Assembly (NCBI RefSeq): GCF_013391695.1
Contig: NZ_JACBGH010000001.1
Span: 248,001 to 312,000, forward strand
Direction of reading: 5' to 3'
From: Thiomicrorhabdus cannonii
GTDB lineage: Bacteria > Pseudomonadota > Gammaproteobacteria > Thiomicrospirales > Thiomicrospiraceae
DNA length: 64,000 nt
The translations under genes were made by a program, and so were the position numbers. The notes below the pieces were generated by a model. That model did not search any database. It had not been told where the DNA came from and saw nothing but the letters and a program-made list of their open reading frames with translations. This document shows positions 1 through 64,000 of this stretch, piece by piece; position 1 is the first letter of the stretch; every line of letters begins with the position of its first letter.

Positions 1-127
1 GGCCCTTATTGTCCTCATCAACGCGGCACAGGAAAATGACAAACAGGTCAGCTGGCAACAGACGAACGAGCTGATCGCCTCTTCTGCCAAAAAACTGGGA
101 TTAAACGACGCCTTGTTGCTGGCATAA
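1..127 (+). CDS. C-terminal fragment of an unknown protein (cut by window start)
   Basis: An open frame runs from base 2 to a TAA at 125-127 and ends with ...KKLGLNDALLLA. Only about 41 codons are visible and I do not recognise a family from them. It lies 45 bp upstream of the FlhB-like gene on the same strand, so the two are probably cotranscribed. In related bacteria that gene often follows a FliK-like or DUF2802 gene, but nothing visible here confirms this. Confidence 0.5.
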   Translation, partial: ALIVLINAAQENDKQVSWQQTNELIASSAKKLGLNDALLLA

Positions 128-133
128 AAATTC

Positions 134-147
134 TCAACAGGCCGGGT
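134..147 (+). repeat. AACAGGCCGGG repeat, copy 1 (intergenic)
   Basis: The sequence TCAACAGGCCGGGT lies between the unknown gene and the FlhB-like gene. It matches the core of the 19-base consensus AAACTCAACAGGCCGGGTA found throughout the window, with two differences in the AAAC flank. Confidence 0.7.
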
Positions 148-172
148 ACAAGCCGCATCTGAGGAGTTCAAC

Positions 173-490
173 GTGAGCGATCAGAAAAAAAAGGCATCGA
201 CTCTGGCGGATAAAATAGCGGTTTCACTCCAGTATGATGGTGAAAAAGCCCCTATCGTCACCGCTAAAGGCAGCGGTCACATCGCCGAGCAGATCATCGA
301 ATTGGCTCGCGAGCATCAGATTCCGATTCAGCAGGATCCGGAACTGGTTTCATTATTGAGCCAGGTAGAACTCAATCAGGAAATTCCGCAAGTTTTGTAT
401 GAAGCCGTGGCTCAGGTGCTTGTGTTTGCCTATCAGCTCGGCGAAAAATCGCCGCCGCAAGCCAAACAAACACCTCCGCCATCAAGCTAG
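173..490 (+). CDS. FlhB C-terminal-domain paralogue (FhlB/YlqH-like export switch protein)
   Basis: This 105-residue protein resembles only the cytoplasmic C-terminal part of FlhB, the substrate-specificity switch of the flagellar exporter. The stretch from SLQYDGEKAPIVTAKG through ELVSLLSQVELNQEIP to a valine-rich helix follows the FlhB order after its cleavage site. The NPTH autocleavage motif and the membrane domain are absent. The GTG start at 173 is preceded by GAGGAG seven bases upstream. Full-length flhB is present separately at 9303-10436, so this is an accessory copy. It may substitute for or compete with the FlhB C-domain, which is inference. Its 3' end overlaps convergent cheW by 9 bp. 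Confidence 0.8.
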   Translation: MSDQKKKASTLADKIAVSLQYDGEKAPIVTAKGSGHIAEQIIELAREHQIPIQQDPELVSLLSQVELNQEIPQVLYEAVAQVLVFAYQLGEKSPPQAKQTPPPSS

Positions 491-1003
491 CTTCATCATC
501 ATGTTGTCCACATCGATCAGAATAATCACGTTGTTCTGATAATGCGCAATGCCTTGAATGTAGCGGGATGCATTTTCCTTAGTAGAGGATAAGGCTTCAA
601 AACGGCTTTCGGGGATGTCGCGCACTTCCATCACAAAGTCCACCATCATCCCAACCGTCTGCTCCTCTTCAAGCTCGACAATGATAATACGCGACAGATC
701 CGTAACCGGTTTTCTAGGCATGCCGTAAACCGTACGGGTATCAACCACCGTCACAATCACGCCGCGCACGTTGATAACCCCCAGCACATGCGACGGCGTA
801 CCCGCTACTTGGCGGATTTTGCCGACCCGCAGGACTTCACGAATTTTCTTCACGTAAATGCCGTAAATCTCGTCCTCCAGTGTGAACAGCACACAACGTG
901 CGCTCGGACCTGCATAGGCACCATCATCATCAAGCCCTGCATCTACCGCCTGAAACGATGAAAGCTTTTGTCTTGCATCTAAATTCATAAAGAACTCCCT
1001 CAA
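482..1003 (-). CDS. cheW: CheW chemotaxis coupling protein
   Basis: CheW links chemoreceptors to the CheA kinase in the cytoplasm. The SH3-like CheW domain spans roughly residues 33-170 and includes the typical GVINVRGVIVTVVDTR stretch. About 30 extra residues precede the domain. The gene directly follows cheA, whose stop lies one base upstream, so the two are translationally close. No cheB or cheR lies between or beside them. The 3' end overlaps the plus-strand FlhB-like gene, and no terminator is visible between the convergent pair. Confidence 0.92.
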   Translation of the reverse strand: MREFFMNLDARQKLSSFQAVDAGLDDDGAYAGPSARCVLFTLEDEIYGIYVKKIREVLRVGKIRQVAGTPSHVLGVINVRGVIVTVVDTRTVYGMPRKPVTDLSRIIIVELEEEQTVGMMVDFVMEVRDIPESRFEALSSTKENASRYIQGIAHYQNNVIILIDVDNMMMKLA

Positions 1004-3067
1004 TTACTGAAAGCGGTGGATAACACCCGGTAAATCCAAAATCAAGGCAATACTGCCATTCCCCGTAATGGTTGCGCCCGCATAGCCGGCGACTTTTTTG
1101 AGCATCATACCCAACGGTTTAATGACAACCTCTTCCTGACCGTTAACCTGCTCCACCACCAAACCGGCACGCTGGTTACCGATGGTCACAATCACGACCT
1201 TATCGCCTGCATAATCGTCTTTCACCTTCTCCGGCGCCAACCACTCCGTCAGAAAATACAGCGGAATACTCTTCTCGCGCAATCTCACCATCATTTGACC
1301 GTCGATTTTGTTGGTTTTGCCGGTTTCATAATCAAAAATCTCCTGCACACTGGTCAACGGAATAGCGTAGTTGTCCTCTCCGAAGGAAACCATCAGGGTT
1401 GGTAAAATCGCCAAGGTTAAAGGCACGCGAATACTCATGCGCGTTCCTTCGCCCAAAACGGAGTGAATGTCAATGCTGCCGTTCAGCTTGGTAATCATGC
1501 TTTTGACGACATCCATTCCCACACCGCGTCCGGAAATATCGCTAATCTGTTCCGCGGTCGAAAAACCGGCAGACATAATCAATTCAAATGCCGCCTTGTC
1601 GTCCAACTGGTTGGCCGTCATTTCGTCCAGCATGCCTTTTTCAACCGCTTTGCGACGCAAAACATCCGGGTCCATGCCTTTGCCGTCATCGGTGATGGAC
1701 AGCAGAATATGGTCCCCTTCCTGCTCGGCAGCCAAAATGACTGTACCTTTTTTAGGCTTACCGGCCTTAATGCGATCTGCCGGCATTTCAATGCCGTGAT
1801 CCACCGAATTACGCACCAGGTGGACCAACGGATCCGCCAGAGCCTCGACCAGGTTTTTATCCAGGTCGGTCTCCTCGCCACGCAATTCAAGTTCGATTTC
1901 CTTGCCCAGTTTGCGGGCCAAATCGCGAACAACGCGCGGGAACCGGCCGAACACTTTTTTAACCGGCTGCATACGCGTTTTCATGACCGACGTCTGTAGA
2001 TCAGTGGTGACATGATCCAAATTGGCCACCGCATTGGAGAGCTCTTCGCCGCTTGCCTGGGTGGTGCGCAAGGTTAGCAAGCGATTGCGTACCAGCACCA
2101 GCTCACCCACCAGGTTCATGATCTCATCCAAACGTTTGGTATCGACCCGCACGGTCGATTCCGTCGTACCTGGCTTGGCCGGAGCTTTGCTGGCACCGCT
2201 AGAAACGGGTTCATCGTCATCACTGGCAACTTGCGCTCTGGCGACGGCAGGTTTTGCCACTGGCTTCATCACTGGGATTTCCTCTTCAGGCTCAGTCATG
2301 GCTGACATTTCCAGCAAATCCCGCTGATTCAGCAAAGCATCGAATTCATCATCGGTAATTTCGCCATCCGGATCCATTCCTTCCGGAAGCTGTAAACTCG
2401 GCGTTTGCGCGACTCCGCCAACATGCAAGGTATCCAGAGAATCACGTTGATTCAGCAAGGCTTCGAATTCATCATCGGTAATTTCACCATCCGGATCCAG
2501 CCCTTCGGGTAGCTGTAGCGCTTTTTCTGCCTGAGAGACTGCAACGCCTGCTCCACCCTCTAACTGATCACGCTGATTGAGCAAGGCTTCAAACTCATCG
2601 TCGGTCATATCGCCATCCGGATCGACATCGGCCGGCAAGGATAATTTAGGCTGAGAAGCCCCCTCTTCAGCGACCGGCGCGGCTAACTGCCCTTTCGTTA
2701 AGGCGTCCAACTCTTTTAACAACGTCGGGTTATTTTCGGGCAGTTCTCTATGCCCCTCATTGAGCAGATTGATTGAATCGGAAATGACATCGAAAGCACG
2801 CAAAATCACATCTGCCGCGACCGCATCATATTCCACGTCGCCATTGCGTATCTTGTCAAACACGTTTTCAGCACGGTGACATACTTCGATCAGCGGCGTA
2901 ATGCCTAAAAATCCCGCGCCGCCTTTAATCGTATGAAACCCGCGGAATACGGCATTAAGCAGGTCCCGATCGCTTGGAGATTGCTCCAGATCGACCAACT
3001 GCTCATTCAGCTGATCGACCAGTTCCGTGGCCTCTACCAAAAAGTCCTGTAAAATATCCTCATCCAC
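1004..3067 (-). CDS. cheA: CheA chemotaxis histidine kinase with three acidic DxDG repeats
   Basis: CheA autophosphorylates in response to receptors and passes phosphate to CheY. The HPt domain is residues 1-110, with the phosphorylated His45 in FHTIKGGAGFLG. The dimerisation helices start near 305 (MNLVGELVLVRNRL). The ATPase domain shows its N box (HLVRNSVDHGIE), DDGKGMD and GRGVGMDV. A CheW-like domain fills the C-terminus. No classical P2 domain is seen. Instead, residues 143-252 carry three repeats containing DPDGEITDDEFEALLNQRD or close variants; the first fits an EF-hand loop (D147, D149, D151, G152, E158). A sigma54 site lies 75 bp upstream. Confidence 0.93.
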   Translation of the reverse strand: MDEDILQDFLVEATELVDQLNEQLVDLEQSPSDRDLLNAVFRGFHTIKGGAGFLGITPLIEVCHRAENVFDKIRNGDVEYDAVAADVILRAFDVISDSINLLNEGHRELPENNPTLLKELDALTKGQLAAPVAEEGASQPKLSLPADVDPDGDMTDDEFEALLNQRDQLEGGAGVAVSQAEKALQLPEGLDPDGEITDDEFEALLNQRDSLDTLHVGGVAQTPSLQLPEGMDPDGEITDDEFDALLNQRDLLEMSAMTEPEEEIPVMKPVAKPAVARAQVASDDDEPVSSGASKAPAKPGTTESTVRVDTKRLDEIMNLVGELVLVRNRLLTLRTTQASGEELSNAVANLDHVTTDLQTSVMKTRMQPVKKVFGRFPRVVRDLARKLGKEIELELRGEETDLDKNLVEALADPLVHLVRNSVDHGIEMPADRIKAGKPKKGTVILAAEQEGDHILLSITDDGKGMDPDVLRRKAVEKGMLDEMTANQLDDKAAFELIMSAGFSTAEQISDISGRGVGMDVVKSMITKLNGSIDIHSVLGEGTRMSIRVPLTLAILPTLMVSFGEDNYAIPLTSVQEIFDYETGKTNKIDGQMMVRLREKSIPLYFLTEWLAPEKVKDDYAGDKVVIVTIGNQRAGLVVEQVNGQEEVVIKPLGMMLKKVAGYAGATITGNGSIALILDLPGVIHRFQ
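2308..2641 (-). repeat. Three in-frame EF-hand-like repeats within cheA
   Basis: Three units of about 26 residues, spaced about 42 residues apart, encode LP-x-x-x-DPDG-x-x-TDDEF-x-ALLNQRD. They fall around residues 143-166, 186-209 and 227-250 of CheA. The first has acidic residues at loop positions 1, 3, 5 and 12 plus Gly at 6, as in a calcium-binding EF-hand. In the second and third, position 1 is Gly. Confidence 0.75.
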
Positions 3068-3141
3068 AATCAGTACCTCTTCTCGCTATCGCGTTGCACA
3101 TTCACTTTTGGAATGCCTTCCAAATTCAGTGCAAATCTATT

Positions 3142-3157
3142 AGCAATCAATGTGCCA
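3142..3157 (-). promoter_or_regulatory. Sigma54 promoter upstream of cheA
   Basis: On the minus strand the site reads TGGCACATTGATTGCT, a full match to TGGCAC-N5-TTGCT with the required GG-N10-GC spacing. It sits between cheZ and cheA, about 75 bp from the cheA start, so cheA-cheW can be transcribed apart from cheYZ. Confidence 0.8.
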
Positions 3158-3188
3158 TACCCTCTTATCTGCATAGCCTTAAAGCCGC

Positions 3189-3848
3189 TTAAATCCCTAG
3201 ATCACTCAATAAATCATCAATATCCTCTTGAGAATCCAAGGCACCCTGTTTCGAGTCGCGGGTAACATTCGGCCCCATCCCTTTGCTCTCCTGAGCCTTC
3301 TGCTCCTCTTCGGAATAGCGGCGCTCCGGAATCTTTTCAAAATCGTGCTTGGAACGTTCAATCAAGTTTTTCAGACTCTCTTCAAGCGCCGTCACAATAA
3401 GAATCACACGGTTTAATACCTGACCGGTCAAATCCTGAAAGGACTGCGCCAACATAATGTTCGTCAGCTCACTATTCATTTGCTGTTTTAACTGCTTGGC
3501 AGCCTCCAGACTTACATCATCTGCCAGCGTCAACTCCTCCAATAATTCAGAAAGATTTTCGGCCGCCTGCAATGTCTTACCGCTCGCCGCCTGCGTTTCA
3601 TGAATCACATACTGCAAACGTTCAGCAATATCCGGCAAATCATGCTTCGCATGCAGCAGGATCGGCGCATCCACCTCAAGATCGTCTAAAGTTTCGTGCA
3701 AATTCTTGGTTAACGCTTCCAACTGTTGATAAATCTGCGTTTCACGGATACGGGTCAATTCATCCAACAAATCCGCCACACGTCCTTGATCTTCCTGCTC
3801 GACGGCATCCAATAAGGTTAATACGATTTGCTTATCAATTTGCTTCAT
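3189..3848 (-). CDS. cheZ: CheZ CheY-P phosphatase
   Basis: CheZ removes phosphate from CheY and so ends the signal to the motor. The 219-residue protein is mostly helical. It contains QDLTGQV near residue 136, the region holding the catalytic glutamine and its aspartate in known CheZ proteins. The C-terminal tail QEDIDDLLSDLGI matches the amphipathic peptide that binds CheY. It follows cheY, but a strong terminator lies between the two genes, so cheZ dosage may be lower than that of cheY. Confidence 0.92.
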   Translation of the reverse strand: MKQIDKQIVLTLLDAVEQEDQGRVADLLDELTRIRETQIYQQLEALTKNLHETLDDLEVDAPILLHAKHDLPDIAERLQYVIHETQAASGKTLQAAENLSELLEELTLADDVSLEAAKQLKQQMNSELTNIMLAQSFQDLTGQVLNRVILIVTALEESLKNLIERSKHDFEKIPERRYSEEEQKAQESKGMGPNVTRDSKQGALDSQEDIDDLLSDLGI

Positions 3849-3867
3849 GCTTCTTTTCCTCTGGCCA

Positions 3868-3912
3868 TAAAAAAACCCCAGGCTATAAACGCAGTTACAG
3901 CTTTGGGGTTTC
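3868..3912 (-). terminator. Intrinsic terminator between cheY and cheZ
   Basis: On the minus strand AAACCCCA pairs with TGGGGTTT across a loop of about 20 bases, and seven T residues follow. It begins 28 bp after the cheY stop and ends about 20 bp before cheZ, so it may act as an attenuator. Confidence 0.75.
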
Positions 3913-3939
3913 TATTATCATCGTAATCTACAATAAATA

Positions 3940-4350
3940 TTAAGATTGCGCTTTTTGTCTTTCCGCAACACGCTCGAATATTTTCTGGATTTTTTCATTC
4001 AGTGTGGCGGCCGTAAAAGGCTTCACAATATATCCGTCCACCCCGGCCTGCGCAGCTTCGAGGATCTGGCTGCGCTTGGCTTCGGCGGTGATTAGCAAAA
4101 AGGGCGTGTCTTTTAATTTTTCATCGGCACGGACATGGCGCAAAAGATCAATACCTGTCATTTGCGGCATATTCCAGTCACTCACGATAAAATCGTATTT
4201 ACCGGTTTTGACCATTGGCCAAGCCGTCGCACCGTCATCAGCCTCATCAAACTTGCTAAAACCGAGTTCTTTTAATAGGTTTTTTACAATACGACGCATG
4301 GTTGAAAAGTCATCCACGACCAAAATATTAATATCTCTATTGATTTGCAT
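3940..4350 (-). CDS. cheY: CheY chemotaxis response regulator
   Basis: This is a single receiver domain of 136 residues that, when phosphorylated by CheA, binds FliM and changes motor rotation. The acid pocket is Asp13-Asp14 in VVDDFSTMRR, the phosphorylated residue is Asp58 in SDWNMPQMTG, and the conserved lysine is in YIVKPF. It lies 50 bp after fliA and just before the terminator that precedes cheZ. The order flhA-flhF-flhG-fliA-cheY-cheZ-cheA is the usual one for polar flagella in Gammaproteobacteria. Confidence 0.95.
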   Translation of the reverse strand: MQINRDINILVVDDFSTMRRIVKNLLKELGFSKFDEADDGATAWPMVKTGKYDFIVSDWNMPQMTGIDLLRHVRADEKLKDTPFLLITAEAKRSQILEAAQAGVDGYIVKPFTAATLNEKIQKIFERVAERQKAQS

Positions 4351-4400
4351 CTCGTTTCCTTAACCGTCAACTTTTCACATTTTTAAAAATCTAATAAATT

Positions 4401-5129
4401 CTACATCCAATCCGCCAAACGCGAACGCAGGCGCTTGATCGCCTGACTATGGATCTGACTGACTCTCGACTCACTCACATCGAGCACTTCGCCAATCTCT
4501 TTGAGGTTTAATTCTTCATCATAATAGAGTGCCATGACCAGCTTCTCTTTTTCCGGCAACGCCATAATCTCCCGGGCCAACGCCTCTTGGAAACCATTTT
4601 CCGCCAACTCGGCAAAAGGCGTCATCAGCGAACCGACCATGCGCTCCTCTGCCAGCTCCTCATGGTCCGGTTCATCAATGGACAACAGCTGCGCACTATT
4701 GGTATCTTGCAAAATCGCGTGGTATTCCATCACTGAAATACCCATCTCCATAGCAATTTCGTCATCCTTGGCCTCTCGACCATTGCGCGCTTCAACCCGG
4801 CTGATAGCCTCGCTCACCTCACGGGATTTGCGGTGCACCGAACGGGGCGTCCAATCCCCTTTGCGAATCTCGTCGAGCATGGCTCCACGGATGCGAATCC
4901 CGGCATAGGTCTCAAAGCTCGCCCCCTGATCCGGACTGAACTTCTGCATGGCTTCAATCAAGCCAATAATGCCTGACTGAATCAAATCTTCGACAAACAC
5001 ACTGTCCGGCAAGCGCCCTTTCAGGTGATAAGCAATACGCTTCACCAGTGGCAGATATTGCTCCAAATCCATCTCAACACGCTGCACAGCCTGTTTTTGA
5101 ATGGAAGTATAAGCGTTTGCTCCAGTCAT
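4401..5129 (-). CDS. fliA: FliA, flagellar sigma28 factor
   Basis: FliA directs RNA polymerase to late flagellar promoters. Region 2 includes DLIQSGIIGLIEAMQKF and FETYAGIRIRGAMLDEIR, and region 4 ends with the helix-turn-helix LKEIGEVLDVSESRVSQIHS. Length (242 residues) is normal. Its likely targets in this window are the TAAA-N14-GCCGATAA sites before fliD and the three flagellin pairs. No flgM (anti-sigma factor) is visible. The gene starts 10 bp after the flhG stop and is probably cotranscribed with flhF-flhG. Confidence 0.95.
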   Translation of the reverse strand: MTGANAYTSIQKQAVQRVEMDLEQYLPLVKRIAYHLKGRLPDSVFVEDLIQSGIIGLIEAMQKFSPDQGASFETYAGIRIRGAMLDEIRKGDWTPRSVHRKSREVSEAISRVEARNGREAKDDEIAMEMGISVMEYHAILQDTNSAQLLSIDEPDHEELAEERMVGSLMTPFAELAENGFQEALAREIMALPEKEKLVMALYYDEELNLKEIGEVLDVSESRVSQIHSQAIKRLRSRLADWM

Positions 5130-5138
5130 GCAACCTTC

Positions 5139-6017
5139 CTAGTGACCTGATTGAAAAAGACTTTCCACAAAAAATTGCAGGTACCCCGTCGCCCCTCGCG
5201 GCACAGGCCATGAATCAATCGCGTAAGCCATCTCCTTAAACGACTTGGCTGCGGCGCTGTTTGGGTAACTGATCGTCACCGGCACCTGTTTCTGCACAGC
5301 TTCACGCAGATCATTATCATAAGGCACGCTCCCCAGATAATCCAAGGTTACGTCCAAAAATTGTTCGCTGACACGTGCCAATTTCTCAAATAATTGCCGT
5401 CCATGCTGCGCGGAACGACTCATATTCGCCAATAGTCTGAAACGCGACACCTGATAATCCCGGCTCAATACCTTGATCAATGCATAGGCATCCGTAATGG
5501 AGGCAGGTTCGTCCGTCACCACCACCACGACTTCCTGCGCCGCACGGCAGAAACTCACCACACTGTCGGCAATACCGGCGGCCGTATCGATAATCAAAAC
5601 GTCCAACTCGCCGTTGAGCTCGGAAAACGCATTAATAATGCCGGCGTTCTCCATGGCTGTGAGCTGCGCCATGCGTCGGATTCCAGAAGCGGCAGGAATA
5701 ATCTTCAAACCGGCAGGCCCTTCAACAATGACTTCCTTCAGCGTTTTTTCACCATCCAACACATGCGCCAGGTTATAGCGAGTTTGCAGACCCAGCATAA
5801 TATCGACATTGGCCAAGCCCATATCCGCATCCATCAGCAACACACGATTGCCCAATTTGCTCAGCGAAATACCGAGGTTGACCGATACATTCGTTTTACC
5901 CACCCCGCCTTTGCCACTGGCCACGGCAATCACACGAACCGGCTTGCCTGACGGCTTAGGCGTTTGCACTTGATTGGATTGCATTGCTCGCAAGCCTGCT
6001 GCCTGATCATTGAGCAT
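5139..6017 (-). CDS. flhG: FlhG (FleN) MinD-like ATPase, flagellar number regulator
   Basis: FlhG is a membrane-associated ATPase that limits flagellar number and antagonises FleQ and FlhF. The deviant Walker A motif is SGKGGVGKTN, followed by DADMGLANVD and DTAAGI. I chose the ATG at 6017 because AAAGGAG precedes it and because it places the conserved FlhF-activating motif DQAAGLR at residues 4-10. An ATG 60 bp further upstream has no such support. The gene overlaps the flhF stop by 11 bp, so translation is coupled. Predicted length is 292 residues. Confidence 0.93.
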   Translation of the reverse strand: MLNDQAAGLRAMQSNQVQTPKPSGKPVRVIAVASGKGGVGKTNVSVNLGISLSKLGNRVLLMDADMGLANVDIMLGLQTRYNLAHVLDGEKTLKEVIVEGPAGLKIIPAASGIRRMAQLTAMENAGIINAFSELNGELDVLIIDTAAGIADSVVSFCRAAQEVVVVVTDEPASITDAYALIKVLSRDYQVSRFRLLANMSRSAQHGRQLFEKLARVSEQFLDVTLDYLGSVPYDNDLREAVQKQVPVTISYPNSAAAKSFKEMAYAIDSWPVPRGATGYLQFFVESLFQSGH

Positions 6018-7182
6018 CAGATATCTCCTTTCCCATCCCCATACGGAGCGCACTCTCTTCATAATCTGCGGACGCATTTTGCTGTCCTAACACCATTGCC
6101 CGGTCAATCAATTCACTCACCTTAACAGGCATTAAATCCTCTGGTACACGCTGTCCATCGGACATATAAACCAGCGGTAACTGTTCTTCAATCAATACCG
6201 TCAAAATATTGCCAAGCTGTAAGGCCTCATCCACCTTGGTCAGAATACACCCCTGCAATCCCACCTGGCTGAATGACTTGATGATATCCTGCATCACCTT
6301 CAGCTGTGTCGCGGCGGAAATAACCAAGTAATTACGGACACTGCTGACCCCTTGCTGCGTGGTGGTCAGCTGCTGTGATAATTGCAAATCACGCTGGCTC
6401 ATGCCGGCCGTATCAATCAAAATCAGCTTCTTATTCGTTAACGACGCCAACAGCGCATACAACTCACCCTGGGAGTTAACGACATGCACCGGCACGCCCA
6501 GCAAATCGGCAAATGTCTTGAGCTGTGCCTGGGCGCCAATTTTATAACAGTCAGTTGTAATCAGAGCCAACTGACTCGCGCTGTTGCGCATCACAAAGCG
6601 ACTGGCGATTTTAGCAATGGTGGTCGTTTTGCCGACCCCAGTTGGTCCAACCAAAGCCACAATGCCGCCACGTTCGAGAAAATCGCGCTCTTCTGAAGGA
6701 ATCTGGCGCTCGATTGAACGTAAAATTTCTGACCAGGCCAGGTCTGATCGGGTATCCACCTTTTCAACCAGCTTCTGACTTAAGCCCCAGCCTATCCCCA
6801 GACGCATCAGCCGCTTAATCAGCGACACCTTGTGAGGGTCGGCCTGCTCGCTCTGCCCCCAAGCCAACCCCGACAGCTGATTTTCCAGCAATGCACGCAT
6901 GGCTTTGAGCTCTTGCGCCATATGACTTATCTCGGGCGCACTGTCGAGCTTGCTCTCTTGGCGGCCATACAGCGGGGTTTCAGGAGAAACAAAACTACTA
7001 CCGGCCTGTTGAGTTTGTTTTTGCTGCTGATAAGCTTGCGCTTCAGGATCAGAAGCGGCCACAATTTCGACGCCCTCGTCCGTGGTGCGGCTCGATAGAA
7101 TGACCGCATCATCACCATGCGCCTCTCTCACCAATAACATGGCTTGACGCATCGTCGGAGCAAAGTAGCGTTTTATTTTCAA
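6007..7182 (-). CDS. flhF: FlhF, SRP-type GTPase for polar flagellar placement
   Basis: FlhF is a GTPase of the signal-recognition-particle family that places the flagellum at the pole. An N-terminal B domain (MKIKRYFAPTMRQAMLLVRE) and a variable linker precede the NG domain. The P loop is GPTGVGKTTTIAKIA near residue 178, followed by LITTDCYKIGA, DTAGMSQRD and the TKVDEA specificity motif. The linker contains one AAACTCAACAGGCCGG repeat copy, encoding part of QTQQAGS. The gene starts one base after the flhA stop. Confidence 0.95.
   Translation of the reverse strand: MKIKRYFAPTMRQAMLLVREAHGDDAVILSSRTTDEGVEIVAASDPEAQAYQQQKQTQQAGSSFVSPETPLYGRQESKLDSAPEISHMAQELKAMRALLENQLSGLAWGQSEQADPHKVSLIKRLMRLGIGWGLSQKLVEKVDTRSDLAWSEILRSIERQIPSEERDFLERGGIVALVGPTGVGKTTTIAKIASRFVMRNSASQLALITTDCYKIGAQAQLKTFADLLGVPVHVVNSQGELYALLASLTNKKLILIDTAGMSQRDLQLSQQLTTTQQGVSSVRNYLVISAATQLKVMQDIIKSFSQVGLQGCILTKVDEALQLGNILTVLIEEQLPLVYMSDGQRVPEDLMPVKVSELIDRAMVLGQQNASADYEESALRMGMGKEISDAQ
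7000..7016 (-). repeat. AACAGGCCGGG repeat, copy 2 (inside flhF)
   Basis: On the minus strand the sequence is AAACTCAACAGGCCGGT. It falls in the variable linker of FlhF, where it encodes residues around QQAG. Confidence 0.7.
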
Positions 7183-7183
7183 C

Positions 7184-9274
7184 CTAGCCTCCCTGTCCTA
7201 CATTGGCCACCACACTAATCTGTCGATTTTCTGGCACCTCTGAATACGCCAGGATATGCAATCCCGGCAAGCTATATCTAAACAGACGCGCCAACTGCGC
7301 ACGTATCTGCGGCGCTACCAACAAAACAGCAGACTGGCCGCTCATTTCTAACTTTTGGGACTCTTGTTTTAAGGTATTGTGCAATCTTTCAGCCAGTCCC
7401 GGCTCAATCGCCAATTGCCCTTCGGGAGCCCCTTGCGTTGCCTGCAGCAATAACTGTTCCAATCCAGGCTCTATCGTAATCACTTTCAGTTCACCTTCCG
7501 CCCCGGCGATGTCTTGCACGATGGATCTCCCCAAAGCCGCACGGACAAATTGCGTCAACTCGTTGGCATTTTGGGTCTGTGTTGCCCGATTGGTCAACGC
7601 CTCCAAAATAGTGCGCATATCGCGGATTGAAACCTTCTCCAACAAAAGGTTCTGCAGCACTTTCACAACCGTTGCCAAAGAGAGTTTTTCGGGCACCAGC
7701 TCATTCACCAGCTTAGGCGATGTCTGCTTGAGTTTATCCAACAGCAGCTGCGTTTCATCGTGCCCCAGCAACTCGTAGGCGTAATCCTGGATAATCTGAC
7801 TGATATGCGTCGCCACCACCGTACTCGCATCCACCACGGTGTAGCCTAATGCCTGGGCCTGGTCACGGTCCTTGACATCAATCCACACGGCCTCCAGACC
7901 AAATGTCGGGTCTTTGGTGGCAATACCAGGCACTTCGCCGAATACCTGTCCGGGATTGATCGCCAGTTCCTTATCCGGATAAACCTCTCCCTGCCCGGTA
8001 TTAACGCCCATGAGCATAATTCTATATTGGTTTGGTTTTAAGTCCAAATTGTCACGGATATGCACGGGCGGCACCAAAAAACCCAACTCCTGAGAAACCT
8101 TACGGCGCACGCCCTTTATGCGATCCAACAACTGGCCATTTTGCGACTGATCAACCATAGGGATCAGTCGATAGCCCACCTCAAGCCCCAAAATATCCAA
8201 AGCCTGTACATCATCCCAGCTCAATTCCGCCGGTTTGGCTTCAGGAATTTCCTGCGCCTGTTGATCCACCATTTGTGGCTGTTGCACCTGTTGCTTGCGA
8301 TGAATCAGATAAGCCCCGGCGCCGGCCACGCTGGCGAAAGAGAGAAAGGCCACATTAGGCATTCCCGGAATCAGACCGAGCACACCGACAATACCTGCGG
8401 TCATGCCTAACGAACGGGGAGTGGCGAACATCTGCGCCTGCAACTGCTCGCCCATATCCTTTTGATCACCGGAAACACGGGTTACGATAATCGCCGTAGC
8501 GGTAGACAGCAGCAAAGCGGGAATCTGGGCAACCAAACCATCCCCGAGCGTTAAAATCGTATAGACTTCGGCCGCCTCCGCCATACCCAGGCCATGCTGC
8601 CCCATACCTATCGCAAACCCGCCAATCAGGTTGATAAACAGAATGATGATGCCGGCAACCGCATCGCCGCGCACAAACTTGCTGGCACCGTCCATGGAAC
8701 CGTAAAAGTCCGCTTCAGAGGCGATTTCACGACGTCGTTCCTGCGCCTGCTCCTGGGTAATAAGTCCGGCATTCAAATCCGCATCAATCGCCATCTGCTT
8801 GCCCGGCATGGAGTCCAGTGTAAAACGCGCGCTGACTTCGGCCACGCGCCCCGCGCCTTTGGTGATAACGACAAAGTTGATAACCACCAGAATCGCAAAT
8901 ACCACCAGGCCGACTGCATAGTTGCCGCCAATAACGAATTCACCGAATGCCTCAATCACATGACCGGCGGAAGCGCCGCCTTGATGGCCTTCTAGCAGAA
9001 TAACGCGGGTGGAAGCAATATTGAGCGCCAGACGGAAAAGTGTGGTCAGCAGGATAATGGTCGGGAAAATGGCAAAATCCAATGGGCGCTTGGCATAGAT
9101 GGTGACCATCAATACCACCAGGGACAACGCAATATTGAAGGTAAAAAACACATCCAACAGCATAGGCGGCAGTGGAATGGTCACCATCCCCAAAAGCGCG
9201 AGCACCGCAATCGGAACACCTAATCCACGGGAGAAATTCTGTCTAAAACTCGCCAGAAGCTGTTGAAAATTCAT
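7184..9274 (-). CDS. flhA: FlhA, flagellar export gate protein
   Basis: FlhA forms the nonameric ring of the flagellar type III exporter. The first half carries about eight membrane segments and the conserved cytoplasmic loop with FTLDSMPGKQMAIDADLNAG. The second half (about 330-696) is the cytoplasmic domain that docks chaperone-substrate complexes. Length (696) is standard. The gene follows flhB after 28 bp and has no promoter of its own that I could see. It is followed immediately by flhF, so the exporter genes read on into the placement genes. Confidence 0.97.
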   Translation of the reverse strand: MNFQQLLASFRQNFSRGLGVPIAVLALLGMVTIPLPPMLLDVFFTFNIALSLVVLMVTIYAKRPLDFAIFPTIILLTTLFRLALNIASTRVILLEGHQGGASAGHVIEAFGEFVIGGNYAVGLVVFAILVVINFVVITKGAGRVAEVSARFTLDSMPGKQMAIDADLNAGLITQEQAQERRREIASEADFYGSMDGASKFVRGDAVAGIIILFINLIGGFAIGMGQHGLGMAEAAEVYTILTLGDGLVAQIPALLLSTATAIIVTRVSGDQKDMGEQLQAQMFATPRSLGMTAGIVGVLGLIPGMPNVAFLSFASVAGAGAYLIHRKQQVQQPQMVDQQAQEIPEAKPAELSWDDVQALDILGLEVGYRLIPMVDQSQNGQLLDRIKGVRRKVSQELGFLVPPVHIRDNLDLKPNQYRIMLMGVNTGQGEVYPDKELAINPGQVFGEVPGIATKDPTFGLEAVWIDVKDRDQAQALGYTVVDASTVVATHISQIIQDYAYELLGHDETQLLLDKLKQTSPKLVNELVPEKLSLATVVKVLQNLLLEKVSIRDMRTILEALTNRATQTQNANELTQFVRAALGRSIVQDIAGAEGELKVITIEPGLEQLLLQATQGAPEGQLAIEPGLAERLHNTLKQESQKLEMSGQSAVLLVAPQIRAQLARLFRYSLPGLHILAYSEVPENRQISVVANVGQGG

Positions 9275-9302
9275 ACAGTAAAATCAATCCAAAAGGGCAA
9301 AC

Positions 9303-10436
9303 CTATTGCGTTTTCATGGTTTCAGGAATAGGCAAGTCATTAAACTCGGTGGTTGCAACCTTAGCCCCTGCTTTAAGCTGAAACACATATGCCAAAATCG
9401 CCGCCACTGCTTTAAAAAGATCATAAGGAATGGGACGATCCACTTCGGCATTATAGTACAAAGCACGTGCCAAGGGTGGGGCTTCTACAATAGGGATATT
9501 ATGCTCCCGGGCAATGGTTCTGATCTGTGATGCCATAAAATCGACACCCATTGCCACGACCAACGGTTCCCCCATGCTATCAGGATCATATTTAAGCGCA
9601 ACCGCGAAATGCGTCGGGTTGGTGACAATCACATCTGCCTCAGGCACCTTTTGCATCATACGATTACGGGCCATCTCACGTTGCAACTGGCGAATTCGTC
9701 CTTTGACTTCCGGATTACCCTCTTGTTGCTTGTACTCCTCTTTGACTTCCTGTTTGGTCATTTTCAATTGGCGATTGTGATCCCATAATTGAAAAGGCAC
9801 ATCAATGGCCGCCACGATGATTAACGAGAGACTCACAAAAATAAAGGCCTGGACAATCAGAGTACCTGCATGGGATAACGCCTGATGCAACGGCTCGTTC
9901 GCAAGCCCCAGCACCTCAGCGAATACCATATATAGAAAAAACGTGGCGATACTCATGACCAGGCTGAACTTGGCCAGCGCTTTAAACAACTCCAGCAACG
10001 CCTTGGCTGAAAACATGCGCTTAATGCCCGATATGGGGTTTAGTTTGCTAAATTTGGGGGCGAGCGCCTGAGTACTAAACGCCCAGCCTCCAAGAAGCAT
10101 CGGGGAGATAATGGCGATGAATGCCATCAGCAACATAAACGGCAGGATCATTAGAATCGAGGCAATCAACATCGCCTGGATCAGATCCCACATTTTAAGC
10201 AGGTCAAAGGCGTGATCCCGATCAAAGCTCAATCCCTTAACGGTAATTTGAGCTATATCCGTCAACATGACACTTCCATAAACCAGTAGAAAAACCGCTG
10301 CAGAGAGCGTCATCAACAAACTGGTGAGCTCGCGAGAACGCGGAATCTGGCCTTTTTCCCGGGCCTCCCTGAGTTTTTTCTCGGAGGGTTCTTCCGACTT
10401 CTCTGTACCGTCTTCGTTCTCAGCCATTCCAGTCAC
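9303..10436 (-). CDS. flhB: FlhB, export-gate and substrate-switch protein
   Basis: FlhB is the exporter component that cleaves itself to switch from rod/hook to filament substrates. It has an N-terminal charged segment, four membrane helices, and the autocleavage motif NPTH (VTNPTHFAVALKYD) near residue 268, followed by the conserved C-domain. Its start overlaps the fliR stop by 4 bp (ATGA). A second in-frame ATG three codons later is possible. The short paralogue at 173-490 matches only the part after NPTH. Confidence 0.96.
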   Translation of the reverse strand: MTGMAENEDGTEKSEEPSEKKLREAREKGQIPRSRELTSLLMTLSAAVFLLVYGSVMLTDIAQITVKGLSFDRDHAFDLLKMWDLIQAMLIASILMILPFMLLMAFIAIISPMLLGGWAFSTQALAPKFSKLNPISGIKRMFSAKALLELFKALAKFSLVMSIATFFLYMVFAEVLGLANEPLHQALSHAGTLIVQAFIFVSLSLIIVAAIDVPFQLWDHNRQLKMTKQEVKEEYKQQEGNPEVKGRIRQLQREMARNRMMQKVPEADVIVTNPTHFAVALKYDPDSMGEPLVVAMGVDFMASQIRTIAREHNIPIVEAPPLARALYYNAEVDRPIPYDLFKAVAAILAYVFQLKAGAKVATTEFNDLPIPETMKTQ

Positions 10437-11212
10437 CCATTTTGCAGACGCAAACTCGTGATTAAATCGACCGCTCTACTGATAAGTTCCTGAAGATGCG
10501 GCAATATTAGCGGCGTCATCAATGAGAGCATAACCAGCCCTGCCAGCAGGGTTACCGGGAAACCAACCGCAAAAATATTCAATGCCGGCGCCGCACGCGT
10601 CACCACGCCGAAAGATACGTTAATCAATAACAACGCGGTGACGGCCGGCAAGGAAATCAACACACCCGCCGAAAAAATATAGCTACCAAACTCGACCAGC
10701 AGACGCAAACTTTCCAGATTTAAAAAATGCGTACCGACAGGCAGATATTCAAAGCTGTCCACAACCACTTGAATCACCAATAAATGCCCGTTCATCGCCA
10801 AAAACAACAACGAAGCAATAATGGTGAAATATTGTGAAACGACCGGCGAGTTGACGCCAGTCGCGGGATCGACCATTTGCGCAAAGGCCAAACCCATTCC
10901 GGTGGCAACCATGTAGCCGGCCATCGTAAAAGCCTCGAAAACAATCAGAAAGACCGTACCCATCACCAAACCAATCAAAATCTGTTGAAGCAGAAAAAGC
11001 ACTCCCTGCCAGGTAAAGGGATCAACAGGCGGCGGCAAAGACAAATTGGGGGCCACGATTAAGGTAATGAAGAATGTCAGAATAATGCGTGTTTGCGGAG
11101 TCACGGAAGAGGCGCCAAAAAGCGGTAAAATCGACAGCATAGCCCCGATTCTGACAAAGGGCCAAAAATACAAGCCTATCAACTGGAGTAGTTCGTTATA
11201 ACTAAATGCCAT
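10433..11212 (-). CDS. fliR: FliR, flagellar export-gate membrane protein
   Basis: FliR assembles with FliP and FliQ into the helical export-gate core in the basal body. The 259-residue sequence is strongly hydrophobic with about six membrane segments, among them TVFLIVFEAFTMAGYMVATG and the conserved MVDPATGVNSPVV. It lies 3 bp after fliQ and overlaps flhB by 4 bp. Confidence 0.95.
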   Translation of the reverse strand: MAFSYNELLQLIGLYFWPFVRIGAMLSILPLFGASSVTPQTRIILTFFITLIVAPNLSLPPPVDPFTWQGVLFLLQQILIGLVMGTVFLIVFEAFTMAGYMVATGMGLAFAQMVDPATGVNSPVVSQYFTIIASLLFLAMNGHLLVIQVVVDSFEYLPVGTHFLNLESLRLLVEFGSYIFSAGVLISLPAVTALLLINVSFGVVTRAAPALNIFAVGFPVTLLAGLVMLSLMTPLILPHLQELISRAVDLITSLRLQNG

Positions 11213-11215
11213 CTC

Positions 11216-11485
11216 TTAGCCAATCAGGGCCGGAATGTTCTCAAATAGCTCCCGGGTAAATGAGACCAGGGTTGTCAACATCCAGGGACCAAACACAACC
11301 AAGGCCACTCCGACAATCGCCAACTTGGGAATAAAGCTCAGGGTCATCTCGTTAATCTGCGTAGCCGCTTGAAACATCCCCACCAATAAACCGATAATCA
11401 GGGCAGGAATCAGCAAAGGAGCCGCCAGCATCATGGTAATTTCTAACATACGCTGCCCGAGAGTTAACACAAAATCCTGCTGCAT
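11216..11485 (-). CDS. fliQ: FliQ, flagellar export-gate membrane protein
   Basis: FliQ is a small two-helix protein of the export gate. The 89-residue sequence has the typical membrane segments around residues 16-38 and 52-74, with the family pattern GLLVGMFQAATQINEMTLSFIPK between them. Its ATG overlaps the fliP stop by one base (TGATG), so translation is coupled. Confidence 0.95.
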   Translation of the reverse strand: MQQDFVLTLGQRMLEITMMLAAPLLIPALIIGLLVGMFQAATQINEMTLSFIPKLAIVGVALVVFGPWMLTTLVSFTRELFENIPALIG

Positions 11486-12246
11486 CAGACACCTCCCGGA
11501 ACTACAAAACTATTAGCCAAAGTGCCCACAACCAGGACCCAGCCATCAATTAATACAAAGAGCATGATTTTGAATGGCAGCGAAATAATCATCGGCGAAA
11601 GCATCATCATCCCCATCGACATCAGTAGGCTGGCAATGACCAGATCGATGATCAAAAAAGGGATAAAAATCATAAATCCAATTTGAAAAGCCGTCTTCAA
11701 TTCACTTGTCATAAACGCCGGAATGAGCACCTTGAAGGGTATGGATTGCGGGTCATCCAATGTCACTCCGGCCATCTCCGCAAACACCTCCAGATCGTCT
11801 TCACGCGTCTGCTGCAACATAAACTGATACATCGGCTTCGAACCGATCTCAACCGCTTCTTTGAATTGGATCTGCTCATCCAGATAAGGCGAAACCGCCG
11901 TTTCATAAACCTTATCCAATACGGGGGACATGATAAAAAGCGTCAAAAACATCGCCAAGGCGATCAACACCCTGTTTGACGGGGTTTGCATCGTTCCCAG
12001 CGCCTGGCGTAAAAGCGCAAGCACCACGATAATACGCAAGAATGAGGTCATCGCAATCAGCGCCGCCGGCAACAGGGTGAGCCCCGTCATCAACAGCAGA
12101 ATCTGCATGGTTAAGGTATAGTCCTGGTTACCCGCCGCATCGGTTTCCACCGTAAAAGCGGGCACCCCCGGCATACTCCAGCCTACAACAGGGAAGCCTA
12201 TCCAAAACAAAAAAACGCAATACTTAAGGATTTTCAGTAACGACAT
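11485..12246 (-). CDS. fliP: FliP, flagellar export-gate membrane protein
   Basis: FliP forms the core ring of the export gate. From the ATG at 12246 the protein is 253 residues. It has an N-terminal signal-like segment (MSLLKILKYCVFLFWIGFPVVG), then LLLMTGLTLLPAALIAMTSF and the conserved IPFLIIDLVIASLLMSMGMM. I chose this start because the first 35 residues of the longer open frame read within fliO and look unlike FliP. It overlaps the fliO stop by 23 bp, and the upstream ribosome site is weak, suggesting coupling to fliO. Confidence 0.93.
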   Translation of the reverse strand: MSLLKILKYCVFLFWIGFPVVGWSMPGVPAFTVETDAAGNQDYTLTMQILLLMTGLTLLPAALIAMTSFLRIIVVLALLRQALGTMQTPSNRVLIALAMFLTLFIMSPVLDKVYETAVSPYLDEQIQFKEAVEIGSKPMYQFMLQQTREDDLEVFAEMAGVTLDDPQSIPFKVLIPAFMTSELKTAFQIGFMIFIPFLIIDLVIASLLMSMGMMMLSPMIISLPFKIMLFVLIDGWVLVVGTLANSFVVPGGV

Positions 12247-12751
12247 GTTCGCTTTTCGGTGAAGGGTTATTGTTAGTTTGGGACTTTCTTTGCAACAAAG
12301 CCTCCTGAAGCCTTTCCGAAAAAACCCCTCTAACCGGCTCTGTGACCACAACAGGCTCTTTCAATTCGTGCAAAGTGGAAATTTTGCTGCTGGTGACCCC
12401 CACCAATATTTGTTCGGAGCCGACCTGCAGCAGCAAGATGCGTTCTCGCTGTCCAACAGACAACGCACCCAATACCTTAAGATTGCCATCCGCCACGCCG
12501 GGGAAGCGCCCGTAACGTCGCAATATCCAGGCAGAGATAAAGATAATTAACAATACCAAAATCAAAGAAAGCATAATCTGCACAAAGTAATCGCTCGGCT
12601 GCGACAAACTAGCACCGATTTTATTCACTTCCACCTTGGATTCTTCGGCCCAAACCCATAAAGGTTGAAAGGCCGCCAGAAAGACAAAAAGAGGTTTTAA
12701 AAAACCTCTTTTGCCGTTCAAGAATGCCTTTTTACACTTCAGCGTCATCAT
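12224..12751 (-). CDS. fliO: FliO, export-gate assembly protein
   Basis: FliO helps FliP assemble in the membrane. The protein has an N-terminal hydrophobic segment that may be a signal peptide, one clear membrane helix (IMLSLILVLLIIFISAWIL, about 59-77) and a cytoplasmic FliO domain with LKVLGALSVGQRERILLLQVG. The tail is polar and variable, as usual. Identity rests on position between fliN and fliP as well as on the domain. Length is 175 residues. Confidence 0.88.
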   Translation of the reverse strand: MMTLKCKKAFLNGKRGFLKPLFVFLAAFQPLWVWAEESKVEVNKIGASLSQPSDYFVQIMLSLILVLLIIFISAWILRRYGRFPGVADGNLKVLGALSVGQRERILLLQVGSEQILVGVTSSKISTLHELKEPVVVTEPVRGVFSERLQEALLQRKSQTNNNPSPKSEHVVTENP

Positions 12752-13188
12752 TACTTCAACTTTTTAATACGATCCTGCGGACTGATGACATCGGTCAATC
12801 GCACACCAAACTTGTCGTTGATCACCACAACCTCGCCGTGTGCGATCAATGTGCCATTCACCAGCAAGTCTAGCGGTTCACCCGCCAAGCGATCCATCTC
12901 AATAACAGAACCCTGAGTATAAGACAATAGATTGCGAATAGATACTTTCGTGCGGCCGATTTCCAACTGCAATGTCACAGGAATGTCCAACAGGACATCA
13001 AGATCCACTTTTTCACCACCGCTACCACGGCTCTCGGAAAGAGCGTCCAACGAAGATTTCGTCGCGGCGGCTTCCGCCTCCGCCTGTTCGTTCAAGGCCG
13101 CTCCCCATGGATCATCTTCGGCAGCAGCTTCGGCCTGTTCTGCCAGAGCATCACCCCATGCACTCAAATCATCTTGATCACTCATCAT
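12751..13188 (-). CDS. fliN: FliN, motor switch protein
   Basis: FliN builds the lower C-ring of the motor switch and helps dock the export ATPase complex. The C-terminal SpoA domain (about 70-145) reads VDLDVLLDIPVTLQLEIGRT through LLVNGTLIAHGEVVVIN to VRLTDVIS. The N-terminus is acidic and alanine-rich, with a DDPWGAAL-type repeat (WGDALAEQAEA, then WGAALNEQAEA). AAGGAG lies five bases before the double ATG at 13188, which sets the start. It overlaps the fliM stop by about 10 bp. Confidence 0.94.
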   Translation of the reverse strand: MMSDQDDLSAWGDALAEQAEAAAEDDPWGAALNEQAEAEAAATKSSLDALSESRGSGGEKVDLDVLLDIPVTLQLEIGRTKVSIRNLLSYTQGSVIEMDRLAGEPLDLLVNGTLIAHGEVVVINDKFGVRLTDVISPQDRIKKLK

Positions 13189-14197
13189 ACCACTCCTTGA
13201 CATTCTCAACCCTGCGTTCTTGATAGGCAGGGTGATGCAAAATACTCTCTATTTTAATCGCTTTCTTATTATGGCTTTCACCCAATTTGCCTCGCAAAAT
13301 AGAAATACCTTCAGCCTTGACCGTTATCTGTTTTGGCATTTCAATCGGGATAATGTCGCCCTTCTCCATCTTCATCAAGTCGCTGATATGCATCTGCAAC
13401 TCCAACAGGTTGGCACTCAATGCGATTTCGACATTCTTCGCTTCTTCCTTAAGTGTGCGCGACCAGCGATTGTCGCTTTCACCCTGTAGGTTTTGCATGC
13501 CCTCTTCAAGTTTGTCGCGAATCGGCTCCAGCATGGCATAGGGCATCACAATGTCGACACGCCCTTCAACGCCTTCAAAGCGAACGTTGATGGGGCTGAC
13601 CACGATCATATCCGTCGGATCGACAATCCCCGCAAATTTGGGATTCATCTCCGAATGCATATATTCCACTTCAATATCCATAACCGGGCCCCACGCCTTG
13701 CGAAGGTTTTCGGCGGAGATATCTAAAATGCTGCGTACCATACTCATCTCAACCGGCGTGTATTCCCGCCCCTCGATTTTAAAAGGCAACAGGCCGGTAC
13801 CCCCAAAATAGATATCCACCGCCGTGAAAATCAGCTTGGAATCCAGAGTGAACAACGACACCCCGTTGAGAGGATTAATACGGTAAATATTGAGACTGGT
13901 CGGCACAAACAGGTTGCGCAGATAATCGATCATCTTGATGATCTTGACCTCGCCGGGAGTGACTTCGACACTGGCCATAATCATTTCATTGAAATGGCGC
14001 TGAAAACCGCGGGCAAAACGCTCGTTGATGATATCCAAGGCAGGCAAACGACCACGAACAATGCGTTCCTGATTGGTAAAGTCATAGACTTTCGCTGACG
14101 TGGTTCCTGCCGAATCGTCACCTTCGGTTTCAATGTCCCCGCCGCCTACACCGCGAAGGAGCGCATCGACTTCATCCTGACTTAGAATATCATCCAT
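13178..14197 (-). CDS. fliM: FliM, motor switch protein
   Basis: FliM receives phosphorylated CheY and forms the middle of the C-ring. The N-terminal CheY-binding peptide is ILSQDEVDALLRGV (residues 4-17). The middle domain contains LDIINERFARGFQRHF and the C-terminal SpoA domain includes GDIIPIEMPKQITVKAEG. Length (339) is standard. It follows fliL after 19 bp. Confidence 0.96.
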   Translation of the reverse strand: MDDILSQDEVDALLRGVGGGDIETEGDDSAGTTSAKVYDFTNQERIVRGRLPALDIINERFARGFQRHFNEMIMASVEVTPGEVKIIKMIDYLRNLFVPTSLNIYRINPLNGVSLFTLDSKLIFTAVDIYFGGTGLLPFKIEGREYTPVEMSMVRSILDISAENLRKAWGPVMDIEVEYMHSEMNPKFAGIVDPTDMIVVSPINVRFEGVEGRVDIVMPYAMLEPIRDKLEEGMQNLQGESDNRWSRTLKEEAKNVEIALSANLLELQMHISDLMKMEKGDIIPIEMPKQITVKAEGISILRGKLGESHNKKAIKIESILHHPAYQERRVENVKEWYDE

Positions 14198-14216
14198 CTA
14201 ATCGGCCCTATAAGGT

Positions 14217-14840
14217 TTATTGCATGACAAATCGCGTCATGTAGACATCTTCCAGCAGATCTGGATAGATATTATGCTTTTCCAGAATCTTTTTAGCGGT
14301 CGCTAAAATTTCTTCGCGCAACTTATCCGGACCGTCCGGCGTGTTCAGAGCGTTGAAATGCTGGTTTCGCAGCAAACGCTGAATATCATTCTTCAGAATC
14401 GGACGCAAATGCTCCATTTCTCCGGCATCACCCACCAGTTGCGGATAGTAAGACATGAACTTCAAATCTACCGCCAAGAATTTGGCCTGCCCGTCACCGT
14501 TGAAATTCACCACAAATTTATCCATTGTAAAGTACAGCGGAGGCGAGCCTGGCGCTGGAGCGTCAAACTGCTTGAACTTGGGTGAATAGGTTTTGGCATG
14601 CGAGTTCTGATCACCTTCCGCATCCGCTCCGTGCGCATCATCCTGGCCACTGCCATGCTCTGCCGAGGCATGCATTTCCGTGCTGGTTGAAGCATCGCCC
14701 TCATCCTTGTGTCCGGCATTTAACAACATAAACACCAGTACGCCGATGCCCACCATCATCAAAATCATAATCACCAGCAGGATGATAATAATTCCCTTAC
14801 CACCGCCGCTTTTTTCTTTTTCTTGTACCTCTTCCGCCAT
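14217..14840 (-). CDS. fliL: FliL, stator-associated basal-body protein
   Basis: FliL is a single-pass inner membrane protein around the stators. The membrane helix is at about 15-37 (IIIILLVIMILMMVGIGVLV). A long histidine- and acid-rich linker (about 40-85) precedes the periplasmic FliL domain, which ends with the family-typical VYMTRFVMQ. The linker is longer than in enteric FliL. motA and motB lie immediately upstream, so stator genes and the stator-associated protein are in one cluster. Confidence 0.92.
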   Translation of the reverse strand: MAEEVQEKEKSGGGKGIIIILLVIMILMMVGIGVLVFMLLNAGHKDEGDASTSTEMHASAEHGSGQDDAHGADAEGDQNSHAKTYSPKFKQFDAPAPGSPPLYFTMDKFVVNFNGDGQAKFLAVDLKFMSYYPQLVGDAGEMEHLRPILKNDIQRLLRNQHFNALNTPDGPDKLREEILATAKKILEKHNIYPDLLEDVYMTRFVMQ

Positions 14841-14879
14841 CTCAACTATCCTTTTATGAGTATTCGTTAAAACCGTCCG

Positions 14880-15764
14880 CTATCGCGCATGTGGATTTGC
14901 CAGCTGTTCATTCAAGTCTTCCAATTTCGGAGCTTCACTCAGGCTTTTCAGACGACTCTCGGCATCCTTCGACAACACGATAATACTAATGCGTCTATTG
15001 CGTGGATTATACGGATTTTCCTGATCAAATGGCACTGTATCGGAGAGCCCGACAACCTGCGCAATATGATTGGGCGCAACACCGCCTTGCACCAATAAAC
15101 GCCTTGCCGCGTTGGCCCGATCGGCGGAGAGTTCCCAGTTGGTGTACTCGGAATTATCATGATAGCCCGATGAATCAGTATGCCCGGCTATGCTGATTTT
15201 ATGGTCTGTATTTGCCAATACGGAGCCCACTTCCCTCAACAGTTTAGCCGCATAATCTTTCGGTAAATCCACCCCGGAAGTGAACATCGGACGCTTGCGG
15301 TCATCCAATATCTGTACCTGCAAACCATTCGGAGTGATATCGATTTTCAACTGCTCTTTAAGTTGCTGAAGCGTCGGGTTTTGATCCACCTTATTTTCCA
15401 AAGCGAGCTTCATGGCCTCCATTTGCGCTTTTTCTTCAGCCTTACCCGAACCGTCTTCATTCCCCTCTTTACCTTTAGGTGCGTCCTGAAACCCGCCCAT
15501 ATCGATCATCGAATCGGACGGAGAGGCGGAGGATTCCGACTCGATTAACTGCATCGGCGTCGCATCAATTACCGTCGGATCACGAAAATACTCCGCAATC
15601 GCCTTCATCTCCTCATCGTTGACACCGCCCAACACCCAAAGCATCAAGAAAAACGCCATCGCCGCCGTCATAAAATCGGCAAACGCGATTTTCCATGCCC
15701 CGCCGTGCGCTGCATGCGGGCACTTGTTAATGCGTTTGATAATTATGGACTGTTCATCACTCAT
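14880..15764 (-). CDS. motB: MotB, flagellar stator protein
   Basis: MotB anchors the stator to peptidoglycan and carries the ion-binding aspartate. The single membrane helix WKIAFADFMTAAMAFFLMLWV holds Asp30. The C-terminal OmpA-like domain (about 155-280) has ISIAGHTDSSGY and NRRISIIVL. The HGGAWKIAFADFMTA context is of the classical MotB type, consistent with proton use, though the coupling ion cannot be settled from this alone. It starts 24 bp after motA. Confidence 0.94.
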   Translation of the reverse strand: MSDEQSIIIKRINKCPHAAHGGAWKIAFADFMTAAMAFFLMLWVLGGVNDEEMKAIAEYFRDPTVIDATPMQLIESESSASPSDSMIDMGGFQDAPKGKEGNEDGSGKAEEKAQMEAMKLALENKVDQNPTLQQLKEQLKIDITPNGLQVQILDDRKRPMFTSGVDLPKDYAAKLLREVGSVLANTDHKISIAGHTDSSGYHDNSEYTNWELSADRANAARRLLVQGGVAPNHIAQVVGLSDTVPFDQENPYNPRNRRISIIVLSKDAESRLKSLSEAPKLEDLNEQLANPHAR

Positions 15765-15788
15765 GACGGTTCTCTATGAATAACTCGG

Positions 15789-16640
15789 TTATTTTTGCGT
15801 CTGCAAAAATTCATCAAACTCTTTAAAACTCGGACGAATCTGGCCGGGAATCGCTTTACGGCCGAACTCCACCGCCACCTGCGGCGCATAACCGTTCAAA
15901 TTCGCCATAAGACAGGTCTTGATGACTGAATAAAACGCACTTCCGGCATTGGCCCGGTTAGCCAGATCCGAAGAAATCGGCGCGACCACACCATAAGCCA
16001 CCAAAATACCCAAAAACGTTCCGACCAATGCCACCGACATGTGGTGGGCGATCTCCATCGGACCGGCATCCAGATAGGTCATGGTGATAACAATCCCCAA
16101 AACCGCCGCAACGATACCGAACGCGGGCAGACCTTCCGCGACCTTTCCCACCGCCTCCGAGGGCATCAACGCTTCGTGGTGATGAATATCCAGCTCCAGA
16201 ATCATCAGGTCTTCCAACTGATAGGGGTTGGACGCACCACTGATCATCAGACGCAGGTAATCACAGATAAAGTCCACCGCATGATGGTCATGCGCCACCA
16301 GCGGCGCACTGTTGAACAGTTCGCTCGAATGAGGGTCTTCCACATCCGCTTCAATCGACATCAGCCCCTCGCGGCGTGCTTTGTTGAACAGACGAAACAT
16401 CAGCCCCAGCAATTCCATGTGCAATTCTTTGGTATAGGGTGACGGTTTCGCGAGGCCCAGGCCACCAGCAAAACCGGCTTTGATTACCCAACCGGGATTG
16501 GCAATAATGTAAGCCCCCAAAGCGCCACCACAGATGATGACCACTTCAAGCGGCTGAATCAGAATGCCAAAACTACCGTGCGGCAGATACCCGGCGAGCA
16601 GAGTACCAAATACGACTACCGTACCAATGATTGCTTTCAT
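15789..16640 (-). CDS. motA: MotA, flagellar stator protein
   Basis: MotA forms the pentamer around MotB and pushes on FliG. Four membrane helices are visible: two near the N-terminus and two around residues 165-215 (FGIVAAVLGIVITMTYLDAG, LVGTFLGILVAYGVVAPI). The large cytoplasmic loop carries the charged torque residues. Length (283) and the order motA-motB fit. The cluster lies between a receptor-like gene and fliL. Confidence 0.95.
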   Translation of the reverse strand: MKAIIGTVVVFGTLLAGYLPHGSFGILIQPLEVVIICGGALGAYIIANPGWVIKAGFAGGLGLAKPSPYTKELHMELLGLMFRLFNKARREGLMSIEADVEDPHSSELFNSAPLVAHDHHAVDFICDYLRLMISGASNPYQLEDLMILELDIHHHEALMPSEAVGKVAEGLPAFGIVAAVLGIVITMTYLDAGPMEIAHHMSVALVGTFLGILVAYGVVAPISSDLANRANAGSAFYSVIKTCLMANLNGYAPQVAVEFGRKAIPGQIRPSFKEFDEFLQTQK

Positions 16641-16684
16641 TTTTAAGCTACCTTTTTATTATTATCCTGCAATCGGAACGTCCA

Positions 16685-17677
16685 TTACGATTTAATCAGC
16701 GAGGCCAACGTTTCCTGCGCGCTCTTAAGCTGGGTCAAATTACCGGCGATTTGGCTCAAGGCCTCATTCACACGTGTCGCCTGCATTTGCGTGGCTTCAA
16801 CACGCTCCTGACCATGCTCCATTACCTGAACCGCATTGCGGGCACGCTGTTGCAACTCTTCAATGATCTTTTGAATTTCGGTGGTGGCCTGTTGGGTTTT
16901 ACCGGCCAGAATTCGCACCTCGTCGGCAACCACGGCAAAACCGCGCCCATGCTCACCGGCACGTGCCGCCTCGATCGCCGCGTTCAAGGCCAACAGATTG
17001 GTTTGTTCGGCAATATCACGAATCAGTACCAGGACCGTACCGATATTACTGCTGTCCTCTTCCAGTTTCTTGATCACACCCGAGGCATGCGTGACTTCAT
17101 CCGTCAAACCACCCACTTCGGCAATAACCTTTTCAACCGATTGCATACCCACTTTTGAGTCCGCATTCAAGAGCCCGACGACGGAAGCCAACTTATCCGA
17201 CGTACTGGTTAGCTCCTCATGATCGACACTGCTTGACGCCTGGATTTGCGCGGGCATCGCTGCCTGCTGCGCATAGCACGCAGACAAGGTTTCATTCAGT
17301 TCTTCAACTTGATTTTCCAAATTGGCAATGCGCTCCTGTGCACTCTCTTTTGCGGCATTCGCCTCAACAATCTGCGTTTGCGCCTGCACCAAAACCTGAT
17401 TCAAACTTTTCAGCAGTTTCGGATTGGTATTTTTGGATTGCAAACGGCCGTGAATATCGCCGGAATCCAGCATCGCCTGCAGATCCTCCAATAACTCGGA
17501 CTGTTCGCAGATAGCCGACTTATTGCACCACACCAGATAAATCAAAGAGGCAACGATAACCGCCGTAACCACCACCGCGATGGCGACGAAACCCGACACC
17601 GGGATATCAGACGAAGCGGCCATTGCAGACGCTGGCATAAACAGCACAGAACCTAAAAACATATGCAAAAACTTCAT
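16685..17677 (-). CDS. Membrane-anchored MCP signalling protein without a sensor domain
   Basis: The 330-residue protein ends in a chemoreceptor signalling hairpin whose tip (residues 224-255, from [17 protein letters not shown] to AVVADEVR) is highly conserved, so it should contact CheA and CheW. Before it are a signal-like segment (1-20), one membrane helix (about 29-50), and a long coiled coil (60-140). There is no periplasmic ligand domain, HAMP or PAS, and no C-terminal CheR/CheB pentapeptide. It sits between fliK and motA, an unusual place for a receptor. It could sense membrane or stator state, which is inference. Confidence 0.85.
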
Positions 17678-17686
17678 TTTCTGCTC

Positions 17687-19699
17687 CTAAGCATAATAAT
17701 CGACAAGATTGTCGGTTGCATAGACAGTCGTGCTATGCGTTTCACTCAAATCCATTTCATCCTGCAAAGGGTTGGCAAGCCCGCTTGCAGCCGTTCCTCT
17801 TCCTTGCTGTTCCTGCTGCTGGGCAAATTCACGCTGATCCTGATTCACATTCACCGAACCCAGATCAATGCCTGCCTGCTCCATCAACTCTCTCAGACGC
17901 GGCATGGCGGTTTCCATCGCTTCACGGGTAACGCCATGCTGTGCGGTCATCACCACATGCACCTGCTGATCTTTATCCAAATGCAGCTTGATCTGCACCG
18001 GTCCCAGCTTTTCAGGATTTAGCGTAATCTGTGCCTGCTGAACCTGATTGTTCGACATATAGACGACACGTTGTCCCAAGGCTTGCCCCCATCGAGGATG
18101 GGCAACCGGCAAGCCGATGGACTGCAAGCCTTGCGGCAACTGCCCTCGACGCTCCGTCGGCGCGGTCAGCAACGACTCCTCAGATGCTTTTTGAGCATCG
18201 ACTTGAATCTGCTGATTCACTTCCGTTTTCTGCGCCTGCTGCAGATTCAGGCTGTTTTGCTGGCGGCTGACCTGCACTTCCTGGGCAGCCGCTTGCGCCA
18301 TTTGCATAAACTGCTGCTGCGCTGCCTGCCCCTGACTCTGCTGCCCGGACTGCTGCTGACCGCTCGCCGTCTGACCTTGTGCACTGCTTTCCTGTGTCGC
18401 GCCCATACGAGGTGTTGTATGCGCCGCTTGCGGCGTTTCAACCTGACGCGCCTGCATCCCCTCGGACTTGGTTACAACCGCCCCGGGCTTCTGCACAAAC
18501 TCGGCTCCTTGCTGCTCTGCAAGTGCAGCATCCGCCTCTTTTCCATTTGCTGGGGTTTGTAACTCAACAGGAGCGGCAGCCGTTTTTTGCTTTTCCGCAA
18601 CTGAGGATGGTTCCCCACCGGCCTGCACCCCATGAGCCACCATGACCGATTTTTGCGAAGCGTCATCGTGCATTGCCAAATCAACATCGCCACCATTCAA
18701 ACTGTTGGCAACTGCCGAAGGCTTGTTATCCTTATCGGTAAACTGCTCGTCTGTAACCAGCTCGTCTGCAACCTGCTCACTTCCGCGACTATCGGATTTG
18801 GCCGCTGCGGAAACATTAATCTGTTTTTTTTCAAAAACATCGGATTCTAACAAATCCGCGGGTTTCATTCCATTGGCATCCTCTTCTCCAACATCAGAGA
18901 GTTTGTCGGCAAGCATTGCAGCGGAGTTTGGTGCGTCGCTATATCCCGAATCCGACCAAGATGCTTTGCCATTGAATGCGGCTTTAGCGATTGAAGTGTT
19001 TGTTTCAATATCAATATCACGATCACCCCGTGTTTTCACCGTGCTTTCAGGCAAATCAGCAACCTGCTCAACGGAAACCTGCTCAACGGAAACCTGCTCA
19101 ACGGAAACTTCCGTTGGCGACGAAGTGATCAAATTTATCGCTGAAGACGACTCCAACGAACCTTTTGACGCACTCCCGGCAACAGGTTCCATGTTACCTG
19201 TTGCTTTCGACCACCATCCGGATTCGGCACGACTCTGCGTAACGGCTTGTTCTGGCAGACCTTGTGCAAAGCCTGCCGGCACAACAGGCATTTGGTGTTC
19301 GCCTTTAGGCTGAGATTGCGGCAAATCCAATAACGGCGCCGGCGCTATCGTAGCGATGCTTTCATCTGCCAAGCCATCATCAAGCAGCGGCACCTGCGCG
19401 CCCAACGCGCTAAAAACAGACGTCGTCGGCAGCTCGCCAGCATCGGCCACATTCATATCCGCGGCAGGCAAAGCAAATGGCAAAACGCCCTCCGGAACGG
19501 CAGAGGCGGTTTGTTGCAGCCGATTATTGACCAATAACGGCGAAACCTCCGGCTTCTCCTCCAACTTTAACAGCGAGGCAAAGATTCCCGGAAAGACGCC
19601 CTGCTTGGGCAAAGATTGCCGCTCACCGCCCGGCAAAACGGCTTGTGTAGCGACGACTCCAGGGGTTTGTACGGGAGAAAAAAGTTGTTCTAACATCAC
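17687..19699 (-). CDS. fliK: FliK, hook-length control protein
   Basis: FliK is secreted as the hook grows and signals FlhB to switch substrates. The C-terminal domain (about 540-640) shows the family core LNPEKLGPVQIKLHLDKDQQ followed by MPRLRELMEQAGIDLGSVNV. The preceding 500 residues are low-complexity, rich in Gln, Ala and Ser, as expected of the ruler part. They include a VEQVS repeat encoded by a 15-bp tandem repeat. At 670 residues it is long for FliK. A sigma54 promoter lies 37 bp upstream and probably drives the genes from fliK through flhA. Confidence 0.93.
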   Translation of the reverse strand: MMLEQLFSPVQTPGVVATQAVLPGGERQSLPKQGVFPGIFASLLKLEEKPEVSPLLVNNRLQQTASAVPEGVLPFALPAADMNVADAGELPTTSVFSALGAQVPLLDDGLADESIATIAPAPLLDLPQSQPKGEHQMPVVPAGFAQGLPEQAVTQSRAESGWWSKATGNMEPVAGSASKGSLESSSAINLITSSPTEVSVEQVSVEQVSVEQVADLPESTVKTRGDRDIDIETNTSIAKAAFNGKASWSDSGYSDAPNSAAMLADKLSDVGEEDANGMKPADLLESDVFEKKQINVSAAAKSDSRGSEQVADELVTDEQFTDKDNKPSAVANSLNGGDVDLAMHDDASQKSVMVAHGVQAGGEPSSVAEKQKTAAAPVELQTPANGKEADAALAEQQGAEFVQKPGAVVTKSEGMQARQVETPQAAHTTPRMGATQESSAQGQTASGQQQSGQQSQGQAAQQQFMQMAQAAAQEVQVSRQQNSLNLQQAQKTEVNQQIQVDAQKASEESLLTAPTERRGQLPQGLQSIGLPVAHPRWGQALGQRVVYMSNNQVQQAQITLNPEKLGPVQIKLHLDKDQQVHVVMTAQHGVTREAMETAMPRLRELMEQAGIDLGSVNVNQDQREFAQQQEQQGRGTAASGLANPLQDEMDLSETHSTTVYATDNLVDYYA
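19061..19105 (-). repeat. 15-bp tandem repeat inside fliK
   Basis: Three perfect copies of a 15-bp unit, plus-strand AACCTGCTCAACGGA, lie head to tail. They encode VEQVS repeats on the minus strand. Because the unit is a multiple of three, copy changes would keep the frame and alter FliK length by five residues. Confidence 0.9.
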
Positions 19700-19735
19700 A
19701 CTGCCCCCTTAGGCATTATTCTGTACCCAGGTTTT

Positions 19736-19751
19736 AGCAAGGAGCGTGCCG
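19736..19751 (-). promoter_or_regulatory. Sigma54 promoter upstream of fliK
   Basis: The minus strand reads CGGCACGCTCCTTGCT, which matches the sigma54 consensus at all positions but the first, with GG-N10-GC spacing. It lies 37 bp before the fliK start. Confidence 0.8.
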
Positions 19752-19787
19752 CAATGCGACTTTTAATAGAAAGCAAAAAATTTTAAG

Positions 19788-20237
19788 TTACTTGCGACTC
19801 TGTTGCAGGGCCGAAAGTTCGTCGAGAAAACGTTGTTCGCGTTTATCCAACCCGGCCTGTTCAGTTTGTTTGAATTTGTCGTGAAGTTTTTGCAGCGCCT
19901 TGAGTCGGGTGCGCTTTTCCAACCAAACCTGTCTGGCGTGTTCAACCACATCCGCTAGTCTGCCGGTTTTTTCGGATTCGACCTGAATGGCCTGATGCAG
20001 TTTCGCCACAAAGGCCTGCGTGGAAAGCATCTGAATCGGCTGTAAAATACGCCCTTGCCCCACGGTGGATTGGCCGTACTCCTCCACATAGGACTTCAAC
20101 TGCTCTAATTGCGCCAAATGCTGCTGATATTGCTGCTGTACGGCTGCCAAGGTTTTGACAGCTTTGTCCTCCTCGATTTCAGCCAGCTCCACCAGTGTCT
20201 GAATTTTTTGACTGCGCGATTTCAAAGCCCACCCCAC
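19788..20237 (-). CDS. fliJ: FliJ, export chaperone-escort protein
   Basis: FliJ is a coiled-coil protein that links the FliI ATPase to FlhA. The 149-residue sequence is almost entirely helical, charged and rich in Gln and Glu, as expected. Identity depends on position after fliI as much as on sequence. The apparent start is GTG at 20237, with a weak ribosome site, 13 bp after the fliI stop. The copy of the AACAGGCCGGG repeat at 19851 falls in its coding sequence (around QTEQAGLDK). Confidence 0.85.
   Translation of the reverse strand: MGWALKSRSQKIQTLVELAEIEEDKAVKTLAAVQQQYQQHLAQLEQLKSYVEEYGQSTVGQGRILQPIQMLSTQAFVAKLHQAIQVESEKTGRLADVVEHARQVWLEKRTRLKALQKLHDKFKQTEQAGLDKREQRFLDELSALQQSRK
19851..19867 (-). 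repeat. AACAGGCCGGG repeat, copy 3 (inside fliJ)
   Basis: The minus strand reads AAACTGAACAGGCCGGG, with G in place of C at one position of the consensus. It encodes part of QTEQAG in FliJ. Confidence 0.65.
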
Positions 20238-20250
20238 CCGACCATGTCAC

Positions 20251-21594
20251 TTAACTCAACGTCTGCTGCATGGCCTGCACACTTTGCTGAAGGGTAAAGG
20301 CCTGGTCCATCGGCTGCGCTAGAAAGCTGTTCAATGCGGGATATTTGGCAATAGCCGCATCAATTTGCGGGTCGGCACCTCGACGGTAAGCCCCCACATT
20401 GATCAAATCCTGATTCTGCTGGTAGGTCGAGTAGAGCTGTTTGAAGCGTCTTGCCTGATTAAGCTGTTCCTTGCCGACAATCTCCACCATCACACGGCTC
20501 ACCGACGATTCGATATCAATCGCCGGATAACGCCCGGAATCGGCAATATCGCGCGACAGCACAATATGCCCGTCAAGCACCCCGCGCGCCGAATCCACCA
20601 CGGGATCGGCCTGATCATCACCCTCCGCCAACACGGTGTAAATGGCGGTAATCGAACCCGACCCGGCCTGTCCATTTCCTGCACGTTCGACCAGTTGCGG
20701 CAATTTGGAGAAAACCGACGGCGGATACCCTTTGCTGGCCGGTGGCTCACCCACCGCCAAGGCAATTTCTCGCTGCGCCTGCGCAAAACGCGTCAGTGAA
20801 TCCATCAACAGCAGTACATTCATGCCCAGATCGCGGAAATATTCCGCAATCGCGGTGGCCATCATCGCACCGTGCAAACGCATCAACGGCGGATCATCGG
20901 CCGGCGTCGCCACCACCACGGAACGGCGCAAACCTTCTTCCCCCAGGTTGTTACGCACAAAATCATTCACTTCACGGCCGCGCTCGCCGATCAAGCCGAC
21001 GACCACGATATCGGCATTGGTAAAACGCGTCATCATGCCCAGCAAAACACTCTTACCCACCCCGGTGCCGGCCATCAAGCCAACACGCTGCCCGCGCCCC
21101 AGCGTTAAAAGTCCGTTGATCGCCTTGACGCCAACATCCAGCGGTTCGGCAATCGGCGCACGGCTTAAGGGATTGAGGCGTCTGCCGGAGAGCAACACTT
21201 CATCCTCGATTTCAATCGGCCCCTTGCCATCCAGCGGCTTGCCCGATCCATCGACAATCCGCCCCAGCATGGCTCTGCCCACCCCGACTTTAACGCCGCC
21301 GGGAACCGGCACCACCTTGGCATTGGGCGCCAACCCCTGAGTATCGCCAATCGGCATTAAAAACAGACGGTCATCGTGAAAACCGACCACTTCCGCCTCA
21401 ATCGGCGTGCCTTGGGTAGAGATAATCTGGCAGCGTGAGCCGATGGGGGCATGGGTGCCCACTACCTCCAGCGTCATGCCCACCATTCTGACAAGACGGC
21501 CGGCAACCACCACCGCCGGCGGCAGCTGAATCTGCTCGGAAAGTTGCGCGATTTTTTGCGCAAGCGATTGGTTGAGGCGTTGAGAAAAGTCCAT
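20251..21594 (-). CDS. fliI: FliI, flagellar export ATPase
   Basis: FliI is the F1-like ATPase that feeds substrates to the exporter. The P loop is AGTGVGKSVLLGMM near residue 178, followed by IGERGREVNDFV, the Walker B region LLLMDSLTRFAQAQREIALA and GEPPASKGYPPSVF. Length (447) is standard. It starts 74 bp after fliH, the largest gap within this operon; I saw no promoter or clear terminator in it. Confidence 0.97.
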   Translation of the reverse strand: MDFSQRLNQSLAQKIAQLSEQIQLPPAVVVAGRLVRMVGMTLEVVGTHAPIGSRCQIISTQGTPIEAEVVGFHDDRLFLMPIGDTQGLAPNAKVVPVPGGVKVGVGRAMLGRIVDGSGKPLDGKGPIEIEDEVLLSGRRLNPLSRAPIAEPLDVGVKAINGLLTLGRGQRVGLMAGTGVGKSVLLGMMTRFTNADIVVVGLIGERGREVNDFVRNNLGEEGLRRSVVVATPADDPPLMRLHGAMMATAIAEYFRDLGMNVLLLMDSLTRFAQAQREIALAVGEPPASKGYPPSVFSKLPQLVERAGNGQAGSGSITAIYTVLAEGDDQADPVVDSARGVLDGHIVLSRDIADSGRYPAIDIESSVSRVMVEIVGKEQLNQARRFKQLYSTYQQNQDLINVGAYRRGADPQIDAAIAKYPALNSFLAQPMDQAFTLQQSVQAMQQTLS

Positions 21595-21668
21595 AGGCGA
21601 TGCTTATTATTCAAAAAAGACCATAGGTTACAGCCTGTACGAAAAACGAGTCCGTTGGGGACTAAGGA

Positions 21669-22478
21669 CTATTCGTCGGCGTCAGCGCTAGAAGATTGTT
21701 CCGCCAACGCTTGCGCTTGAAGTTTGACGGACATGGTTTCGAAACGATTTTTCCAGTTATGCTCGACCGTGGAAAAACCTTGTTTGACGCGACAACTGCC
21801 CAAAGCCACATCATGATCGCCCATTACCCGCCAGTTTTTGGAAAACTCCGGCTGATGCGATTCGATTAACAGCAAATCCTGAGGGTTGAGAACAATCTCG
21901 ATGGGGCTCAAGTCGTCCTGCAGCACTTTAACCGCATCCTGAACGATTTTTAGAATCCAGTCACTATTCTGCTGCAGCTCCTGCTCAATCACCTCTTCGG
22001 CAATCTGCAGCGTCAATTTCACCAGGTTTTCGAACACCTTGGCTTCCAGCCGCTCATAAGGTGTACTAAAGGATTTCAGAATGGTCTGCAAACGTTCAAT
22101 TTCAGGCAGCAAGGCCTCTTTCGCCTCGACCAACGCGATTTCCTTGCCCTCCTGCTCCCCGAGCGCCTTGCCCTCGGCATAGCCGGCATCAAAGCCGGCA
22201 CGCTTGGCCTCTTCAAACGCCTCTTTTTTCAGCAGTTCGGTCTGGCGCGTGATTTCGGGTTGCATCTGCTCTTTGATTTTGGCGTAAACCTGCGCCTCAA
22301 CCGCTTTGTCTTGCTGCTTGTCCTCATCCGCCAGATTGCTCAGCTTCCAGGTGCGAATAGTCGGTTGTTCGAGGTCTTTGGCCTGAATCAACGTGGCGAC
22401 CTCCGGTGCCTCCTCAGACCCGGCCTGCTGAGATTCCGGACGATAGTTTTTTTCAACAAACGAGGATGCGTCGCCCAC
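21669..22478 (-). CDS. fliH: FliH, regulator of the export ATPase
   Basis: FliH binds FliI and tethers it to the C-ring. The protein has a variable N-terminus, a Glu/Lys/Gln-rich coiled coil with GFDAGYAEGKALGEQEGKE (the family's glycine repeat region, about 115-133) and a C-terminal domain resembling the ATP-synthase stator. The start is GTG at 22478, directly next to the fliG stop. The tail QALAEQSSSADADE is acidic. A degenerate copy of the window-wide repeat lies at 22420. Confidence 0.9.
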   Translation of the reverse strand: MGDASSFVEKNYRPESQQAGSEEAPEVATLIQAKDLEQPTIRTWKLSNLADEDKQQDKAVEAQVYAKIKEQMQPEITRQTELLKKEAFEEAKRAGFDAGYAEGKALGEQEGKEIALVEAKEALLPEIERLQTILKSFSTPYERLEAKVFENLVKLTLQIAEEVIEQELQQNSDWILKIVQDAVKVLQDDLSPIEIVLNPQDLLLIESHQPEFSKNWRVMGDHDVALGSCRVKQGFSTVEHNWKNRFETMSVKLQAQALAEQSSSADADE

Positions 22479-23492
22479 CTACACAAACTCCTCGCCGCCG
22501 CCAGGCATCATAATCTTGTCTTCGTCGGCTAGGCGGCGCACCGTCTGCACAATGGTACGCTGCGCCTCTTCGACTGCGCTGAGTTTGACCGGACCGCCGG
22601 ACTCCAGATCGTCACGCATAATATCCGCCTGACGCTTGGAAACGTTGGCAAGGAATTTCTCTTTGAGCTTGTTGTCGGCACCTTTAAGCGCCAGCACCAA
22701 CACTTCGTTGGGCACTTCGGCCACGATCGATTGAATGCCGCGGTCATCAATGCCTTCGATATCGTCGAATACAAACATCTTGTCTTGAATCGCCTTACTG
22801 ACGTCCTCATGCTCAACCGCGATATCATCCAGAATACGCGAATCGATGCCGCTGCCAACCAGGTTAAGGATTTCGGCCGCACGTTTCTCACCGCCGATGG
22901 TCGCCAATTTGCCGCCCTCGCCGTCGCTGGAGGCGTTTTCGAGCACATCATTCAAGTCAAACAGCGCACGCGGCTGAATGGTTGTCAGCGTGGCGATACG
23001 ATAGATGACCTCGGCCTGGAAGCGCTCGGGAATTCCGCGCAAGACCTCCGCGGCCTGGTCCGGTTCAAAATACGACAGCACAATCGCCACCACCTGCGGG
23101 TGTTCATTGCGCAACATATTGGAAATGGTCGAGGGGTGCATCCATTTGAGGGCTTCCAAGCCTTTGACCTGATCGCCAAGCAGCGCCGCATCCATCAGAT
23201 GACCGCCACCGCCGCCGAGGGCATCCGCCATAAGGGTCTGTGCATATTCGTTCGGATCGACGCCCAGCGCGTTTTCCCCCACGTCTTCCAGAAAGCTCAG
23301 CATCACATTATGAATATCGCGACGCGTCACATTTTCGACCGACGTCATGGCCGAACCGATTTGTTGCACTTCGCGCGGATTGAGATGCTTGAGAACTTTG
23401 GCGGCGTTGTCCTTACCCAGGGCAAGCAGGAAAATCGCCGCGCTGTCCAAGCCGCTCAGTTCGCGCACTTCTTCAATGGCTGAATTCGGCAT
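22479..23492 (-). CDS. fliG: FliG, motor switch protein
   Basis: FliG is the torque-bearing switch protein mounted on the MS ring. The EHPQ motif (NMLRNEHPQVVAIVLSYF, about 124-141) is present. The C-terminal torque helix contains DDLESGGPVKLSAVEEAQ. I chose the ATG at 23492, giving 337 residues, because GGGAGGG precedes it and it overlaps the fliF stop by one base (TAATG). A start seven codons upstream lacks this support. Confidence 0.95.
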   Translation of the reverse strand: MPNSAIEEVRELSGLDSAAIFLLALGKDNAAKVLKHLNPREVQQIGSAMTSVENVTRRDIHNVMLSFLEDVGENALGVDPNEYAQTLMADALGGGGGHLMDAALLGDQVKGLEALKWMHPSTISNMLRNEHPQVVAIVLSYFEPDQAAEVLRGIPERFQAEVIYRIATLTTIQPRALFDLNDVLENASSDGEGGKLATIGGEKRAAEILNLVGSGIDSRILDDIAVEHEDVSKAIQDKMFVFDDIEGIDDRGIQSIVAEVPNEVLVLALKGADNKLKEKFLANVSKRQADIMRDDLESGGPVKLSAVEEAQRTIVQTVRRLADEDKIMMPGGGEEFV

Positions 23493-25186
23493 TATTTCCC
23501 TCCCGACATCCATTGTTTAATGATATGCGCCGCCATTTTCGGATCGGCCGCCACCATGGTACGGACGCGCTCAATCAGCTCATGCTCGTCCGCAGATTCC
23601 GCCTCGGATTGCGCCGCGGTATTCTCGACCTCCTGATTCATCTGCTCAAGGGCCTTAGCGATCTGATCGACATTTTCGAGCTTCTCTTCTTCCTCAGGCA
23701 CTTCCTCAGGATAGAAAAGCACGCTCTCCTCTTTCTTCGAGAGATCCTTGAGCATCGGTCGGATAACACCGAAAATAATCAGCAATACCGCCAATCCGGC
23801 CAATAGCTGTTTAACCAGATCCCAGAACCAGTTCTCCTGCCAGATCGGCGTGACTTCCACCGCTTCCGGCGGCGCCACCACAAACGAGGCATTCACCACC
23901 GTCAAGGTATCACCGCGCGTTTCATCCAAACCGACGGTGTCACTCACCAGACGGCGGTAGCGCAACAACTCTTCTTCGGTCAACGGGGTTCTGACCACAT
24001 TCTGCTGGTCATCAAACGCGGTTTTGTCATCCAAGACCACCGCCACAGACAGGCGATGAATGGTACCGACCGAATTCTTGATATGACTGACGGTGCGATC
24101 CAATTCATAGTTCTTAGTGGACTTTTCCGTGGAGTTGCGCAGATTGGGATCGTTTTCGGCCTTGTAACCCTCTTCCGGAGCAAGACCAGCGCGCGGTGGC
24201 TGATTGGTCAAGGCGCCGGGAATGCCGGTTGGACCTTGATTACGGTTGATTTCGCGGATTTCCTGTTCGGAACGAATCGCCTCAGGATCGGGTTCGTAAT
24301 TTTCGCGCGTCTGCTCCTGCTGGGTGAAGTCCAGCTCCGCGGTGACTTGCGCGCGCACCTTATTCTCTCCGCCCACAATCGGTGCAAGCAGCTTGATAAT
24401 GCGACCCGACAGAGTCTCTTCGACCATGCGCGTGTAATCCAACTGCTTGATGCTCATGTTCAAAGTGCCGCTGGAGTGCGCATCGCCCGTCAGCAGATTC
24501 CCGTTCTGATCCACCACCGTCACATCTTTAACATCCATGTTCGGGATGCTGGATGCGACCAGGTAGACAATGGAACTCACCTGCTCTTCATTCATGGTGC
24601 GCCCGGGATGAAGTCTGACGACCACCGAGGCGGAAGGCTTTTGCTGCTTACGCACGAATACGGAACGCTTCGGCAGCCCGAGCATGACACGCGCCGACTT
24701 GACGGCATTGATCGATTCGATTGATTTAGCCAGCTCACCTTCCAGCGCGCGGTGATATTGAGTGGTCTCTTTGAATTGGGAAATGCCGAAGCCCTGTTCG
24801 GCATCCAAAAGCTGATAGCCGGTTGCCGCCTGCTTGGGGAAGCCCGCAGCCGCCAGCTTCAAGCGCAAGGCGTACACCTGATCGGATGGCACCAGAATAC
24901 CGCCACTGGCCTGGTCGATTTTATATTCGACTTTTTCCTGATCGAGCGTTTGCACCACCTCATTGACATCTTTGGGATCGAGACTGCCGAACAAGAGGGT
25001 ATAGGAAGTGTTTTGCGACCAGAGAAGAATCCCCACCACCAGTGCGACGGTGGCGGCAATGGCAATGACCAGACTCACTTGCTTGGCAACCGACAACGCC
25101 ATCAAATTATTGAGCAACGTTGAGCCAAAGCCGCTTGGCGGAGCCGGGTTCAAGTTGGGGTCAAATGAGGCTTGAGGTTCGGCCAT
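23492..25186 (-). CDS. fliF: FliF, MS-ring protein
   Basis: FliF forms the MS ring in the inner membrane, the base on which the motor is built. A first membrane helix lies at about 37-58 and a second near 447-466 (LVKQLLAGLAVLLIIFGVI). Between them are the ring-building domains, with the typical LLFGSLDPKDVNEVVQTLDQ. The C-terminal tail (about 525-564, RVRTMVAADPKMAAHIIKQW) binds FliG. Length (564) is normal. It follows fliE after 42 bp. Confidence 0.97.
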   Translation of the reverse strand: MAEPQASFDPNLNPAPPSGFGSTLLNNLMALSVAKQVSLVIAIAATVALVVGILLWSQNTSYTLLFGSLDPKDVNEVVQTLDQEKVEYKIDQASGGILVPSDQVYALRLKLAAAGFPKQAATGYQLLDAEQGFGISQFKETTQYHRALEGELAKSIESINAVKSARVMLGLPKRSVFVRKQQKPSASVVVRLHPGRTMNEEQVSSIVYLVASSIPNMDVKDVTVVDQNGNLLTGDAHSSGTLNMSIKQLDYTRMVEETLSGRIIKLLAPIVGGENKVRAQVTAELDFTQQEQTRENYEPDPEAIRSEQEIREINRNQGPTGIPGALTNQPPRAGLAPEEGYKAENDPNLRNSTEKSTKNYELDRTVSHIKNSVGTIHRLSVAVVLDDKTAFDDQQNVVRTPLTEEELLRYRRLVSDTVGLDETRGDTLTVVNASFVVAPPEAVEVTPIWQENWFWDLVKQLLAGLAVLLIIFGVIRPMLKDLSKKEESVLFYPEEVPEEEEKLENVDQIAKALEQMNQEVENTAAQSEAESADEHELIERVRTMVAADPKMAAHIIKQWMSGGK

Positions 25187-25228
25187 GAATTATCTTCTTT
25201 AAGAATGGGGTCCCGGTTGAGAGCATGC

Positions 25229-25567
25229 TTAGATAGGCATGTTCATAATGTCTTTATAGGCTTCGGTGAGTTTGTTTCTGACTTGCGTCATGGCTTGGAA
25301 AGATAAGCTGGCCTTTTGCGCCTGCAACATGACCTCGGACAGTTCGACGTCCAGATCGCCACGCTCAAAAGCCTCTTTCATTTGCGTTGACTTGTGCTGT
25401 TCGGCATTGACCGCATTGACGGAATTGGCCAGCAATTCGGCAAAATTGTCCGCCTTTGCCGCTCCGCTCTGTTCAGCCGCATCAATAGGCTCATTAGGCT
25501 TGGACGCCGCCTGGGCAGCCAAAGAACGCATTTGCAACATCAAACTTTGGGTATCAATCGTGCTCAT
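25229..25567 (-). CDS. fliE: FliE, MS ring-rod junction protein
   Basis: FliE joins the MS ring to the rod and is among the first exported substrates. The 112-residue sequence ends with the family signature [25 protein letters not shown]. It is the first gene of the fliE-F-G-H-I-J operon. A sigma54 promoter lies about 145 bp upstream. Confidence 0.95.
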
Positions 25568-25679
25568 CCGAACAGAAACTCCAACACTTTCAAGCCGTAT
25601 TAAACGAAATGATCGATTTTAAACGTTAAAACAGAATCTCCACCGCTTCGGCGGAAACACCAACCATTATAGTATCAAG

Positions 25680-25703
25680 CCTCTTTACGAAAGAGGTTTT
25701 TTG
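25680..25703 (+). terminator. Hairpin with T-run on the plus strand, upstream of fliE
   Basis: CCTCTTT pairs with AAAGAGG around a three-base loop, and six T residues follow on the plus strand. As an intrinsic terminator it would stop plus-strand transcription, yet no plus-strand gene is nearby. It lies in the fliE leader on the minus strand. Confidence 0.5.
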
Positions 25704-25710
25704 AAAATTA

Positions 25711-25726
25711 AGCAATTCAGATGCCA
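25711..25726 (-). promoter_or_regulatory. Sigma54 promoter upstream of fliE
   Basis: The minus strand reads TGGCATCTGAATTGCT, with GG-N10-GC spacing and one difference from TGGCAC-N5-TTGCT. It is the only good promoter I saw in the 258 bp between fleR and fliE. Confidence 0.75.
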
Positions 25727-25764
25727 ATGCCTCGAAGCCCTTTCAAGATATTGCAGCCATCGCC

Positions 25765-25791
25765 TAAATTATTATCGATATCAGCCGATAA
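25765..25791 (+). promoter_or_regulatory. Sigma28-like promoter pointing into the 3' end of fleR (antisense)
   Basis: TAAATTAT, 11 bases, then GCCGATAA lies on the plus strand. This is the spacing of the enteric FliA consensus but one base longer than the four clear sigma28 sites here. A transcript would run antisense to fleR, whose stop is 35 bp away. Confidence 0.4.
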
Positions 25792-25825
25792 TACCATGTC
25801 AGCCGTGCAATACGGCTAAACGGCA

Positions 25826-27199
25826 TTACGGAATATCCACACCCTGCTCTTTGAGCCTGGCCAGTTTATAGCGCAGGGTTCGCGGGCTGATATTCAAAAT
25901 TTCAGCCGTTTTCTGACGGTGCCCGTTATATTGACGCAAGGTATCCAAAATCAACGTCACTTCACGCGCCTTGAGATCCATAGGCAGCTCATCCGATGCC
26001 CCGTCAAAAACATGACTCTCCTGGAACGTCTCTTCAGGCTTGCCTTCCGACATGGCATAAGCCTTCTCCATCACTGCCGTATCCATATCCAGCAGAATGT
26101 CTTCCTTGTGGATCGTATCACCCGACATCATCACCAGCGCACGCTGAATCACATTATCCAACTCGCGAATATTACCCGGCCAGCCATATTCCAGCAACCG
26201 CTTCATCGCCGGCGCCGAAATCATCGGTTCGATGCGATTGCGACCGCAGTGGCGCTGCAACAGTTTTTCGGCAATTGCCGCAATATCCTTGGGACGCTCG
26301 CGCAAAGGCGGCAAACGCATCGGAAACACATTCAAACGGTAGAAAAGATCCTCTCTAAAGGTCCCTTTCTCTATGGCCCGCTTCATATCCACATTAGAGG
26401 CGCTGAGGACACGGACATCCAAATGAATCACCTTGTGACTGCCGATGCGCTCCACCTCCCTCTCCTGCAGCACACGCAGTAACTTGGCCTGCAGATCCGG
26501 CTTCATCTCACCGATTTCGTCCAAGAACAGGGTGCCGTGCTGCGCCTGTTCAAACTTGCCGGGCATGGATTTCATAGCGCCGGTAAAAGCCCCTTTCTCG
26601 TAACCGAACAACATCGCTTCGAGCATATTCTCAGGAATAGCGGCGCAGTTGATCGCCACGAACGGCTGCTTGGCACGTGATGACTGATGGTGAATAAAGC
26701 GCGCCAAGACCTCTTTGCCGGTACCGCTTTCGCCACTGATAAAGACACTGGCATCACTCTCGGCGACCCTTTTGGCCATGGTTTTCAACTGCTGCGTGAC
26801 GGGATCGGCCACCACAAAATCATCTTCGCTGGAGGCATCGCGATTAAAATAAGCCTTAGCCTTTTCAACCAGCACATTCGCTTCAAACGGCTTGACAATA
26901 TAATCTACCGCACCCGATTTCATCGAATCCACCGCCTGCTCGATCGTGCCGTACGCGGTCATCAGCACAATCGGCAAATACGGTTTGATGGCGCGGATAC
27001 GCTTCATCAACGTATAACCGTCCATGCCATCCATGCGGATATCACTGAAAACCATGCCGATATCATCATCCAGAGCCACCAAGGCATCCTCGGCATTACT
27101 GACGCTCATCACCTCAAAACCATTGAGGGTCAGCGTATCCACCAGAGCCTCCTGCAGCTCCTGATCGTCTTCTACTATCAGGATTTTGGCGATATTCAT
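25826..27199 (-). CDS. fleR: FleR/FlrC, sigma54-dependent response regulator
   Basis: FleR is an NtrC-type activator of middle flagellar genes, phosphorylated by FleS. The receiver domain (1-120) has Asp in VFSDIRMDGMDG. The AAA domain (about 135-365) has the Walker [16 protein letters not shown] and the sigma54-contact motif GAFTGA. The C-terminal Fis-type helix-turn-helix reads QKTAEILNISPRTLRYKLARL. Its likely targets are the sigma54 promoters before fliE, fliK, cheA and flgI. It lies 9 bp after fleS. Confidence 0.94.
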   Translation of the reverse strand: MNIAKILIVEDDQELQEALVDTLTLNGFEVMSVSNAEDALVALDDDIGMVFSDIRMDGMDGYTLMKRIRAIKPYLPIVLMTAYGTIEQAVDSMKSGAVDYIVKPFEANVLVEKAKAYFNRDASSEDDFVVADPVTQQLKTMAKRVAESDASVFISGESGTGKEVLARFIHHQSSRAKQPFVAINCAAIPENMLEAMLFGYEKGAFTGAMKSMPGKFEQAQHGTLFLDEIGEMKPDLQAKLLRVLQEREVERIGSHKVIHLDVRVLSASNVDMKRAIEKGTFREDLFYRLNVFPMRLPPLRERPKDIAAIAEKLLQRHCGRNRIEPMISAPAMKRLLEYGWPGNIRELDNVIQRALVMMSGDTIHKEDILLDMDTAVMEKAYAMSEGKPEETFQESHVFDGASDELPMDLKAREVTLILDTLRQYNGHRQKTAEILNISPRTLRYKLARLKEQGVDIP

Positions 27200-27208
27200 T
27201 CCATCCCC

Positions 27209-28345
27209 TTAACTTTGCACCAATGGCAAACGAATGCCGAATTTTGAACCGTAACCCGGTATCGATTTGACCCACACATGCCCATTATGCGCCTCGGCAA
27301 TCGCTCTGACCACCGCCAGGCCCAGGCCCGTTCCTTTGGCGCGGCTGGTGTAAAAAGGCTCAAACACTTTTTCAAGACGCTCCGGCTCTATGCCCGGGCC
27401 GCGGTCGCTGACGACGATATCAATTTTATCGTCGGCGATTTTATGCACACTCACCTGCACACTGGCCTGCTTACCTACCACATCCATGGCATTCACAATC
27501 AGATTCTGCAGCGCCGTAACCAGACCGTCCAAATCACCGTTAATCGTCAAACCGGGCAAGACGGACTCAAACACCACCTCACTTTGCGTCATTTTAGCCT
27601 GAGTTTCAACCGACTGTTCCGTCAGCGCCAACAACTCCCGCAATTCAATGCGCTTCTCACTGCCTTTTCCGCCCTTGGCGTATTGCAGCATATCCTTCAC
27701 CAACCCCTCCAAATGCCGCAGGCTGTGAAGCGCCTTGTCGACGAATTTGGTACGTTTGGCCTCATCCAACTGATCGGAATTCATCTGGGAAACATACAGC
27801 AAGGCGGATGATAAAGGGGTGCGAATCTGATGCGCCAAGGAGGCCGCCATCTCACCCATCGAACTCAGACGCTGATGGCGATTGATATGCTCTTGCAAAT
27901 GTCTCGCCGAGGTGACATCCTGAATCAGCAAAATACGCCCCAAGGCTTCATCGAGCGGCGTTTCGGAAAGCTGGAAAATCCGCTCATCATGCGTGGTTAA
28001 CTCACCGGCATCCGTCGCACTCAGAAATACGTTACGCAATACAATTTCCCAACTGCGATGCAACGCATCGGCCCCCAATATAGCCTCGGCACTGGGATTC
28101 ATCTCAACAATCTGATCCTGGGCATTGAGGACGATCACCCCCGCGGGCAACAATGTCAGCAGACGGCTTAAACGATCGGCCACCTTACGCTTTTCCTGAT
28201 CGCTTCTGGCGAGTTGAAGCTGCAGCTCCGCCACCTGATGCTGCAACGCCTCATAGGCATGCGTCAACTGCAAAGACGTTTCATTAAACAGCTCAAATGC
28301 CTGTTCCAGCTCCGCTAAACGGCTTTTTTCCACCTCATTTAACAC
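27209..28345 (-). CDS. fleS: FleS/FlrB, sensor histidine kinase
   Basis: FleS is the soluble kinase partner of FleR. An N-terminal coiled coil and PAS domain (about 60-130, GVIVLNAQDQIVEMNPSAEAI) precede the phosphorylation site GEMAASLAHQIRTPLSSALLY (His near residue 172). The ATPase has NLIVNAMDVVG, SDRGPGI and GTGLGLAVV. No membrane helix is seen. The start is GTG at 28345 with GGAG seven bases upstream. It is separated from fleQ by 63 bp that hold one copy of the window-wide repeat. Confidence 0.93.
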   Translation of the reverse strand: MLNEVEKSRLAELEQAFELFNETSLQLTHAYEALQHQVAELQLQLARSDQEKRKVADRLSRLLTLLPAGVIVLNAQDQIVEMNPSAEAILGADALHRSWEIVLRNVFLSATDAGELTTHDERIFQLSETPLDEALGRILLIQDVTSARHLQEHINRHQRLSSMGEMAASLAHQIRTPLSSALLYVSQMNSDQLDEAKRTKFVDKALHSLRHLEGLVKDMLQYAKGGKGSEKRIELRELLALTEQSVETQAKMTQSEVVFESVLPGLTINGDLDGLVTALQNLIVNAMDVVGKQASVQVSVHKIADDKIDIVVSDRGPGIEPERLEKVFEPFYTSRAKGTGLGLAVVRAIAEAHNGHVWVKSIPGYGSKFGIRLPLVQS

Positions 28346-28374
28346 GCTTCTTCTCCGCTTTTTCGCTGTTTTGC

Positions 28375-28390
28375 AAACTCAACAGGCCGG
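28375..28390 (+). repeat. AACAGGCCGGG repeat, copy 4 (fleQ-fleS gap)
   Basis: AAACTCAACAGGCCGG, then C, lies in the 63-bp gap between fleQ and fleS and matches the consensus for 16 bases. Confidence 0.7.
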
Positions 28391-28408
28391 CTCCCAGAAA
28401 TCTTTAAT

Positions 28409-29533
28409 TCAACTCAAATCATACTTGCGTATTTTCTCAACCAGCGTCGTACGGTTGGTTTGCAACAATTTGGCCGCCTGCGAGACATTCCCTTCAGTCT
28501 GCTCCAATGCCTTCTGAATCAACTGCACTTCCAGTTCCACCAAATACGACTTCAAATCGATGCCTTCGTTCAAGTTCGGCAACTGATTCCAGCCCGAGAC
28601 ATTCAGCGGCGTCATCTGCTGAACACCGCTCGGTTCATCCGATTCCAGCGCATTGTCACCCTGTTCGAAATCGGACGCAACACGCTGCTCCTGAACCTCT
28701 AGCGGCGCTTCCACCGCCACCTCGCTCGCTTGAGGTACACCAATCAAGCGGGCATCTTCATCCAGCTCGATTTGATAACGGGCGGGCAAGTCATCGTAAT
28801 CAACCAGCGACCCCGGATAGAGAATGGACAGGCGTTCCGCCAGGTTGCCGAGCTCGCGCACGTTTCCAGGCCAGTTGTAATGCTGCAAGGCAATCAGGGC
28901 ACGCTCGCTCAAAGAGGGCACATCGCGACCACTGGCCTGAATATTTTTGAACATGAAATCGAACAGCGCCGGAATATCCTCACGGCGTTCGCGCAAGGCG
29001 GGCATTTCAATAGGAAAGACATTTAAGCGGTAAAACAAATCCTCACGGAACTTGCCGTCAGAGATACTCTCTTCGAGATTACGGTGGGTCGCGGCAATCA
29101 CCCGCACATCGCACTGAAAGCTGGTGTTTCCGCCCACGCGCTCATAAGTACGCTCCTGCAGAATACGCAAGAGCTTAACCTGCATGGGCAGCGGCATATC
29201 GCCGATTTCATCTAGGAAGATAGTGCCCTTTTCGGCCATCTCAAAACGGCCTTTACGGGCGGTGATCGCACCGGTAAACGCGCCTTTTTCGTGGCCAAAC
29301 AATTCGCTTTCAAGCAGTTCCGCAGGAATGGCTCCGCAGTTGATGGGCACAAAGGCTTTACCGGCGCGGGCCGACGCGTTGTGCAAAGACTGCGCCACCA
29401 CCTCTTTACCGGTTCCGGATTCGCCTAATATCAGCACCGTCGCATCGGTTTTGGCGACTTGAAGAATCAATTTTTTGACTTTTTGCATAGCCGGCCCGTC
29501 GCCGACCAAAGAGGATAAGAGTTCTTGAGACAT
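28409..29533 (-). CDS. fleQ: FleQ/FlrA flagellar master activator lacking the receiver domain
   Basis: FleQ is the sigma54 activator at the top of the polar-flagellum cascade. The AAA domain starts almost at once ([14 protein letters not shown] at about 34-47, [21 protein letters not shown]). The C-terminal helix-turn-helix ends [16 protein letters not shown], as in FleQ. At 374 residues it lacks the usual N-terminal receiver-like domain of about 120 residues. The linker motif LFRS, whose arginine contacts c-di-GMP in known FleQ, reads LLSS (residues 5-8). The 84 bp upstream cannot hold the missing part. A sigma70 promoter precedes it. Confidence 0.9.
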
Positions 29534-29563
29534 TTCCCGTCATCTATTAATGAACATTAGCTC

Positions 29564-29592
29564 TTTATATACGGGTTTTTACAGAATGTCAA
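29564..29592 (-). promoter_or_regulatory. Sigma70 promoter upstream of fleQ
   Basis: On the minus strand TTGACA (29592-29587) is followed after 17 bases by TATAAA (29569-29564), an almost perfect housekeeping promoter 31 bp before the fleQ start. It fits fleQ as the constitutive class I gene. Confidence 0.8.
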
Positions 29593-29617
29593 AAATTTGG
29601 CATTGATCTTTATGGGT

Positions 29618-29914
29618 TTATTTCAAATATTGCTTGATAGCCGCATTAGCCTTGAACTCTTTCTGAAACTGCAATGCTAAGGTGTTTTGAGCCTGCGCCA
29701 ATAAATCACTGATACGCGTCTGATTTTCAAGCAACTGTGCGCCGATTTCATCAAAACGCCCGGGAAAGTCGCTAAACGCTTCATTAAGGAGTGCACGCCA
29801 TTGTGAATCCAAACGCTCAAATTGAGACCATTTTCCTGATTCAGCGGCATGCAACATGGCTTGCGAGTGGCTGAGCAACTTCAAACGCATACGCTCAACA
29901 GAGATTTCGCTCAT
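29618..29914 (-). CDS. fliT: FliT-like flagellar chaperone
   Basis: This 98-residue helical protein lies directly after fliS and overlaps it by 4 bp (ATGA), the usual fliD-fliS-fliT order. FliT proteins are poorly conserved chaperones for FliD. The pattern of a helical bundle with WSQFERLDSQWRALLNEAF fits, but the identity rests mainly on position. Confidence 0.7.
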   Translation of the reverse strand: MSEISVERMRLKLLSHSQAMLHAAESGKWSQFERLDSQWRALLNEAFSDFPGRFDEIGAQLLENQTRISDLLAQAQNTLALQFQKEFKANAAIKQYLK

Positions 29915-30351
29915 GAAGCCACTCCTAAACGTTCAATCTGCGTTCTGTCCATGCGTTTCAGATGTTCCGGCATTTGCTGCCAGGCTTCCAGCAATGTTTT
30001 CATGTGCTCGATGAGCTCGTCCAGCACCTCAATATCATTCTTGCTACTGGCTTCAAATAAACGGCGATAAGTATAGTCATACAGTGCATAAAGGTTATTT
30101 CCAACCTCGGCACCCTTTTCGAGATTCAATCCGGCACGCAATGAATTAACAATAGCCATTGCTTTGTTGATGTGCTCGGATTTTTTGGCCATGTTTTTTT
30201 GCTGAATAAACACTTTTGCCAAACTCATATTCTTGATGGCACCTTCATATAGCATTTCAACCAATTTATGCGGTGTGGCCTCAGAAACTGCCGTTTCCAC
30301 ATAGTTGTTTGCATATGTTTGAATAAATTGTTTTTTCATTGCCATATTCAT
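29911..30351 (-). CDS. fliS: FliS, flagellin export chaperone
   Basis: FliS binds the flagellin C-terminus and prevents early polymerisation. The conserved regions are YANNYVETAVSEATPHKLVEMLYEGA and the helical pair ending GNNLYALYDYTYRRLFEASS. Length (146, or 142 from the second start at MKKQF) is normal. With six flagellin genes in the window it probably serves all of them, since their C-termini are nearly identical. Confidence 0.94.
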   Translation of the reverse strand: MNMAMKKQFIQTYANNYVETAVSEATPHKLVEMLYEGAIKNMSLAKVFIQQKNMAKKSEHINKAMAIVNSLRAGLNLEKGAEVGNNLYALYDYTYRRLFEASSKNDIEVLDELIEHMKTLLEAWQQMPEHLKRMDRTQIERLGVAS

Positions 30352-30399
30352 GTTACTGCCCTTCCCTTGTTATTCGCGTATCTCTCACGTACGTTTTGC

Positions 30400-32730
30400 T
30401 TAATTATTGTTGTTATTTGAGAATGTTGCCGTTAAGAAACTGCGTGTTTGCTCACTACTAGACATTAACGACTGCAAAACCGAAAACTGAAGCTGGTATT
30501 TCATCAATAATTTTTCATATCGCGCATCAATCGCTTTGGATTTTTCTTCATAAGAATCCATTTTATCGTTGAGCGTGTTAATACGCTGACCCACCAACCC
30601 CGTATCGGCCTCCAAAAGATTATTAATGGAATCTTGCAACTGGCTGGCGAAACCCTGTGAATAAGTAATCGTACCGCGTGCCCCCGTAGCACCGCCCAAT
30701 ATCTCAAACTCCAGCCCCCTCGCTTCTAGCTGTGGCGCAAAATCACTGATTTTGATTTTGCGTCCATCCTGCGCATCGGCATAAACTCCAATGCTAATGT
30801 CGCCGGAAGGGGTCGACAAAGTGCCGTCCACACTCTGTCCCTGGTCACTCAGCGTAGCGCCATCCGCAAAACCGGCGCCGGACAACCCGGCAATATTGGT
30901 CAGCTCTACCATCGAAAGCCCACCAAAACGGGTCGAGGCAATGGAAATAACACTGCCATCATGCGTAACACTTACAGACGCACCTGCTGTACTGACATCG
31001 CTGTTATTGTTGATATTGTTTGCCATGACCTGTGTCAGTTCGTCCAGGGTGTAGCGCCCCTCTGCGATCGAAACGCTGGTTGTATCCGCATCATTAACTT
31101 TAACGTTGAAGCCGGCACCAGCACCGATATCCAAAAGCGCCTGGCCTGTGTAATCAGTTTGGGAGAACCCCTGATTGCCCAAGCCTACAATATTGCTCAT
31201 ACTGGCGCTGCCACTGGCAGCCGTGATTTCAAAACGCGACTGCGTACTGTCGTAAGCAATAGTGGCTTCACTTGCCGTAAACTGTGCGCTTATTGCCGCT
31301 TGAATCGCCTGGGTTACTGCATTTTTATCGGCATATACACCTGCTGCTCCTGATAGATCAATCGTATGATTTACACCTGCAATATCTAAGTCAAAACTCG
31401 CACCCGCCTCAATCGTCAGAACCGCTTGCGCATCGGTAACGCGATCACCTGCAACACGCTCATCAGCAGTCAATCCGGTAACACTACCGGCCGTCACACT
31501 GGCGCGCTCTGCCAACTGCGTAATGTTCAATGCATAATTTCCGGTTTGGGTTTTGTCGTTTCCGCCGACAACATTTACCAAAGCGTCGTCACTGCTTCCA
31601 CTCATGGCAAACAAGCTGGATACGGCCTGCATATTATTAGCCAAGACCGCATCGAGCTTGGTCGTATCAACAGAAAGCTCGCCATTTCGATCAAACGAAA
31701 CCCCCACGTCAGCAAGCGATTGAAAGCTGCTCGAACCCAAGCCGTCAATCACACCGGTCAGTGATTCGCGCATCTGCGAACGAATCGAACGCAGCAGGCT
31801 GTTGCCCGCCAAATCACCGTAGTAGAGATACTCTTCCGACGCCAACTCCTCCTCGGTAAGATCGCTCTTGTCATAACTGCCCAGTTCATCGAGAATGGTG
31901 TTCATCTGGTTATACACATCCACAAAACTGGTAATGGTTTCTTTCACCTTGGCGCTGTCCTGGGTGACAGACACCGTTGTCGGCGAAGAAGGTGCCGCCG
32001 ATTTCAGCTCAAACGCAACCCCTTCGATCACCTGATCAAAGGTGTTGTTGGCACTGGTCACAGTCAGACCGTTCAATACCATCACCGCATCTTGCGCTTC
32101 TGCAGTGGTTGTGAAGCCGCTTGTATCGAAATCGGGCAGGCCGGAAATAGCAATCTCTCCTGCCGCACCTGTCTGTTTAGAGGTGAACATCAGCTGATAG
32201 CTGCCGCCATTATTGATAATTGCTGCATTCACACCGTAATCGCCGTTATTGATCAGCTTTTGCAGACCTTCAAGGGTGTTGTTGGTACCATCAACCGGGA
32301 TCACATGGGTTTGACCGCTCACACTAATGGATAAAGTGCCGGCAGACAAGGTATCAGAGGGTGAAGCAAAACCTTTATTGGCCACCAAGGTATGCGCCTG
32401 CGCTAGCTGTTTTGAAACGATCTGGTAGGCCCCCAGTGCAGCCTCGTTTTCAGCAGTCACCGTTACGATACCGTCGTTAGTGCTGGCAATGCCTTTCTGA
32501 CCAAACAAGTCAGGCGACGAAAGGTCGGCAACATAGGTATTAAAAGCTGACAAATTGGTCTGCAGGTATTTAAGAGCATCCAACTCTGTAGTGGTTTTGG
32601 TCTGGTTACGCTCCAAAATCGCTTTTGGGCCAGCCACTTCCGCTTCCGCCAATGCCTTTGACATATTGCCGATGTCAAAAGTACTTTTGGTCAAGCTGTT
32701 AAGTAGCGTATTGCCGATTTCGTTTGCCAT
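30400..32730 (-). CDS. fliD: FliD, filament cap protein (unusually long)
   Basis: FliD caps the filament and folds incoming flagellin. The N-terminal domain begins MANEIGNTLLNSLTKSTFDIG, and the C-terminal coiled coil ends near INTLNDKMDSYEEKSKAIDARYEKLLMKYQLQ. I chose the ATG at 32730 because AGGAG lies eight bases upstream. It gives 776 residues, against about 450-480 for typical FliD. The extra length is in the exposed middle, where related 'AGASFDLDIAGVNHTIDL' and 'GAGFNVKVNDADTTSVSI' stretches suggest duplicated flagellin-type insertion domains. A sigma28 promoter precedes it. Confidence 0.93.
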   Translation of the reverse strand: MANEIGNTLLNSLTKSTFDIGNMSKALAEAEVAGPKAILERNQTKTTTELDALKYLQTNLSAFNTYVADLSSPDLFGQKGIASTNDGIVTVTAENEAALGAYQIVSKQLAQAHTLVANKGFASPSDTLSAGTLSISVSGQTHVIPVDGTNNTLEGLQKLINNGDYGVNAAIINNGGSYQLMFTSKQTGAAGEIAISGLPDFDTSGFTTTAEAQDAVMVLNGLTVTSANNTFDQVIEGVAFELKSAAPSSPTTVSVTQDSAKVKETITSFVDVYNQMNTILDELGSYDKSDLTEEELASEEYLYYGDLAGNSLLRSIRSQMRESLTGVIDGLGSSSFQSLADVGVSFDRNGELSVDTTKLDAVLANNMQAVSSLFAMSGSSDDALVNVVGGNDKTQTGNYALNITQLAERASVTAGSVTGLTADERVAGDRVTDAQAVLTIEAGASFDLDIAGVNHTIDLSGAAGVYADKNAVTQAIQAAISAQFTASEATIAYDSTQSRFEITAASGSASMSNIVGLGNQGFSQTDYTGQALLDIGAGAGFNVKVNDADTTSVSIAEGRYTLDELTQVMANNINNNSDVSTAGASVSVTHDGSVISIASTRFGGLSMVELTNIAGLSGAGFADGATLSDQGQSVDGTLSTPSGDISIGVYADAQDGRKIKISDFAPQLEARGLEFEILGGATGARGTITYSQGFASQLQDSINNLLEADTGLVGQRINTLNDKMDSYEEKSKAIDARYEKLLMKYQLQFSVLQSLMSSSEQTRSFLTATFSNNNNN

Positions 32731-32761
32731 CGCCTGTTCTCCTGGTCGTCTATCTGCAGCA

Positions 32762-32790
32762 TTTTCATGCAAAACTGTTAAGCATGAAAA
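32762..32790 (-). promoter_or_regulatory. Hairpin in the fliD 5' leader
   Basis: TTTTCATGC and GCATGAAAA form a perfect nine-bp inverted repeat around an 11-base loop, about 30 bp upstream of the fliD start. There is no T-run on the minus strand, so it is a leader hairpin and not a terminator. It may affect mRNA stability or translation. Confidence 0.5.
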
Positions 32791-32866
32791 AGGCCATCAA
32801 ACTTTTATTCTTCTATTTTATGTATTTGCTATGTGCGTTGTATATTCACATGACTTCTCATTAATT

Positions 32867-32892
32867 TTATCGGCCATCATTCTATAACTTTA
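32867..32892 (-). promoter_or_regulatory. Sigma28 promoter upstream of fliD
   Basis: The minus strand reads TAAAGTTA, 10 bases, GCCGATAA. The spacing (TAAA-N14-GCCGATAA) is the same as in the three flagellin promoters. It lies about 140 bp upstream of the fliD start. Confidence 0.85.
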
Positions 32893-32927
32893 GGGAGCTG
32901 CCAAAAACACATGCGTTTGCGCTAATA

Positions 32928-32951
32928 AAAAAAGCGGCCAAAAGACCGCTA
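32928..32951 (-). terminator. Terminator after the flagellin-flaG unit
   Basis: On the minus strand AGCGGTC pairs with GGCCGCT (one G-T pair) around AAAA-type loop bases and is followed by a run of T residues. It lies 17 bp after the stop of the second flaG gene. Confidence 0.7.
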
Positions 32952-32967
32952 AACACACAAGGGAAAC

Positions 32968-33444
32968 TTAGACTGTCGAATGCGTAATCAAGCCGGTAGG
33001 CAGACTGTTGTCATTCGGCCGTTGCTGACGCATTTCTATGAAATCGTTGATGTTCTTAGAAATTTTCAGGAATTCGTCGGATGGAATTTGGCGAATCACT
33101 TCACCGGTATCGCCATTTTTGATGAAGATTACCATCCGCTGCGTATCTTCATCACGCTCAAACCTCAAGAAGGTTTTTAAGCGTTCAAGCTGGATATTAA
33201 TATTTTCAAGCGTTGTATCCATGTCTGCGTTCGATTTCATGGATTCGGAGAGAGCAACCTCTCCATTATGAACCGACTGGGTAGCGTTTGTCTCATCCGA
33301 CTTCTGGGTTAATGCACCTGTATCAGAACCGCCCTTAGGCAGCACAGACTCATTTTCCCTCTCAGACGAGACGCCCGCAACTGGCGTGGCATTTTTTAGA
33401 TAAGCCCCAACGGTATTTGGCTGTATTGTTTGGACATCCATCAT
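32968..33444 (-). CDS. flaG: FlaG-family protein (second copy)
   Basis: FlaG proteins influence filament length and are often next to flagellin genes. The conserved C-terminal domain (about 85-150) reads FERDEDTQRMVIFIKNGDTGEVIRQIPSDEFLKI, with the typical VIRQIPS. The N-terminal 80 residues are polar and variable. It lies 25 bp after another FlaG-like gene and shares only the C-terminal pattern with it. It is the last gene of the B1-A1 flagellin unit, before a terminator. Confidence 0.85.
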   Translation of the reverse strand: MMDVQTIQPNTVGAYLKNATPVAGVSSERENESVLPKGGSDTGALTQKSDETNATQSVHNGEVALSESMKSNADMDTTLENINIQLERLKTFLRFERDEDTQRMVIFIKNGDTGEVIRQIPSDEFLKISKNINDFIEMRQQRPNDNSLPTGLITHSTV

Positions 33445-33469
33445 ACACCCTCCCCAAACAAGAAATCAT

Positions 33470-33886
33470 CTATATGATTTCATTGAATAAGGTACCTGTC
33501 AAACCTTCTTTTGATGCCACCATTCCAGAGTGTTTAACCGAATTCAGATAATCTTGAATATTTTGCATAATTTTCAAGGAACCTTCCGTCGGAAACTGTC
33601 TTATCACTTGTTCGGTGGTTTTATCAATAACTTTGACAACTGATGAGTTCGTCGTCTCGTCTACAGTGAAAACCAACCCTTGCCCAAACTTATCCAACAA
33701 TCCATTAAGTTGCTGAGCCTGTTCTGCAATGGTCTTCGCTGACTCGAGTACATTTTCAGTATTCAAGGCAGCGACCGAACGTTCTGACTGTTGTAAAGGT
33801 GTTCGGCCAATCTGTTCCGCCACTTGCGGATCAGAACCGGCCTTAGTGACCGTTACAGCAGGTGATGAAATGTGTGATATCTCCAT
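33470..33886 (-). CDS. flaG: FlaG-family protein (first copy)
   Basis: This 138-residue protein has a FlaG C-terminal domain (LVFTVDETTNSSVVKVIDKTTEQVIRQFPTEGSLKI). The ATG at 33886 has AAAGGAGG about six bases upstream; an ATG 18 bp further out has weaker support. It lies 34 bp after flagellin A1 and precedes a second FlaG gene. FlaG is thought to modulate filament growth, and two tandem copies are unusual. Confidence 0.82.
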   Translation of the reverse strand: MEISHISSPAVTVTKAGSDPQVAEQIGRTPLQQSERSVAALNTENVLESAKTIAEQAQQLNGLLDKFGQGLVFTVDETTNSSVVKVIDKTTEQVIRQFPTEGSLKIMQNIQDYLNSVKHSGMVASKEGLTGTLFNEII

Positions 33887-33920
33887 ACCTGCCTCCTTTC
33901 TCATTACTCAGCTAGCTAGC

Positions 33921-34745
33921 TTATCTCAATAAAGACAACACATTCTGCGAGTTCTGGTTGGCTTGGCTCAACATGCTCATACCGGCCTGTTGAAGTACTT
34001 GTGTACGTGCCAAGTTGGCCGATTCACGCGCAAAGTCCGCATCCTGAATACGTGAACGCGAAGCATTGATGTTCTCGTTGACGTTGCTCAGGTTGCTGAT
34101 CGTGCTTTCCAGACGGTTTTGCAAGGCACCCCATTTGGCGCGCTGGGTATTGATATCACTCAGCTTGGCGTCCAAAACCGAAATCGCGGCGGAAGCGTTG
34201 GTCACGGTTGTAAGATCTCTGGCATCCAAAGAACCGCCTAATTTACTGACATCAAATGTAGATACATTGATTTTGTTATTGGCGCCTTTTTCCCAACCAA
34301 CGTGCAGACTGACAGTTGTTACAGAACCGTTCATCATTGATACTTCGTTGAACTTAGTGGTTTGACCCACACGCTTGACTTCCGCCGCCAGCTGCTGGAA
34401 TTCCGCATCCATCTGCGTACGGTTTTCGGCACTGTAAGAACCGTTCAAGGATTGCACCGCAAGCTCACGCATACGTTGCATCATATTGACGACTTCTTCC
34501 ATCGCCCCGTCCTGCGTCTGAATCAACGAGATACCGTCATTCGCGTTACGAATCGCCTGATCCGTCCCCTTGATCTGCGTGGTCATACCGGTGGTCACCG
34601 CCAAGCCTGCCGCATCGTCCGCCGCACGGTTGATACGCAAACCCGAAGTCAGTCGCTCCATCGCAACCGATTGCTCGCGGCTTGTCGCATCCAGAATGCG
34701 GTTGGCGTTGATGGCTCCCATATTGGTGTTGATTACCATTGCCAT
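33921..34745 (-). CDS. fliC: Flagellin A1
   Basis: This is a short flagellin of 274 residues with conserved D0/D1 ends (MAMVINTNMGAINANRILDA at the start, SMLSQANQNSQNVLSLLR at the end) and only about 60 variable residues in the middle (about 125-185), so D2/D3 are missing. It belongs to type A (INANRILDATSREQS), found three times here. It is the second gene of the B1-A1 pair and is followed by two flaG genes. The variable centre is rich in Thr and Ser, possible glycosylation sites. An intercistronic hairpin separates it from B1. Confidence 0.95.
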   Translation of the reverse strand: MAMVINTNMGAINANRILDATSREQSVAMERLTSGLRINRAADDAAGLAVTTGMTTQIKGTDQAIRNANDGISLIQTQDGAMEEVVNMMQRMRELAVQSLNGSYSAENRTQMDAEFQQLAAEVKRVGQTTKFNEVSMMNGSVTTVSLHVGWEKGANNKINVSTFDVSKLGGSLDARDLTTVTNASAAISVLDAKLSDINTQRAKWGALQNRLESTISNLSNVNENINASRSRIQDADFARESANLARTQVLQQAGMSMLSQANQNSQNVLSLLR

Positions 34746-34805
34746 GTCTTTTCTCCTTTTTTAACTTGGCCGCTTTTGTTAAGCGACTTCTTTGCGTTTA
34801 AAAAC

Positions 34806-34820
34806 CATCGCTTGGCGATG
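34806..34820 (-). promoter_or_regulatory. Intercistronic hairpin, B1-A1
   Basis: CATCGC and GCGATG pair around a three-base loop, and GTTTTT follows on the minus strand. It could attenuate transcription from B1 into A1 or stabilise the upstream message. The same stem occurs in the other two pairs. Confidence 0.55.
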
Positions 34821-34856
34821 ACTTTTTAACTGCTCTTGGGGATTCAGCCGCCTATT

Positions 34857-35681
34857 TTATTGCAGCAGCTGCATCACATTCTGTGACATCTGGTTGGCTT
34901 GACTTAGCATGCTCATGCCGGCCTGTTGAAGTACTTGTGTACGTGCCAGGTTGGCAGACTCTTTGGCAAAGTCGGCGTCCATGATGCGTGAGCGCGAGGC
35001 GCTCATGTTTTCGTTCACGTTGTTGAGGTTGCTGACCGTGCTTTCCAGACGGTTTTGCAAGGCACCCCATTTGGCGCGAATGGTGTTGATATTGGATAGG
35101 TCTGCATCAATCGCCGTCAATGCGGCCGATGCACCGGCAACTGTTGAGATGGTGTCGCCTGCCACACTTAACGCCGCTGAGTTGAAGTCAAAGGTGGAGA
35201 TGGTGATTTTGTTGTTCACTCCCTTTTCCCAACCAGCATGAATCACAACGGAGGCATTGGTGCCGTCCATCAGAGATGTTTCGTTGAATTTGGTGGTGTT
35301 GGCGATACGGTCTATCTCGGTGCGCAACTGGGTGAATTCGGCGTGCATCTGCGTGCGGTTTTCGTTGCTGTAGGTGCCGTTAAGCGATTGCACACCAAGC
35401 TCGCGCATACGCTGCAACATGGAGACGATTTCTTCACTCGCTCCATCCAGGGTTTGCAGCATGGAGATGCCGTCATTGGCATTACGCATGGCCATATCTG
35501 TACCGCGGATCTGGGTGGTCATGCCGGTGGTGACCGCCAGGCCCGCCGCGTCATCTGCGGCTTTGTTGATGCGCAGCCCGGAGGTCAGACGCTCCATAGC
35601 CGTTTTTTGTTCGGATGAGGTTTGATCCAAAATACGCACTGCGTTGATGGATCCCATATTTGTGTTGATTACCATTGCCAT
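34857..35681 (-). CDS. fliC: Flagellin B1
   Basis: Type B flagellin of 274 residues (start MAMVINTNMGSINAVRILDQ, end SQANQMSQNVMQLLQ). The protein is identical to B3 at 38861-39685, and the DNA differs by only about two silent bases. It is the first gene of a two-gene unit with A1. A sigma28 promoter lies 80 bp upstream, and the leader holds a small TGTTA/TAACA hairpin. The central region, about residues 120-190, lacks D2/D3 domains. Confidence 0.95.
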   Translation of the reverse strand: MAMVINTNMGSINAVRILDQTSSEQKTAMERLTSGLRINKAADDAAGLAVTTGMTTQIRGTDMAMRNANDGISMLQTLDGASEEIVSMLQRMRELGVQSLNGTYSNENRTQMHAEFTQLRTEIDRIANTTKFNETSLMDGTNASVVIHAGWEKGVNNKITISTFDFNSAALSVAGDTISTVAGASAALTAIDADLSNINTIRAKWGALQNRLESTVSNLNNVNENMSASRSRIMDADFAKESANLARTQVLQQAGMSMLSQANQMSQNVMQLLQ

Positions 35682-35760
35682 GATAAGTCTCCTTGTGTCT
35701 GTGTATTTTGTCGCTTTGTTATTTTTAACAGTGAGGCGATGTTTCCCGCCTTCAATCTAT

Positions 35761-35786
35761 TTATCGGCCTGCAAAAAATTACTTTA
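35761..35786 (-). promoter_or_regulatory. Sigma28 promoter of flagellin B1-A1
   Basis: The minus strand reads TAAAGTAA, 10 bases, GCCGATAA, a near-perfect FliA site. It lies about 80 bp upstream of B1 and just downstream of the terminator of the A2 gene. Confidence 0.88.
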
Positions 35787-35802
35787 GATTTTTTTCATCA
35801 AT

Positions 35803-35839
35803 AAAAAAAAAGCCGTGTCAATCAATTGATTGAACGGCT
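35803..35839 (-). terminator. Terminator after flagellin A2
   Basis: On the minus strand AGCCGT pairs with ACGGCT around the palindrome TCAATCAATTGATTGA, and a run of T residues follows. It lies about 115 bp after the A2 stop and directly before the B1 promoter. Confidence 0.8.
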
Positions 35840-35954
35840 AAACACACAAGGGAAACGTTTTAATCTAACCTCTACCCGCTCAGGCAAGAAAAGTACAGGT
35901 TAGATCCCTGAGAACTCAGTAATACTTAACCGGGTTCTCAGGCAACCAAACGGA

Positions 35955-36776
35955 TTATCTCAACAAAGACAACACATTCTGCGAGTTCTGGTTGGCTTGG
36001 CTCAACATGCTCATACCGGCCTGTTGAAGTACTTGTGTACGTGCCAAGTTGGCCGATTCACGCGCAAAGTCCGCATCCTGAATACGTGAACGCGAAGCAT
36101 TGATGTTCTCGTTGACGTTGCTCAGGTTGCTGATCGTGCTTTCCAGACGGTTCTGCAAGGCACCCCATTTGGCGCGCTGGGTATTGATATTGCTCAGCAA
36201 ACCATCCACTGAAGTGATCGCCAACGAGGCATTAGCGACTGTGGTAATATCTCTGGCATCCAATGCACTGCCCGTGCCGCGGATGTTGAAAGTAGATACG
36301 TTTATCTTGTTATTTGCACCCTTTTCCCAACCCACGTGCAGCGAAACGACTGTGGCGGTACTACCAATCACAACTTCGTTGAATTTGGTGGTCTGCCCTA
36401 CACGTTTAATTTCCGCCGCCAACTGCTGGAACTCAGAATCCATCTGGGCACGGTTCTCGGCACTGTAAGTTCCGTTCAATGACTGCACGCCCAGCTCACG
36501 CATACGCTGCATCATATTGACGACTTCTTCCATCGCCCCGTCCTGCGTCTGAATTAACGAGATACCGTCATTCGCGTTACGAATCGCCTGATCTGTTCCC
36601 CTAATCTGCGTGGTCATACCGGTGGTCACCGCCAAGCCTGCCGCATCGTCCGCCGCACGGTTGATACGCAAACCCGAAGTCAGTCGCTCCATCGCAACCG
36701 ATTGCTCGCGGCTTGTCGCATCCAGAATGCGGTTGGCGTTGATGGCTCCCATATTGGTGTTGATTACCATTGCCAT
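35955..36776 (-). CDS. fliC: Flagellin A2
   Basis: Type A flagellin of 273 residues, second gene of the B2-A2 pair. The first 115 and last 80 residues match A1 and A3 almost exactly, while about 65 central residues (for example VVIGSTATVVSLHVGWEKG and GTGSALDARDITTV) differ. This pattern suggests recombination holding the ends alike while the surface region diverges. A terminator follows about 115 bp downstream. Confidence 0.95.
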   Translation of the reverse strand: MAMVINTNMGAINANRILDATSREQSVAMERLTSGLRINRAADDAAGLAVTTGMTTQIRGTDQAIRNANDGISLIQTQDGAMEEVVNMMQRMRELGVQSLNGTYSAENRAQMDSEFQQLAAEIKRVGQTTKFNEVVIGSTATVVSLHVGWEKGANNKINVSTFNIRGTGSALDARDITTVANASLAITSVDGLLSNINTQRAKWGALQNRLESTISNLSNVNENINASRSRIQDADFARESANLARTQVLQQAGMSMLSQANQNSQNVLSLLR

Positions 36777-36836
36777 GTCTTTTCTCCTTTTTTAACTTAG
36801 CCGCTTTTGTTAAGCGACTTCTTTGCGTTTAAAAAC

Positions 36837-36851
36837 CATCGCACGGCGATG
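36837..36851 (-). promoter_or_regulatory. Intercistronic hairpin, B2-A2
   Basis: Same stem as in the other pairs (CATCGC/GCGATG) with a different three-base loop, followed on the minus strand by GTTTTT. Conservation of stem with change in loop suggests function, but the copies are recent. Confidence 0.55.
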
Positions 36852-36887
36852 ACTTTTTAACTGCTCTTGGGGATTCAGCCGCCTATT

Positions 36888-37727
36888 TTATTGCAGCAGC
36901 TGCATCACATTCTGTGACATCTGGTTGGCTTGACTTAGCATGCTCATGCCGGCCTGTTGAAGTACTTGTGTACGTGCCAGGTTGGCAGACTCTTTGGCAA
37001 AGTCGGCGTCCATGATGCGCGAGCGCGCCGCGCTCATGTTTTCGTTCACGTTATTGAGGTTGCTGACCGTGCTTTCCAGACGGTTTTGCAAGGCACCCCA
37101 TTTGGCTCGAATGGTATTGATGTTGCTCATTTTTTGATCCAACACATTCAAGGTAGCCGAGGCGTGCGATACTTTTGCAAGACCCAATGTACTTGCCACA
37201 AGACTTCCGCCCAAATTACTCACGTTAAAGACAGGAATTTGAATTTTGTTATTAGAGCCTTTTTCCCAACCCGCATGAATCTTGATGGAGCCGGCCGTTG
37301 AGGCAGAACCGTTCATCAACGGCGTTTCGTTGAATTTGGTGGTCTGGCCAACGCGCTGAATTTCGGCAGCCAACTGATCGTATTCGGCATTCATTTGTGC
37401 GCGGTTATCGTCACTATAAGTACCGTTAAGCGATTGCACACCCAGTTCTCGCATACGCTGAAGCATATTGACGACCTCTTCCATGGCACCGTCCATGGTT
37501 TGTGTCAGACTGATACCGTCATTGACGTTGCGTATCGCCATATCTGTACCACGAATCTGGGTAGTCATACCGGTGGTGACCGCCAGGCCCGCCGCGTCAT
37601 CTGCGGCTTTGTTGATGCGCAGTCCGGATGTCAGGCGCTCCATAGCTGTTTTTTGTTCGGATGAAGTTTGATCCAAAATACGCACTGCGTTGATGGATCC
37701 CATATTTGTGTTGATTACCATTGCCAT
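36888..37727 (-). CDS. fliC: Flagellin B2
   Basis: Type B flagellin, 279 residues, first gene of the B2-A2 pair. Its ends match B1 and B3, but its centre (about 118-195, with GSASTAGSIKIHAGWEKGSN and VSNLGGSLVASTLGLAKV) is its own. It is the most divergent of the three B copies. A sigma28 promoter lies about 80 bp upstream, with a leader closely similar to that of B1. Confidence 0.95.
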   Translation of the reverse strand: MAMVINTNMGSINAVRILDQTSSEQKTAMERLTSGLRINKAADDAAGLAVTTGMTTQIRGTDMAIRNVNDGISLTQTMDGAMEEVVNMLQRMRELGVQSLNGTYSDDNRAQMNAEYDQLAAEIQRVGQTTKFNETPLMNGSASTAGSIKIHAGWEKGSNNKIQIPVFNVSNLGGSLVASTLGLAKVSHASATLNVLDQKMSNINTIRAKWGALQNRLESTVSNLNNVNENMSAARSRIMDADFAKESANLARTQVLQQAGMSMLSQANQMSQNVMQLLQ

Positions 37728-37806
37728 GATAAGTCTCCTTGTGTCTGTGTATTTTGTCGCTTTGTTATTGTTAACAGTGAGGCGATGTTTCCCGCCTTCA
37801 ATCTAT

Positions 37807-37832
37807 GTATCGGCTTGCGCGTCAGAACTTTA
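37807..37832 (-). promoter_or_regulatory. Sigma28 promoter of flagellin B2-A2
   Basis: The minus strand reads TAAAGTTC, 10 bases, GCCGATAC. Spacing is identical to the B1 and B3 sites, with one change in the -10 element. Confidence 0.82.
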
Positions 37833-37843
37833 AGCTTTTTTTT

Positions 37844-37884
37844 GAAATAAAAAAAAGCCACCGAATTCACTGCAATCCGGTGGC
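37844..37884 (-). terminator. Terminator after flagellin A3
   Basis: On the minus strand GCCACCG pairs with CGGTGGC around a 14-base loop and is followed by a run of T residues. It lies 35 bp after the A3 stop, immediately before the B2 promoter. Confidence 0.85.
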
Positions 37885-37918
37885 CTTGTGAATGGCCCAG
37901 CTATTGGCGTATCAATAC

Positions 37919-38749
37919 TTAGCGCAATAGAGACAACACATTCTGCGAGTTCTGGTTGGCTTGGCTCAACATGCTCATACCGGCCTGTTGAAGTACTTGT
38001 GTACGTGCCAAGTTGGCCGATTCACGCGCAAAGTCCGCATCCTGAATACGTGAACGCGAAGCATTGATGTTCTCGTTAACGTTGCTCAGGTTGCTGATCG
38101 TGCTTTCCAGACGGTTCTGCAAGGCACCCCATTTGGCGCGCTGGGTATTGATGTTGGACAGATCCTGATCGATCGCCGCAATAGCCGCAGACGCCTGAGA
38201 AACCTTGCCGATACTGACGGTACCTGAGCCTGCATTCAACGCAGCAGCACTGAAATTTTTCATAGAAACCGTGATTCTATTATTAGCGCCTTTTTCCCAG
38301 CCAACGTGCAGACTAACTGCAGTGTTACTGCCATTCATAACGGCAACTTCGTTGAACTTAGTGGTTTTGGCGACGCGGTTGATTTCACCTTGTAGCTGTT
38401 TAAACTCCGCATTCATCTGGGCACGGTTCTCGGCACTGTAAGTTCCGTTCAATGACTGCACGCCCAGCTCACGCATACGCTGCATCATATTGACGATTTC
38501 CTCTGTAGCACCATCTACCGTTTGCAGCAGAGAGATACCGTCATTCGCGTTACGAATCGCCTGATCCGTCCCCTTGATCTGCGTGGTCATACCGGTGGTC
38601 ACCGCCAAGCCTGCCGCATCGTCCGCTGCACGGTTGATACGCAAACCCGAAGTCAGTCGCTCCATCGCAACCGATTGCTCGCGGCTTGTCGCATCCAGAA
38701 TGCGGTTGGCGTTGATGGCTCCCATATTGGTGTTGATTACCATTGCCAT
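37919..38749 (-). CDS. fliC: Flagellin A3
   Basis: Type A flagellin of 276 residues, second gene of the B3-A3 pair. Conserved ends match A1 and A2. The centre (about 118-195, with NGSNTAVSLHVGWEKGANNR and NAGSGTVSIGKVSQ) is distinct, and residues 75-115 use different codons and residues from A1 and A2, more like type B. A strong terminator follows, so B3-A3 is a closed two-gene unit. Confidence 0.95.
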   Translation of the reverse strand: MAMVINTNMGAINANRILDATSREQSVAMERLTSGLRINRAADDAAGLAVTTGMTTQIKGTDQAIRNANDGISLLQTVDGATEEIVNMMQRMRELGVQSLNGTYSAENRAQMNAEFKQLQGEINRVAKTTKFNEVAVMNGSNTAVSLHVGWEKGANNRITVSMKNFSAAALNAGSGTVSIGKVSQASAAIAAIDQDLSNINTQRAKWGALQNRLESTISNLSNVNENINASRSRIQDADFARESANLARTQVLQQAGMSMLSQANQNSQNVLSLLR

Positions 38750-38809
38750 GTCTTTTCTCCTTTTTTAACTTGGCCGCTTTTGTTAAGCGACTTCTTTGCG
38801 TTTAAAAAC

Positions 38810-38824
38810 CATCGCACGGCGATG
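38810..38824 (-). promoter_or_regulatory. Intercistronic hairpin, B3-A3
   Basis: CATCGC and GCGATG pair around ACG or its complement, followed by GTTTTT on the minus strand. It is identical to the B2-A2 copy. Confidence 0.55.
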
Positions 38825-38860
38825 ACTTTTTAACTGCTCTTGGGGATTCAGCCGCCTATT

Positions 38861-39685
38861 TTATTGCAGCAGCTGCATCACATTCTGTGACATCTGGTTG
38901 GCTTGACTTAGCATGCTCATGCCGGCCTGTTGAAGTACTTGTGTACGTGCCAGGTTGGCAGACTCTTTGGCAAAGTCGGCGTCCATGATGCGTGAGCGCG
39001 AGGCGCTCATGTTTTCGTTCACGTTGTTGAGGTTGCTGACCGTGCTTTCCAGACGGTTTTGCAAGGCACCCCATTTGGCGCGAATGGTGTTGATATTGGA
39101 TAGGTCTGCATCAATCGCCGTCAATGCGGCCGATGCACCGGCAACTGTTGAGATGGTGTCGCCTGCCACACTTAACGCCGCTGAGTTGAAGTCAAAGGTG
39201 GAGATGGTGATTTTGTTGTTCACTCCCTTTTCCCAACCAGCATGAATCACAACGGAGGCATTGGTGCCGTCCATCAGAGATGTTTCGTTGAATTTGGTGG
39301 TGTTGGCGATACGGTCTATCTCGGTGCGCAACTGGGTGAATTCGGCGTGCATCTGCGTGCGGTTTTCGTTGCTGTAGGTGCCGTTAAGCGATTGCACACC
39401 AAGCTCGCGCATACGCTGCAACATGGAGACGATTTCTTCACTCGCTCCATCCAGGGTTTGCAGCATGGAGATGCCGTCATTGGCATTACGCATGGCCATA
39501 TCTGTACCGCGGATCTGGGTGGTCATGCCGGTGGTGACCGCCAGGCCCGCCGCGTCATCTGCGGCTTTGTTGATGCGCAGCCCGGAGGTCAGACGCTCCA
39601 TGGCCGTTTTTTGTTCGGATGAGGTTTGATCCAAAATACGCACCGCGTTGATGGATCCCATATTTGTGTTGATTACCATTGCCAT
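38861..39685 (-). CDS. fliC: Flagellin B3
   Basis: Type B flagellin of 274 residues, identical in protein sequence to B1. It is the first gene of the flagellin block, reading away from maf. Its 5' leader beyond about 20 bp differs from those of B1 and B2, although the sigma28 promoter is kept about 60 bp upstream. Protein identity with near-identical DNA implies recent duplication or gene conversion. Confidence 0.95.
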   Translation of the reverse strand: MAMVINTNMGSINAVRILDQTSSEQKTAMERLTSGLRINKAADDAAGLAVTTGMTTQIRGTDMAMRNANDGISMLQTLDGASEEIVSMLQRMRELGVQSLNGTYSNENRTQMHAEFTQLRTEIDRIANTTKFNETSLMDGTNASVVIHAGWEKGVNNKITISTFDFNSAALSVAGDTISTVAGASAALTAIDADLSNINTIRAKWGALQNRLESTVSNLNNVNENMSASRSRIMDADFAKESANLARTQVLQQAGMSMLSQANQMSQNVMQLLQ

Positions 39686-39744
39686 GATAAGTCTCCTTGT
39701 GTGGATAACGGCTTACAGACGGTATAACTCCGCTTCTGTTTAGG

Positions 39745-39770
39745 TTATCGGCACACCACGAGAATCTTTA
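39745..39770 (-). promoter_or_regulatory. Sigma28 promoter of flagellin B3-A3
   Basis: The minus strand reads TAAAGATT, 10 bases, GCCGATAA. It lies about 60 bp upstream of B3 in the 188-bp gap after maf. Confidence 0.88.
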
Positions 39771-39829
39771 GCAAAAACAATCGGACTTTAGAAAGGGCTA
39801 TAATTTCGACTAGAGGAGGGGTAATGAGG

Positions 39830-39856
39830 TGCCCATTAATCAGAAATTAACGGGCA
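39830..39856 (-). terminator. Hairpin after maf (possible terminator)
   Basis: TGCCCATTAAT and ATTAACGGGCA form an 11-bp stem with one mismatch around a five-base loop, 18 bp after the maf stop. There is no T-run on the minus strand, so termination is uncertain. Confidence 0.4.
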
Positions 39857-39873
39857 TGAAGAACTTTAGATGG

Positions 39874-42366
39874 TTAAATCTGTGCTAACAAATGCCGTGC
39901 CGTTTGATGATGCGGCGTCGCTTGCAATACGGCCTGCAATACCACCCTGGCCTGTTCAGTTTCGCCAAGCTCAATCAACTTTTGAGCATAATGAACTTTC
40001 ACTGACTCGTTTTCAGGATTTTGTTGTAGATAGAGCTTCAAGACCTCTACCGCAAAGGCTTTATGTCCAAGCAACTCCAGTAAGGAGGCATACGGAAGCA
40101 TATACTCCAACGAATAATGGCACAGCTGCTCCAATAGATTTAACGCTAATTCATCATTGTGAAGTTCGGTCGCGATATTAAGTGCTCGCTTAAGCGCCTG
40201 GTGGCGGATGGGCGCATAGTGGACACTTAAATAGGCTTGCAACGCCGTTTCTTGTGCACCCTGCAGATCATTTTTCAGTGCCAGCACAAACTCGTTCAGA
40301 TCCGTCGCTCCCTCCTGCTCATCCAGAGACTTGAGATGATCGATGGTATGCTCGATTTCAACCAGATCTTTGTTCTCATAGGCTTCAAGCGCGCGATTGA
40401 AAAGACCGGGAAGATCGCGGCTTTTTTGTTGTAAATTGGCCAGCTGAGTAGTCTGGGAAGTATTAACCAACTCGTCAAACAAAGCAGTTTGGGCTTCCAG
40501 AAGCGAATTTTGCGCTTCAGAAACAGGCGAGTGCCAGGCCTTCCAAAGATAGGCACGACCGGGCTGCTCCATGCGCTGCCATTGTTCGATGCACGCCGCC
40601 AGGTTCTCGCCCTTAAGCTCATTGATGCGCAGCTCGACCATCGACTGGGTGGTCATCAGCTCTTTATGAAACAGTTCGGCCGCCTGCATCACCGCGTTGA
40701 AAAAACCGTTCAACTGCTCTTGTATTTCATTTTGTTGCATGGCCTGTTCATCCACCAGGCTCTTGAAGTTGGTACTAAAATGCTTATGCTCATAATGAAA
40801 CAGCATATCCCCATCTTCATCAATCGCTTTGGTGATACGCTTTTTGAGTTTGAGGAACTTCTGCACTACCCTGGCCTGTTCATTCCCCTGAGGGTCAAAC
40901 ATGTTACCCACCAGCGCAACCGCCTCCTTGGCATCACGCGCAATTTCATGAAAGCGCTTCGACTGTTTTTTCAACTCCGCCAACACCGTTTTGACTTTTT
41001 TGAGGCGCTGAACTGGCGATAAGCGCAACGCATCGATCATAGCGCCAATTTCAAACTGAATTGAACGTCCTTCCAGCGTTAAATCGGCCGGTGCGACATA
41101 TTCCACTCCCTCGATTTTAGCGGAATACAGACCCAGGGTTAAAAACTGCAATCCCGGCTTTGCCTGCCGATAACGCGCCACCTGTGCTTCCAGCATCTCC
41201 CGCCCCAACGCATACATAGGCTGTGTCTGCGCCATTTCGCCGGCATTGTTTTCAACTTTCTGAATCTCATTGAAAACGAATTTACCGCCCGATTTAGCCT
41301 CATCCGATCCGGATTCAAATGCCTGCGTTCCTACAAAACACATATCCACACCGCTGAGAATAAAGGTGGAACACCCCAGTTCAAACGCCAGGTGCATAGC
41401 CGTATTGATAACGTTCGGCCCCGGAGAAGCAAAGTTTTCGGCCTCGTCATTATGCCATGGGGTTCTCTCGCCCAAATAAGCACTCACCCCAGGCCACTGG
41501 CCAAGAATTTTGGGATTGATGTGGTGACTGTGAGCCAGTAAGGCCGTATCGCTGAAATTAAAAATCCCCTTGGAGTTATCAAAACTCACATCATGAGGAT
41601 CCACGGAAACAAAAATATCCGGACGAATCCCCTCTTTAACCAGACGGCGTGCAATGCGCGCCGCCGAAAAAATAAGAACACGCTGCTGATTGGCTTTAAT
41701 CCACTCAATGGCACCATCCAATGTCGGGCCGCCGCCCAAAATTAGCGCCGTGGCACCTTCAAGACGGTTGCGCATGGTCACCATCGGCATGAGATTGTCA
41801 GCCAGATTATGCAATTGCGCATCAATGAATGGTTTGGCATTCAGCGAAATCAGCTCTTGCTTAATCAAGCGCGAATAAAGTGCTTCAACGTGCCTCCAAA
41901 GCGTATCGTAAGCAGTGCCATTCTTGGCTTCTTGTACGGCAAACGAGCGCATCAGGTGAATATTGCGGCGCACCAGATAAGGCATATACTCCACAGCAAT
42001 CTGATTCAGATCAAACGTATCACTCACCACCACAATCTGCGATTCATCGTTCTGTGCAAGCTGGGTAAGCTTGTCTTGGATCGGTTCCAATGCCGCCGGA
42101 TAATCAATCAACAGATAACGACTGTGCAACGGCAACTGAGGTTGTGCGAGCAGATATTCCAAAAACAGCCCAGAATCCGTGCCAACCACAATAAACAGGT
42201 GATCTTCTTCGCTCAGCAATTCCGGAAAAAACTGCCGATAAAGCACTTCAGACGAATGCCTGGCAAACGAGGTAGGCGTTATTTGAGGATAATAAACCTC
42301 TCCAAACTGATTGCGTTGCAACTCGCCAAATTGATTTTCCATGAGTATCCCTGTGTATTTTTTCAT
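39874..42366 (-). CDS. Maf-type flagellin glycosylation factor (DUF115) with C-terminal repeats
   Basis: This is a large motility accessory factor, a family needed to attach nonulosonic acids to flagellin and also called MptE-like for its DUF115 core. The core has ALILGGGPTLDGAIEWI (about residues 211-227), FVSVDPHD and TFILSGVDMCFVG. The C-terminal 200 residues look like TPR helices (LLEQLCHYSLEYMLPYASLLELLG, then VKVHYAQKLIELGETEQA). The start is uncertain: ATG at 42366 has AAGGAG very close, and ATG at 42342 has a weaker site. It lies between the sugar pathway and the flagellins. Confidence 0.88.
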   Translation of the reverse strand: MKKYTGILMENQFGELQRNQFGEVYYPQITPTSFARHSSEVLYRQFFPELLSEEDHLFIVVGTDSGLFLEYLLAQPQLPLHSRYLLIDYPAALEPIQDKLTQLAQNDESQIVVVSDTFDLNQIAVEYMPYLVRRNIHLMRSFAVQEAKNGTAYDTLWRHVEALYSRLIKQELISLNAKPFIDAQLHNLADNLMPMVTMRNRLEGATALILGGGPTLDGAIEWIKANQQRVLIFSAARIARRLVKEGIRPDIFVSVDPHDVSFDNSKGIFNFSDTALLAHSHHINPKILGQWPGVSAYLGERTPWHNDEAENFASPGPNVINTAMHLAFELGCSTFILSGVDMCFVGTQAFESGSDEAKSGGKFVFNEIQKVENNAGEMAQTQPMYALGREMLEAQVARYRQAKPGLQFLTLGLYSAKIEGVEYVAPADLTLEGRSIQFEIGAMIDALRLSPVQRLKKVKTVLAELKKQSKRFHEIARDAKEAVALVGNMFDPQGNEQARVVQKFLKLKKRITKAIDEDGDMLFHYEHKHFSTNFKSLVDEQAMQQNEIQEQLNGFFNAVMQAAELFHKELMTTQSMVELRINELKGENLAACIEQWQRMEQPGRAYLWKAWHSPVSEAQNSLLEAQTALFDELVNTSQTTQLANLQQKSRDLPGLFNRALEAYENKDLVEIEHTIDHLKSLDEQEGATDLNEFVLALKNDLQGAQETALQAYLSVHYAPIRHQALKRALNIATELHNDELALNLLEQLCHYSLEYMLPYASLLELLGHKAFAVEVLKLYLQQNPENESVKVHYAQKLIELGETEQARVVLQAVLQATPHHQTARHLLAQI

Positions 42367-42427
42367 TTCTCCTTGAGCAGTTTGTGCAGCACTGCGGTAC
42401 AAGGAGTACGTCTTTTATATTCTGCTT

Positions 42428-43147
42428 TTAAGATTTAGCCGCCATTTTCAAATAGGCTTCAACCTGAAAAATATCCGTCAAATCATCAACATCCACCCCG
42501 GCCACCGAGGTCATTTCAAACAAGTGTGTCTTACCCTCCACCACAAAATTGCCCTGCTGGCGCAACCAAGCGGGGGTCACAATATATAAAGCCCCGTTGA
42601 TGGCAAAATAGTTGTTGCGGTAATCCTGGCGGCGGGACACATATTTCTCCGGCTTGGCCAGGAACTGCCAACTGCCGTCTGCGTCGACCTGCATACATTT
42701 AAACGGATGCTCAATCATCGGATGCACCCCCACCAATGATTCGCATCCCTCGCGCAGAAAAACCCCCACCGCCTGATCGATATCGTGCTCGGTACGCAAC
42801 GGCGACGTGGGCTGCAGCAACACCAGCACATCCGGCAACTCGCCGCGCTCCTCCAGCCAATCAAGCGCATGCAACACCACATCAATAGTGGTGGCCTCGT
42901 CAGTGGCGAGTTCATGCGGACGCAGGTAACGCGTATCCACACCGTAACGCTCCGCAAATGCACGGATTTCGACATCTTCGGTGGACATCATCACCTGATT
43001 GATAAACCGGCTCTTCTGTGCCGCATCAAAGGTATATTGCAGCAACGGCTTGCCCATAATCGGATAAAGATTCTTCTTGGGTATGCCCTTGGAACCGCCC
43101 CTGGCCGGAATCAACCCCAGAACACGCCTCGCATTTGCTTCACTCAT
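42428..43147 (-). CDS. legF: CMP-nonulosonate (probably CMP-legionaminate) synthetase
   Basis: The enzyme activates a sialic-acid-like sugar with CTP. The N-terminal motif GLIPARGGSKGIPKKNLYPI and the later LLQPTSPLRTEHDID are typical of NeuA/LegF cytidylyltransferases. Which sugar it uses cannot be read from this alone; the neighbouring legB, C, H, I and G genes point to legionaminic acid. Its ATG overlaps the ptmE stop by 4 bp. It is the last step of the pathway before transfer by Maf. Confidence 0.88.
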   Translation of the reverse strand: MSEANARRVLGLIPARGGSKGIPKKNLYPIMGKPLLQYTFDAAQKSRFINQVMMSTEDVEIRAFAERYGVDTRYLRPHELATDEATTIDVVLHALDWLEERGELPDVLVLLQPTSPLRTEHDIDQAVGVFLREGCESLVGVHPMIEHPFKCMQVDADGSWQFLAKPEKYVSRRQDYRNNYFAINGALYIVTPAWLRQQGNFVVEGKTHLFEMTSVAGVDVDDLTDIFQVEAYLKMAAKS

Positions 43148-44211
43148 GCGCCCGCCCCCAATTTGGTGAAATGGACATCATAATCCACCTGAGCCTGCTC
43201 AAAATCCGGCATCTGGCCGATGTCCATCCAGTATTCCGTCAGCGGAAAACCGCCGACACCGCGCTGTTCCGCAAGCAAGTCTTCCATCAACGTCGGCATA
43301 TCGTAAAACGCCTGCTGCGGCACCTTATCCAACGCACTGGGTGACAACGCATAAATGCCGGCATTGACAAAATAACGGTACACCGGTTTTTCCACAATCT
43401 GGGAAACCTTGGCACCATCCAGTTCAATCACGCCATACGGCACCTGCTGCGAATACTCGCGCACGCAGGCCGTCGCCTCGTTGCCATGTTCGGCATGAAA
43501 ATCCAGCAAAGCACGCAAATCAATCTTAGTCAGCAGATCGCCATTCATCACAATGAAAGGTTCACGGAGCTCTTCGCGCATCAGACTCAATGCACCCGCT
43601 GTGCCCAGGCGTTCATTCTCCTCGACATAGTTGATCTGAATACCCCAGCGCTCGCCATTGCCGAAATAGGCTCGAATCTGCTCGCCCAGATAGTTGATGC
43701 AGAAATAAAATTCGGTAAACCCCTGCTCGGCGATGTGACTGACAATCGTATCCAGAATCGGACGGTTCCCGACTTTGAGCATCGGCTTGGGCACGGTTTC
43801 CGTCAATGGTCGCAAGCGCGTTCCCAATCCGCCGAGCATCAGCACCACCGCATTGCGGCACTTCTTTAACGCCTGCTTGCCGTAATACAGACCCACCATT
43901 TTTCCGGACGCATCCAGAATGGGCAGATGGCGCAGCGCTTTTTCCAGCAGAATCTTGCGCCAGGCGGTTTCGCTGTCACGTTTATGGCCAATCACCGGCG
44001 TGCGGTTCATGGCCAGCGCCACCGCACTATCCAAGGTTTCGCCGCGCAACAGGGCGCGGCGCACGTCACCGTCTGTCAGAGTGCCAAGCAAGGTGGCATC
44101 TTCCGCCACCACCAGCACAATCTGCAAGGAAGCCCGATCCAGTACCCCCAAGGCGGTACGGATATCATCATTCTGGTTTACGGCGACATCCCGCCAATCA
44201 AATAGCTGCAT
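43144..44211 (-). CDS. ptmE: CBS-domain sugar-1-phosphate nucleotidyltransferase (PtmE-like)
   Basis: Two CBS motifs fill about residues 8-118 (VVAEDATLLGTLTDGDVRRALLRG and LPILDASGKMVGLYYGKQ). The nucleotidyltransferase domain follows from about 122 with MLGGLGTRLRPLTETVPKP and MNGDLLTKIDL. This fusion is typical of PtmE in Campylobacter legionaminic acid clusters, which forms a GDP-amino sugar at the start of the pathway. The substrate here is inferred from that relation. It overlaps the preceding gene by 14 bp and legF by 4 bp. Confidence 0.85.
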   Translation of the reverse strand: MQLFDWRDVAVNQNDDIRTALGVLDRASLQIVLVVAEDATLLGTLTDGDVRRALLRGETLDSAVALAMNRTPVIGHKRDSETAWRKILLEKALRHLPILDASGKMVGLYYGKQALKKCRNAVVLMLGGLGTRLRPLTETVPKPMLKVGNRPILDTIVSHIAEQGFTEFYFCINYLGEQIRAYFGNGERWGIQINYVEENERLGTAGALSLMREELREPFIVMNGDLLTKIDLRALLDFHAEHGNEATACVREYSQQVPYGVIELDGAKVSQIVEKPVYRYFVNAGIYALSPSALDKVPQQAFYDMPTLMEDLLAEQRGVGGFPLTEYWMDIGQMPDFEQAQVDYDVHFTKLGAGA

Positions 44212-45331
44212 GCAAGTCTTCCACTAAAGTGTCTATGATTTTCTGTACGGCCAAACTCGGGTCAGGAAGATGTACTTTGGCCTGACGCCATAACACCTGC
44301 TGTATTTCGGGCTTAAGGCCCGCCTCGAATACCGGCAATATCTCTTCTTCTTTATCGACCGACAGCAACAAACCTTCACTCAACAAAGGCATTTGTGTCA
44401 GACCGCTGTAATCCTGCCACCAGGCGATCATATCGGCATCGAACCACAAATAGACGCTACTGTTAAACGGCTGCTCGGCCATCTCATTCAAATAGAGATT
44501 ATCAAATCCGCAGGTGGAGAACACACTCACCACCAGATCCGCCACGCACAGACTCTGCACGATATCTGTTGCACTATCCCACTGCAGGCGGTCGCCGACG
44601 GCCTGCTCAAACAACTGCCAGGTCTTCGTACGCAGCTCTTCCGATTCTTTGGGATGCGGGCGGTAGATCAGTTTGAACTCCCGCCGCCATTCACGCAATT
44701 GGCGTGCCAACGCCTCCAAAGTGGCAAAATAGCCCTGCACCTCCAGAATCGGCTGGCCGTAAAATCCAACAATCACCGTCTCCCCAGAACTCAACAGGCC
44801 GGGGCGGTGCAATGCCCGCAAAGCCCCTGCATCATAGGCTTTGAAGTCGGCATGCTTGATCGAACCGATCGGCACCGAACGGATTTGCGGATAACGCTGT
44901 TCGGTAATGCGCACCGCCTCGTCATCCAATACAAACGCATGTTTAGGCACGACCCCTGACAATTGATTGACATCTCCCCAGAAACTCTGCAACGCATAGC
45001 TTTCGATGCCCAGCTGCTGTGCCACCGCCAAGGTCGCCTCATCCACCCCCAAATCCGGGCCGGAAATACCGCACAACACGGCATCGGCATCAAAAACCTC
45101 TAAAAACGTCCGTACTTTCGACTGTTTGTCGGCAAATGTCGCCTCTGGCAGAAATTCATGCAAATCGGGAAAAACGCCTCTCAGAATCTCACAGGCAGGC
45201 GCCTGGGCGAGTACGGCTATATCGAAACGGGGATGGGATTGCAGCTGGGGAATCAGGATTTGGAATGAGAGCGCGGTGGCGGGATCGCGGGCGGTAATGA
45301 GGAGTTTAATGCGCTTTCGGCAGCCTGACAT
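44198..45331 (-). CDS. Glycosyltransferase-like protein of unknown specificity
   Basis: The 377-residue sequence looks like a GT-B fold. An N-terminal Rossmann-like strand (IKLLITARDPATALSFQIL) is followed by a C-terminal half with FKLIYRPHPKESEE and LVVSVFSTCGFDNLYL, a pattern seen in polysialyl- and glycerophosphotransferase-like enzymes. I cannot assign a donor or acceptor. Its first 79 bp overlap the preceding kinase gene, and a later start would remove the first strand. One copy of the window-wide repeat lies inside it. Transfer of sugar to flagellin is inference. Confidence 0.55.
   Translation of the reverse strand: MSGCRKRIKLLITARDPATALSFQILIPQLQSHPRFDIAVLAQAPACEILRGVFPDLHEFLPEATFADKQSKVRTFLEVFDADAVLCGISGPDLGVDEATLAVAQQLGIESYALQSFWGDVNQLSGVVPKHAFVLDDEAVRITEQRYPQIRSVPIGSIKHADFKAYDAGALRALHRPGLLSSGETVIVGFYGQPILEVQGYFATLEALARQLREWRREFKLIYRPHPKESEELRTKTWQLFEQAVGDRLQWDSATDIVQSLCVADLVVSVFSTCGFDNLYLNEMAEQPFNSSVYLWFDADMIAWWQDYSGLTQMPLLSEGLLLSVDKEEEILPVFEAGLKPEIQQVLWRQAKVHLPDPSLAVQKIIDTLVEDLHAAI
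44788..44804 (+). repeat. AACAGGCCGGG repeat, copy 5 (inside the GT-like gene)
   Basis: AACTCAACAGGCCGGGG lies antisense to the gene, where it encodes RPGLLSS. Confidence 0.7.
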
Positions 45332-46371
45332 AAGATACTTTGTAATAATGGACGCTGTTGGTCAGCTAGCTTATACAAAAACACAAACTTTTTCCACTCT
45401 GCAGATAAGGGTTTATGCGCAACTTGCGCCGCTTCGATCAATAGCAGCAGCGCGCGCACCGCCAAAGCCTGCAACAGTTCGGTCAGATGCTCGGGGTGAT
45501 TGAAACGGCGGTGATGCGCCTCATAATAGGCCTGCAAAAAAGCCAACCCCAAGTCCAGATGCGCATCCTGCTCCAAATCGTGTGTGAACACAAAACGCTC
45601 CAAAACAAATGCCAGATCCTTCATCGGGTTAAACCAGGCGCTGAGGCTATCCTCCCAATCAAGGAAAACGCACTGTATCCTGTCACCCTCTGCGGCCATC
45701 CAGACATTGCCCAGATTCAGGTCGCCATGCACCATCTGCGCCTCCTCCACCAATACCTGCAAGGCGTCGGCCGGGTAAGTACGCAACACCGCCATAACCT
45801 CGTCGGGCAGTTCTATTGCCAAACCGCCTTTCTGCCACGCCAGCAACCGCGCCTGCAGATGCGCAAAACGCGCCATGCCTCTGGCTTTCACATCGCCGGC
45901 CTGCGGAAACGCCTGCAGCGCCAGATGCAGCCGCCCCAACGACCGGCCAAGACACTGCATCTCCTGACGATTTTGAGCACAAAACCGCCCCGGCAGATAA
46001 TCCTGCACCAGCAGCGTTGCCGTGTCATCCAGCACAATCGATTCCTGCACAGGGCTGGTGGCGATACCGTGAACGTTGAGCCACTGCGCCACCTTGTCGG
46101 CGGCGAGGTGGCGCTCGGCCTGTGCCGGCGTGACCACCTTGAGAAACAGTTCGCCTTCGGCTTGCTTTAGGCGATAGTAACCAAACGGTAAAGGATGGGA
46201 GGTACGCAAGCGTGCCAGTCCGGCATAAGCGCCGAATCGGCGAGAAAGCGTCTTTAAAAAAACTGAACAGGCCGGGTCCTTGGCAAACGATTCTTCCACC
46301 GGCTGCCATAGCAAATCGGGCGGATGAACCCCCTCAAACGCTGGGGAACCGGGCAGCCAAAGCGCACTCAT
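45253..46371 (-). CDS. APH-fold phosphotransferase (small-molecule or sugar kinase-like)
   Basis: The protein has the aminoglycoside/choline kinase fold. The catalytic loop VHGDLNLGNVWM and the metal-binding FLDWEDS lie at about residues 218-245. The N-lobe lysine is probably in GELFLKVVTPAQ. In this cluster the substrate may be a sugar or its precursor, but nothing in the sequence tells which. It lies 11 bp after the second NeuB-like gene and overlaps the GT-like gene by 79 bp. It carries one repeat copy. An antibiotic-resistance role is unlikely given the context. Confidence 0.7.
   Translation of the reverse strand: MSALWLPGSPAFEGVHPPDLLWQPVEESFAKDPACSVFLKTLSRRFGAYAGLARLRTSHPLPFGYYRLKQAEGELFLKVVTPAQAERHLAADKVAQWLNVHGIATSPVQESIVLDDTATLLVQDYLPGRFCAQNRQEMQCLGRSLGRLHLALQAFPQAGDVKARGMARFAHLQARLLAWQKGGLAIELPDEVMAVLRTYPADALQVLVEEAQMVHGDLNLGNVWMAAEGDRIQCVFLDWEDSLSAWFNPMKDLAFVLERFVFTHDLEQDAHLDLGLAFLQAYYEAHHRRFNHPEHLTELLQALAVRALLLLIEAAQVAHKPLSAEWKKFVFLYKLADQQRPLLQSILCQAAESALNSSLPPAIPPPRSHSKS
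46260..46277 (+). repeat. AACAGGCCGGG repeat, copy 6 (inside the APH-like gene)
   Basis: AAACTGAACAGGCCGGGT lies antisense to the gene, near its start, where it encodes DPACSVF. Confidence 0.7.
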
Positions 46372-46382
46372 CGTCGTTTCGC

Positions 46383-47447
46383 CTACTCGTTGAACTGCAC
46401 ATAGGCCCAGTGAATGACCTCGCCGGCCTTGAGCGGACGGTTCAGACGGTGCCCCACCACCTCCGACCAGTATTCGGTTTTAATGCCTTTGGCCGGAAAC
46501 GCAAAACTGACCGTATCGGTAGATAACACCTCGCCCGCCTGCAAATCGCGGCCGGCAATCAACCCCATGCGCGACACATACTTCTCGCGCCGGCGCGGCA
46601 GATGACGCAGGCCATCACCCAACGCATCGGCAATCATATGAATTTGGCGCAACACTGCACCCACCTGCGAAATCGGCATGGCATGGCCGCCGTCCTGCTC
46701 GTTGCCCATCGTATCCGGACAAACCCCTTTTTCCAGCACGCTCGCCCCCAATGCCGTCGCGGCCAACAACATCTCGTTACCGCCGTGATGGTCCGACAAA
46801 CCGTAGGCCACTCCCAGGCTCTGCCCGAGCGTCTGCATAAACCGCAAATTCTGCTGATCCACCGGATTCGGCGGCCCTTTGGGGCTGTGCTCCACCAGAA
46901 TCTCCCACGCACCCTGATCCTGCGCCCAATTGACAGCGCGCGCCGCTTCTTCCAGTGTGCTGTGGCCGGTATCGAAAATCATCGGCAAGCCGAGCGTGGC
47001 CACATGCTCAATCAACGGTTGATGGGTGATATTGGAGGAGGCAATCTTGATCGCCTTGCAGCCGATCTCCCTGGCGAAATCCGCCCCCTCAAAATCATAG
47101 ACGGAAACAATCACATCCATGCCCTTGCGCTGCGCGTAACGGAACAGGGTTTCATAGGACGACAGCGGCACCACCTTGCGCTCAATCAGAGCACGGTAAT
47201 TTTCCGCCACCACCTGCCCGTCGCGATGCCCCCAATATCGCTCTTCGCCGGAATGCTCGGCAGGCAGGCAGATGTCGGCGGTTTGCAGAATCTCGCCCTT
47301 GATGGTGGTGACCCCCGCCTCGGCCAACGCATCCACCAGCCTTTCCGCCTGCGCCATATCCTGGTTGAAATAAGTACCGATATCAGGCAAAAACAGCGGG
47401 CGTCCGGAAGCCTGAATCGATTGCCAATAGCCAAGTTGTTCACGCAT
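46383..47447 (-). CDS. NeuB-family synthase, divergent second copy
   Basis: The protein combines a TIM-barrel NeuB-type domain with a C-terminal SAF (antifreeze-like) domain (about 290-354, RDLQAGEVLSTDTVSFAFP). NeuB enzymes condense phosphoenolpyruvate with an amino hexose to make nine-carbon acids. It keeps KIASSNITH, GLSDHHGGNEML and GASVLEKG, but its first strand (LFLPDIGTYFNQD) departs from the usual AEIGVNHNG. A classical NeuB/LegI lies at 51518-52525, so this copy may act on another substrate or a different step. It lies 45 bp after hisH-like. Confidence 0.8.
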   Translation of the reverse strand: MREQLGYWQSIQASGRPLFLPDIGTYFNQDMAQAERLVDALAEAGVTTIKGEILQTADICLPAEHSGEERYWGHRDGQVVAENYRALIERKVVPLSSYETLFRYAQRKGMDVIVSVYDFEGADFAREIGCKAIKIASSNITHQPLIEHVATLGLPMIFDTGHSTLEEAARAVNWAQDQGAWEILVEHSPKGPPNPVDQQNLRFMQTLGQSLGVAYGLSDHHGGNEMLLAATALGASVLEKGVCPDTMGNEQDGGHAMPISQVGAVLRQIHMIADALGDGLRHLPRRREKYVSRMGLIAGRDLQAGEVLSTDTVSFAFPAKGIKTEYWSEVVGHRLNRPLKAGEVIHWAYVQFNE

Positions 47448-47464
47448 TATCCACGCCCCCGGCC

Positions 47465-47484
47465 ACCCGGCCTGTTGAGTTTTA
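47465..47484 (-). repeat. AACAGGCCGGG repeat, copy 7 (intergenic)
   Basis: The minus strand reads AAAACTCAACAGGCCGGGT, a full match over 19 bases apart from the final A. It lies in the 44-bp gap between the hisH-like gene and the second neuB-like gene. Confidence 0.8.
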
Positions 47485-47491
47485 TTGAAGT

Positions 47492-48124
47492 TTAAATCTG
47501 CAAAAATGCTTCGATCAAGCGTAGACCGCCCGCACCCGATTTTTCCGGGTGAAACTGGCAGCCCACCAGATTATCGCGCTGCACCGCGGCAGTAATGGCA
47601 TGGCCGCCAAAATCAAACACCGCCAGTTGATCCTGCGGTTCCGTCGTCTCGGCATAATAGGAATGCACGAAATAAAAGGCGTTTTCCTCTGCCACACCGG
47701 CCAGCAGCGTGTTTTGCCACGACACGCCCTGCGGGCGGATTTTAGCCCAGCCCATATGCGGTATCGTCATCTCCTCGCCGGTCATTGAAAAGTGCGGCAA
47801 AGGTTTAACCTGACCGGGTAGCAGCCCGAGTCCGGGCGTGAGCACAAACTCCTCACTCTGCTCAAACATCATCTGCATGCCCAGGCAAATCCCCATAAAC
47901 GGCTTTTGCGGTGCGGCCTCCCGAATCGCTTCAACCAGATTTCTGGCCTGCAACTCCGCCATCGCTTGCGGAAACGCACCGACCCCCGGAAACACCAGAC
48001 GATCGGCCGCCAGCACCTGCTCCGGCGTGGTGGCGATTTCAACCTGTGCGCCGAGATGCTCGAAAGCACGCTGCACATTCAGCAGGTTGCCGGCACCGTA
48101 ATCAATCAGCGTGACCTTGCTCAT
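47492..48124 (-). CDS. HisH-like glutamine amidotransferase for sugar amidation
   Basis: This is a class I glutaminase, 210 residues from the ATG at 48124, which overlaps the hisF-like stop by 4 bp. The catalytic Cys80 lies in MGICLGMQMMFEQS, and the His-Glu pair in CQFHPEKSG. In surface-sugar clusters HisH/HisF paralogues supply ammonia to a WbpG/PseA-type enzyme that converts an acetamido to an acetamidino group. That role is inferred because the amidotransferase gene lies just upstream. No other histidine biosynthesis gene is present. Confidence 0.85.
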   Translation of the reverse strand: MSKVTLIDYGAGNLLNVQRAFEHLGAQVEIATTPEQVLAADRLVFPGVGAFPQAMAELQARNLVEAIREAAPQKPFMGICLGMQMMFEQSEEFVLTPGLGLLPGQVKPLPHFSMTGEEMTIPHMGWAKIRPQGVSWQNTLLAGVAEENAFYFVHSYYAETTEPQDQLAVFDFGGHAITAAVQRDNLVGCQFHPEKSGAGGLRLIEAFLQI

Positions 48125-48885
48125 GCAATCGCCTCCTGTGAGCGTACCGCCAGACCGCTCTGCCGGCAAACCTCTCGAATGCCCGCTACCGTATCGCGGC
48201 CGTAATGCAGAATATCGGCCATGGCGATGGCATCTGCACCGGCCTCAACCGCCTCGACGCCATGCAGCGCCTCGCCCATGCCGCCGGAAGCGATCACCGG
48301 TACATTCACCACGTCACTGACTGCTCGGATCAGCTCCAGATCGTAGCCTTTGCGACCGCCTTCGCGATCCACCGAGGTCAGCAGGATTTCACCCGCTCCC
48401 AAGGCCACGGCCTCTGCAACCCATTCGACCACATCGCGGCCGGTATGTTCGCGGCCGTTGTCGGTAAAGGCCAGCCATCTGCCGTCGGCCTGCTTGATCG
48501 CCTCGACCGACAGCACCACGCATTGCGAGCCGAAGGTATTGGCCATTTCGGTAATCAGCTGCGGGCGCGCCACCGCCGCCGTATTGATGGCCACCTTGTC
48601 GGCACCGGAACGCAGAATCTCGCGCGCATCCGCCACCGAGCGGATACCGCCGCCGACGGTGATCGGAATAAAAACCGACTTGACCGTTTCCTTGACGATC
48701 TCGGTCAAACTGTTGCGTCCGTAAAGCGAGGCCACCGCATCCATATACAACAACTCATCGGCGCCCTGCTCGTAATACTTGCGGGCATATTCGTTGGGAT
48801 TGCCGATCTTGCGCAAGCCTTCCAGCTTGACGCCTTTAATCAGATTGGGGCCTTTAATATCAAGACGGGGAATGAGTCGAATCAT
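48121..48885 (-). CDS. HisF-like cyclase subunit paralogue for sugar amidation
   Basis: A TIM barrel of 254 residues resembling the imidazole-glycerol-phosphate cyclase, with LIPRLDIKGPNLIKGV at the start, PITVGGGIRS, the phosphate-binding GADKVAINTA and ILLTSVDREGG. Canonical HisF has a similar Asp in TSMDRDG. I chose ATG 48885 since it overlaps the previous stop by one base (TGATG). It probably pairs with the HisH-like protein to channel ammonia to the WbpG/PseA-like enzyme. This is not the histidine pathway enzyme, as inferred from its neighbours. Confidence 0.85.
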   Translation of the reverse strand: MIRLIPRLDIKGPNLIKGVKLEGLRKIGNPNEYARKYYEQGADELLYMDAVASLYGRNSLTEIVKETVKSVFIPITVGGGIRSVADAREILRSGADKVAINTAAVARPQLITEMANTFGSQCVVLSVEAIKQADGRWLAFTDNGREHTGRDVVEWVAEAVALGAGEILLTSVDREGGRKGYDLELIRAVSDVVNVPVIASGGMGEALHGVEAVEAGADAIAMADILHYGRDTVAGIREVCRQSGLAVRSQEAIA

Positions 48886-50210
48886 CAATGCCCGTCCTGC
48901 CAAACCGTATGGCGCTGCACCCAGATGCCGTTCTCTTTTTTCCACAGGTGCGGCGAGCGGAAGGTATCGGTCAACGTATCGAAGTATTCACGGTCCATAA
49001 TCGGCTGTTCGAACATTTTCGAGGCGATCGGGAACTCTTTCTCTGGGATGCTCAGGTATTGGAAAATCTCATCGGCAAAGCGTTCCGGAAACTCCATATC
49101 AAAACGTTTGACCAGCGCCACGCCCTCTTCGCGTTCGATATCGCCGGAACGGATTTCCTGCGCCGCATCGTAGGTGGCGCGGCCGATGCCGAACTTCACA
49201 CCGGTGGTGTAGTAGTGGAAATCGTCGATTTTATCGTCAATCGAATTGTATTTGCTGTACGTGCCCGGGGTGCGTTCCGGCGAGGCTTCAAACCCGCCGT
49301 GTTCGTGCGCGTAGTAGTAGCAGCTCTGCGGATGCCATTTGAGGTAGTAGCCCAGATAATGCACTTCCACACCGGTGTCTTTCAATTTTTCCGGATCAGC
49401 CGGCATATAAGGATCCAAATCGGCTTTGGTCAGGCCGAAATCCTCTTTCAACGATTTGATGGAAACACCGCCGATATTGATCTCCGCCTCGTCGGTCATG
49501 GTGAAATACTGCCAGTCGCGCTGCGCCTTGTCAGTATCGCTTTTGGGGTTGCCGTATTCGGCTTCGTTCTCACCAAAGAACACCAGCGGAATATTCATCA
49601 TGGCCGCCATTTTCGGCGCCAGCGCTTTCTGGCCGATCATAAACGCCTGGAACGGATGGAACAGTTTTTCCACCGACAGACGCGTCAGCAGACGGTGCAC
49701 ACGGCCATTCGGTGTCATCAACTGGTTGTCGAAACCGGCATGAATCCAGCGCTGGAAATTGCGCCAACCCCATTCGGTATAGATATGCGGCGCCCAGGTA
49801 ACAGTAAACGGGTGCATGCCGTATTTCTCTTTGAGGATATGCGACGCATAGAAACTGTCCTTGCCGCCGGAACCCGGCAGCAGACAGTCGTAGGAGCCGT
49901 CTTTGGAGCGGTGTTTGTCGCACAACGCCTGCAACTCTTCCTCGCGCATGCCCCAGTCGATGGTGTGTTCTTTCTCTTCGGCGACACGGCAGGCGTCGCA
50001 CACCCCCTCTTCATCAAAATGGATGGTGGCTTTTTTGGAGTCCTTGGTGTGCTTGTACTCCACCGCCGAGTTGGGGCGCTGATTGGAGATGGTGCATTTT
50101 TTGCAGAACTTGACCTCACGCGGCAGCCCGTATTTCACGTCCAGCTGATCTTCGGGCAATTCAAACAGACTTAAATCGACAGGTTTCGGCTTGGGAATTA
50201 GAAAGCTCAT
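48885..50210 (-). CDS. N-acetyl sugar amidotransferase (WbpG/PseA family)
   Basis: The enzyme is an ATP-pyrophosphatase-type amidotransferase. The PP-loop is LLPGSGGKDSFYAS (about 110-123). Two cysteine pairs, CKKC (about 36-39) and CDAC (about 72-75), likely bind zinc. Relatives convert the N-acetyl group of a sugar nucleotide or nonulosonic acid to acetamidino, with HisH/HisF paralogues giving ammonia. All three genes are adjacent and overlapping here, so the final sugar is probably an acetamidino legionaminic acid. That product is inference. Confidence 0.86.
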   Translation of the reverse strand: MSFLIPKPKPVDLSLFELPEDQLDVKYGLPREVKFCKKCTISNQRPNSAVEYKHTKDSKKATIHFDEEGVCDACRVAEEKEHTIDWGMREEELQALCDKHRSKDGSYDCLLPGSGGKDSFYASHILKEKYGMHPFTVTWAPHIYTEWGWRNFQRWIHAGFDNQLMTPNGRVHRLLTRLSVEKLFHPFQAFMIGQKALAPKMAAMMNIPLVFFGENEAEYGNPKSDTDKAQRDWQYFTMTDEAEINIGGVSIKSLKEDFGLTKADLDPYMPADPEKLKDTGVEVHYLGYYLKWHPQSCYYYAHEHGGFEASPERTPGTYSKYNSIDDKIDDFHYYTTGVKFGIGRATYDAAQEIRSGDIEREEGVALVKRFDMEFPERFADEIFQYLSIPEKEFPIASKMFEQPIMDREYFDTLTDTFRSPHLWKKENGIWVQRHTVWQDGH

Positions 50211-50284
50211 GGGTATCCTTTGTGTTCCAAATGGGGTGTTTATTGTTATTTTTTAATGTCCATGCGGTTTGCCGTTCATTCCAT

Positions 50285-50300
50285 ACTGAACAGGCCGGGT
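50285..50300 (+). repeat. AACAGGCCGGG repeat, copy 8 (intergenic)
   Basis: ACTGAACAGGCCGGGT lies in the 121-bp gap between the legG-like gene and the amidotransferase. The rest of the gap has no clear promoter. An imperfect GGGTCTT/AAGACCC pairing spans part of it. Confidence 0.7.
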
Positions 50301-50331
50301 CTTTTGTTATAACGGCGGACAAACTTAATTC

Positions 50332-51525
50332 TTAAGACCCGCCGCAGCCTGAATTCACAGGCCAATCGTAAAACGGTTTATTGTGCAGCGCGGCAAAGTC
50401 GGTTTGCGCCAGAATCCGCACAATCGCCTGGGCGGTATCCCCCTGGCCGTAAACACTCGGTCGTGTCCGGCAAAGGGCGCGGTGTTTGGCACTCAACGCG
50501 GTTTCAAGTGCTTTGGAAATCGAATCAACGTCTTCTGCGCAATCGATAATCGAGGGCGCGCGCAAGCGCCCCTGCTGGCGCGGCCCGATATTGACCGTAG
50601 CCACGCCGAGCGCCGGCGCTTCGATAATGCCGCTGGAGGAATTGCCCACCACCGCGTCGCACACCGCCATCAAGCTCAGATAACGCAACGAGCCGAGAGA
50701 GGTAACAAATTTTACCTTGAGCGGCGTTCGCGCTGTCCACTCGGCAACCGCGGCGTTAATCCGCCCGCCCTCGGCATCGGCATTGGCACCGGTCCAGATG
50801 ACTGTCGCCTCTTTAACCCCTTCCAAAGCCGCAAAAAGTGCTTCGACAGATTCCTTGCCTGAAGCATCTCCCCAAGTGACAGGATGATAGGTCACCAGAA
50901 ACAGAGGTGAAGTCAACGCTATTTGGAGATCACGTTGTAATGCACCCAGGTCCAGTAAATCCAGTCGCTTAATCACATCCAACCCCGGCGCGCCGACCGT
51001 AAAAACGCGCTCCGGCAACTCCCCCATGTGAATCAAGCGCTGACGGTAAGGTTCTGCGGCGGCAAAATGCAACGCCGCCATTTTGGAAATCGCGTGGCGG
51101 ATCGCCTCGTCCATCGCCCCTTCGGTGACCTCGCCGCCGTGGATGTGCGCCAGCGGAATATGCAACAGCAAGGCCGCCTGCGCGGCGGCCAGAATCTCGT
51201 AACGGTCGCCCAACACCAGCACCACATCGGGTTTTAAATCTGCGTAGGCCTCGGCAAATCCGGCCACACCGCGACTCACGGCGCGCGCCACAGCAAGATC
51301 ATCGTCGCCATCGTCATTGTCGTCCAACAAGGGCACCTCGGCAGCAATCGCAAAGCCGTCCTGTTTAATCTGATGGATGGTCATGCCATGCTTGGCAGAC
51401 AGATGCGCCGCACTGACGATCAGCTGCAGCCGCAAATCGGGATGCGCGTCAATCTCCTGCAACACGCCCCACAAGAGGCCGTATTCGGCACGCGTGCCGG
51501 TGACCACCGCAATCTTCTTAGGCAT
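50332..51525 (-). CDS. legG: Hydrolysing NDP-sugar 2-epimerase (LegG/NeuC family)
   Basis: The enzyme inverts C2 of the amino sugar and releases the nucleotide. From ATG 51525 the protein is 397 residues and starts MPKKIAVVTGTRAEYGLL, the family N-terminus. HIHGGEVTEGAMDEAIRHAI and GNSSSGIIEAPALGVATVNIG are characteristic. Upstream starts would read within legI and lack similarity. It overlaps the legI stop by 8 bp. Confidence 0.9.
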   Translation of the reverse strand: MPKKIAVVTGTRAEYGLLWGVLQEIDAHPDLRLQLIVSAAHLSAKHGMTIHQIKQDGFAIAAEVPLLDDNDDGDDDLAVARAVSRGVAGFAEAYADLKPDVVLVLGDRYEILAAAQAALLLHIPLAHIHGGEVTEGAMDEAIRHAISKMAALHFAAAEPYRQRLIHMGELPERVFTVGAPGLDVIKRLDLLDLGALQRDLQIALTSPLFLVTYHPVTWGDASGKESVEALFAALEGVKEATVIWTGANADAEGGRINAAVAEWTARTPLKVKFVTSLGSLRYLSLMAVCDAVVGNSSSGIIEAPALGVATVNIGPRQQGRLRAPSIIDCAEDVDSISKALETALSAKHRALCRTRPSVYGQGDTAQAIVRILAQTDFAALHNKPFYDWPVNSGCGGS

Positions 51526-52525
51526 TCCCATCAATGCCCTCACCCATCGCATAATCGCGGCCTGCCGTTTGACCGAGCACGCTGTCCCACTGCTCGGCAA
51601 AACGCCCGCGGTCGCTGCGCTTCAATGTCAGATTATCTTCCGAAAAGCGCTCTCCGGCCGCAATGGCTCGTTTGGCGACGATGCGTTTGCGCGCCACCGT
51701 TTTATTCTGCACTTCCGAACTGGATGCAACTTTCTCACCACTGCCAAGCGCCAGTTCGATATGACGGATCGCCGTCACCATCGCCTTCAGCTCGGGTGGT
51801 TCCAAACTCGCCTTGTGGTCGGGACCGGGCAGGGTTTTGTCGAGCGTGAAATGCTTTTCGATCACGCTCGCCCCCAATGCCACGGCGGCAACCGGCACTT
51901 CAATGCCAAGAGAATGGTCCGACAGACCGACTGCGACTTCAAACGTTTGCGCCAGCGTCTGCATGGCGCGCAGATTAACATCTTCATAAGGGGTCGGATA
52001 AGCCGTATTGGCATGCAAAACCGTCAGATGACTTTTCGACAGACCGGCTTGCAACAGCGTTTTAATGGCCAGTTCCACCTCGTGCAGATTGCCCATGCCG
52101 GTGGAGAGAATCGTCGGCTGGTTGAAAGCGGCGATTTTGCGCAGGTACGGAATCGACAACAGTTCGCCGGAAGGGATTTTCCAACGCTGCATACCGAGTT
52201 GATGCAAGAGTTCAATACTGTCGTCGTCAAACGGCGTGGACATGAATTCGATATTGTTTTGACGGCAATAGGCAAAAAGCGCCTGATGATCGGCTTCGCT
52301 CAACTCCAAACGCTTGAGCATGGCAAACTGGCTCTCTTTAATGCCGGTGTTTTCGGTCTGGTAAGCCGCCTGCTCGGCGCTTTCGGTAACCAGGTTCTCG
52401 GTTTTGAAGGTCTGGAATTTGACCGCATCCGCGCCCGCTTCGACGGCAGCATCCACCAGCCGTTTGGCGCTATCCAGCGAACCGTTATGATTCACCCCCG
52501 CTTCGGCAATAATAAACACACTCAC
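51518..52525 (-). CDS. legI: Legionaminic acid synthase (LegI/NeuB family)
   Basis: LegI condenses phosphoenolpyruvate with 2,4-diacetamido-trideoxy-mannose. The N-terminus FIIAEAGVNHNGSLDSAKRL and AGADAVKFQTF are the classical NeuB start, and GLSDHSLGIEVPVAAVALGA and VIEKHFTLDKTLPGPDH lie near residues 190-230. A SAF domain is at the C-terminus. The choice of LegI over NeuB or PseI rests on the flanking legB-C-H and legG genes. Its ATG overlaps legH by 4 bp. Confidence 0.9.
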   Translation of the reverse strand: MSVFIIAEAGVNHNGSLDSAKRLVDAAVEAGADAVKFQTFKTENLVTESAEQAAYQTENTGIKESQFAMLKRLELSEADHQALFAYCRQNNIEFMSTPFDDDSIELLHQLGMQRWKIPSGELLSIPYLRKIAAFNQPTILSTGMGNLHEVELAIKTLLQAGLSKSHLTVLHANTAYPTPYEDVNLRAMQTLAQTFEVAVGLSDHSLGIEVPVAAVALGASVIEKHFTLDKTLPGPDHKASLEPPELKAMVTAIRHIELALGSGEKVASSSEVQNKTVARKRIVAKRAIAAGERFSEDNLTLKRSDRGRFAEQWDSVLGQTAGRDYAMGEGIDGNA

Positions 52526-53157
52526 TTGACCACTCCCGTGTAGACCCCGGCCTGCTGAATATTTTTTAAGACCGTTGCATTCGCGCCCACAACAACCCTG
52601 TCTGCCAGGCTGATGGTCTGCTTCAAGACGGCGCCGCTGCCGATAAAACAGCCCTCGCCAATCTCCACCCCGCCGTTGACTCTGGCGCCGGTGGAAATAT
52701 GACAGTGATTAGCAATCACCGCATCATGTTCAATCAATGCCTGAGAATTGACAATGCCGTTGTCACCGATCTGCGCATAGGCATTGACCAGCGCCTGATG
52801 CATCACAATCGTGCCTTCACCGAGTTTTGCGCTCGGCGATACATAGGCCAGCGGCGAAACAATCACAGGCAAACTGGCACCCAAGCGTTTCAATTCGGTG
52901 AACAGACGCTGCCGTACCGCGGCGCTCTTGAGCTGACCGACGGTAATCAAACAGTGCGGCGTGTCGGCCAGAAGTTTCGGCAAATCCTTGTCGTAACCGA
53001 TGACCGGATAAGCGGAAAACGGCTCGATTTGCGCACCTTCCGCCTCGACAATACCGACAATCTCATACTCGCCCGTCATCTCGATCACGTCGATGCAGGC
53101 GCGGCAGTGACCGCCGCCGCCAATCAGCAATAATGGGGTTTTGCCCGCTTCAGCCAT
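52522..53157 (-). CDS. legH: Sugar N-acetyltransferase (LegH/PglD family)
   Basis: A left-handed beta-helix acyltransferase of 211 residues from ATG 53157. An N-terminal Rossmann-like part (PLLLIGGGGHCRACIDVIEM) precedes hexapeptide repeats (LGEGTIVMHQALVNAYAQIG, GARVNGGVEIGEGCFIGSG), as in PglD and NeuD. The catalytic His is likely in IEHDAVI. It acetylates the 4-amino sugar formed by LegC. It overlaps legC by 8 bp and legI by 4 bp. The longer upstream frame reads through legC and is not credible. Confidence 0.9.
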   Translation of the reverse strand: MAEAGKTPLLLIGGGGHCRACIDVIEMTGEYEIVGIVEAEGAQIEPFSAYPVIGYDKDLPKLLADTPHCLITVGQLKSAAVRQRLFTELKRLGASLPVIVSPLAYVSPSAKLGEGTIVMHQALVNAYAQIGDNGIVNSQALIEHDAVIANHCHISTGARVNGGVEIGEGCFIGSGAVLKQTISLADRVVVGANATVLKNIQQAGVYTGVVK

Positions 53158-54310
53158 GACACACCACCCCGCTGGGTAGATTGACGACACGGTCCGCCAA
53201 CCACTCGGTATGGGGCATCTCGGTGCGCAGACAGTCTGCATAAATCGGTAAGCGGTGCAGCGGCGTCCACAAGGGGCGGGTCTGGATACCGGCGTCGTTG
53301 CTCTGCTGCAAAAAGGCGTCGCGTGCTGGCAAATCGGGCAGAATCGCGCCATTCAACCAATAATTCGCCTGGCTGTTTTTGGGCTCCCGCAAACTCAACA
53401 GGCCGGGTATGGTTTCAATCCACCCTCGATACTTTTCGGCCAAAGCGCGCTTCTCACGCAAAAAATCGGGAAGCTGCTGCATCTGCGCCACCCCCAAGGC
53501 CGCATTCAAATTAGGCATACGCAGGTTAAAGGCGATTTCATCATGCTCAAACAGCCAGGCATGCGAAATTTTGGCGGTGGTACTCAAATGCTTGGCGTGC
53601 GCCGCCAGCGCATCGTCGTTGGTCACCAACATCCCGCCGCCGCCGGTGGTGACGATTTTATTGCCGTTAAAACTGAACACGCCGCTCTGTCCGAAGGTAC
53701 CGCTGTGCCGGCCTTGCAACGTGCTGCCGAGACTTTCGGCGGCATCTTCAATCACAGGAATGGAGAAGGCGCTGCAGACGTCAATCAGACGGTCGATTTC
53801 TGCACAGAAACCGAGCGTATGCATGGGCACGCAGGCACTGATGCGCCGGCCGCTGGCTCTATGCATACAGACACCATCCTTAAGGGTGGCCTGTTCATTT
53901 AAAAAAGCCTGCAAAACATCGGCAGACAAACCGTAAGTATCGGCATCCACATCGATAAAGACCGGTTCCGCACCGAGCATCTTGATCGCATTGGCGGTCG
54001 CCACAAAGGTCAGGGATTGGGTCAGCACCAGATCGCCCGCCCGCACCCCGGCCACCTTCAGCGCCAGATACAACCCCATGGTACCGTTGACTACCGCAAC
54101 GGCATGCTTGGCGCCGGTAAACGCCGCAACCTCCTCTTCAAGGCGGGTTACATACTGCCCGACCGAGGAGACAAACGTGGTATCGATACAGTCATTCACC
54201 AACGCTTTGGCCTGTTCGTTAAAACAGGGCGCGTGCAAAGGTATGAAATCAGCATTGCGATAATGGCCGCGAATGGCGTCTATTAAACTGGCAAACGCGG
54301 GATTAGACAT
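53150..54310 (-). CDS. legC: PLP-dependent sugar aminotransferase (LegC, DegT family)
   Basis: LegC adds the 4-amino group to the keto sugar made by LegB. The PLP lysine lies in VFSFNGNKIVTTGGGGMLVT (about residues 200-219), and the family features IPVIEDAAESLGS and QSLTFVATANAIKMLGAEPVF are clear. Length (386) is normal. It overlaps legB and legH by 8 bp each. A copy of the window-wide repeat lies antisense in its C-terminal third. Confidence 0.92.
   Translation of the reverse strand: MSNPAFASLIDAIRGHYRNADFIPLHAPCFNEQAKALVNDCIDTTFVSSVGQYVTRLEEEVAAFTGAKHAVAVVNGTMGLYLALKVAGVRAGDLVLTQSLTFVATANAIKMLGAEPVFIDVDADTYGLSADVLQAFLNEQATLKDGVCMHRASGRRISACVPMHTLGFCAEIDRLIDVCSAFSIPVIEDAAESLGSTLQGRHSGTFGQSGVFSFNGNKIVTTGGGGMLVTNDDALAAHAKHLSTTAKISHAWLFEHDEIAFNLRMPNLNAALGVAQMQQLPDFLREKRALAEKYRGWIETIPGLLSLREPKNSQANYWLNGAILPDLPARDAFLQQSNDAGIQTRPLWTPLHRLPIYADCLRTEMPHTEWLADRVVNLPSGVVCHG
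53391..53408 (+). repeat. AACAGGCCGGG repeat, copy 9 (inside legC)
   Basis: AAACTCAACAGGCCGGGTA, a full match to the consensus, lies antisense in legC, where it encodes around IPGLLSL. Confidence 0.8.
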
Positions 54311-55298
54311 TATAGATATCCGCTTTATAACGCTTCAGATTGTCGCTCTGGGTAAACCACTCGATGGTTTTGGACAGGCCGGCACGGATGTCATATTGCG
54401 GCTCAAAACCCGTCATTTCGCGGATTTGGGTGTTGTCGCACCACAGGCGAAACACTTCCGAATCTTTGGGACGCAGACGCTGCGAATCGGTAATGAACTC
54501 CACATCGCTGCCCATAATCTCCTTAATCAGCTCCAAGGTATCCTGCACCGAAATCTCATAGTTGGAACCGATATTCACGGTCTGGCCAATCGTGTTGTCC
54601 GACGCGGCGATCGCCATCATGCCGGCACAGGTATCGGCCACGTAATTGAAATCGCGCGTAGGCGACGTATCTCCCAGTTTAATCTCTTTGGCGCCCTGCG
54701 CAATCTGCGTGATGATGGTCGGAATCACCGCCCGCGCGGACTGACGCGGGCCATAGGTGTTGAACGGACGGGCAATACATACCGGCATTTCAAAGGCGTT
54801 GTAATACGACATCGCCATCGCATCCGCGCCGATCTTGCTGGCGCTGTAAGGCGATTGCGGCTGCAGCGGGTGTTTTTCGTCAATCGGCACATATTGCGCC
54901 GTGCCGTACACTTCGGAGGTCGAGGTATGCATAAAACGCTGTACGCCGTTTTCCAGACAGGCTTGCGCCATATTCAAGGTGCCGTTCACATTGGTTTCCA
55001 CATAGGAGTTAGGCGCAACATAAGAATAGGGAATCGCAATCAGGGCTGCCAAGTGAAACACGGTGTGGCAATTCTGGGTGATTTTCTTGCAGAGGAACGG
55101 ATCGCGGACATCGCCGCTGACGATTTCGATCTCGGACAACACCGGACTTTGCTCCAGCCACCCCCAGTCGTTAAAGGAGTTGTACAGGCACAACGCCCGT
55201 ACCTTGGCGCCTTGCGCCACCAGTACCTCCGCCAGATGCGAACCGATAAACCCATCAGCTCCGGTTACTAAAACCTGCTTTCCTTGCCAGTCATTCAT
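54303..55298 (-). CDS. legB: NDP-sugar 4,6-dehydratase (LegB)
   Basis: LegB starts the legionaminic acid pathway by making the 4-keto-6-deoxy sugar. The Rossmann motif is VTGADGFIGSHLAEVL (about residues 11-26), and CLYNSFNDWGWLEQS is characteristic of the LegB group. The catalytic YSASKIGAD follows at about 148. It is the first gene of the cluster, 33 bp after the transglycosylase stop. No separate promoter is obvious in that gap, so the cluster may be read from further upstream. Confidence 0.92.
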   Translation of the reverse strand: MNDWQGKQVLVTGADGFIGSHLAEVLVAQGAKVRALCLYNSFNDWGWLEQSPVLSEIEIVSGDVRDPFLCKKITQNCHTVFHLAALIAIPYSYVAPNSYVETNVNGTLNMAQACLENGVQRFMHTSTSEVYGTAQYVPIDEKHPLQPQSPYSASKIGADAMAMSYYNAFEMPVCIARPFNTYGPRQSARAVIPTIITQIAQGAKEIKLGDTSPTRDFNYVADTCAGMMAIAASDNTIGQTVNIGSNYEISVQDTLELIKEIMGSDVEFITDSQRLRPKDSEVFRLWCDNTQIREMTGFEPQYDIRAGLSKTIEWFTQSDNLKRYKADIYNV

Positions 55299-55331
55299 GT
55301 TGTCAATCCGTGTGTTGTAGCCGTTTTTCGT

Positions 55332-56570
55332 TCAGGCCGACAAAAGATGTTGATAACGGCTTTTAGCCTTCAGCACCTTGTCCAGGTAATCGCGCGTTTC
55401 CCTGGATGCGTGCTCAAACCGTAACTTACGATAAACCTGCTTGGGGTGCAACTGGTTGATGCGTTTTATCGCCGCTTCGGGCGAATCGCCAAACAGTTTC
55501 AGCACGGTTGACAAGCCGCCATTATAAGAAGCGATCGACAGCATCTCTTTGTTCTGAAGATTATGCACCTCGGCAAGATACTCATGCTTGAGCAACCCCA
55601 GATAGGCGGTTCCCATTCGGATATTATTGCGTTCATCGAACAGTTCTGCAGCGTTCGGCATACCCGGTTTCTGGTCAATACGCTGGTAGATATCGCGCCC
55701 TGCGGCATCGGCCTTAAGCTGCATCAACCCCAAGGCGTTAGAACGGCTGACCGCATCGGGTTTAAAGCGGCTCTCGGTTTCCATCACCGCAAACACCAGT
55801 GCGGGTTCCACTTTGAAATCCCGGGCATACTGCGCCACCCAATCCTTGTATTTTTGCACCGGTTTCGGATAGTCGGCCTTCACCAACGGAATGGAAACAA
55901 CCGTAAACGCGCCTTCTTCATCGACTATTTTTTCCATCTGCTTAGAGGAAAACAGATAATCGGCATAATCAAATGCGTTGGCGGGATAACGAATCGGCTG
56001 ACGGTGCTGATCCAACACCTGACGGTAAAAGTAAGGCGTTTTTTGATAATCGAGACTCTTGCGGCTTAACAAATCATCGTTGAAAGGCTGGGCACTGAGC
56101 AACACCCTGGCGATAACCCGCTTCATCAACATCGCATCCGCGATTTCGGCCGGGAACTCAATTATCAGTTCATTTTCAAGCACAACCAACGAAGGTTTGG
56201 CATAAACCTCACTGAATTCGGTCGGCGCGGGTGCTGGGGAAAACGCGACCTTTCGGCCTTCTGTTGAGACTTCTGCTTCCTGAGCCCCATCCATGGGCTG
56301 CACCACCGTTTCAGGCGCCGGATTATTGACACTGCCAGGCTCGGCTCCCAAACGCTGCTTTGCAGGTTCGCCTTTATTAAAGCCAAACTCTCCGCTGGAG
56401 CTGATCAACCGAATACCGGAGGGTTCAAACACCTGTGATACCGGGGCCTTAGCGGCAACAGCTCCCTGCAAGCGCACCCAGTTCTGGAAACTAGAAAAAG
56501 CCTCGCCCGCCACGAGAACCAGCAGCCCTGACGCAACCAAAATTGAAACCAACGACGGATGTATTTTCAC
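55332..56570 (-). CDS. Lytic transglycosylase, MltC-like
   Basis: A periplasmic peptidoglycan lyase of 412 residues, anchored by an N-terminal hydrophobic segment (about 5-27). The C-terminal SLT domain (about 243-400) shows VFAVMETESRFKPDAVSRSN with the likely catalytic Glu266, then ALGLMQL and IASYNGGL. The region before it (about 125-240) resembles the MltC N-terminal domain. FlgJ in this window has no muramidase domain, so this enzyme might open the wall for the rod. The start is GTG, with its ribosome site in the terminator stem upstream. Confidence 0.85.
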   Translation of the reverse strand: MKIHPSLVSILVASGLLVLVAGEAFSSFQNWVRLQGAVAAKAPVSQVFEPSGIRLISSSGEFGFNKGEPAKQRLGAEPGSVNNPAPETVVQPMDGAQEAEVSTEGRKVAFSPAPAPTEFSEVYAKPSLVVLENELIIEFPAEIADAMLMKRVIARVLLSAQPFNDDLLSRKSLDYQKTPYFYRQVLDQHRQPIRYPANAFDYADYLFSSKQMEKIVDEEGAFTVVSIPLVKADYPKPVQKYKDWVAQYARDFKVEPALVFAVMETESRFKPDAVSRSNALGLMQLKADAAGRDIYQRIDQKPGMPNAAELFDERNNIRMGTAYLGLLKHEYLAEVHNLQNKEMLSIASYNGGLSTVLKLFGDSPEAAIKRINQLHPKQVYRKLRFEHASRETRDYLDKVLKAKSRYQHLLSA

Positions 56571-56571
56571 A

Positions 56572-56597
56572 AAAAAGCCTCCATATAGGAGGCTTTT
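56572..56597 (-). terminator. Terminator after flgL that contains the next gene's ribosome site
   Basis: On the minus strand AAAAGCCTCC pairs perfectly with GGAGGCTTTT around TATAT, and T residues follow. It lies 33 bp after the flgL stop. GGAGG, seven bases before the GTG at 56570, is in the 3' arm, so readthrough RNA would hide the ribosome site of the transglycosylase. The stem is symmetrical but the T-run favours the minus strand. Confidence 0.85.
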
Positions 56598-56629
56598 AGC
56601 AAAACAAAGGCCAAAATGCGTTGGCGCAA

Positions 56630-57667
56630 CTATCGCAGGTAATTAAACAGACTCATGCCCTGCACTTTGGTAAAGACCTGCTGTGCCATTTGCAGCGCAT
56701 TCTGGCTTTTGGTCAGTTCAGTGACCCCCGCAACCAGATCCATGTCTTCCAGTGTCATGCGGCGCTCTTCCAATGCAACTTTGAAACTCTCACCTGCCTC
56801 GTACTGAGACTGGATACGGTTCTGACGACCGCCGATCTCGGCTCGAATCTGCGACAGATTGGTCAGCGCACTGTCCATATCGCCGATCACTTCATCGGAG
56901 GGCGTATTGCCCGCCAATAAGGTATTTTTGAATTCCACCAGCACATTCAACACATTCGCTTCCGGTGTGCCGCCGCCCGTGTTGTTGGTATAGGGCAAGG
57001 TGGCGCCGGGAATGCTGAATACGCGGTTGCCATTATCGGTAATACGCACACGGCTAGGATCCCCGGCATCATCCGGCGCCAGCAGATTATCGTCATCAAA
57101 TCCAATCTGCACAAAACGCGAACCGTAATTCGCCAACGGATCCTGAGGCGTGGTCTCAGCACCCGAAGCATCGGAATTCACCCCGCCAATGTAGGCGTAG
57201 TATCCCGGATTGTTGACATCCTCAACAAATGCCTGCGTGGCATTGACGCTACTACCGGCAAAAATCAATTCTCCTTCGGAATTGCGATAGTTCATCATGC
57301 TTTTTACTTGCTGGATAATCTGATCCACTTCCGCCGCAGTCGCTTCGCGATCTGCCGCCGTATAGGTGCCGTTGCTCATCTGAATCGCCAACTCGCGCGC
57401 GCGCTGCAATGACCCGATGGTATCTGCAATCGCGGTTTCTTCCAGTACCAGCTGTGACTTGGCGTATTCGCCGTTTTTGGCGTACTGTTCAATCGTGTTC
57501 ATGGTGCGGTTAAGCGCATGAATCTGACTGGTCGCGACCGGATCGTCACCCGGCGCGTTGACGCGCTTGCCGGTACTCAACTGTAGCTGGGTATCCATCA
57601 CGCTCTTTTGGTGATTTTGGATAGAACTAATACCCTGACTGTGGAACATATTCGTCGAGATTCTCAT
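56630..57667 (-). CDS. flgL: FlgL, hook-filament junction protein
   Basis: FlgL (HAP3) joins the hook to the filament together with FlgK. It begins MRISTNMFHSQGISSIQNHQ and ends QVFTKVQGMSLFNYLR, the paired terminal coiled-coil regions of flagellin-like proteins. Length (345) is normal. It is 4 bp after flgK and ends the flgI-J-K-L operon at a strong terminator. Confidence 0.94.
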   Translation of the reverse strand: MRISTNMFHSQGISSIQNHQKSVMDTQLQLSTGKRVNAPGDDPVATSQIHALNRTMNTIEQYAKNGEYAKSQLVLEETAIADTIGSLQRARELAIQMSNGTYTAADREATAAEVDQIIQQVKSMMNYRNSEGELIFAGSSVNATQAFVEDVNNPGYYAYIGGVNSDASGAETTPQDPLANYGSRFVQIGFDDDNLLAPDDAGDPSRVRITDNGNRVFSIPGATLPYTNNTGGGTPEANVLNVLVEFKNTLLAGNTPSDEVIGDMDSALTNLSQIRAEIGGRQNRIQSQYEAGESFKVALEERRMTLEDMDLVAGVTELTKSQNALQMAQQVFTKVQGMSLFNYLR

Positions 57668-57671
57668 GCGC

Positions 57672-59504
57672 TTATCCTCTTATTACGCCGATCAGCGTCT
57701 GAAAAATGCTTTGCGAGGTGGCAATGATTTGCGCCGCCGCTTCGTATGCCTGCTGGAATTTCATTAAATTGGCCGCTTCTTCGTCGAGACTGACCCCCGA
57801 GAGCGACTCACGCTGCGTCATAATCTGATTGTGTACATTCTGCTGCGCAGTCAGCTGAATTTCCGTACCGCGCACATACATCCCCACATTGGTGGCCATT
57901 TTGGAATAACCGCCCAGCAAGGTTTCGGTGCCGCTACCGGTGCCATCGGCATACATCAGATTACGCGACTGCAAACTGGCCATATTCGCCATATTGACGT
58001 TATCGCCGTATGCTGCGGCAGCCGGCGCTGTCACGCTCGGATCAGGCGACTGACCGCGAGCCGCGATTTTATCGGTATCGCTCAATTCCGCCGAAAACTG
58101 CTTGAGAATTTCCTGATGCGGTTTGACCAAAAAGGCATCGCGGTCCCCCGGCACGGTGGTCACGTTGCTAAAATCGAAATTCAATCCTTCAACCTGTGCG
58201 GAGGCCCCGCGTGCCACACTGATGGGCGTACCGCCGGCATCACTCAAGCGCTGACCGGTACTGTAGTCATAAAAGTCGAACGCATCCGCCGAAGCGTTGT
58301 AACGAATCTCGTACTCACGCGGCTGCATCAGGCCGATCTGTTTGAAAGCCTCCTGCAGGTAACTCTCTTTGTCGGAATACAGCGCCGGCTGTGCCTGTGT
58401 GCCGGTTGGCGCATAAGGCGGTTCGGACACCCCGGCATTAGGATTGAAGCTCACAAGAATATTGCTGCCGTCTTCGGTGCCGCTGTTTTTAACGCTGTGG
58501 CTGGCCGTCATATTCAAAGGTGCAAACAGATCGCCGCCCGGCTCGCCGTTTAAATCATACCCTTGGTAGTGCTGCCAGTTCATGGATGCCACCAGACTGT
58601 TCAACGTCACGCCCAGGTCATTCTGCGCCTGATCCAGCATATTCTGTCTGAAATCCAGCACACCGCCCAACTGGCCACCGCTGATCTCTTCACTGACAAT
58701 CCGTTTGCTGCCGCCGGTCGTCATATAGACCTCGATCCGGTTCTCGTCCTTGTAGGGCCCCAACTCGGCGGTAAGGTTGGCTTTATAGTTATCGGCCAAC
58801 AGCGGCATATTGCCGCCAGAGGTAAAAATATCCAACCGCCCATCTGGCTGCTCAAAGGTCTTGATATCGATATAACCACTGAGTTCCAAAACCGCCTGAT
58901 TGCGCTGATCCAATAGATCGTTTGGCGGCTGGGTACCGACCGACATGGCACGCTCCACTTCCTGGTTCAGTCTTTGCACGATAGACAAACGGTCATTGAT
59001 TTCGGTCACCAGACCTTTAATCTGGGTATTGACTTGCGTTTGGGTTTCGTCCAGCACCGTGGACAGGTTGCTGATATGGCTTTCAAGATTGCCGGCTTCG
59101 TCCAGCACCATCTGACGATTCGTACTCGAGGTCGGGTTGTCCGCCAGATTCTGCAAACTGTCAAAGAAACGCTGCATAAACTGCTGGATACCTTCATCGT
59201 TACTGGCCACGATCCCTTCCAATTGTTTGGAGAGCTGCAGCTGCTGATCGTAACGCTCTACCGATGCATTGCTGTTATTGAGTTGTGACTGGATATAATC
59301 GGCCTGAATACGCAAAACGGAATCGACACGCGAACCGCCACCCAAGAAGACACCGCCTACCGATGCGGGCGTATTATTCCCGATTTCGGCACGCTGGCGC
59401 GAATAGCCTTCGGTCCCCACATTGGCGACGTTGTGACTGGTGACATCCAGTGCCGTTTTGTAGGTATTGGCCGCATTGGTGCCAATAATCAACATATTCG
59501 CCAT
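57672..59504 (-). CDS. flgK: FlgK, hook-filament junction protein
   Basis: FlgK (HAP1) lies between hook and FlgL. The N-terminus MANMLIIGTNAANTYKTALD, with HNVANVGTEGYSRQRAE, and the C-terminus VSLDEEAANLMKFQQAYEAAAQIIATSQ are the typical axial-protein ends. Length (610) is normal. In front lies a 237-bp gap that holds a MITE-like element and a repeat copy. A possible sigma28 promoter lies further upstream, inside flgJ. Confidence 0.95.
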   Translation of the reverse strand: MANMLIIGTNAANTYKTALDVTSHNVANVGTEGYSRQRAEIGNNTPASVGGVFLGGGSRVDSVLRIQADYIQSQLNNSNASVERYDQQLQLSKQLEGIVASNDEGIQQFMQRFFDSLQNLADNPTSSTNRQMVLDEAGNLESHISNLSTVLDETQTQVNTQIKGLVTEINDRLSIVQRLNQEVERAMSVGTQPPNDLLDQRNQAVLELSGYIDIKTFEQPDGRLDIFTSGGNMPLLADNYKANLTAELGPYKDENRIEVYMTTGGSKRIVSEEISGGQLGGVLDFRQNMLDQAQNDLGVTLNSLVASMNWQHYQGYDLNGEPGGDLFAPLNMTASHSVKNSGTEDGSNILVSFNPNAGVSEPPYAPTGTQAQPALYSDKESYLQEAFKQIGLMQPREYEIRYNASADAFDFYDYSTGQRLSDAGGTPISVARGASAQVEGLNFDFSNVTTVPGDRDAFLVKPHQEILKQFSAELSDTDKIAARGQSPDPSVTAPAAAAYGDNVNMANMASLQSRNLMYADGTGSGTETLLGGYSKMATNVGMYVRGTEIQLTAQQNVHNQIMTQRESLSGVSLDEEAANLMKFQQAYEAAAQIIATSQSIFQTLIGVIRG

Positions 59505-59526
59505 AATTCAGTTTCCTTTTCCGGTC

Positions 59527-59545
59527 AAACTCAACAGGCCGGGTA
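59527..59545 (+). repeat. AACAGGCCGGG repeat, copy 10 (intergenic, before flgK)
   Basis: AAACTCAACAGGCCGGGTA, a full match to the consensus, lies 23 bp upstream of the flgK start and beside the MITE-like element but outside it. Confidence 0.8.
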
Positions 59546-59601
59546 TCCTCGGCACTATCGTTCAAAAAGCGTTTTTTGCTATTTTTTTATTCTACTACTT
59601 T

Positions 59602-59760
59602 GAGACCTTTGCACGAGTGGGGCGCGAAAGAAAAATGAGGAAAAATTTGCTTGATTGAGGCGAAAAACGAAGTGAATAGCGAGCTATTCGCAAGTTTTTC
59701 AACAAAAATCAGGTGATTTTTAACCATTTTTATTCGTGCATTCACTCATGCAAAGGTCCC
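59602..59760. mobile_element. MITE-like element at the 3' end of flgJ
   Basis: A 159-bp stretch is bounded by inverted repeats of 18 bp with two mismatches: GAGACCTTTGCACGAGTG at the left, and the complement of GGGACCTTTGCATGAGTG at the right. TTT flanks both sides as a possible target duplication. Inside is an imperfect palindrome around GAATAGCGAGCTATTC. No transposase is encoded. The ends resemble those of IS5-group elements, from memory only. The right end lies within flgJ and provides its last codons and stop. Confidence 0.65.
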
Positions 59761-60179
59761 TTTAGGTTACGCAAAGCCAAAGCGTGCTCGGTTGTGGCAT
59801 TTTTTTGCTTTAACGCATTCAGCGCCTGCACCTCTTTTGGATCACGCGGAGCGAGTTGTTCTACGATGTTATCGGCAAATCCGAGCGTACCTTTAGAAGA
59901 TAAATCCTGCGCCAACTGTTTGTCATACCAGTCTTTATAGAAATCTCCGCCCTCACCGTCGAGCCAGCCCTCGTCAAAATTGACTTTGCGGGCCTCTTTC
60001 AGAATCTGCTCCACAAACAGCGCTTCAAACTGTTCCGCGACGGGCTTAAGCGCCGCTTTCTGATCCTGACGCGCTTCGCGCTTCAAATCATTCAAGGCGC
60101 CCACATCCGCATAATTGTTGTAGTTCTTGGGGGCATTGCTTTGATGCGCCGCCAATCCCATTGCATTATTCACCGCCAT
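59742..60179 (-). CDS. flgJ: FlgJ, rod-capping domain only
   Basis: FlgJ caps the growing rod. The 145-residue protein has the rod-binding domain (about 35-95, QFEALFVEQILKEARKVNF), but lacks the C-terminal muramidase domain found in longer FlgJ proteins. Its last six codons and stop (KGPLHE) come from the terminal inverted repeat of the MITE-like element, so the natural end was probably different. A possible sigma28 promoter lies within it. It follows flgI after 21 bp. Confidence 0.9.
   Translation of the reverse strand: MAVNNAMGLAAHQSNAPKNYNNYADVGALNDLKREARQDQKAALKPVAEQFEALFVEQILKEARKVNFDEGWLDGEGGDFYKDWYDKQLAQDLSSKGTLGFADNIVEQLAPRDPKEVQALNALKQKNATTEHALALRNLKGPLHE
59869..59895 (-). promoter_or_regulatory. 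Possible sigma28 promoter inside flgJ for flgKL
   Basis: The minus strand reads TAAAGGTA, 11 bases, GCCGATAA. This is the enteric spacing (N15), one base longer than the other sigma28 sites here. It would drive flgK-flgL as late genes, as in enterics, but it also encodes SKG and ADN of FlgJ, so chance is possible. Confidence 0.45.
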
Positions 60180-60200
60180 GCTACTCTCCCTGCCCAGCGA

Positions 60201-61301
60201 TTAGATAATCATCAGCTCGGCTTTTAGCGAACCGGCCTGTTTCAGGGCTTCCAGAATCGCCACCAGATCGCCCGGTGCCGCGCCCACCTTGTTGACCGCC
60301 TGCACGATATCATTCAACGAAGTGCCGTTTGGAAACTCAAACATACGACCGTCACCTGATTGCTGAACATCCACACTGCTTTGTGCCGTGGCGGCGGTCT
60401 GACCGCCCGAAAACGGATTGGGCTGAGAAATCCCGGTGTTTTCACCGATTTTCACCGTCAAACCACCGTGCGTGACCGCTGCCGGGCTGACACGGACATG
60501 CTGCCCGATCACCACGGTGCCGGTTCTTGAATTCACAATCACCTTGGCCGCTTCCTGGCCCGGAATCACCTCGATATTCTCCAGCACCGACAAAAACGCC
60601 ACACGCTGATTCGGCAAACGCGGCGCCATGACATCGATCGACTCGGCATCACGCGCGCTGGCGGTTCCCTCGCCCAACTGCGCGTTGATTGAATTCACCA
60701 TATTGGTAGCCGTGGTAAAGTCGGCATCCTTGAGGTTCAAGGTGATCGTATTCCCCAAATCGAAACCGGTATTCACCGTGCGCTCGACCGTCGCCCCGTC
60801 CGGAATGCGACCTACGCTTGGAATATTGATGGTAATACGCGAACCGTCGCCGCCACTGGCGTCCAAACCGCCCACAACCAGGTTGCCTTGCGCCAGCGCG
60901 TAGACATTACCATCCACCCCTTTTAACGGCGTCAGCAACAGGGAGCCGCCGCGCAAACTTTTGGCATTGCCCAAAGACGACACCGTAATGTCAATCTTCT
61001 GACCCTGCTTGGCAAACGCCGGCAGATCGGCATGCACCGCAACCGCCGCAATGTTTTTGGAGTTGGTTTTAACCCCGGCTGGAACATGGATACCGAACTT
61101 ATTGAGCATGCTCAACAGGCTCTGCTCCGCAAACGGCGTTTTATCGCCGCTGCCGTTCAAACCCACCACCAAGCCGTAACCCACCAACTGGTTGGTTCTC
61201 ACCCCGCCGACATTCGCCAAATCCTTAATCCGTTCGGCATAGGCCTCAGCCTGCCAAAAAAGACAAAGTGTCAAAATCACGGCTATTTTTCTGGTCAACA
61301 T
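60201..61301 (-). CDS. flgI: FlgI, P-ring protein
   Basis: FlgI forms the periplasmic P ring around the rod. From ATG 61301 (TAGGAG seven bases upstream) the protein has 366 residues and a signal peptide ([22 protein letters not shown]). The conserved N-terminus is [33 protein letters not shown]. It starts an operon of its own (flgI-J-K-L): terminators lie upstream and a sigma54 promoter is about 93 bp before the start. Confidence 0.95.
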
Positions 61302-61393
61302 TTTTATTCTCCTAAGATTTTGAATTCGTTTATGTTTTAAACAAGAAAACACAACGATTCATCCTGGTATTCATTCTTGCCTAGACAGGATTT

Positions 61394-61409
61394 AGCAGAG
61401 GTTATGCCA
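61394..61409 (-). promoter_or_regulatory. Sigma54 promoter upstream of flgI
   Basis: The minus strand reads TGGCATAACCTCTGCT, with GG-N10-GC spacing and two differences from the consensus. It lies about 93 bp upstream of flgI, downstream of the terminators that follow flgH. Confidence 0.7.
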
Positions 61410-61442
61410 AAGATTACAAAAACTAAAAAAAAGATTAAAGAA

Positions 61443-61461
61443 AGCGGCTTTTAGGCCGTTA
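61443..61461 (-). terminator. Weak second hairpin before flgI
   Basis: On the minus strand CGGC and GCCG pair around CTAAAA, followed by a T-rich stretch (CTTTCTTTAATCTTTTTTTT). The stem is short, so it would act at most as a backup terminator. Confidence 0.4.
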
Positions 61462-61486
61462 AAATCAGGTTTGAAAAAACGATCGG

Positions 61487-61506
61487 AAAACTCAACAGGC
61501 CGGGTA
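61487..61506 (+). repeat. AACAGGCCGGG repeat, copy 11 (flgH-flgI gap)
   Basis: AAAACTCAACAGGCCGGGTA is a full match to the consensus. It lies 25 bp from the inverted pair that forms the terminator and could pair with the nearer arm instead. Confidence 0.8.
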
Positions 61507-61520
61507 GAAGCCATAAGTGA

Positions 61521-61569
61521 AAAAGAAAAAACCGGCCTGCAAAAAGGAGATTTAGAAAAACAGGCCGGT
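61521..61569 (-). terminator. Terminator built from two inverted repeat copies
   Basis: On the minus strand ACCGGCCTG (61568-61560) pairs with CAGGCCGGT (61539-61531), nine perfect base pairs around a 20-base loop, then TTTTTTCTTTTT follows. Each arm is a partial copy of the window-wide repeat. It would end the operon that includes flgF, flgG and flgH. Confidence 0.8.
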
Positions 61570-61709
61570 ATAAACAGGTCACCGGCTTACATACGTCATG
61601 CAAGCCTGGTTAAGGTGGAGCTACGTCACCCTAATAAAATGAATAAAGAGCAATAAGGTGTAATTATACGCATAATTAAAGGGTTATGCGAGCCCCGCTG
61701 AAATCCAGA

Positions 61710-62423
61710 TTAAATCGGCCAGTATTTGTTCATCCACTGCGTCAACGCACCTGGACGGTTAGTGTCACCCGAGTAGCCGACATCTTTGTAAACCAGACGT
61801 ACATCCGCCACCTTGGTCGAATCGATAGTGTTATCCGGGCGGATATCCTGCGGACGGATAATACCGGCAAATTGAATCAACTCGTCCCCTTCATGGATTG
61901 CCAGGCGCTTCTCGCCGCGAACCACCAGATTACCGTTGGGAATCACCTCCACCACCGTCACCGCAATGGAACCCGACAAGCTGGAATTCTGCTTCACGTC
62001 ACTCTTACCGGCAAACGCACCTTTAGAGCCGTAGCCCAACGACAAATTCCCCAGGCGCGAACCGATTTCACCAATCACCCCCGGCCCGGTCATGGTCAAA
62101 GGAGTCGTGACGCCGTAATCCTGCGAATTGGATTTGTCGTATTTCGCCTCGTCTTTTTTCTTGGCATCAAACTTCTCGGTCAACGAGATGGTAATGATGT
62201 CGCCCACACGGTGAGCGCGCGAATCGTCAAACAGGGTCATGGCGCCGGACTGATATAAAGAACCGTTATTAGGCTGCACCTGCTGCGGAATGTTCACCGG
62301 ATAATTGGGCTCGAAACTCATCTCCTGCACGCGCTCCGGCGTTGAACTACAGCCGGTTAGCAACGCAACGCCCAAGACCACCAGGCCTGTTGAAATTTTG
62401 ACAGGTAATTTAACCAATTTCAT
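61710..62423 (-). CDS. flgH: FlgH, L-ring lipoprotein
   Basis: FlgH forms the outer-membrane L ring. The signal peptide ends in the lipobox LTGC (Cys near residue 25), so it is a lipoprotein. Further conserved parts are GSLYQSGAMTLFDDSRAHRVGDIITISLTE and IRPQDIRPDNTIDSTKVADVRL. Length (237) is normal. It lies 46 bp after flgG and is followed by the terminator region, so it ends its operon. Confidence 0.95.
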   Translation of the reverse strand: MKLVKLPVKISTGLVVLGVALLTGCSSTPERVQEMSFEPNYPVNIPQQVQPNNGSLYQSGAMTLFDDSRAHRVGDIITISLTEKFDAKKKDEAKYDKSNSQDYGVTTPLTMTGPGVIGEIGSRLGNLSLGYGSKGAFAGKSDVKQNSSLSGSIAVTVVEVIPNGNLVVRGEKRLAIHEGDELIQFAGIIRPQDIRPDNTIDSTKVADVRLVYKDVGYSGDTNRPGALTQWMNKYWPI

Positions 62424-62469
62424 CTCTCTATCCTCTTACGCTATTACGTTCTTAGGTTACTGCAACCGC

Positions 62470-63264
62470 TTAGGTATTGTTATTCAAATACTGCATCATG
62501 CCGTCTGCGGCTGAGATGGCTTTCGAGTTCATTTCATAGGTGCGCTGCGCTTCGATCATGCCGATCAGCTCTTCTACCGTATTGACGTTAGAGGCTTCCA
62601 ACGCGCCCTGCAAAACACTGCCGGCTTCGGCCGTTTGCGGATTATTGATATTCGGCGTGCCGCTGGCGGTGGTTTCCTTGTAGAAGTTCGAGCCAATCGA
62701 CTCCAAACCGGCCGGATTGATAAATGTGGCCAGTTCAATCTGCCCCACCTGGTTCTGCTGCACGTTGCCCGGCTGCTTCACAAAAACCGCACCGTCCTGG
62801 GTAATCGAGATTTCCGTGGCATCCTGCGGAATATTGATATTAGGCTCCAGCAGATAGCCCGAAGAGGTCACCACATCGCCGTTCTGGTTCACCTGAAACG
62901 AACCGTCTCGGGTATACATGAGTTCACCATTGGCATCCAGCACCTGAAAGAAACCCTTGCCTTCAATGGCGATATCCAGCTGGTTATCGGTAACCATCAC
63001 GTTGCCCTGGGTGTGAATCTTCTGAACCCCCACCGCTTTGACCCCTGTACCCAACTGCAAGCCGGACGGCAACGTATTGGACTCGTCCTGCGTGGCCTGG
63101 GCACCCGGCTGGCGCACGTTTTGATACATCAGATCATGGAACTCTGCACGACCGCTTTTGAAACCATAGGTATTCGCGTTGGCCAGGTTATTGGAGATGG
63201 CGGCCAGACGGAACTGCTGGGCTTCCAAACCGGTTTTAGCAACATATAATGCTCTGTTCATCAT
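62470..63264 (-). CDS. flgG: FlgG, distal rod protein
   Basis: FlgG forms the distal rod. The N-terminus MNRALYVAKTGLEAQQFRLAAISNNLANANTYGFK and the C-terminus ASNVNTVEELIGMIEAQRTYEMNSKAI are the standard rod-protein ends. Length (264) is normal. It lies 12 bp after flgF. Confidence 0.95.
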   Translation of the reverse strand: MMNRALYVAKTGLEAQQFRLAAISNNLANANTYGFKSGRAEFHDLMYQNVRQPGAQATQDESNTLPSGLQLGTGVKAVGVQKIHTQGNVMVTDNQLDIAIEGKGFFQVLDANGELMYTRDGSFQVNQNGDVVTSSGYLLEPNINIPQDATEISITQDGAVFVKQPGNVQQNQVGQIELATFINPAGLESIGSNFYKETTASGTPNINNPQTAEAGSVLQGALEASNVNTVEELIGMIEAQRTYEMNSKAISAADGMMQYLNNNT

Positions 63265-63276
63265 CGACTCCTAAAT

Positions 63277-64000
63277 TTATCTCAATGACAGCAATTGGTC
63301 GGACTTCTGTGCATGCGTTTTTGCAGTCGACATCATCTTCACCTGCATCTCATACTTACGCGACAGTTCAATCATATTCACCAACGCTTCGGCGGTATTG
63401 ACGTTACTCGATTCCAACGCACCGCTGACCACCTTCACGTTCGCCTGCTGCGGCGGCGCTTCCCCCTGAGGCAGACGGATAAAACCATCCAACCCCTTTT
63501 GCAACTGTTTGATATCCGGTTCCACCAAACGCAACTGGTCCAACACCACCAACTGATTGCTCGGCGAACCTTCCGGCACAATCGAAATCGTACCGTCGTC
63601 ACCGATGGTGATATTGCGTGAAGGCGGAATATTGATCGGCGCACCGCCCACATTCAGAATCGGATGACCATTCACATCCACCAGATCGCCGTCAGCCGTC
63701 AGCTGCATACTTGCGGTACGCGTGAAAGCTTCATCGCCCTCCGGTGTCTGGATCGCCAAAAATCCGTTTGGCTGCACCATCACATCCAATTCACGCCCTG
63801 TCACTTTCACCGCGCCGGGGGTAAAGTCGGTTGCCGGACGTTCGTCCAAGGCATAGGTGCGTGTATGCCAACCCGGACCTTGCATATGCTGGGCGCGAAA
63901 TTCATTGAAATCCTGCTTAAATCCATCCGTTGTCGCGTTTGCCAGATTATTGGCGTTATTGGCCTGCGCCAACATCACCTCTTTGGCACCGCTCATTGAT
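63277..64000 (-). CDS. flgF: FlgF, proximal rod protein (N-terminus cut by window end)
   Basis: FlgF is a proximal rod protein. The visible frame begins SMSGAKEVMLAQANNANNLA and ends ALVNMIELSRKYEMQVKMMST. The preceding codon still reads in frame at the window edge, and FlgF normally has about ten residues before SGAK, so the true start lies beyond base 64000. About 240 codons are visible. Confidence 0.93.
   Translation of the reverse strand, partial: SMSGAKEVMLAQANNANNLANATTDGFKQDFNEFRAQHMQGPGWHTRTYALDERPATDFTPGAVKVTGRELDVMVQPNGFLAIQTPEGDEAFTRTASMQLTADGDLVDVNGHPILNVGGAPINIPPSRNITIGDDGTISIVPEGSPSNQLVVLDQLRLVEPDIKQLQKGLDGFIRLPQGEAPPQQANVKVVSGALESSNVNTAEALVNMIELSRKYEMQVKMMSTAKTHAQKSDQLLSLR

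Follow-up and report, generated by a model that had tools for sequence, protein, structure and literature searches.

Candidate DNA uptake sequences with lineage-specific spellings in Thiomicrorhabdus and its relatives

The 64-kb window, that is, the whole stretch of DNA analysed here, contains 13 matches to the 19-mer AAACTSAACAGGCCGGGTA at no more than three mismatches, versus a mean of 0.01 in 100 shuffles, which places the repeat well beyond chance. Its core, AACAGGCCGGG, is exact at nine places and is found with at most one mismatch at 26 places versus 1.14 expected, some of these 26 being repeated within paralogous flagellin-like genes. All 11 copies named in the original prediction, eight on the plus strand and three on the minus strand, are present among the 13 matches; their sites are right, whereas their coordinates are 0-4 bases off. 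Perfect copies lie on the plus strand in legC, which encodes a LegC family aminotransferase (53391..53409), and in two intergenic regions, just upstream of flgK (59527..59545) and upstream of flgI (61488..61506). Four further intergenic copies are located at 130..148 (plus; two mismatches, exact core; intergenic by the gene caller, near the window edge), 28375..28393 (plus; two mismatches, one of them in the core), 47464..47482 (minus; one mismatch) and 50283..50301 (plus; two mismatches, exact core). Within genes, minus-strand copies occur in flhF (6998..7016; three mismatches, one in the core) and fliJ (19849..19867; one mismatch), and the identities assigned to flhF, fliJ and legC are supported. 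Two weak minus-strand copies with three mismatches each, in fliH (22417..22435) and in an MptE-like gene (39944..39962), were absent from the first list. The plus-strand copy at 44787..44805, with an exact core, lies in an ORF (44198-45331) that has no Pfam or NCBIfam match, leaving its earlier "GT-like" label unconfirmed. The plus-strand copy at 46260..46278 had been placed inside an APH-like gene; the gene is indeed APH-like, but the copy sits either at its 5' end or just upstream, as the longest ORF includes it among its first 112 bases and the gene caller begins the gene beyond it. Additionally, a predicted inverted pair of partial copies is real (61531..61569), with ACCGGCCTG at 61531-61539 and CAGGCCGGT at 61561-61569, and has a flanking run rich in T on the minus strand.

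Pattern searches and sampled stretches extend these counts to the genome. In the 2.49 Mb Thiomicrorhabdus genome (G000), the core occurs 511 times and its reversed control twice; a 574 kb sample holds 116 copies versus 0.4-0.8 expected under Markov models of order 2-4, so the abundance is far above expectation beyond the window as well. Single-mismatch variants in the same 574 kb number at most one at each of core positions 3-8. The motif has about 20 informative positions (23 bits) and is asymmetric, with AT tracts on its 5' side: each of the three site classes is AT-rich at -9 to -4 and again at -21 to -18, with a dip between them at -16 to -13, and beyond the tracts sequence conservation fades. 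It is, as DUS are, a 9-12-mer strongly over-represented genome-wide. The 511 copies divide 255/256 between the strands, and on parts of contig C1 the split is 42/39 (first 437 kb) and 18/22 (440-660 kb), with no sign of the orientation switch that would have marked a segregation motif. Short copies dispersed in their hundreds could also be hotspots of recombination akin to Chi, or sites that organise the chromosome (KOPS-like, or bound by a nucleoid protein), with spellings specific to lineages, and Chi sequences do differ between lineages. Chi and KOPS are, however, shorter than a motif of this length, and the lack of strand bias (on contigs not placed on replichores), the palindromic spellings of sister species and the head-to-head hairpin pairs described below render this explanation quite unlikely; the KOPS-like form is disfavoured.

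Most copies lie between genes. Specifically, 79 of the 111 sampled copies (71%) are intergenic, compared with a non-coding share of 12.5%, and 32 are in genes. Among the intergenic copies, 28 lie between convergent and five between divergent genes, regions that make up 7% and 28% of intergenic bases, respectively. All 15 close pairs are arranged head to head, and the four that were folded form strong hairpins (-38 to -43 kcal/mol, z -7 to -10). Inverted intergenic pairs that fold as hairpins would also be produced by REP/BIME-like repeats or by a terminator element that a transposase mobilises. However, nearly a third of the copies are intragenic rather than confined to intergenic DNA, 25 of 29 intragenic copies share two frame-and-strand combinations, conservation fades past the AT tracts, and homologous sites differ chiefly by point changes within alignable flanks. 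REP-like readings are thus disfavoured, and we consider this origin very improbable. The motif is rare in foreign DNA as far as one case can tell: a 36.7 kb Mu-like prophage carries no copies versus 7.5 expected.

A survey of 191 genomes (190 relatives) finds AACAGGCCGGG abundant only in the genome under study and in its sister G004 (300 copies). In 18 of 38 in-family relatives its place is taken by the palindrome CAGGCCTG, at 236-1173 copies per genome, and G023 carries 1025 copies of another palindrome, ACCGGCCGGT, which reaches at most 20 in each of 59 other genomes. The three spellings have GGCC in common. On an FlhA tree, the spelling labels require five changes versus a shuffled mean of 10 (0/200 as low). 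For G001, G012, G017 and G022, the label "none" was assigned from pattern counts, supplemented by a small sample at most. The pair of genomes with the GG spelling is nested with CAGGCCTG genomes. The spellings are therefore dialects consistent with phylogeny, as in DUS. Over-represented k-mers in 40-60 kb from each of G003, G011, G013, G014, G020, G024, G026 and G031 include none of this kind, and neither do larger samples (60-148 kb) of six of these eight. The strong k-mers of two of them are local, being a 60-base-period array resembling CRISPR in G020 and a 12-base tandem repeat in G026. GC content and motif count show no significant relation.

The intergenic excess is marked in the genome under study and in G005, G018, G023, G025 and G030; inside the same genus, none of four copies in G008 is intergenic. 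Outside Thiomicrorhabdus the excess is missing or unclear in the copies sampled (G035, 0/18 with 2.0 expected; H. halophilus, 1/8; G036, 1/8; T. sp. ALE5, 0/3; H. sp. SC-1, 2/4). All 18 sampled copies of G035 lie within ORFs, and the combination of hairpin-able intergenic inverted pairs with intragenic copies, found in the genome under study, is not seen there. These G035 copies, together with the palindromic spelling of 18 relatives and of G023 and the GGCC present in every spelling, are what would be expected of a HIP1-type highly iterated palindrome, an intracellular sequence that DNA methylation, or else recombination and repair, would maintain, with AACAGGCCGGG as a derived asymmetric spelling. 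A D12-class methyltransferase reads GGCC in Anabaena, according to the available portion of PMC4390886. The asymmetry and 5' AT tracts of the motif and its strong intergenic excess in six genomes speak against such a palindrome, as does the C5-methyltransferase family PF00145, unmatched in 13 of 21 motif-bearing genomes including the one under study; overall, we regard it as unlikely.

Comparison of homologous sites captures the change from one spelling to another. Sites of the genome under study face CAGGCCTG within 8 nt in seven of 12 cases in G005 and five of eight in G018, and the remaining sites (5/12 and 3/8) have no counterpart within that distance. The differences at homologous sites are mostly point changes, the flanks remain alignable, and one switch, in ybeY, is synonymous. 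A core that is hardly degraded, with an older spelling replaced at many sites, points to recent activity.

With respect to the machinery, 35 of the 39 in-family genomes have a ComEC match and 33 a ComEA match (E <= 0.001). Both occur in the genome under study, though comEC is in two parts around the Mu-like prophage. These competence genes do not discriminate, because species with no known spelling often have them too. The split comEC, together with the failure to find ComEC in the fragmented G004 assembly, would fit a relic of a dead uptake system in this species and its sister; the barely degraded core and the replaced spelling argue otherwise, and the insertion is known from one isolate and may be due to chance. 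A relic therefore seems highly unlikely. MSHA-type pilus genes are present, and PilQ (TIGR02515) exceeds its cut-off in none of the 39 in-family genomes versus 18 of 21 class outgroups.

Two receptor candidates were considered and set aside. GspH/FimT has no match in the genome under study; its only in-family matches, in G011, G020 and G026, are just over the cut-off and lie, by position, among type II secretion pseudopilins. A small minor pilin beside hslV has a net charge of 0 in the genome under study, compared with -5 to -66 for the other sampled pilins, orthologs aside. Its orthologs (57-63%) occur in G005, G025, G030 and the motif-less G003, adjoining hslV in three of the four. The pilin is not beside hslV in G018, G020, G023 or G024, and the ten prepilin matches of the motif-bearing G018 are all in other clusters. 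In genomes lacking it at hslV, this pilin may lie elsewhere, undetected; as placed, it does not track the motif, being present in motif-less G003 and missing at hslV in G018.

Uptake is favoured as a reading by copies paired head to head into hairpins, by spellings that differ between lineages and by the exchange of one spelling for another at homologous sites. On sequence grounds, we propose that the motif is probably a third family of uptake sequences serving self-recognition in natural transformation. The original interpretation gains from the abundance, the absence of an orientation switch, the dialects and the hairpin pairs, and loses from the failure to find a receptor or a canonical PilQ over the cut-off. 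In this proposal, free DNA carrying the core ACAGGCC(G/T)G and upstream AT tracts would be bound at the cell surface, probably by one of the minor pilins of the MSHA-type pilus; the bound DNA would enter via a secretin, ComEA would ratchet it and ComEC would pass it on. Alleles bearing the motif would be taken up preferentially, so that recombination would spread it, and head-to-head copies between convergent genes may additionally serve as terminators. The ancestral CAGGCCTG at standing sites would have been replaced after receptor preference had changed in the common ancestor of this species and its sister. More tentatively, and somewhat short of probable, these sulfur oxidisers around Thiomicrorhabdus may hold a third, independently evolved self-DNA uptake code, which began as a GGCC-centred palindrome, works without a canonical PilQ pilus and probably through an MSHA-type pilus, became in the present lineage, by a core change, a directional signal with upstream AT tracts, the genome being rewritten largely site by site, and took a separate spelling in G023. 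We know of no precedent for a palindromic uptake signal.

According to a 2025 paper, DUS and USS are known only from Neisseriaceae and Pasteurellaceae. The open-licence literature contains no record joining Thiomicrospira and "uptake sequence"; among the matches listed, no title concerns uptake sequences in these genera when the genus names are combined with transformation, and none is relevant to CAGGCCTG as a palindrome. If true, the proposal would extend such codes to a third group, one of free-living autotrophs in which a single genus holds three spellings as well as species with none, and would show that they arise outside host-bound bacteria. Comparison would then allow direct tests of how uptake specificity, receptor switching and molecular drive evolve, and the motif might offer a transformation handle for these sulfur oxidisers.

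Among known repeats, HIP1 of cyanobacteria, a highly iterated GC-rich palindrome linked to orphan methyltransferases in the available portion of PMC4390886, resembles the highly iterated GC-rich palindromes of the sister species; the form studied here differs in being asymmetric, largely intergenic and often paired, in its sequence, and in a genome lacking a PF00145 match. Neisseriaceae DUS, as described in the accessible part of PMC3630211, are over-represented, form inverted intergenic pairs associated with terminators, have intragenic copies and show dialects following phylogeny, and the present motif is like them in over-representation, inverted intergenic pairs, intragenic copies and dialects. 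It is unrelated in sequence to the neisserial 12-mers and differs in the palindromic spellings of most motif-bearing relatives, in that neither a ComP-like receptor nor a canonical PilQ over the cut-off was identified, and in its fewer copies, 511 against the 1465-5918 given for Haemophilus and Neisseriaceae in the accessible parts of PMC3630211 and PMC7811141. Compared with Pasteurellaceae USS, its core matches neither AAGTGCGGT nor ACAAGCGGT and has no GCGG, its AT tracts are on the 5' side of the core in the orientation written here, about 13 nt centre to centre, and it belongs to another bacterial family. Nevertheless, a core with contributing AT tracts (PMC7811141, in part) and lineage types (PMC12616744, in part) are common to USS and to this motif, which, judging from its distribution and form, probably belongs with DUS and USS in functional terms, though unrelated in sequence, in the family of Thiomicrorhabdus, Hydrogenovibrio and Thiomicrospira.

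Aligned homologous blocks, in which standing sites are seen to have one spelling replaced by another, provide the strongest evidence on the nature of the 19-base repeat. In blocks shared with the relative G005, 7 of 12 own copies lie opposite a CAGGCCTG (no more than 8 nt from the homologous column), and reciprocally 7 of 16 G005 copies lie opposite an own copy; in blocks shared with a second relative, G018, the fractions are 5/8 and 5/12. One pair, at L046:19676/19702 in our sampled stretches, has both arms spelled differently from both sisters (L254:8004/8031 in G005 and L252:9744/9770 in G018, by homologous-block alignment). At the ybeY site (own L230:11281), the differences among the three species are synonymous only, judging by a visual reading of the alignment. 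Some old sites stand unswitched in the own genome, for example AACAGGCCTGG at L041:2719, and decayed old sites are also present, for example in flhF. Such in-place replacement is expected if the preference of the motif reader changed. The REP-like element offered as an alternative in the original prediction fails, since intragenic copies exist and replacement is mostly point-wise.

In the window, all 11 copies listed earlier were recovered (8 plus, 3 minus). The 19-mer occurs at 13 places with up to 3 mismatches, versus a shuffle mean of 0.01, while the core occurs exactly at 9 places and within one mismatch at 26, versus 1.14 expected. The original placement of five copies inside genes holds for flhF, fliJ and legC; the ORF at 44198–45331, which holds one copy, gave no match in the family search, and for the copy at 46260 a position slightly upstream of the gene, rather than inside it, is possible. 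The window also contains six tandem repeats of ~0.95–1.1 kb in three alternating pairs (33921–39685), which look like flagellin genes, and three 85-base direct repeats (2310–2643, inside ORF 1004–3067) with 72–87% similarity to the first.

Across the 2.49 Mb own genome (59 contigs, the window lying on contig C1), the core occurs 511 times, and the reversed core, as a control, twice. The predicted genome-wide excess is borne out, with 116 copies in 574 kb of own sequence versus 0.4–0.8 under Markov models of order 2–4. Single-mismatch core variants in these 574 kb number at most 1 at each of positions 3–8, 8 at position 9, 5 at position 10, 7 at position 1, 20 at position 2 and 34 at the last G. 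The copies show no orientation trend along C1, with 42 plus and 39 minus in its first 437 kb (hand count) and 18 plus and 22 minus at C1:440–660 kb. A Chi-like role, or the KOPS-like polarity motif suggested earlier, fails, since the copies carry no strand bias (255 forward, 256 reverse genome-wide).

The 96 exact copies yield the extended consensus AAAAACT(C/G)AACAGGCCGGGTa, with ~23 bits of information when refined from one seed and 18.5–23.7 across four seeds. Two AT-rich tracts lie upstream of the core (−9 to −4 and −21 to −18), ~13 nt apart centre to centre, with a GC-richer stretch between them (−16 to −13). Taken class by class, the intragenic (33), unpaired intergenic (46) and paired (32) copies all have this pattern, the intragenic class most weakly, so it is not merely a terminator by-product. 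By our home-made gene caller, 67 of 96 exact copies in 464 kb are intergenic, and all 15 close pairs (≤80 nt) there are head to head; four own pairs folded at −38 to −43 kcal/mol (z −7 to −10). In 522 kb, 79 of 111 copies are intergenic, where non-coding DNA makes up 12.5%. Convergent gene pairs, with 7% of the intergenic bases, hold 28 of these copies, divergent pairs (28%) hold 5 and tandem pairs (65%) hold 43; the other 3 are at the edges of stretches. Of the 29 intragenic copies in the 464 kb set, 25 fall in two of the frame-and-strand combinations.

Among 190 relatives, the own core reaches 300 copies in the sister species G004, whose FlhA is 98% identical to ours, and at most 17 in every other. 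The sister-species samples carry a different motif, found by k-mer counts. Whole-genome counts of CAGGCCTG are bimodal in the 38 relatives within the family of Thiomicrorhabdus, Hydrogenovibrio and Thiomicrospira (Thiomicrospiraceae): 236–1173 in 18 (reversed controls 0–27) and no more than 62 in the remaining 20. The count is 74 in the own genome (control 20) and 0–222 in 21 class outgroups (controls up to 91). The palindrome ACCGGCCGGT has 1025 copies in G023 and at most 20 in each of the other 59 genomes. An FlhA tree (33 rows) groups the two AACAGGCCGGG genomes in a single clade (100/100) that nests with three genomes of CAGGCCTG spelling, G005, G018 and G008. G023 (stretches L163–L165, L238–L240, L256) is placed among species without a known spelling; the labels need 5 changes versus a shuffle average of 10. 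A k-mer search of eight species (40–60 kb each) found no comparable motif, nor did larger samples of six of them. Eight stretches of G020, 148 kb in all, contain 7 copies of the palindrome TTCACGTGAA, perhaps a regulator site (3 in the first 60 kb, chance ~0), and from ~9900 of L246 in this genome one repeat unit has 97 matches, by look a CRISPR array, with 11 of the 12 matches listed spaced 60 bases on one strand.

The relatives' palindromic spellings recall HIP1, the iterated palindrome of cyanobacteria (PMC4390886), and a HIP1-like role fits in part. In G035 (L184, L261), 18/18 sampled CAGGCCTG copies are in ORFs, unlike in five sampled Thiomicrorhabdus relatives, and the few copies sampled in H. 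halophilus, G036, T. sp. ALE5 and G008 are likewise not in excess outside genes. However, the own motif, asymmetric and with AT tracts and hairpin pairs, fits poorly, and a survey for C5-methyltransferases (PF00145) gave no match in 13 of the 21 genomes that bear a motif. The genera may differ in regime, some being HIP-like and Thiomicrorhabdus uptake-like; in the latter, G005, G018, G025 and G030 have 11–34 copies outside genes versus 3.5–7.6 expected.

The own comEC is in two parts (592 codons at C1:88,048–89,826; a 274-residue match at C1:50,566–51,357), separated by a Mu-like prophage of ~36.7 kb (C1:51,358–88,047; L250:3358 to L232:8047). The prophage encodes Mu transposase, transposition protein, terminase, portal, head, sheath, tape-measure and baseplate proteins and a Dam-like D12 methyltransferase, and holds 0 motif copies versus 7.5 expected. 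The insertion could be chance; because it splits comEC, the own isolate may lack transformability. Searches at E ≤ 0.001 detect ComEC in 35 of the 39 in-family genomes and ComEA in 33, several genomes without a known spelling among them. PilQ exceeds its cut-off in 0/39 in-family genomes versus 18/21 outgroups, with weaker secretin matches below the cut-off in the former. The own MshL match (243.7 bits) is slightly below its 250.2 cut-off, and the MSHA-type set also includes a GspF/PilC-type protein and an assembly ATPase whose c-di-GMP domain is MshE-related. A secretin accompanied by a TadA-like ATPase is present as well, as is a cluster resembling type II secretion pseudopilins. The MSHA-type system would be the likely engine of uptake, should a pilus drive it.

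The search for a receptor gave no GspH/FimT match in the own genome. A small minor pilin adjoining hslV (L041:6636–7142, minus) is uncharged, an outlier by charge, and has a cysteine-bounded C-terminal loop. Its orthologs (57–63%; G005, G025, G030, motif-less G003) are patchy in the genus, and it is absent beside hslV in G018, G020, G023 and G024. It makes a weak receptor candidate since its observed distribution does not follow the motif, as G003 and G018 illustrate. Two further clusters (L230:14270–19999 and L031:300–3998), with counterparts in many sampled relatives, encode mostly large acidic pilin-like proteins with a common PCPD segment.

Taken together, we consider the motif a putative DNA-uptake signal, a reading that these analyses make fairly probable; the palindromic spellings of relatives and the missing canonical pilus suggest a variant within a known kind of signal. 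Such motifs are known in two families only, according to a 2025 paper (PMC12616744). The arrangement of the own motif agrees with published features of the DUS of Neisseriaceae, namely dialects by phylogeny, permissive sites and inverted pairs at terminators (PMC3630211), and like the Haemophilus USS, whose flanking AT tracts also contribute to uptake (PMC7811141), it carries AT tracts beside its core.
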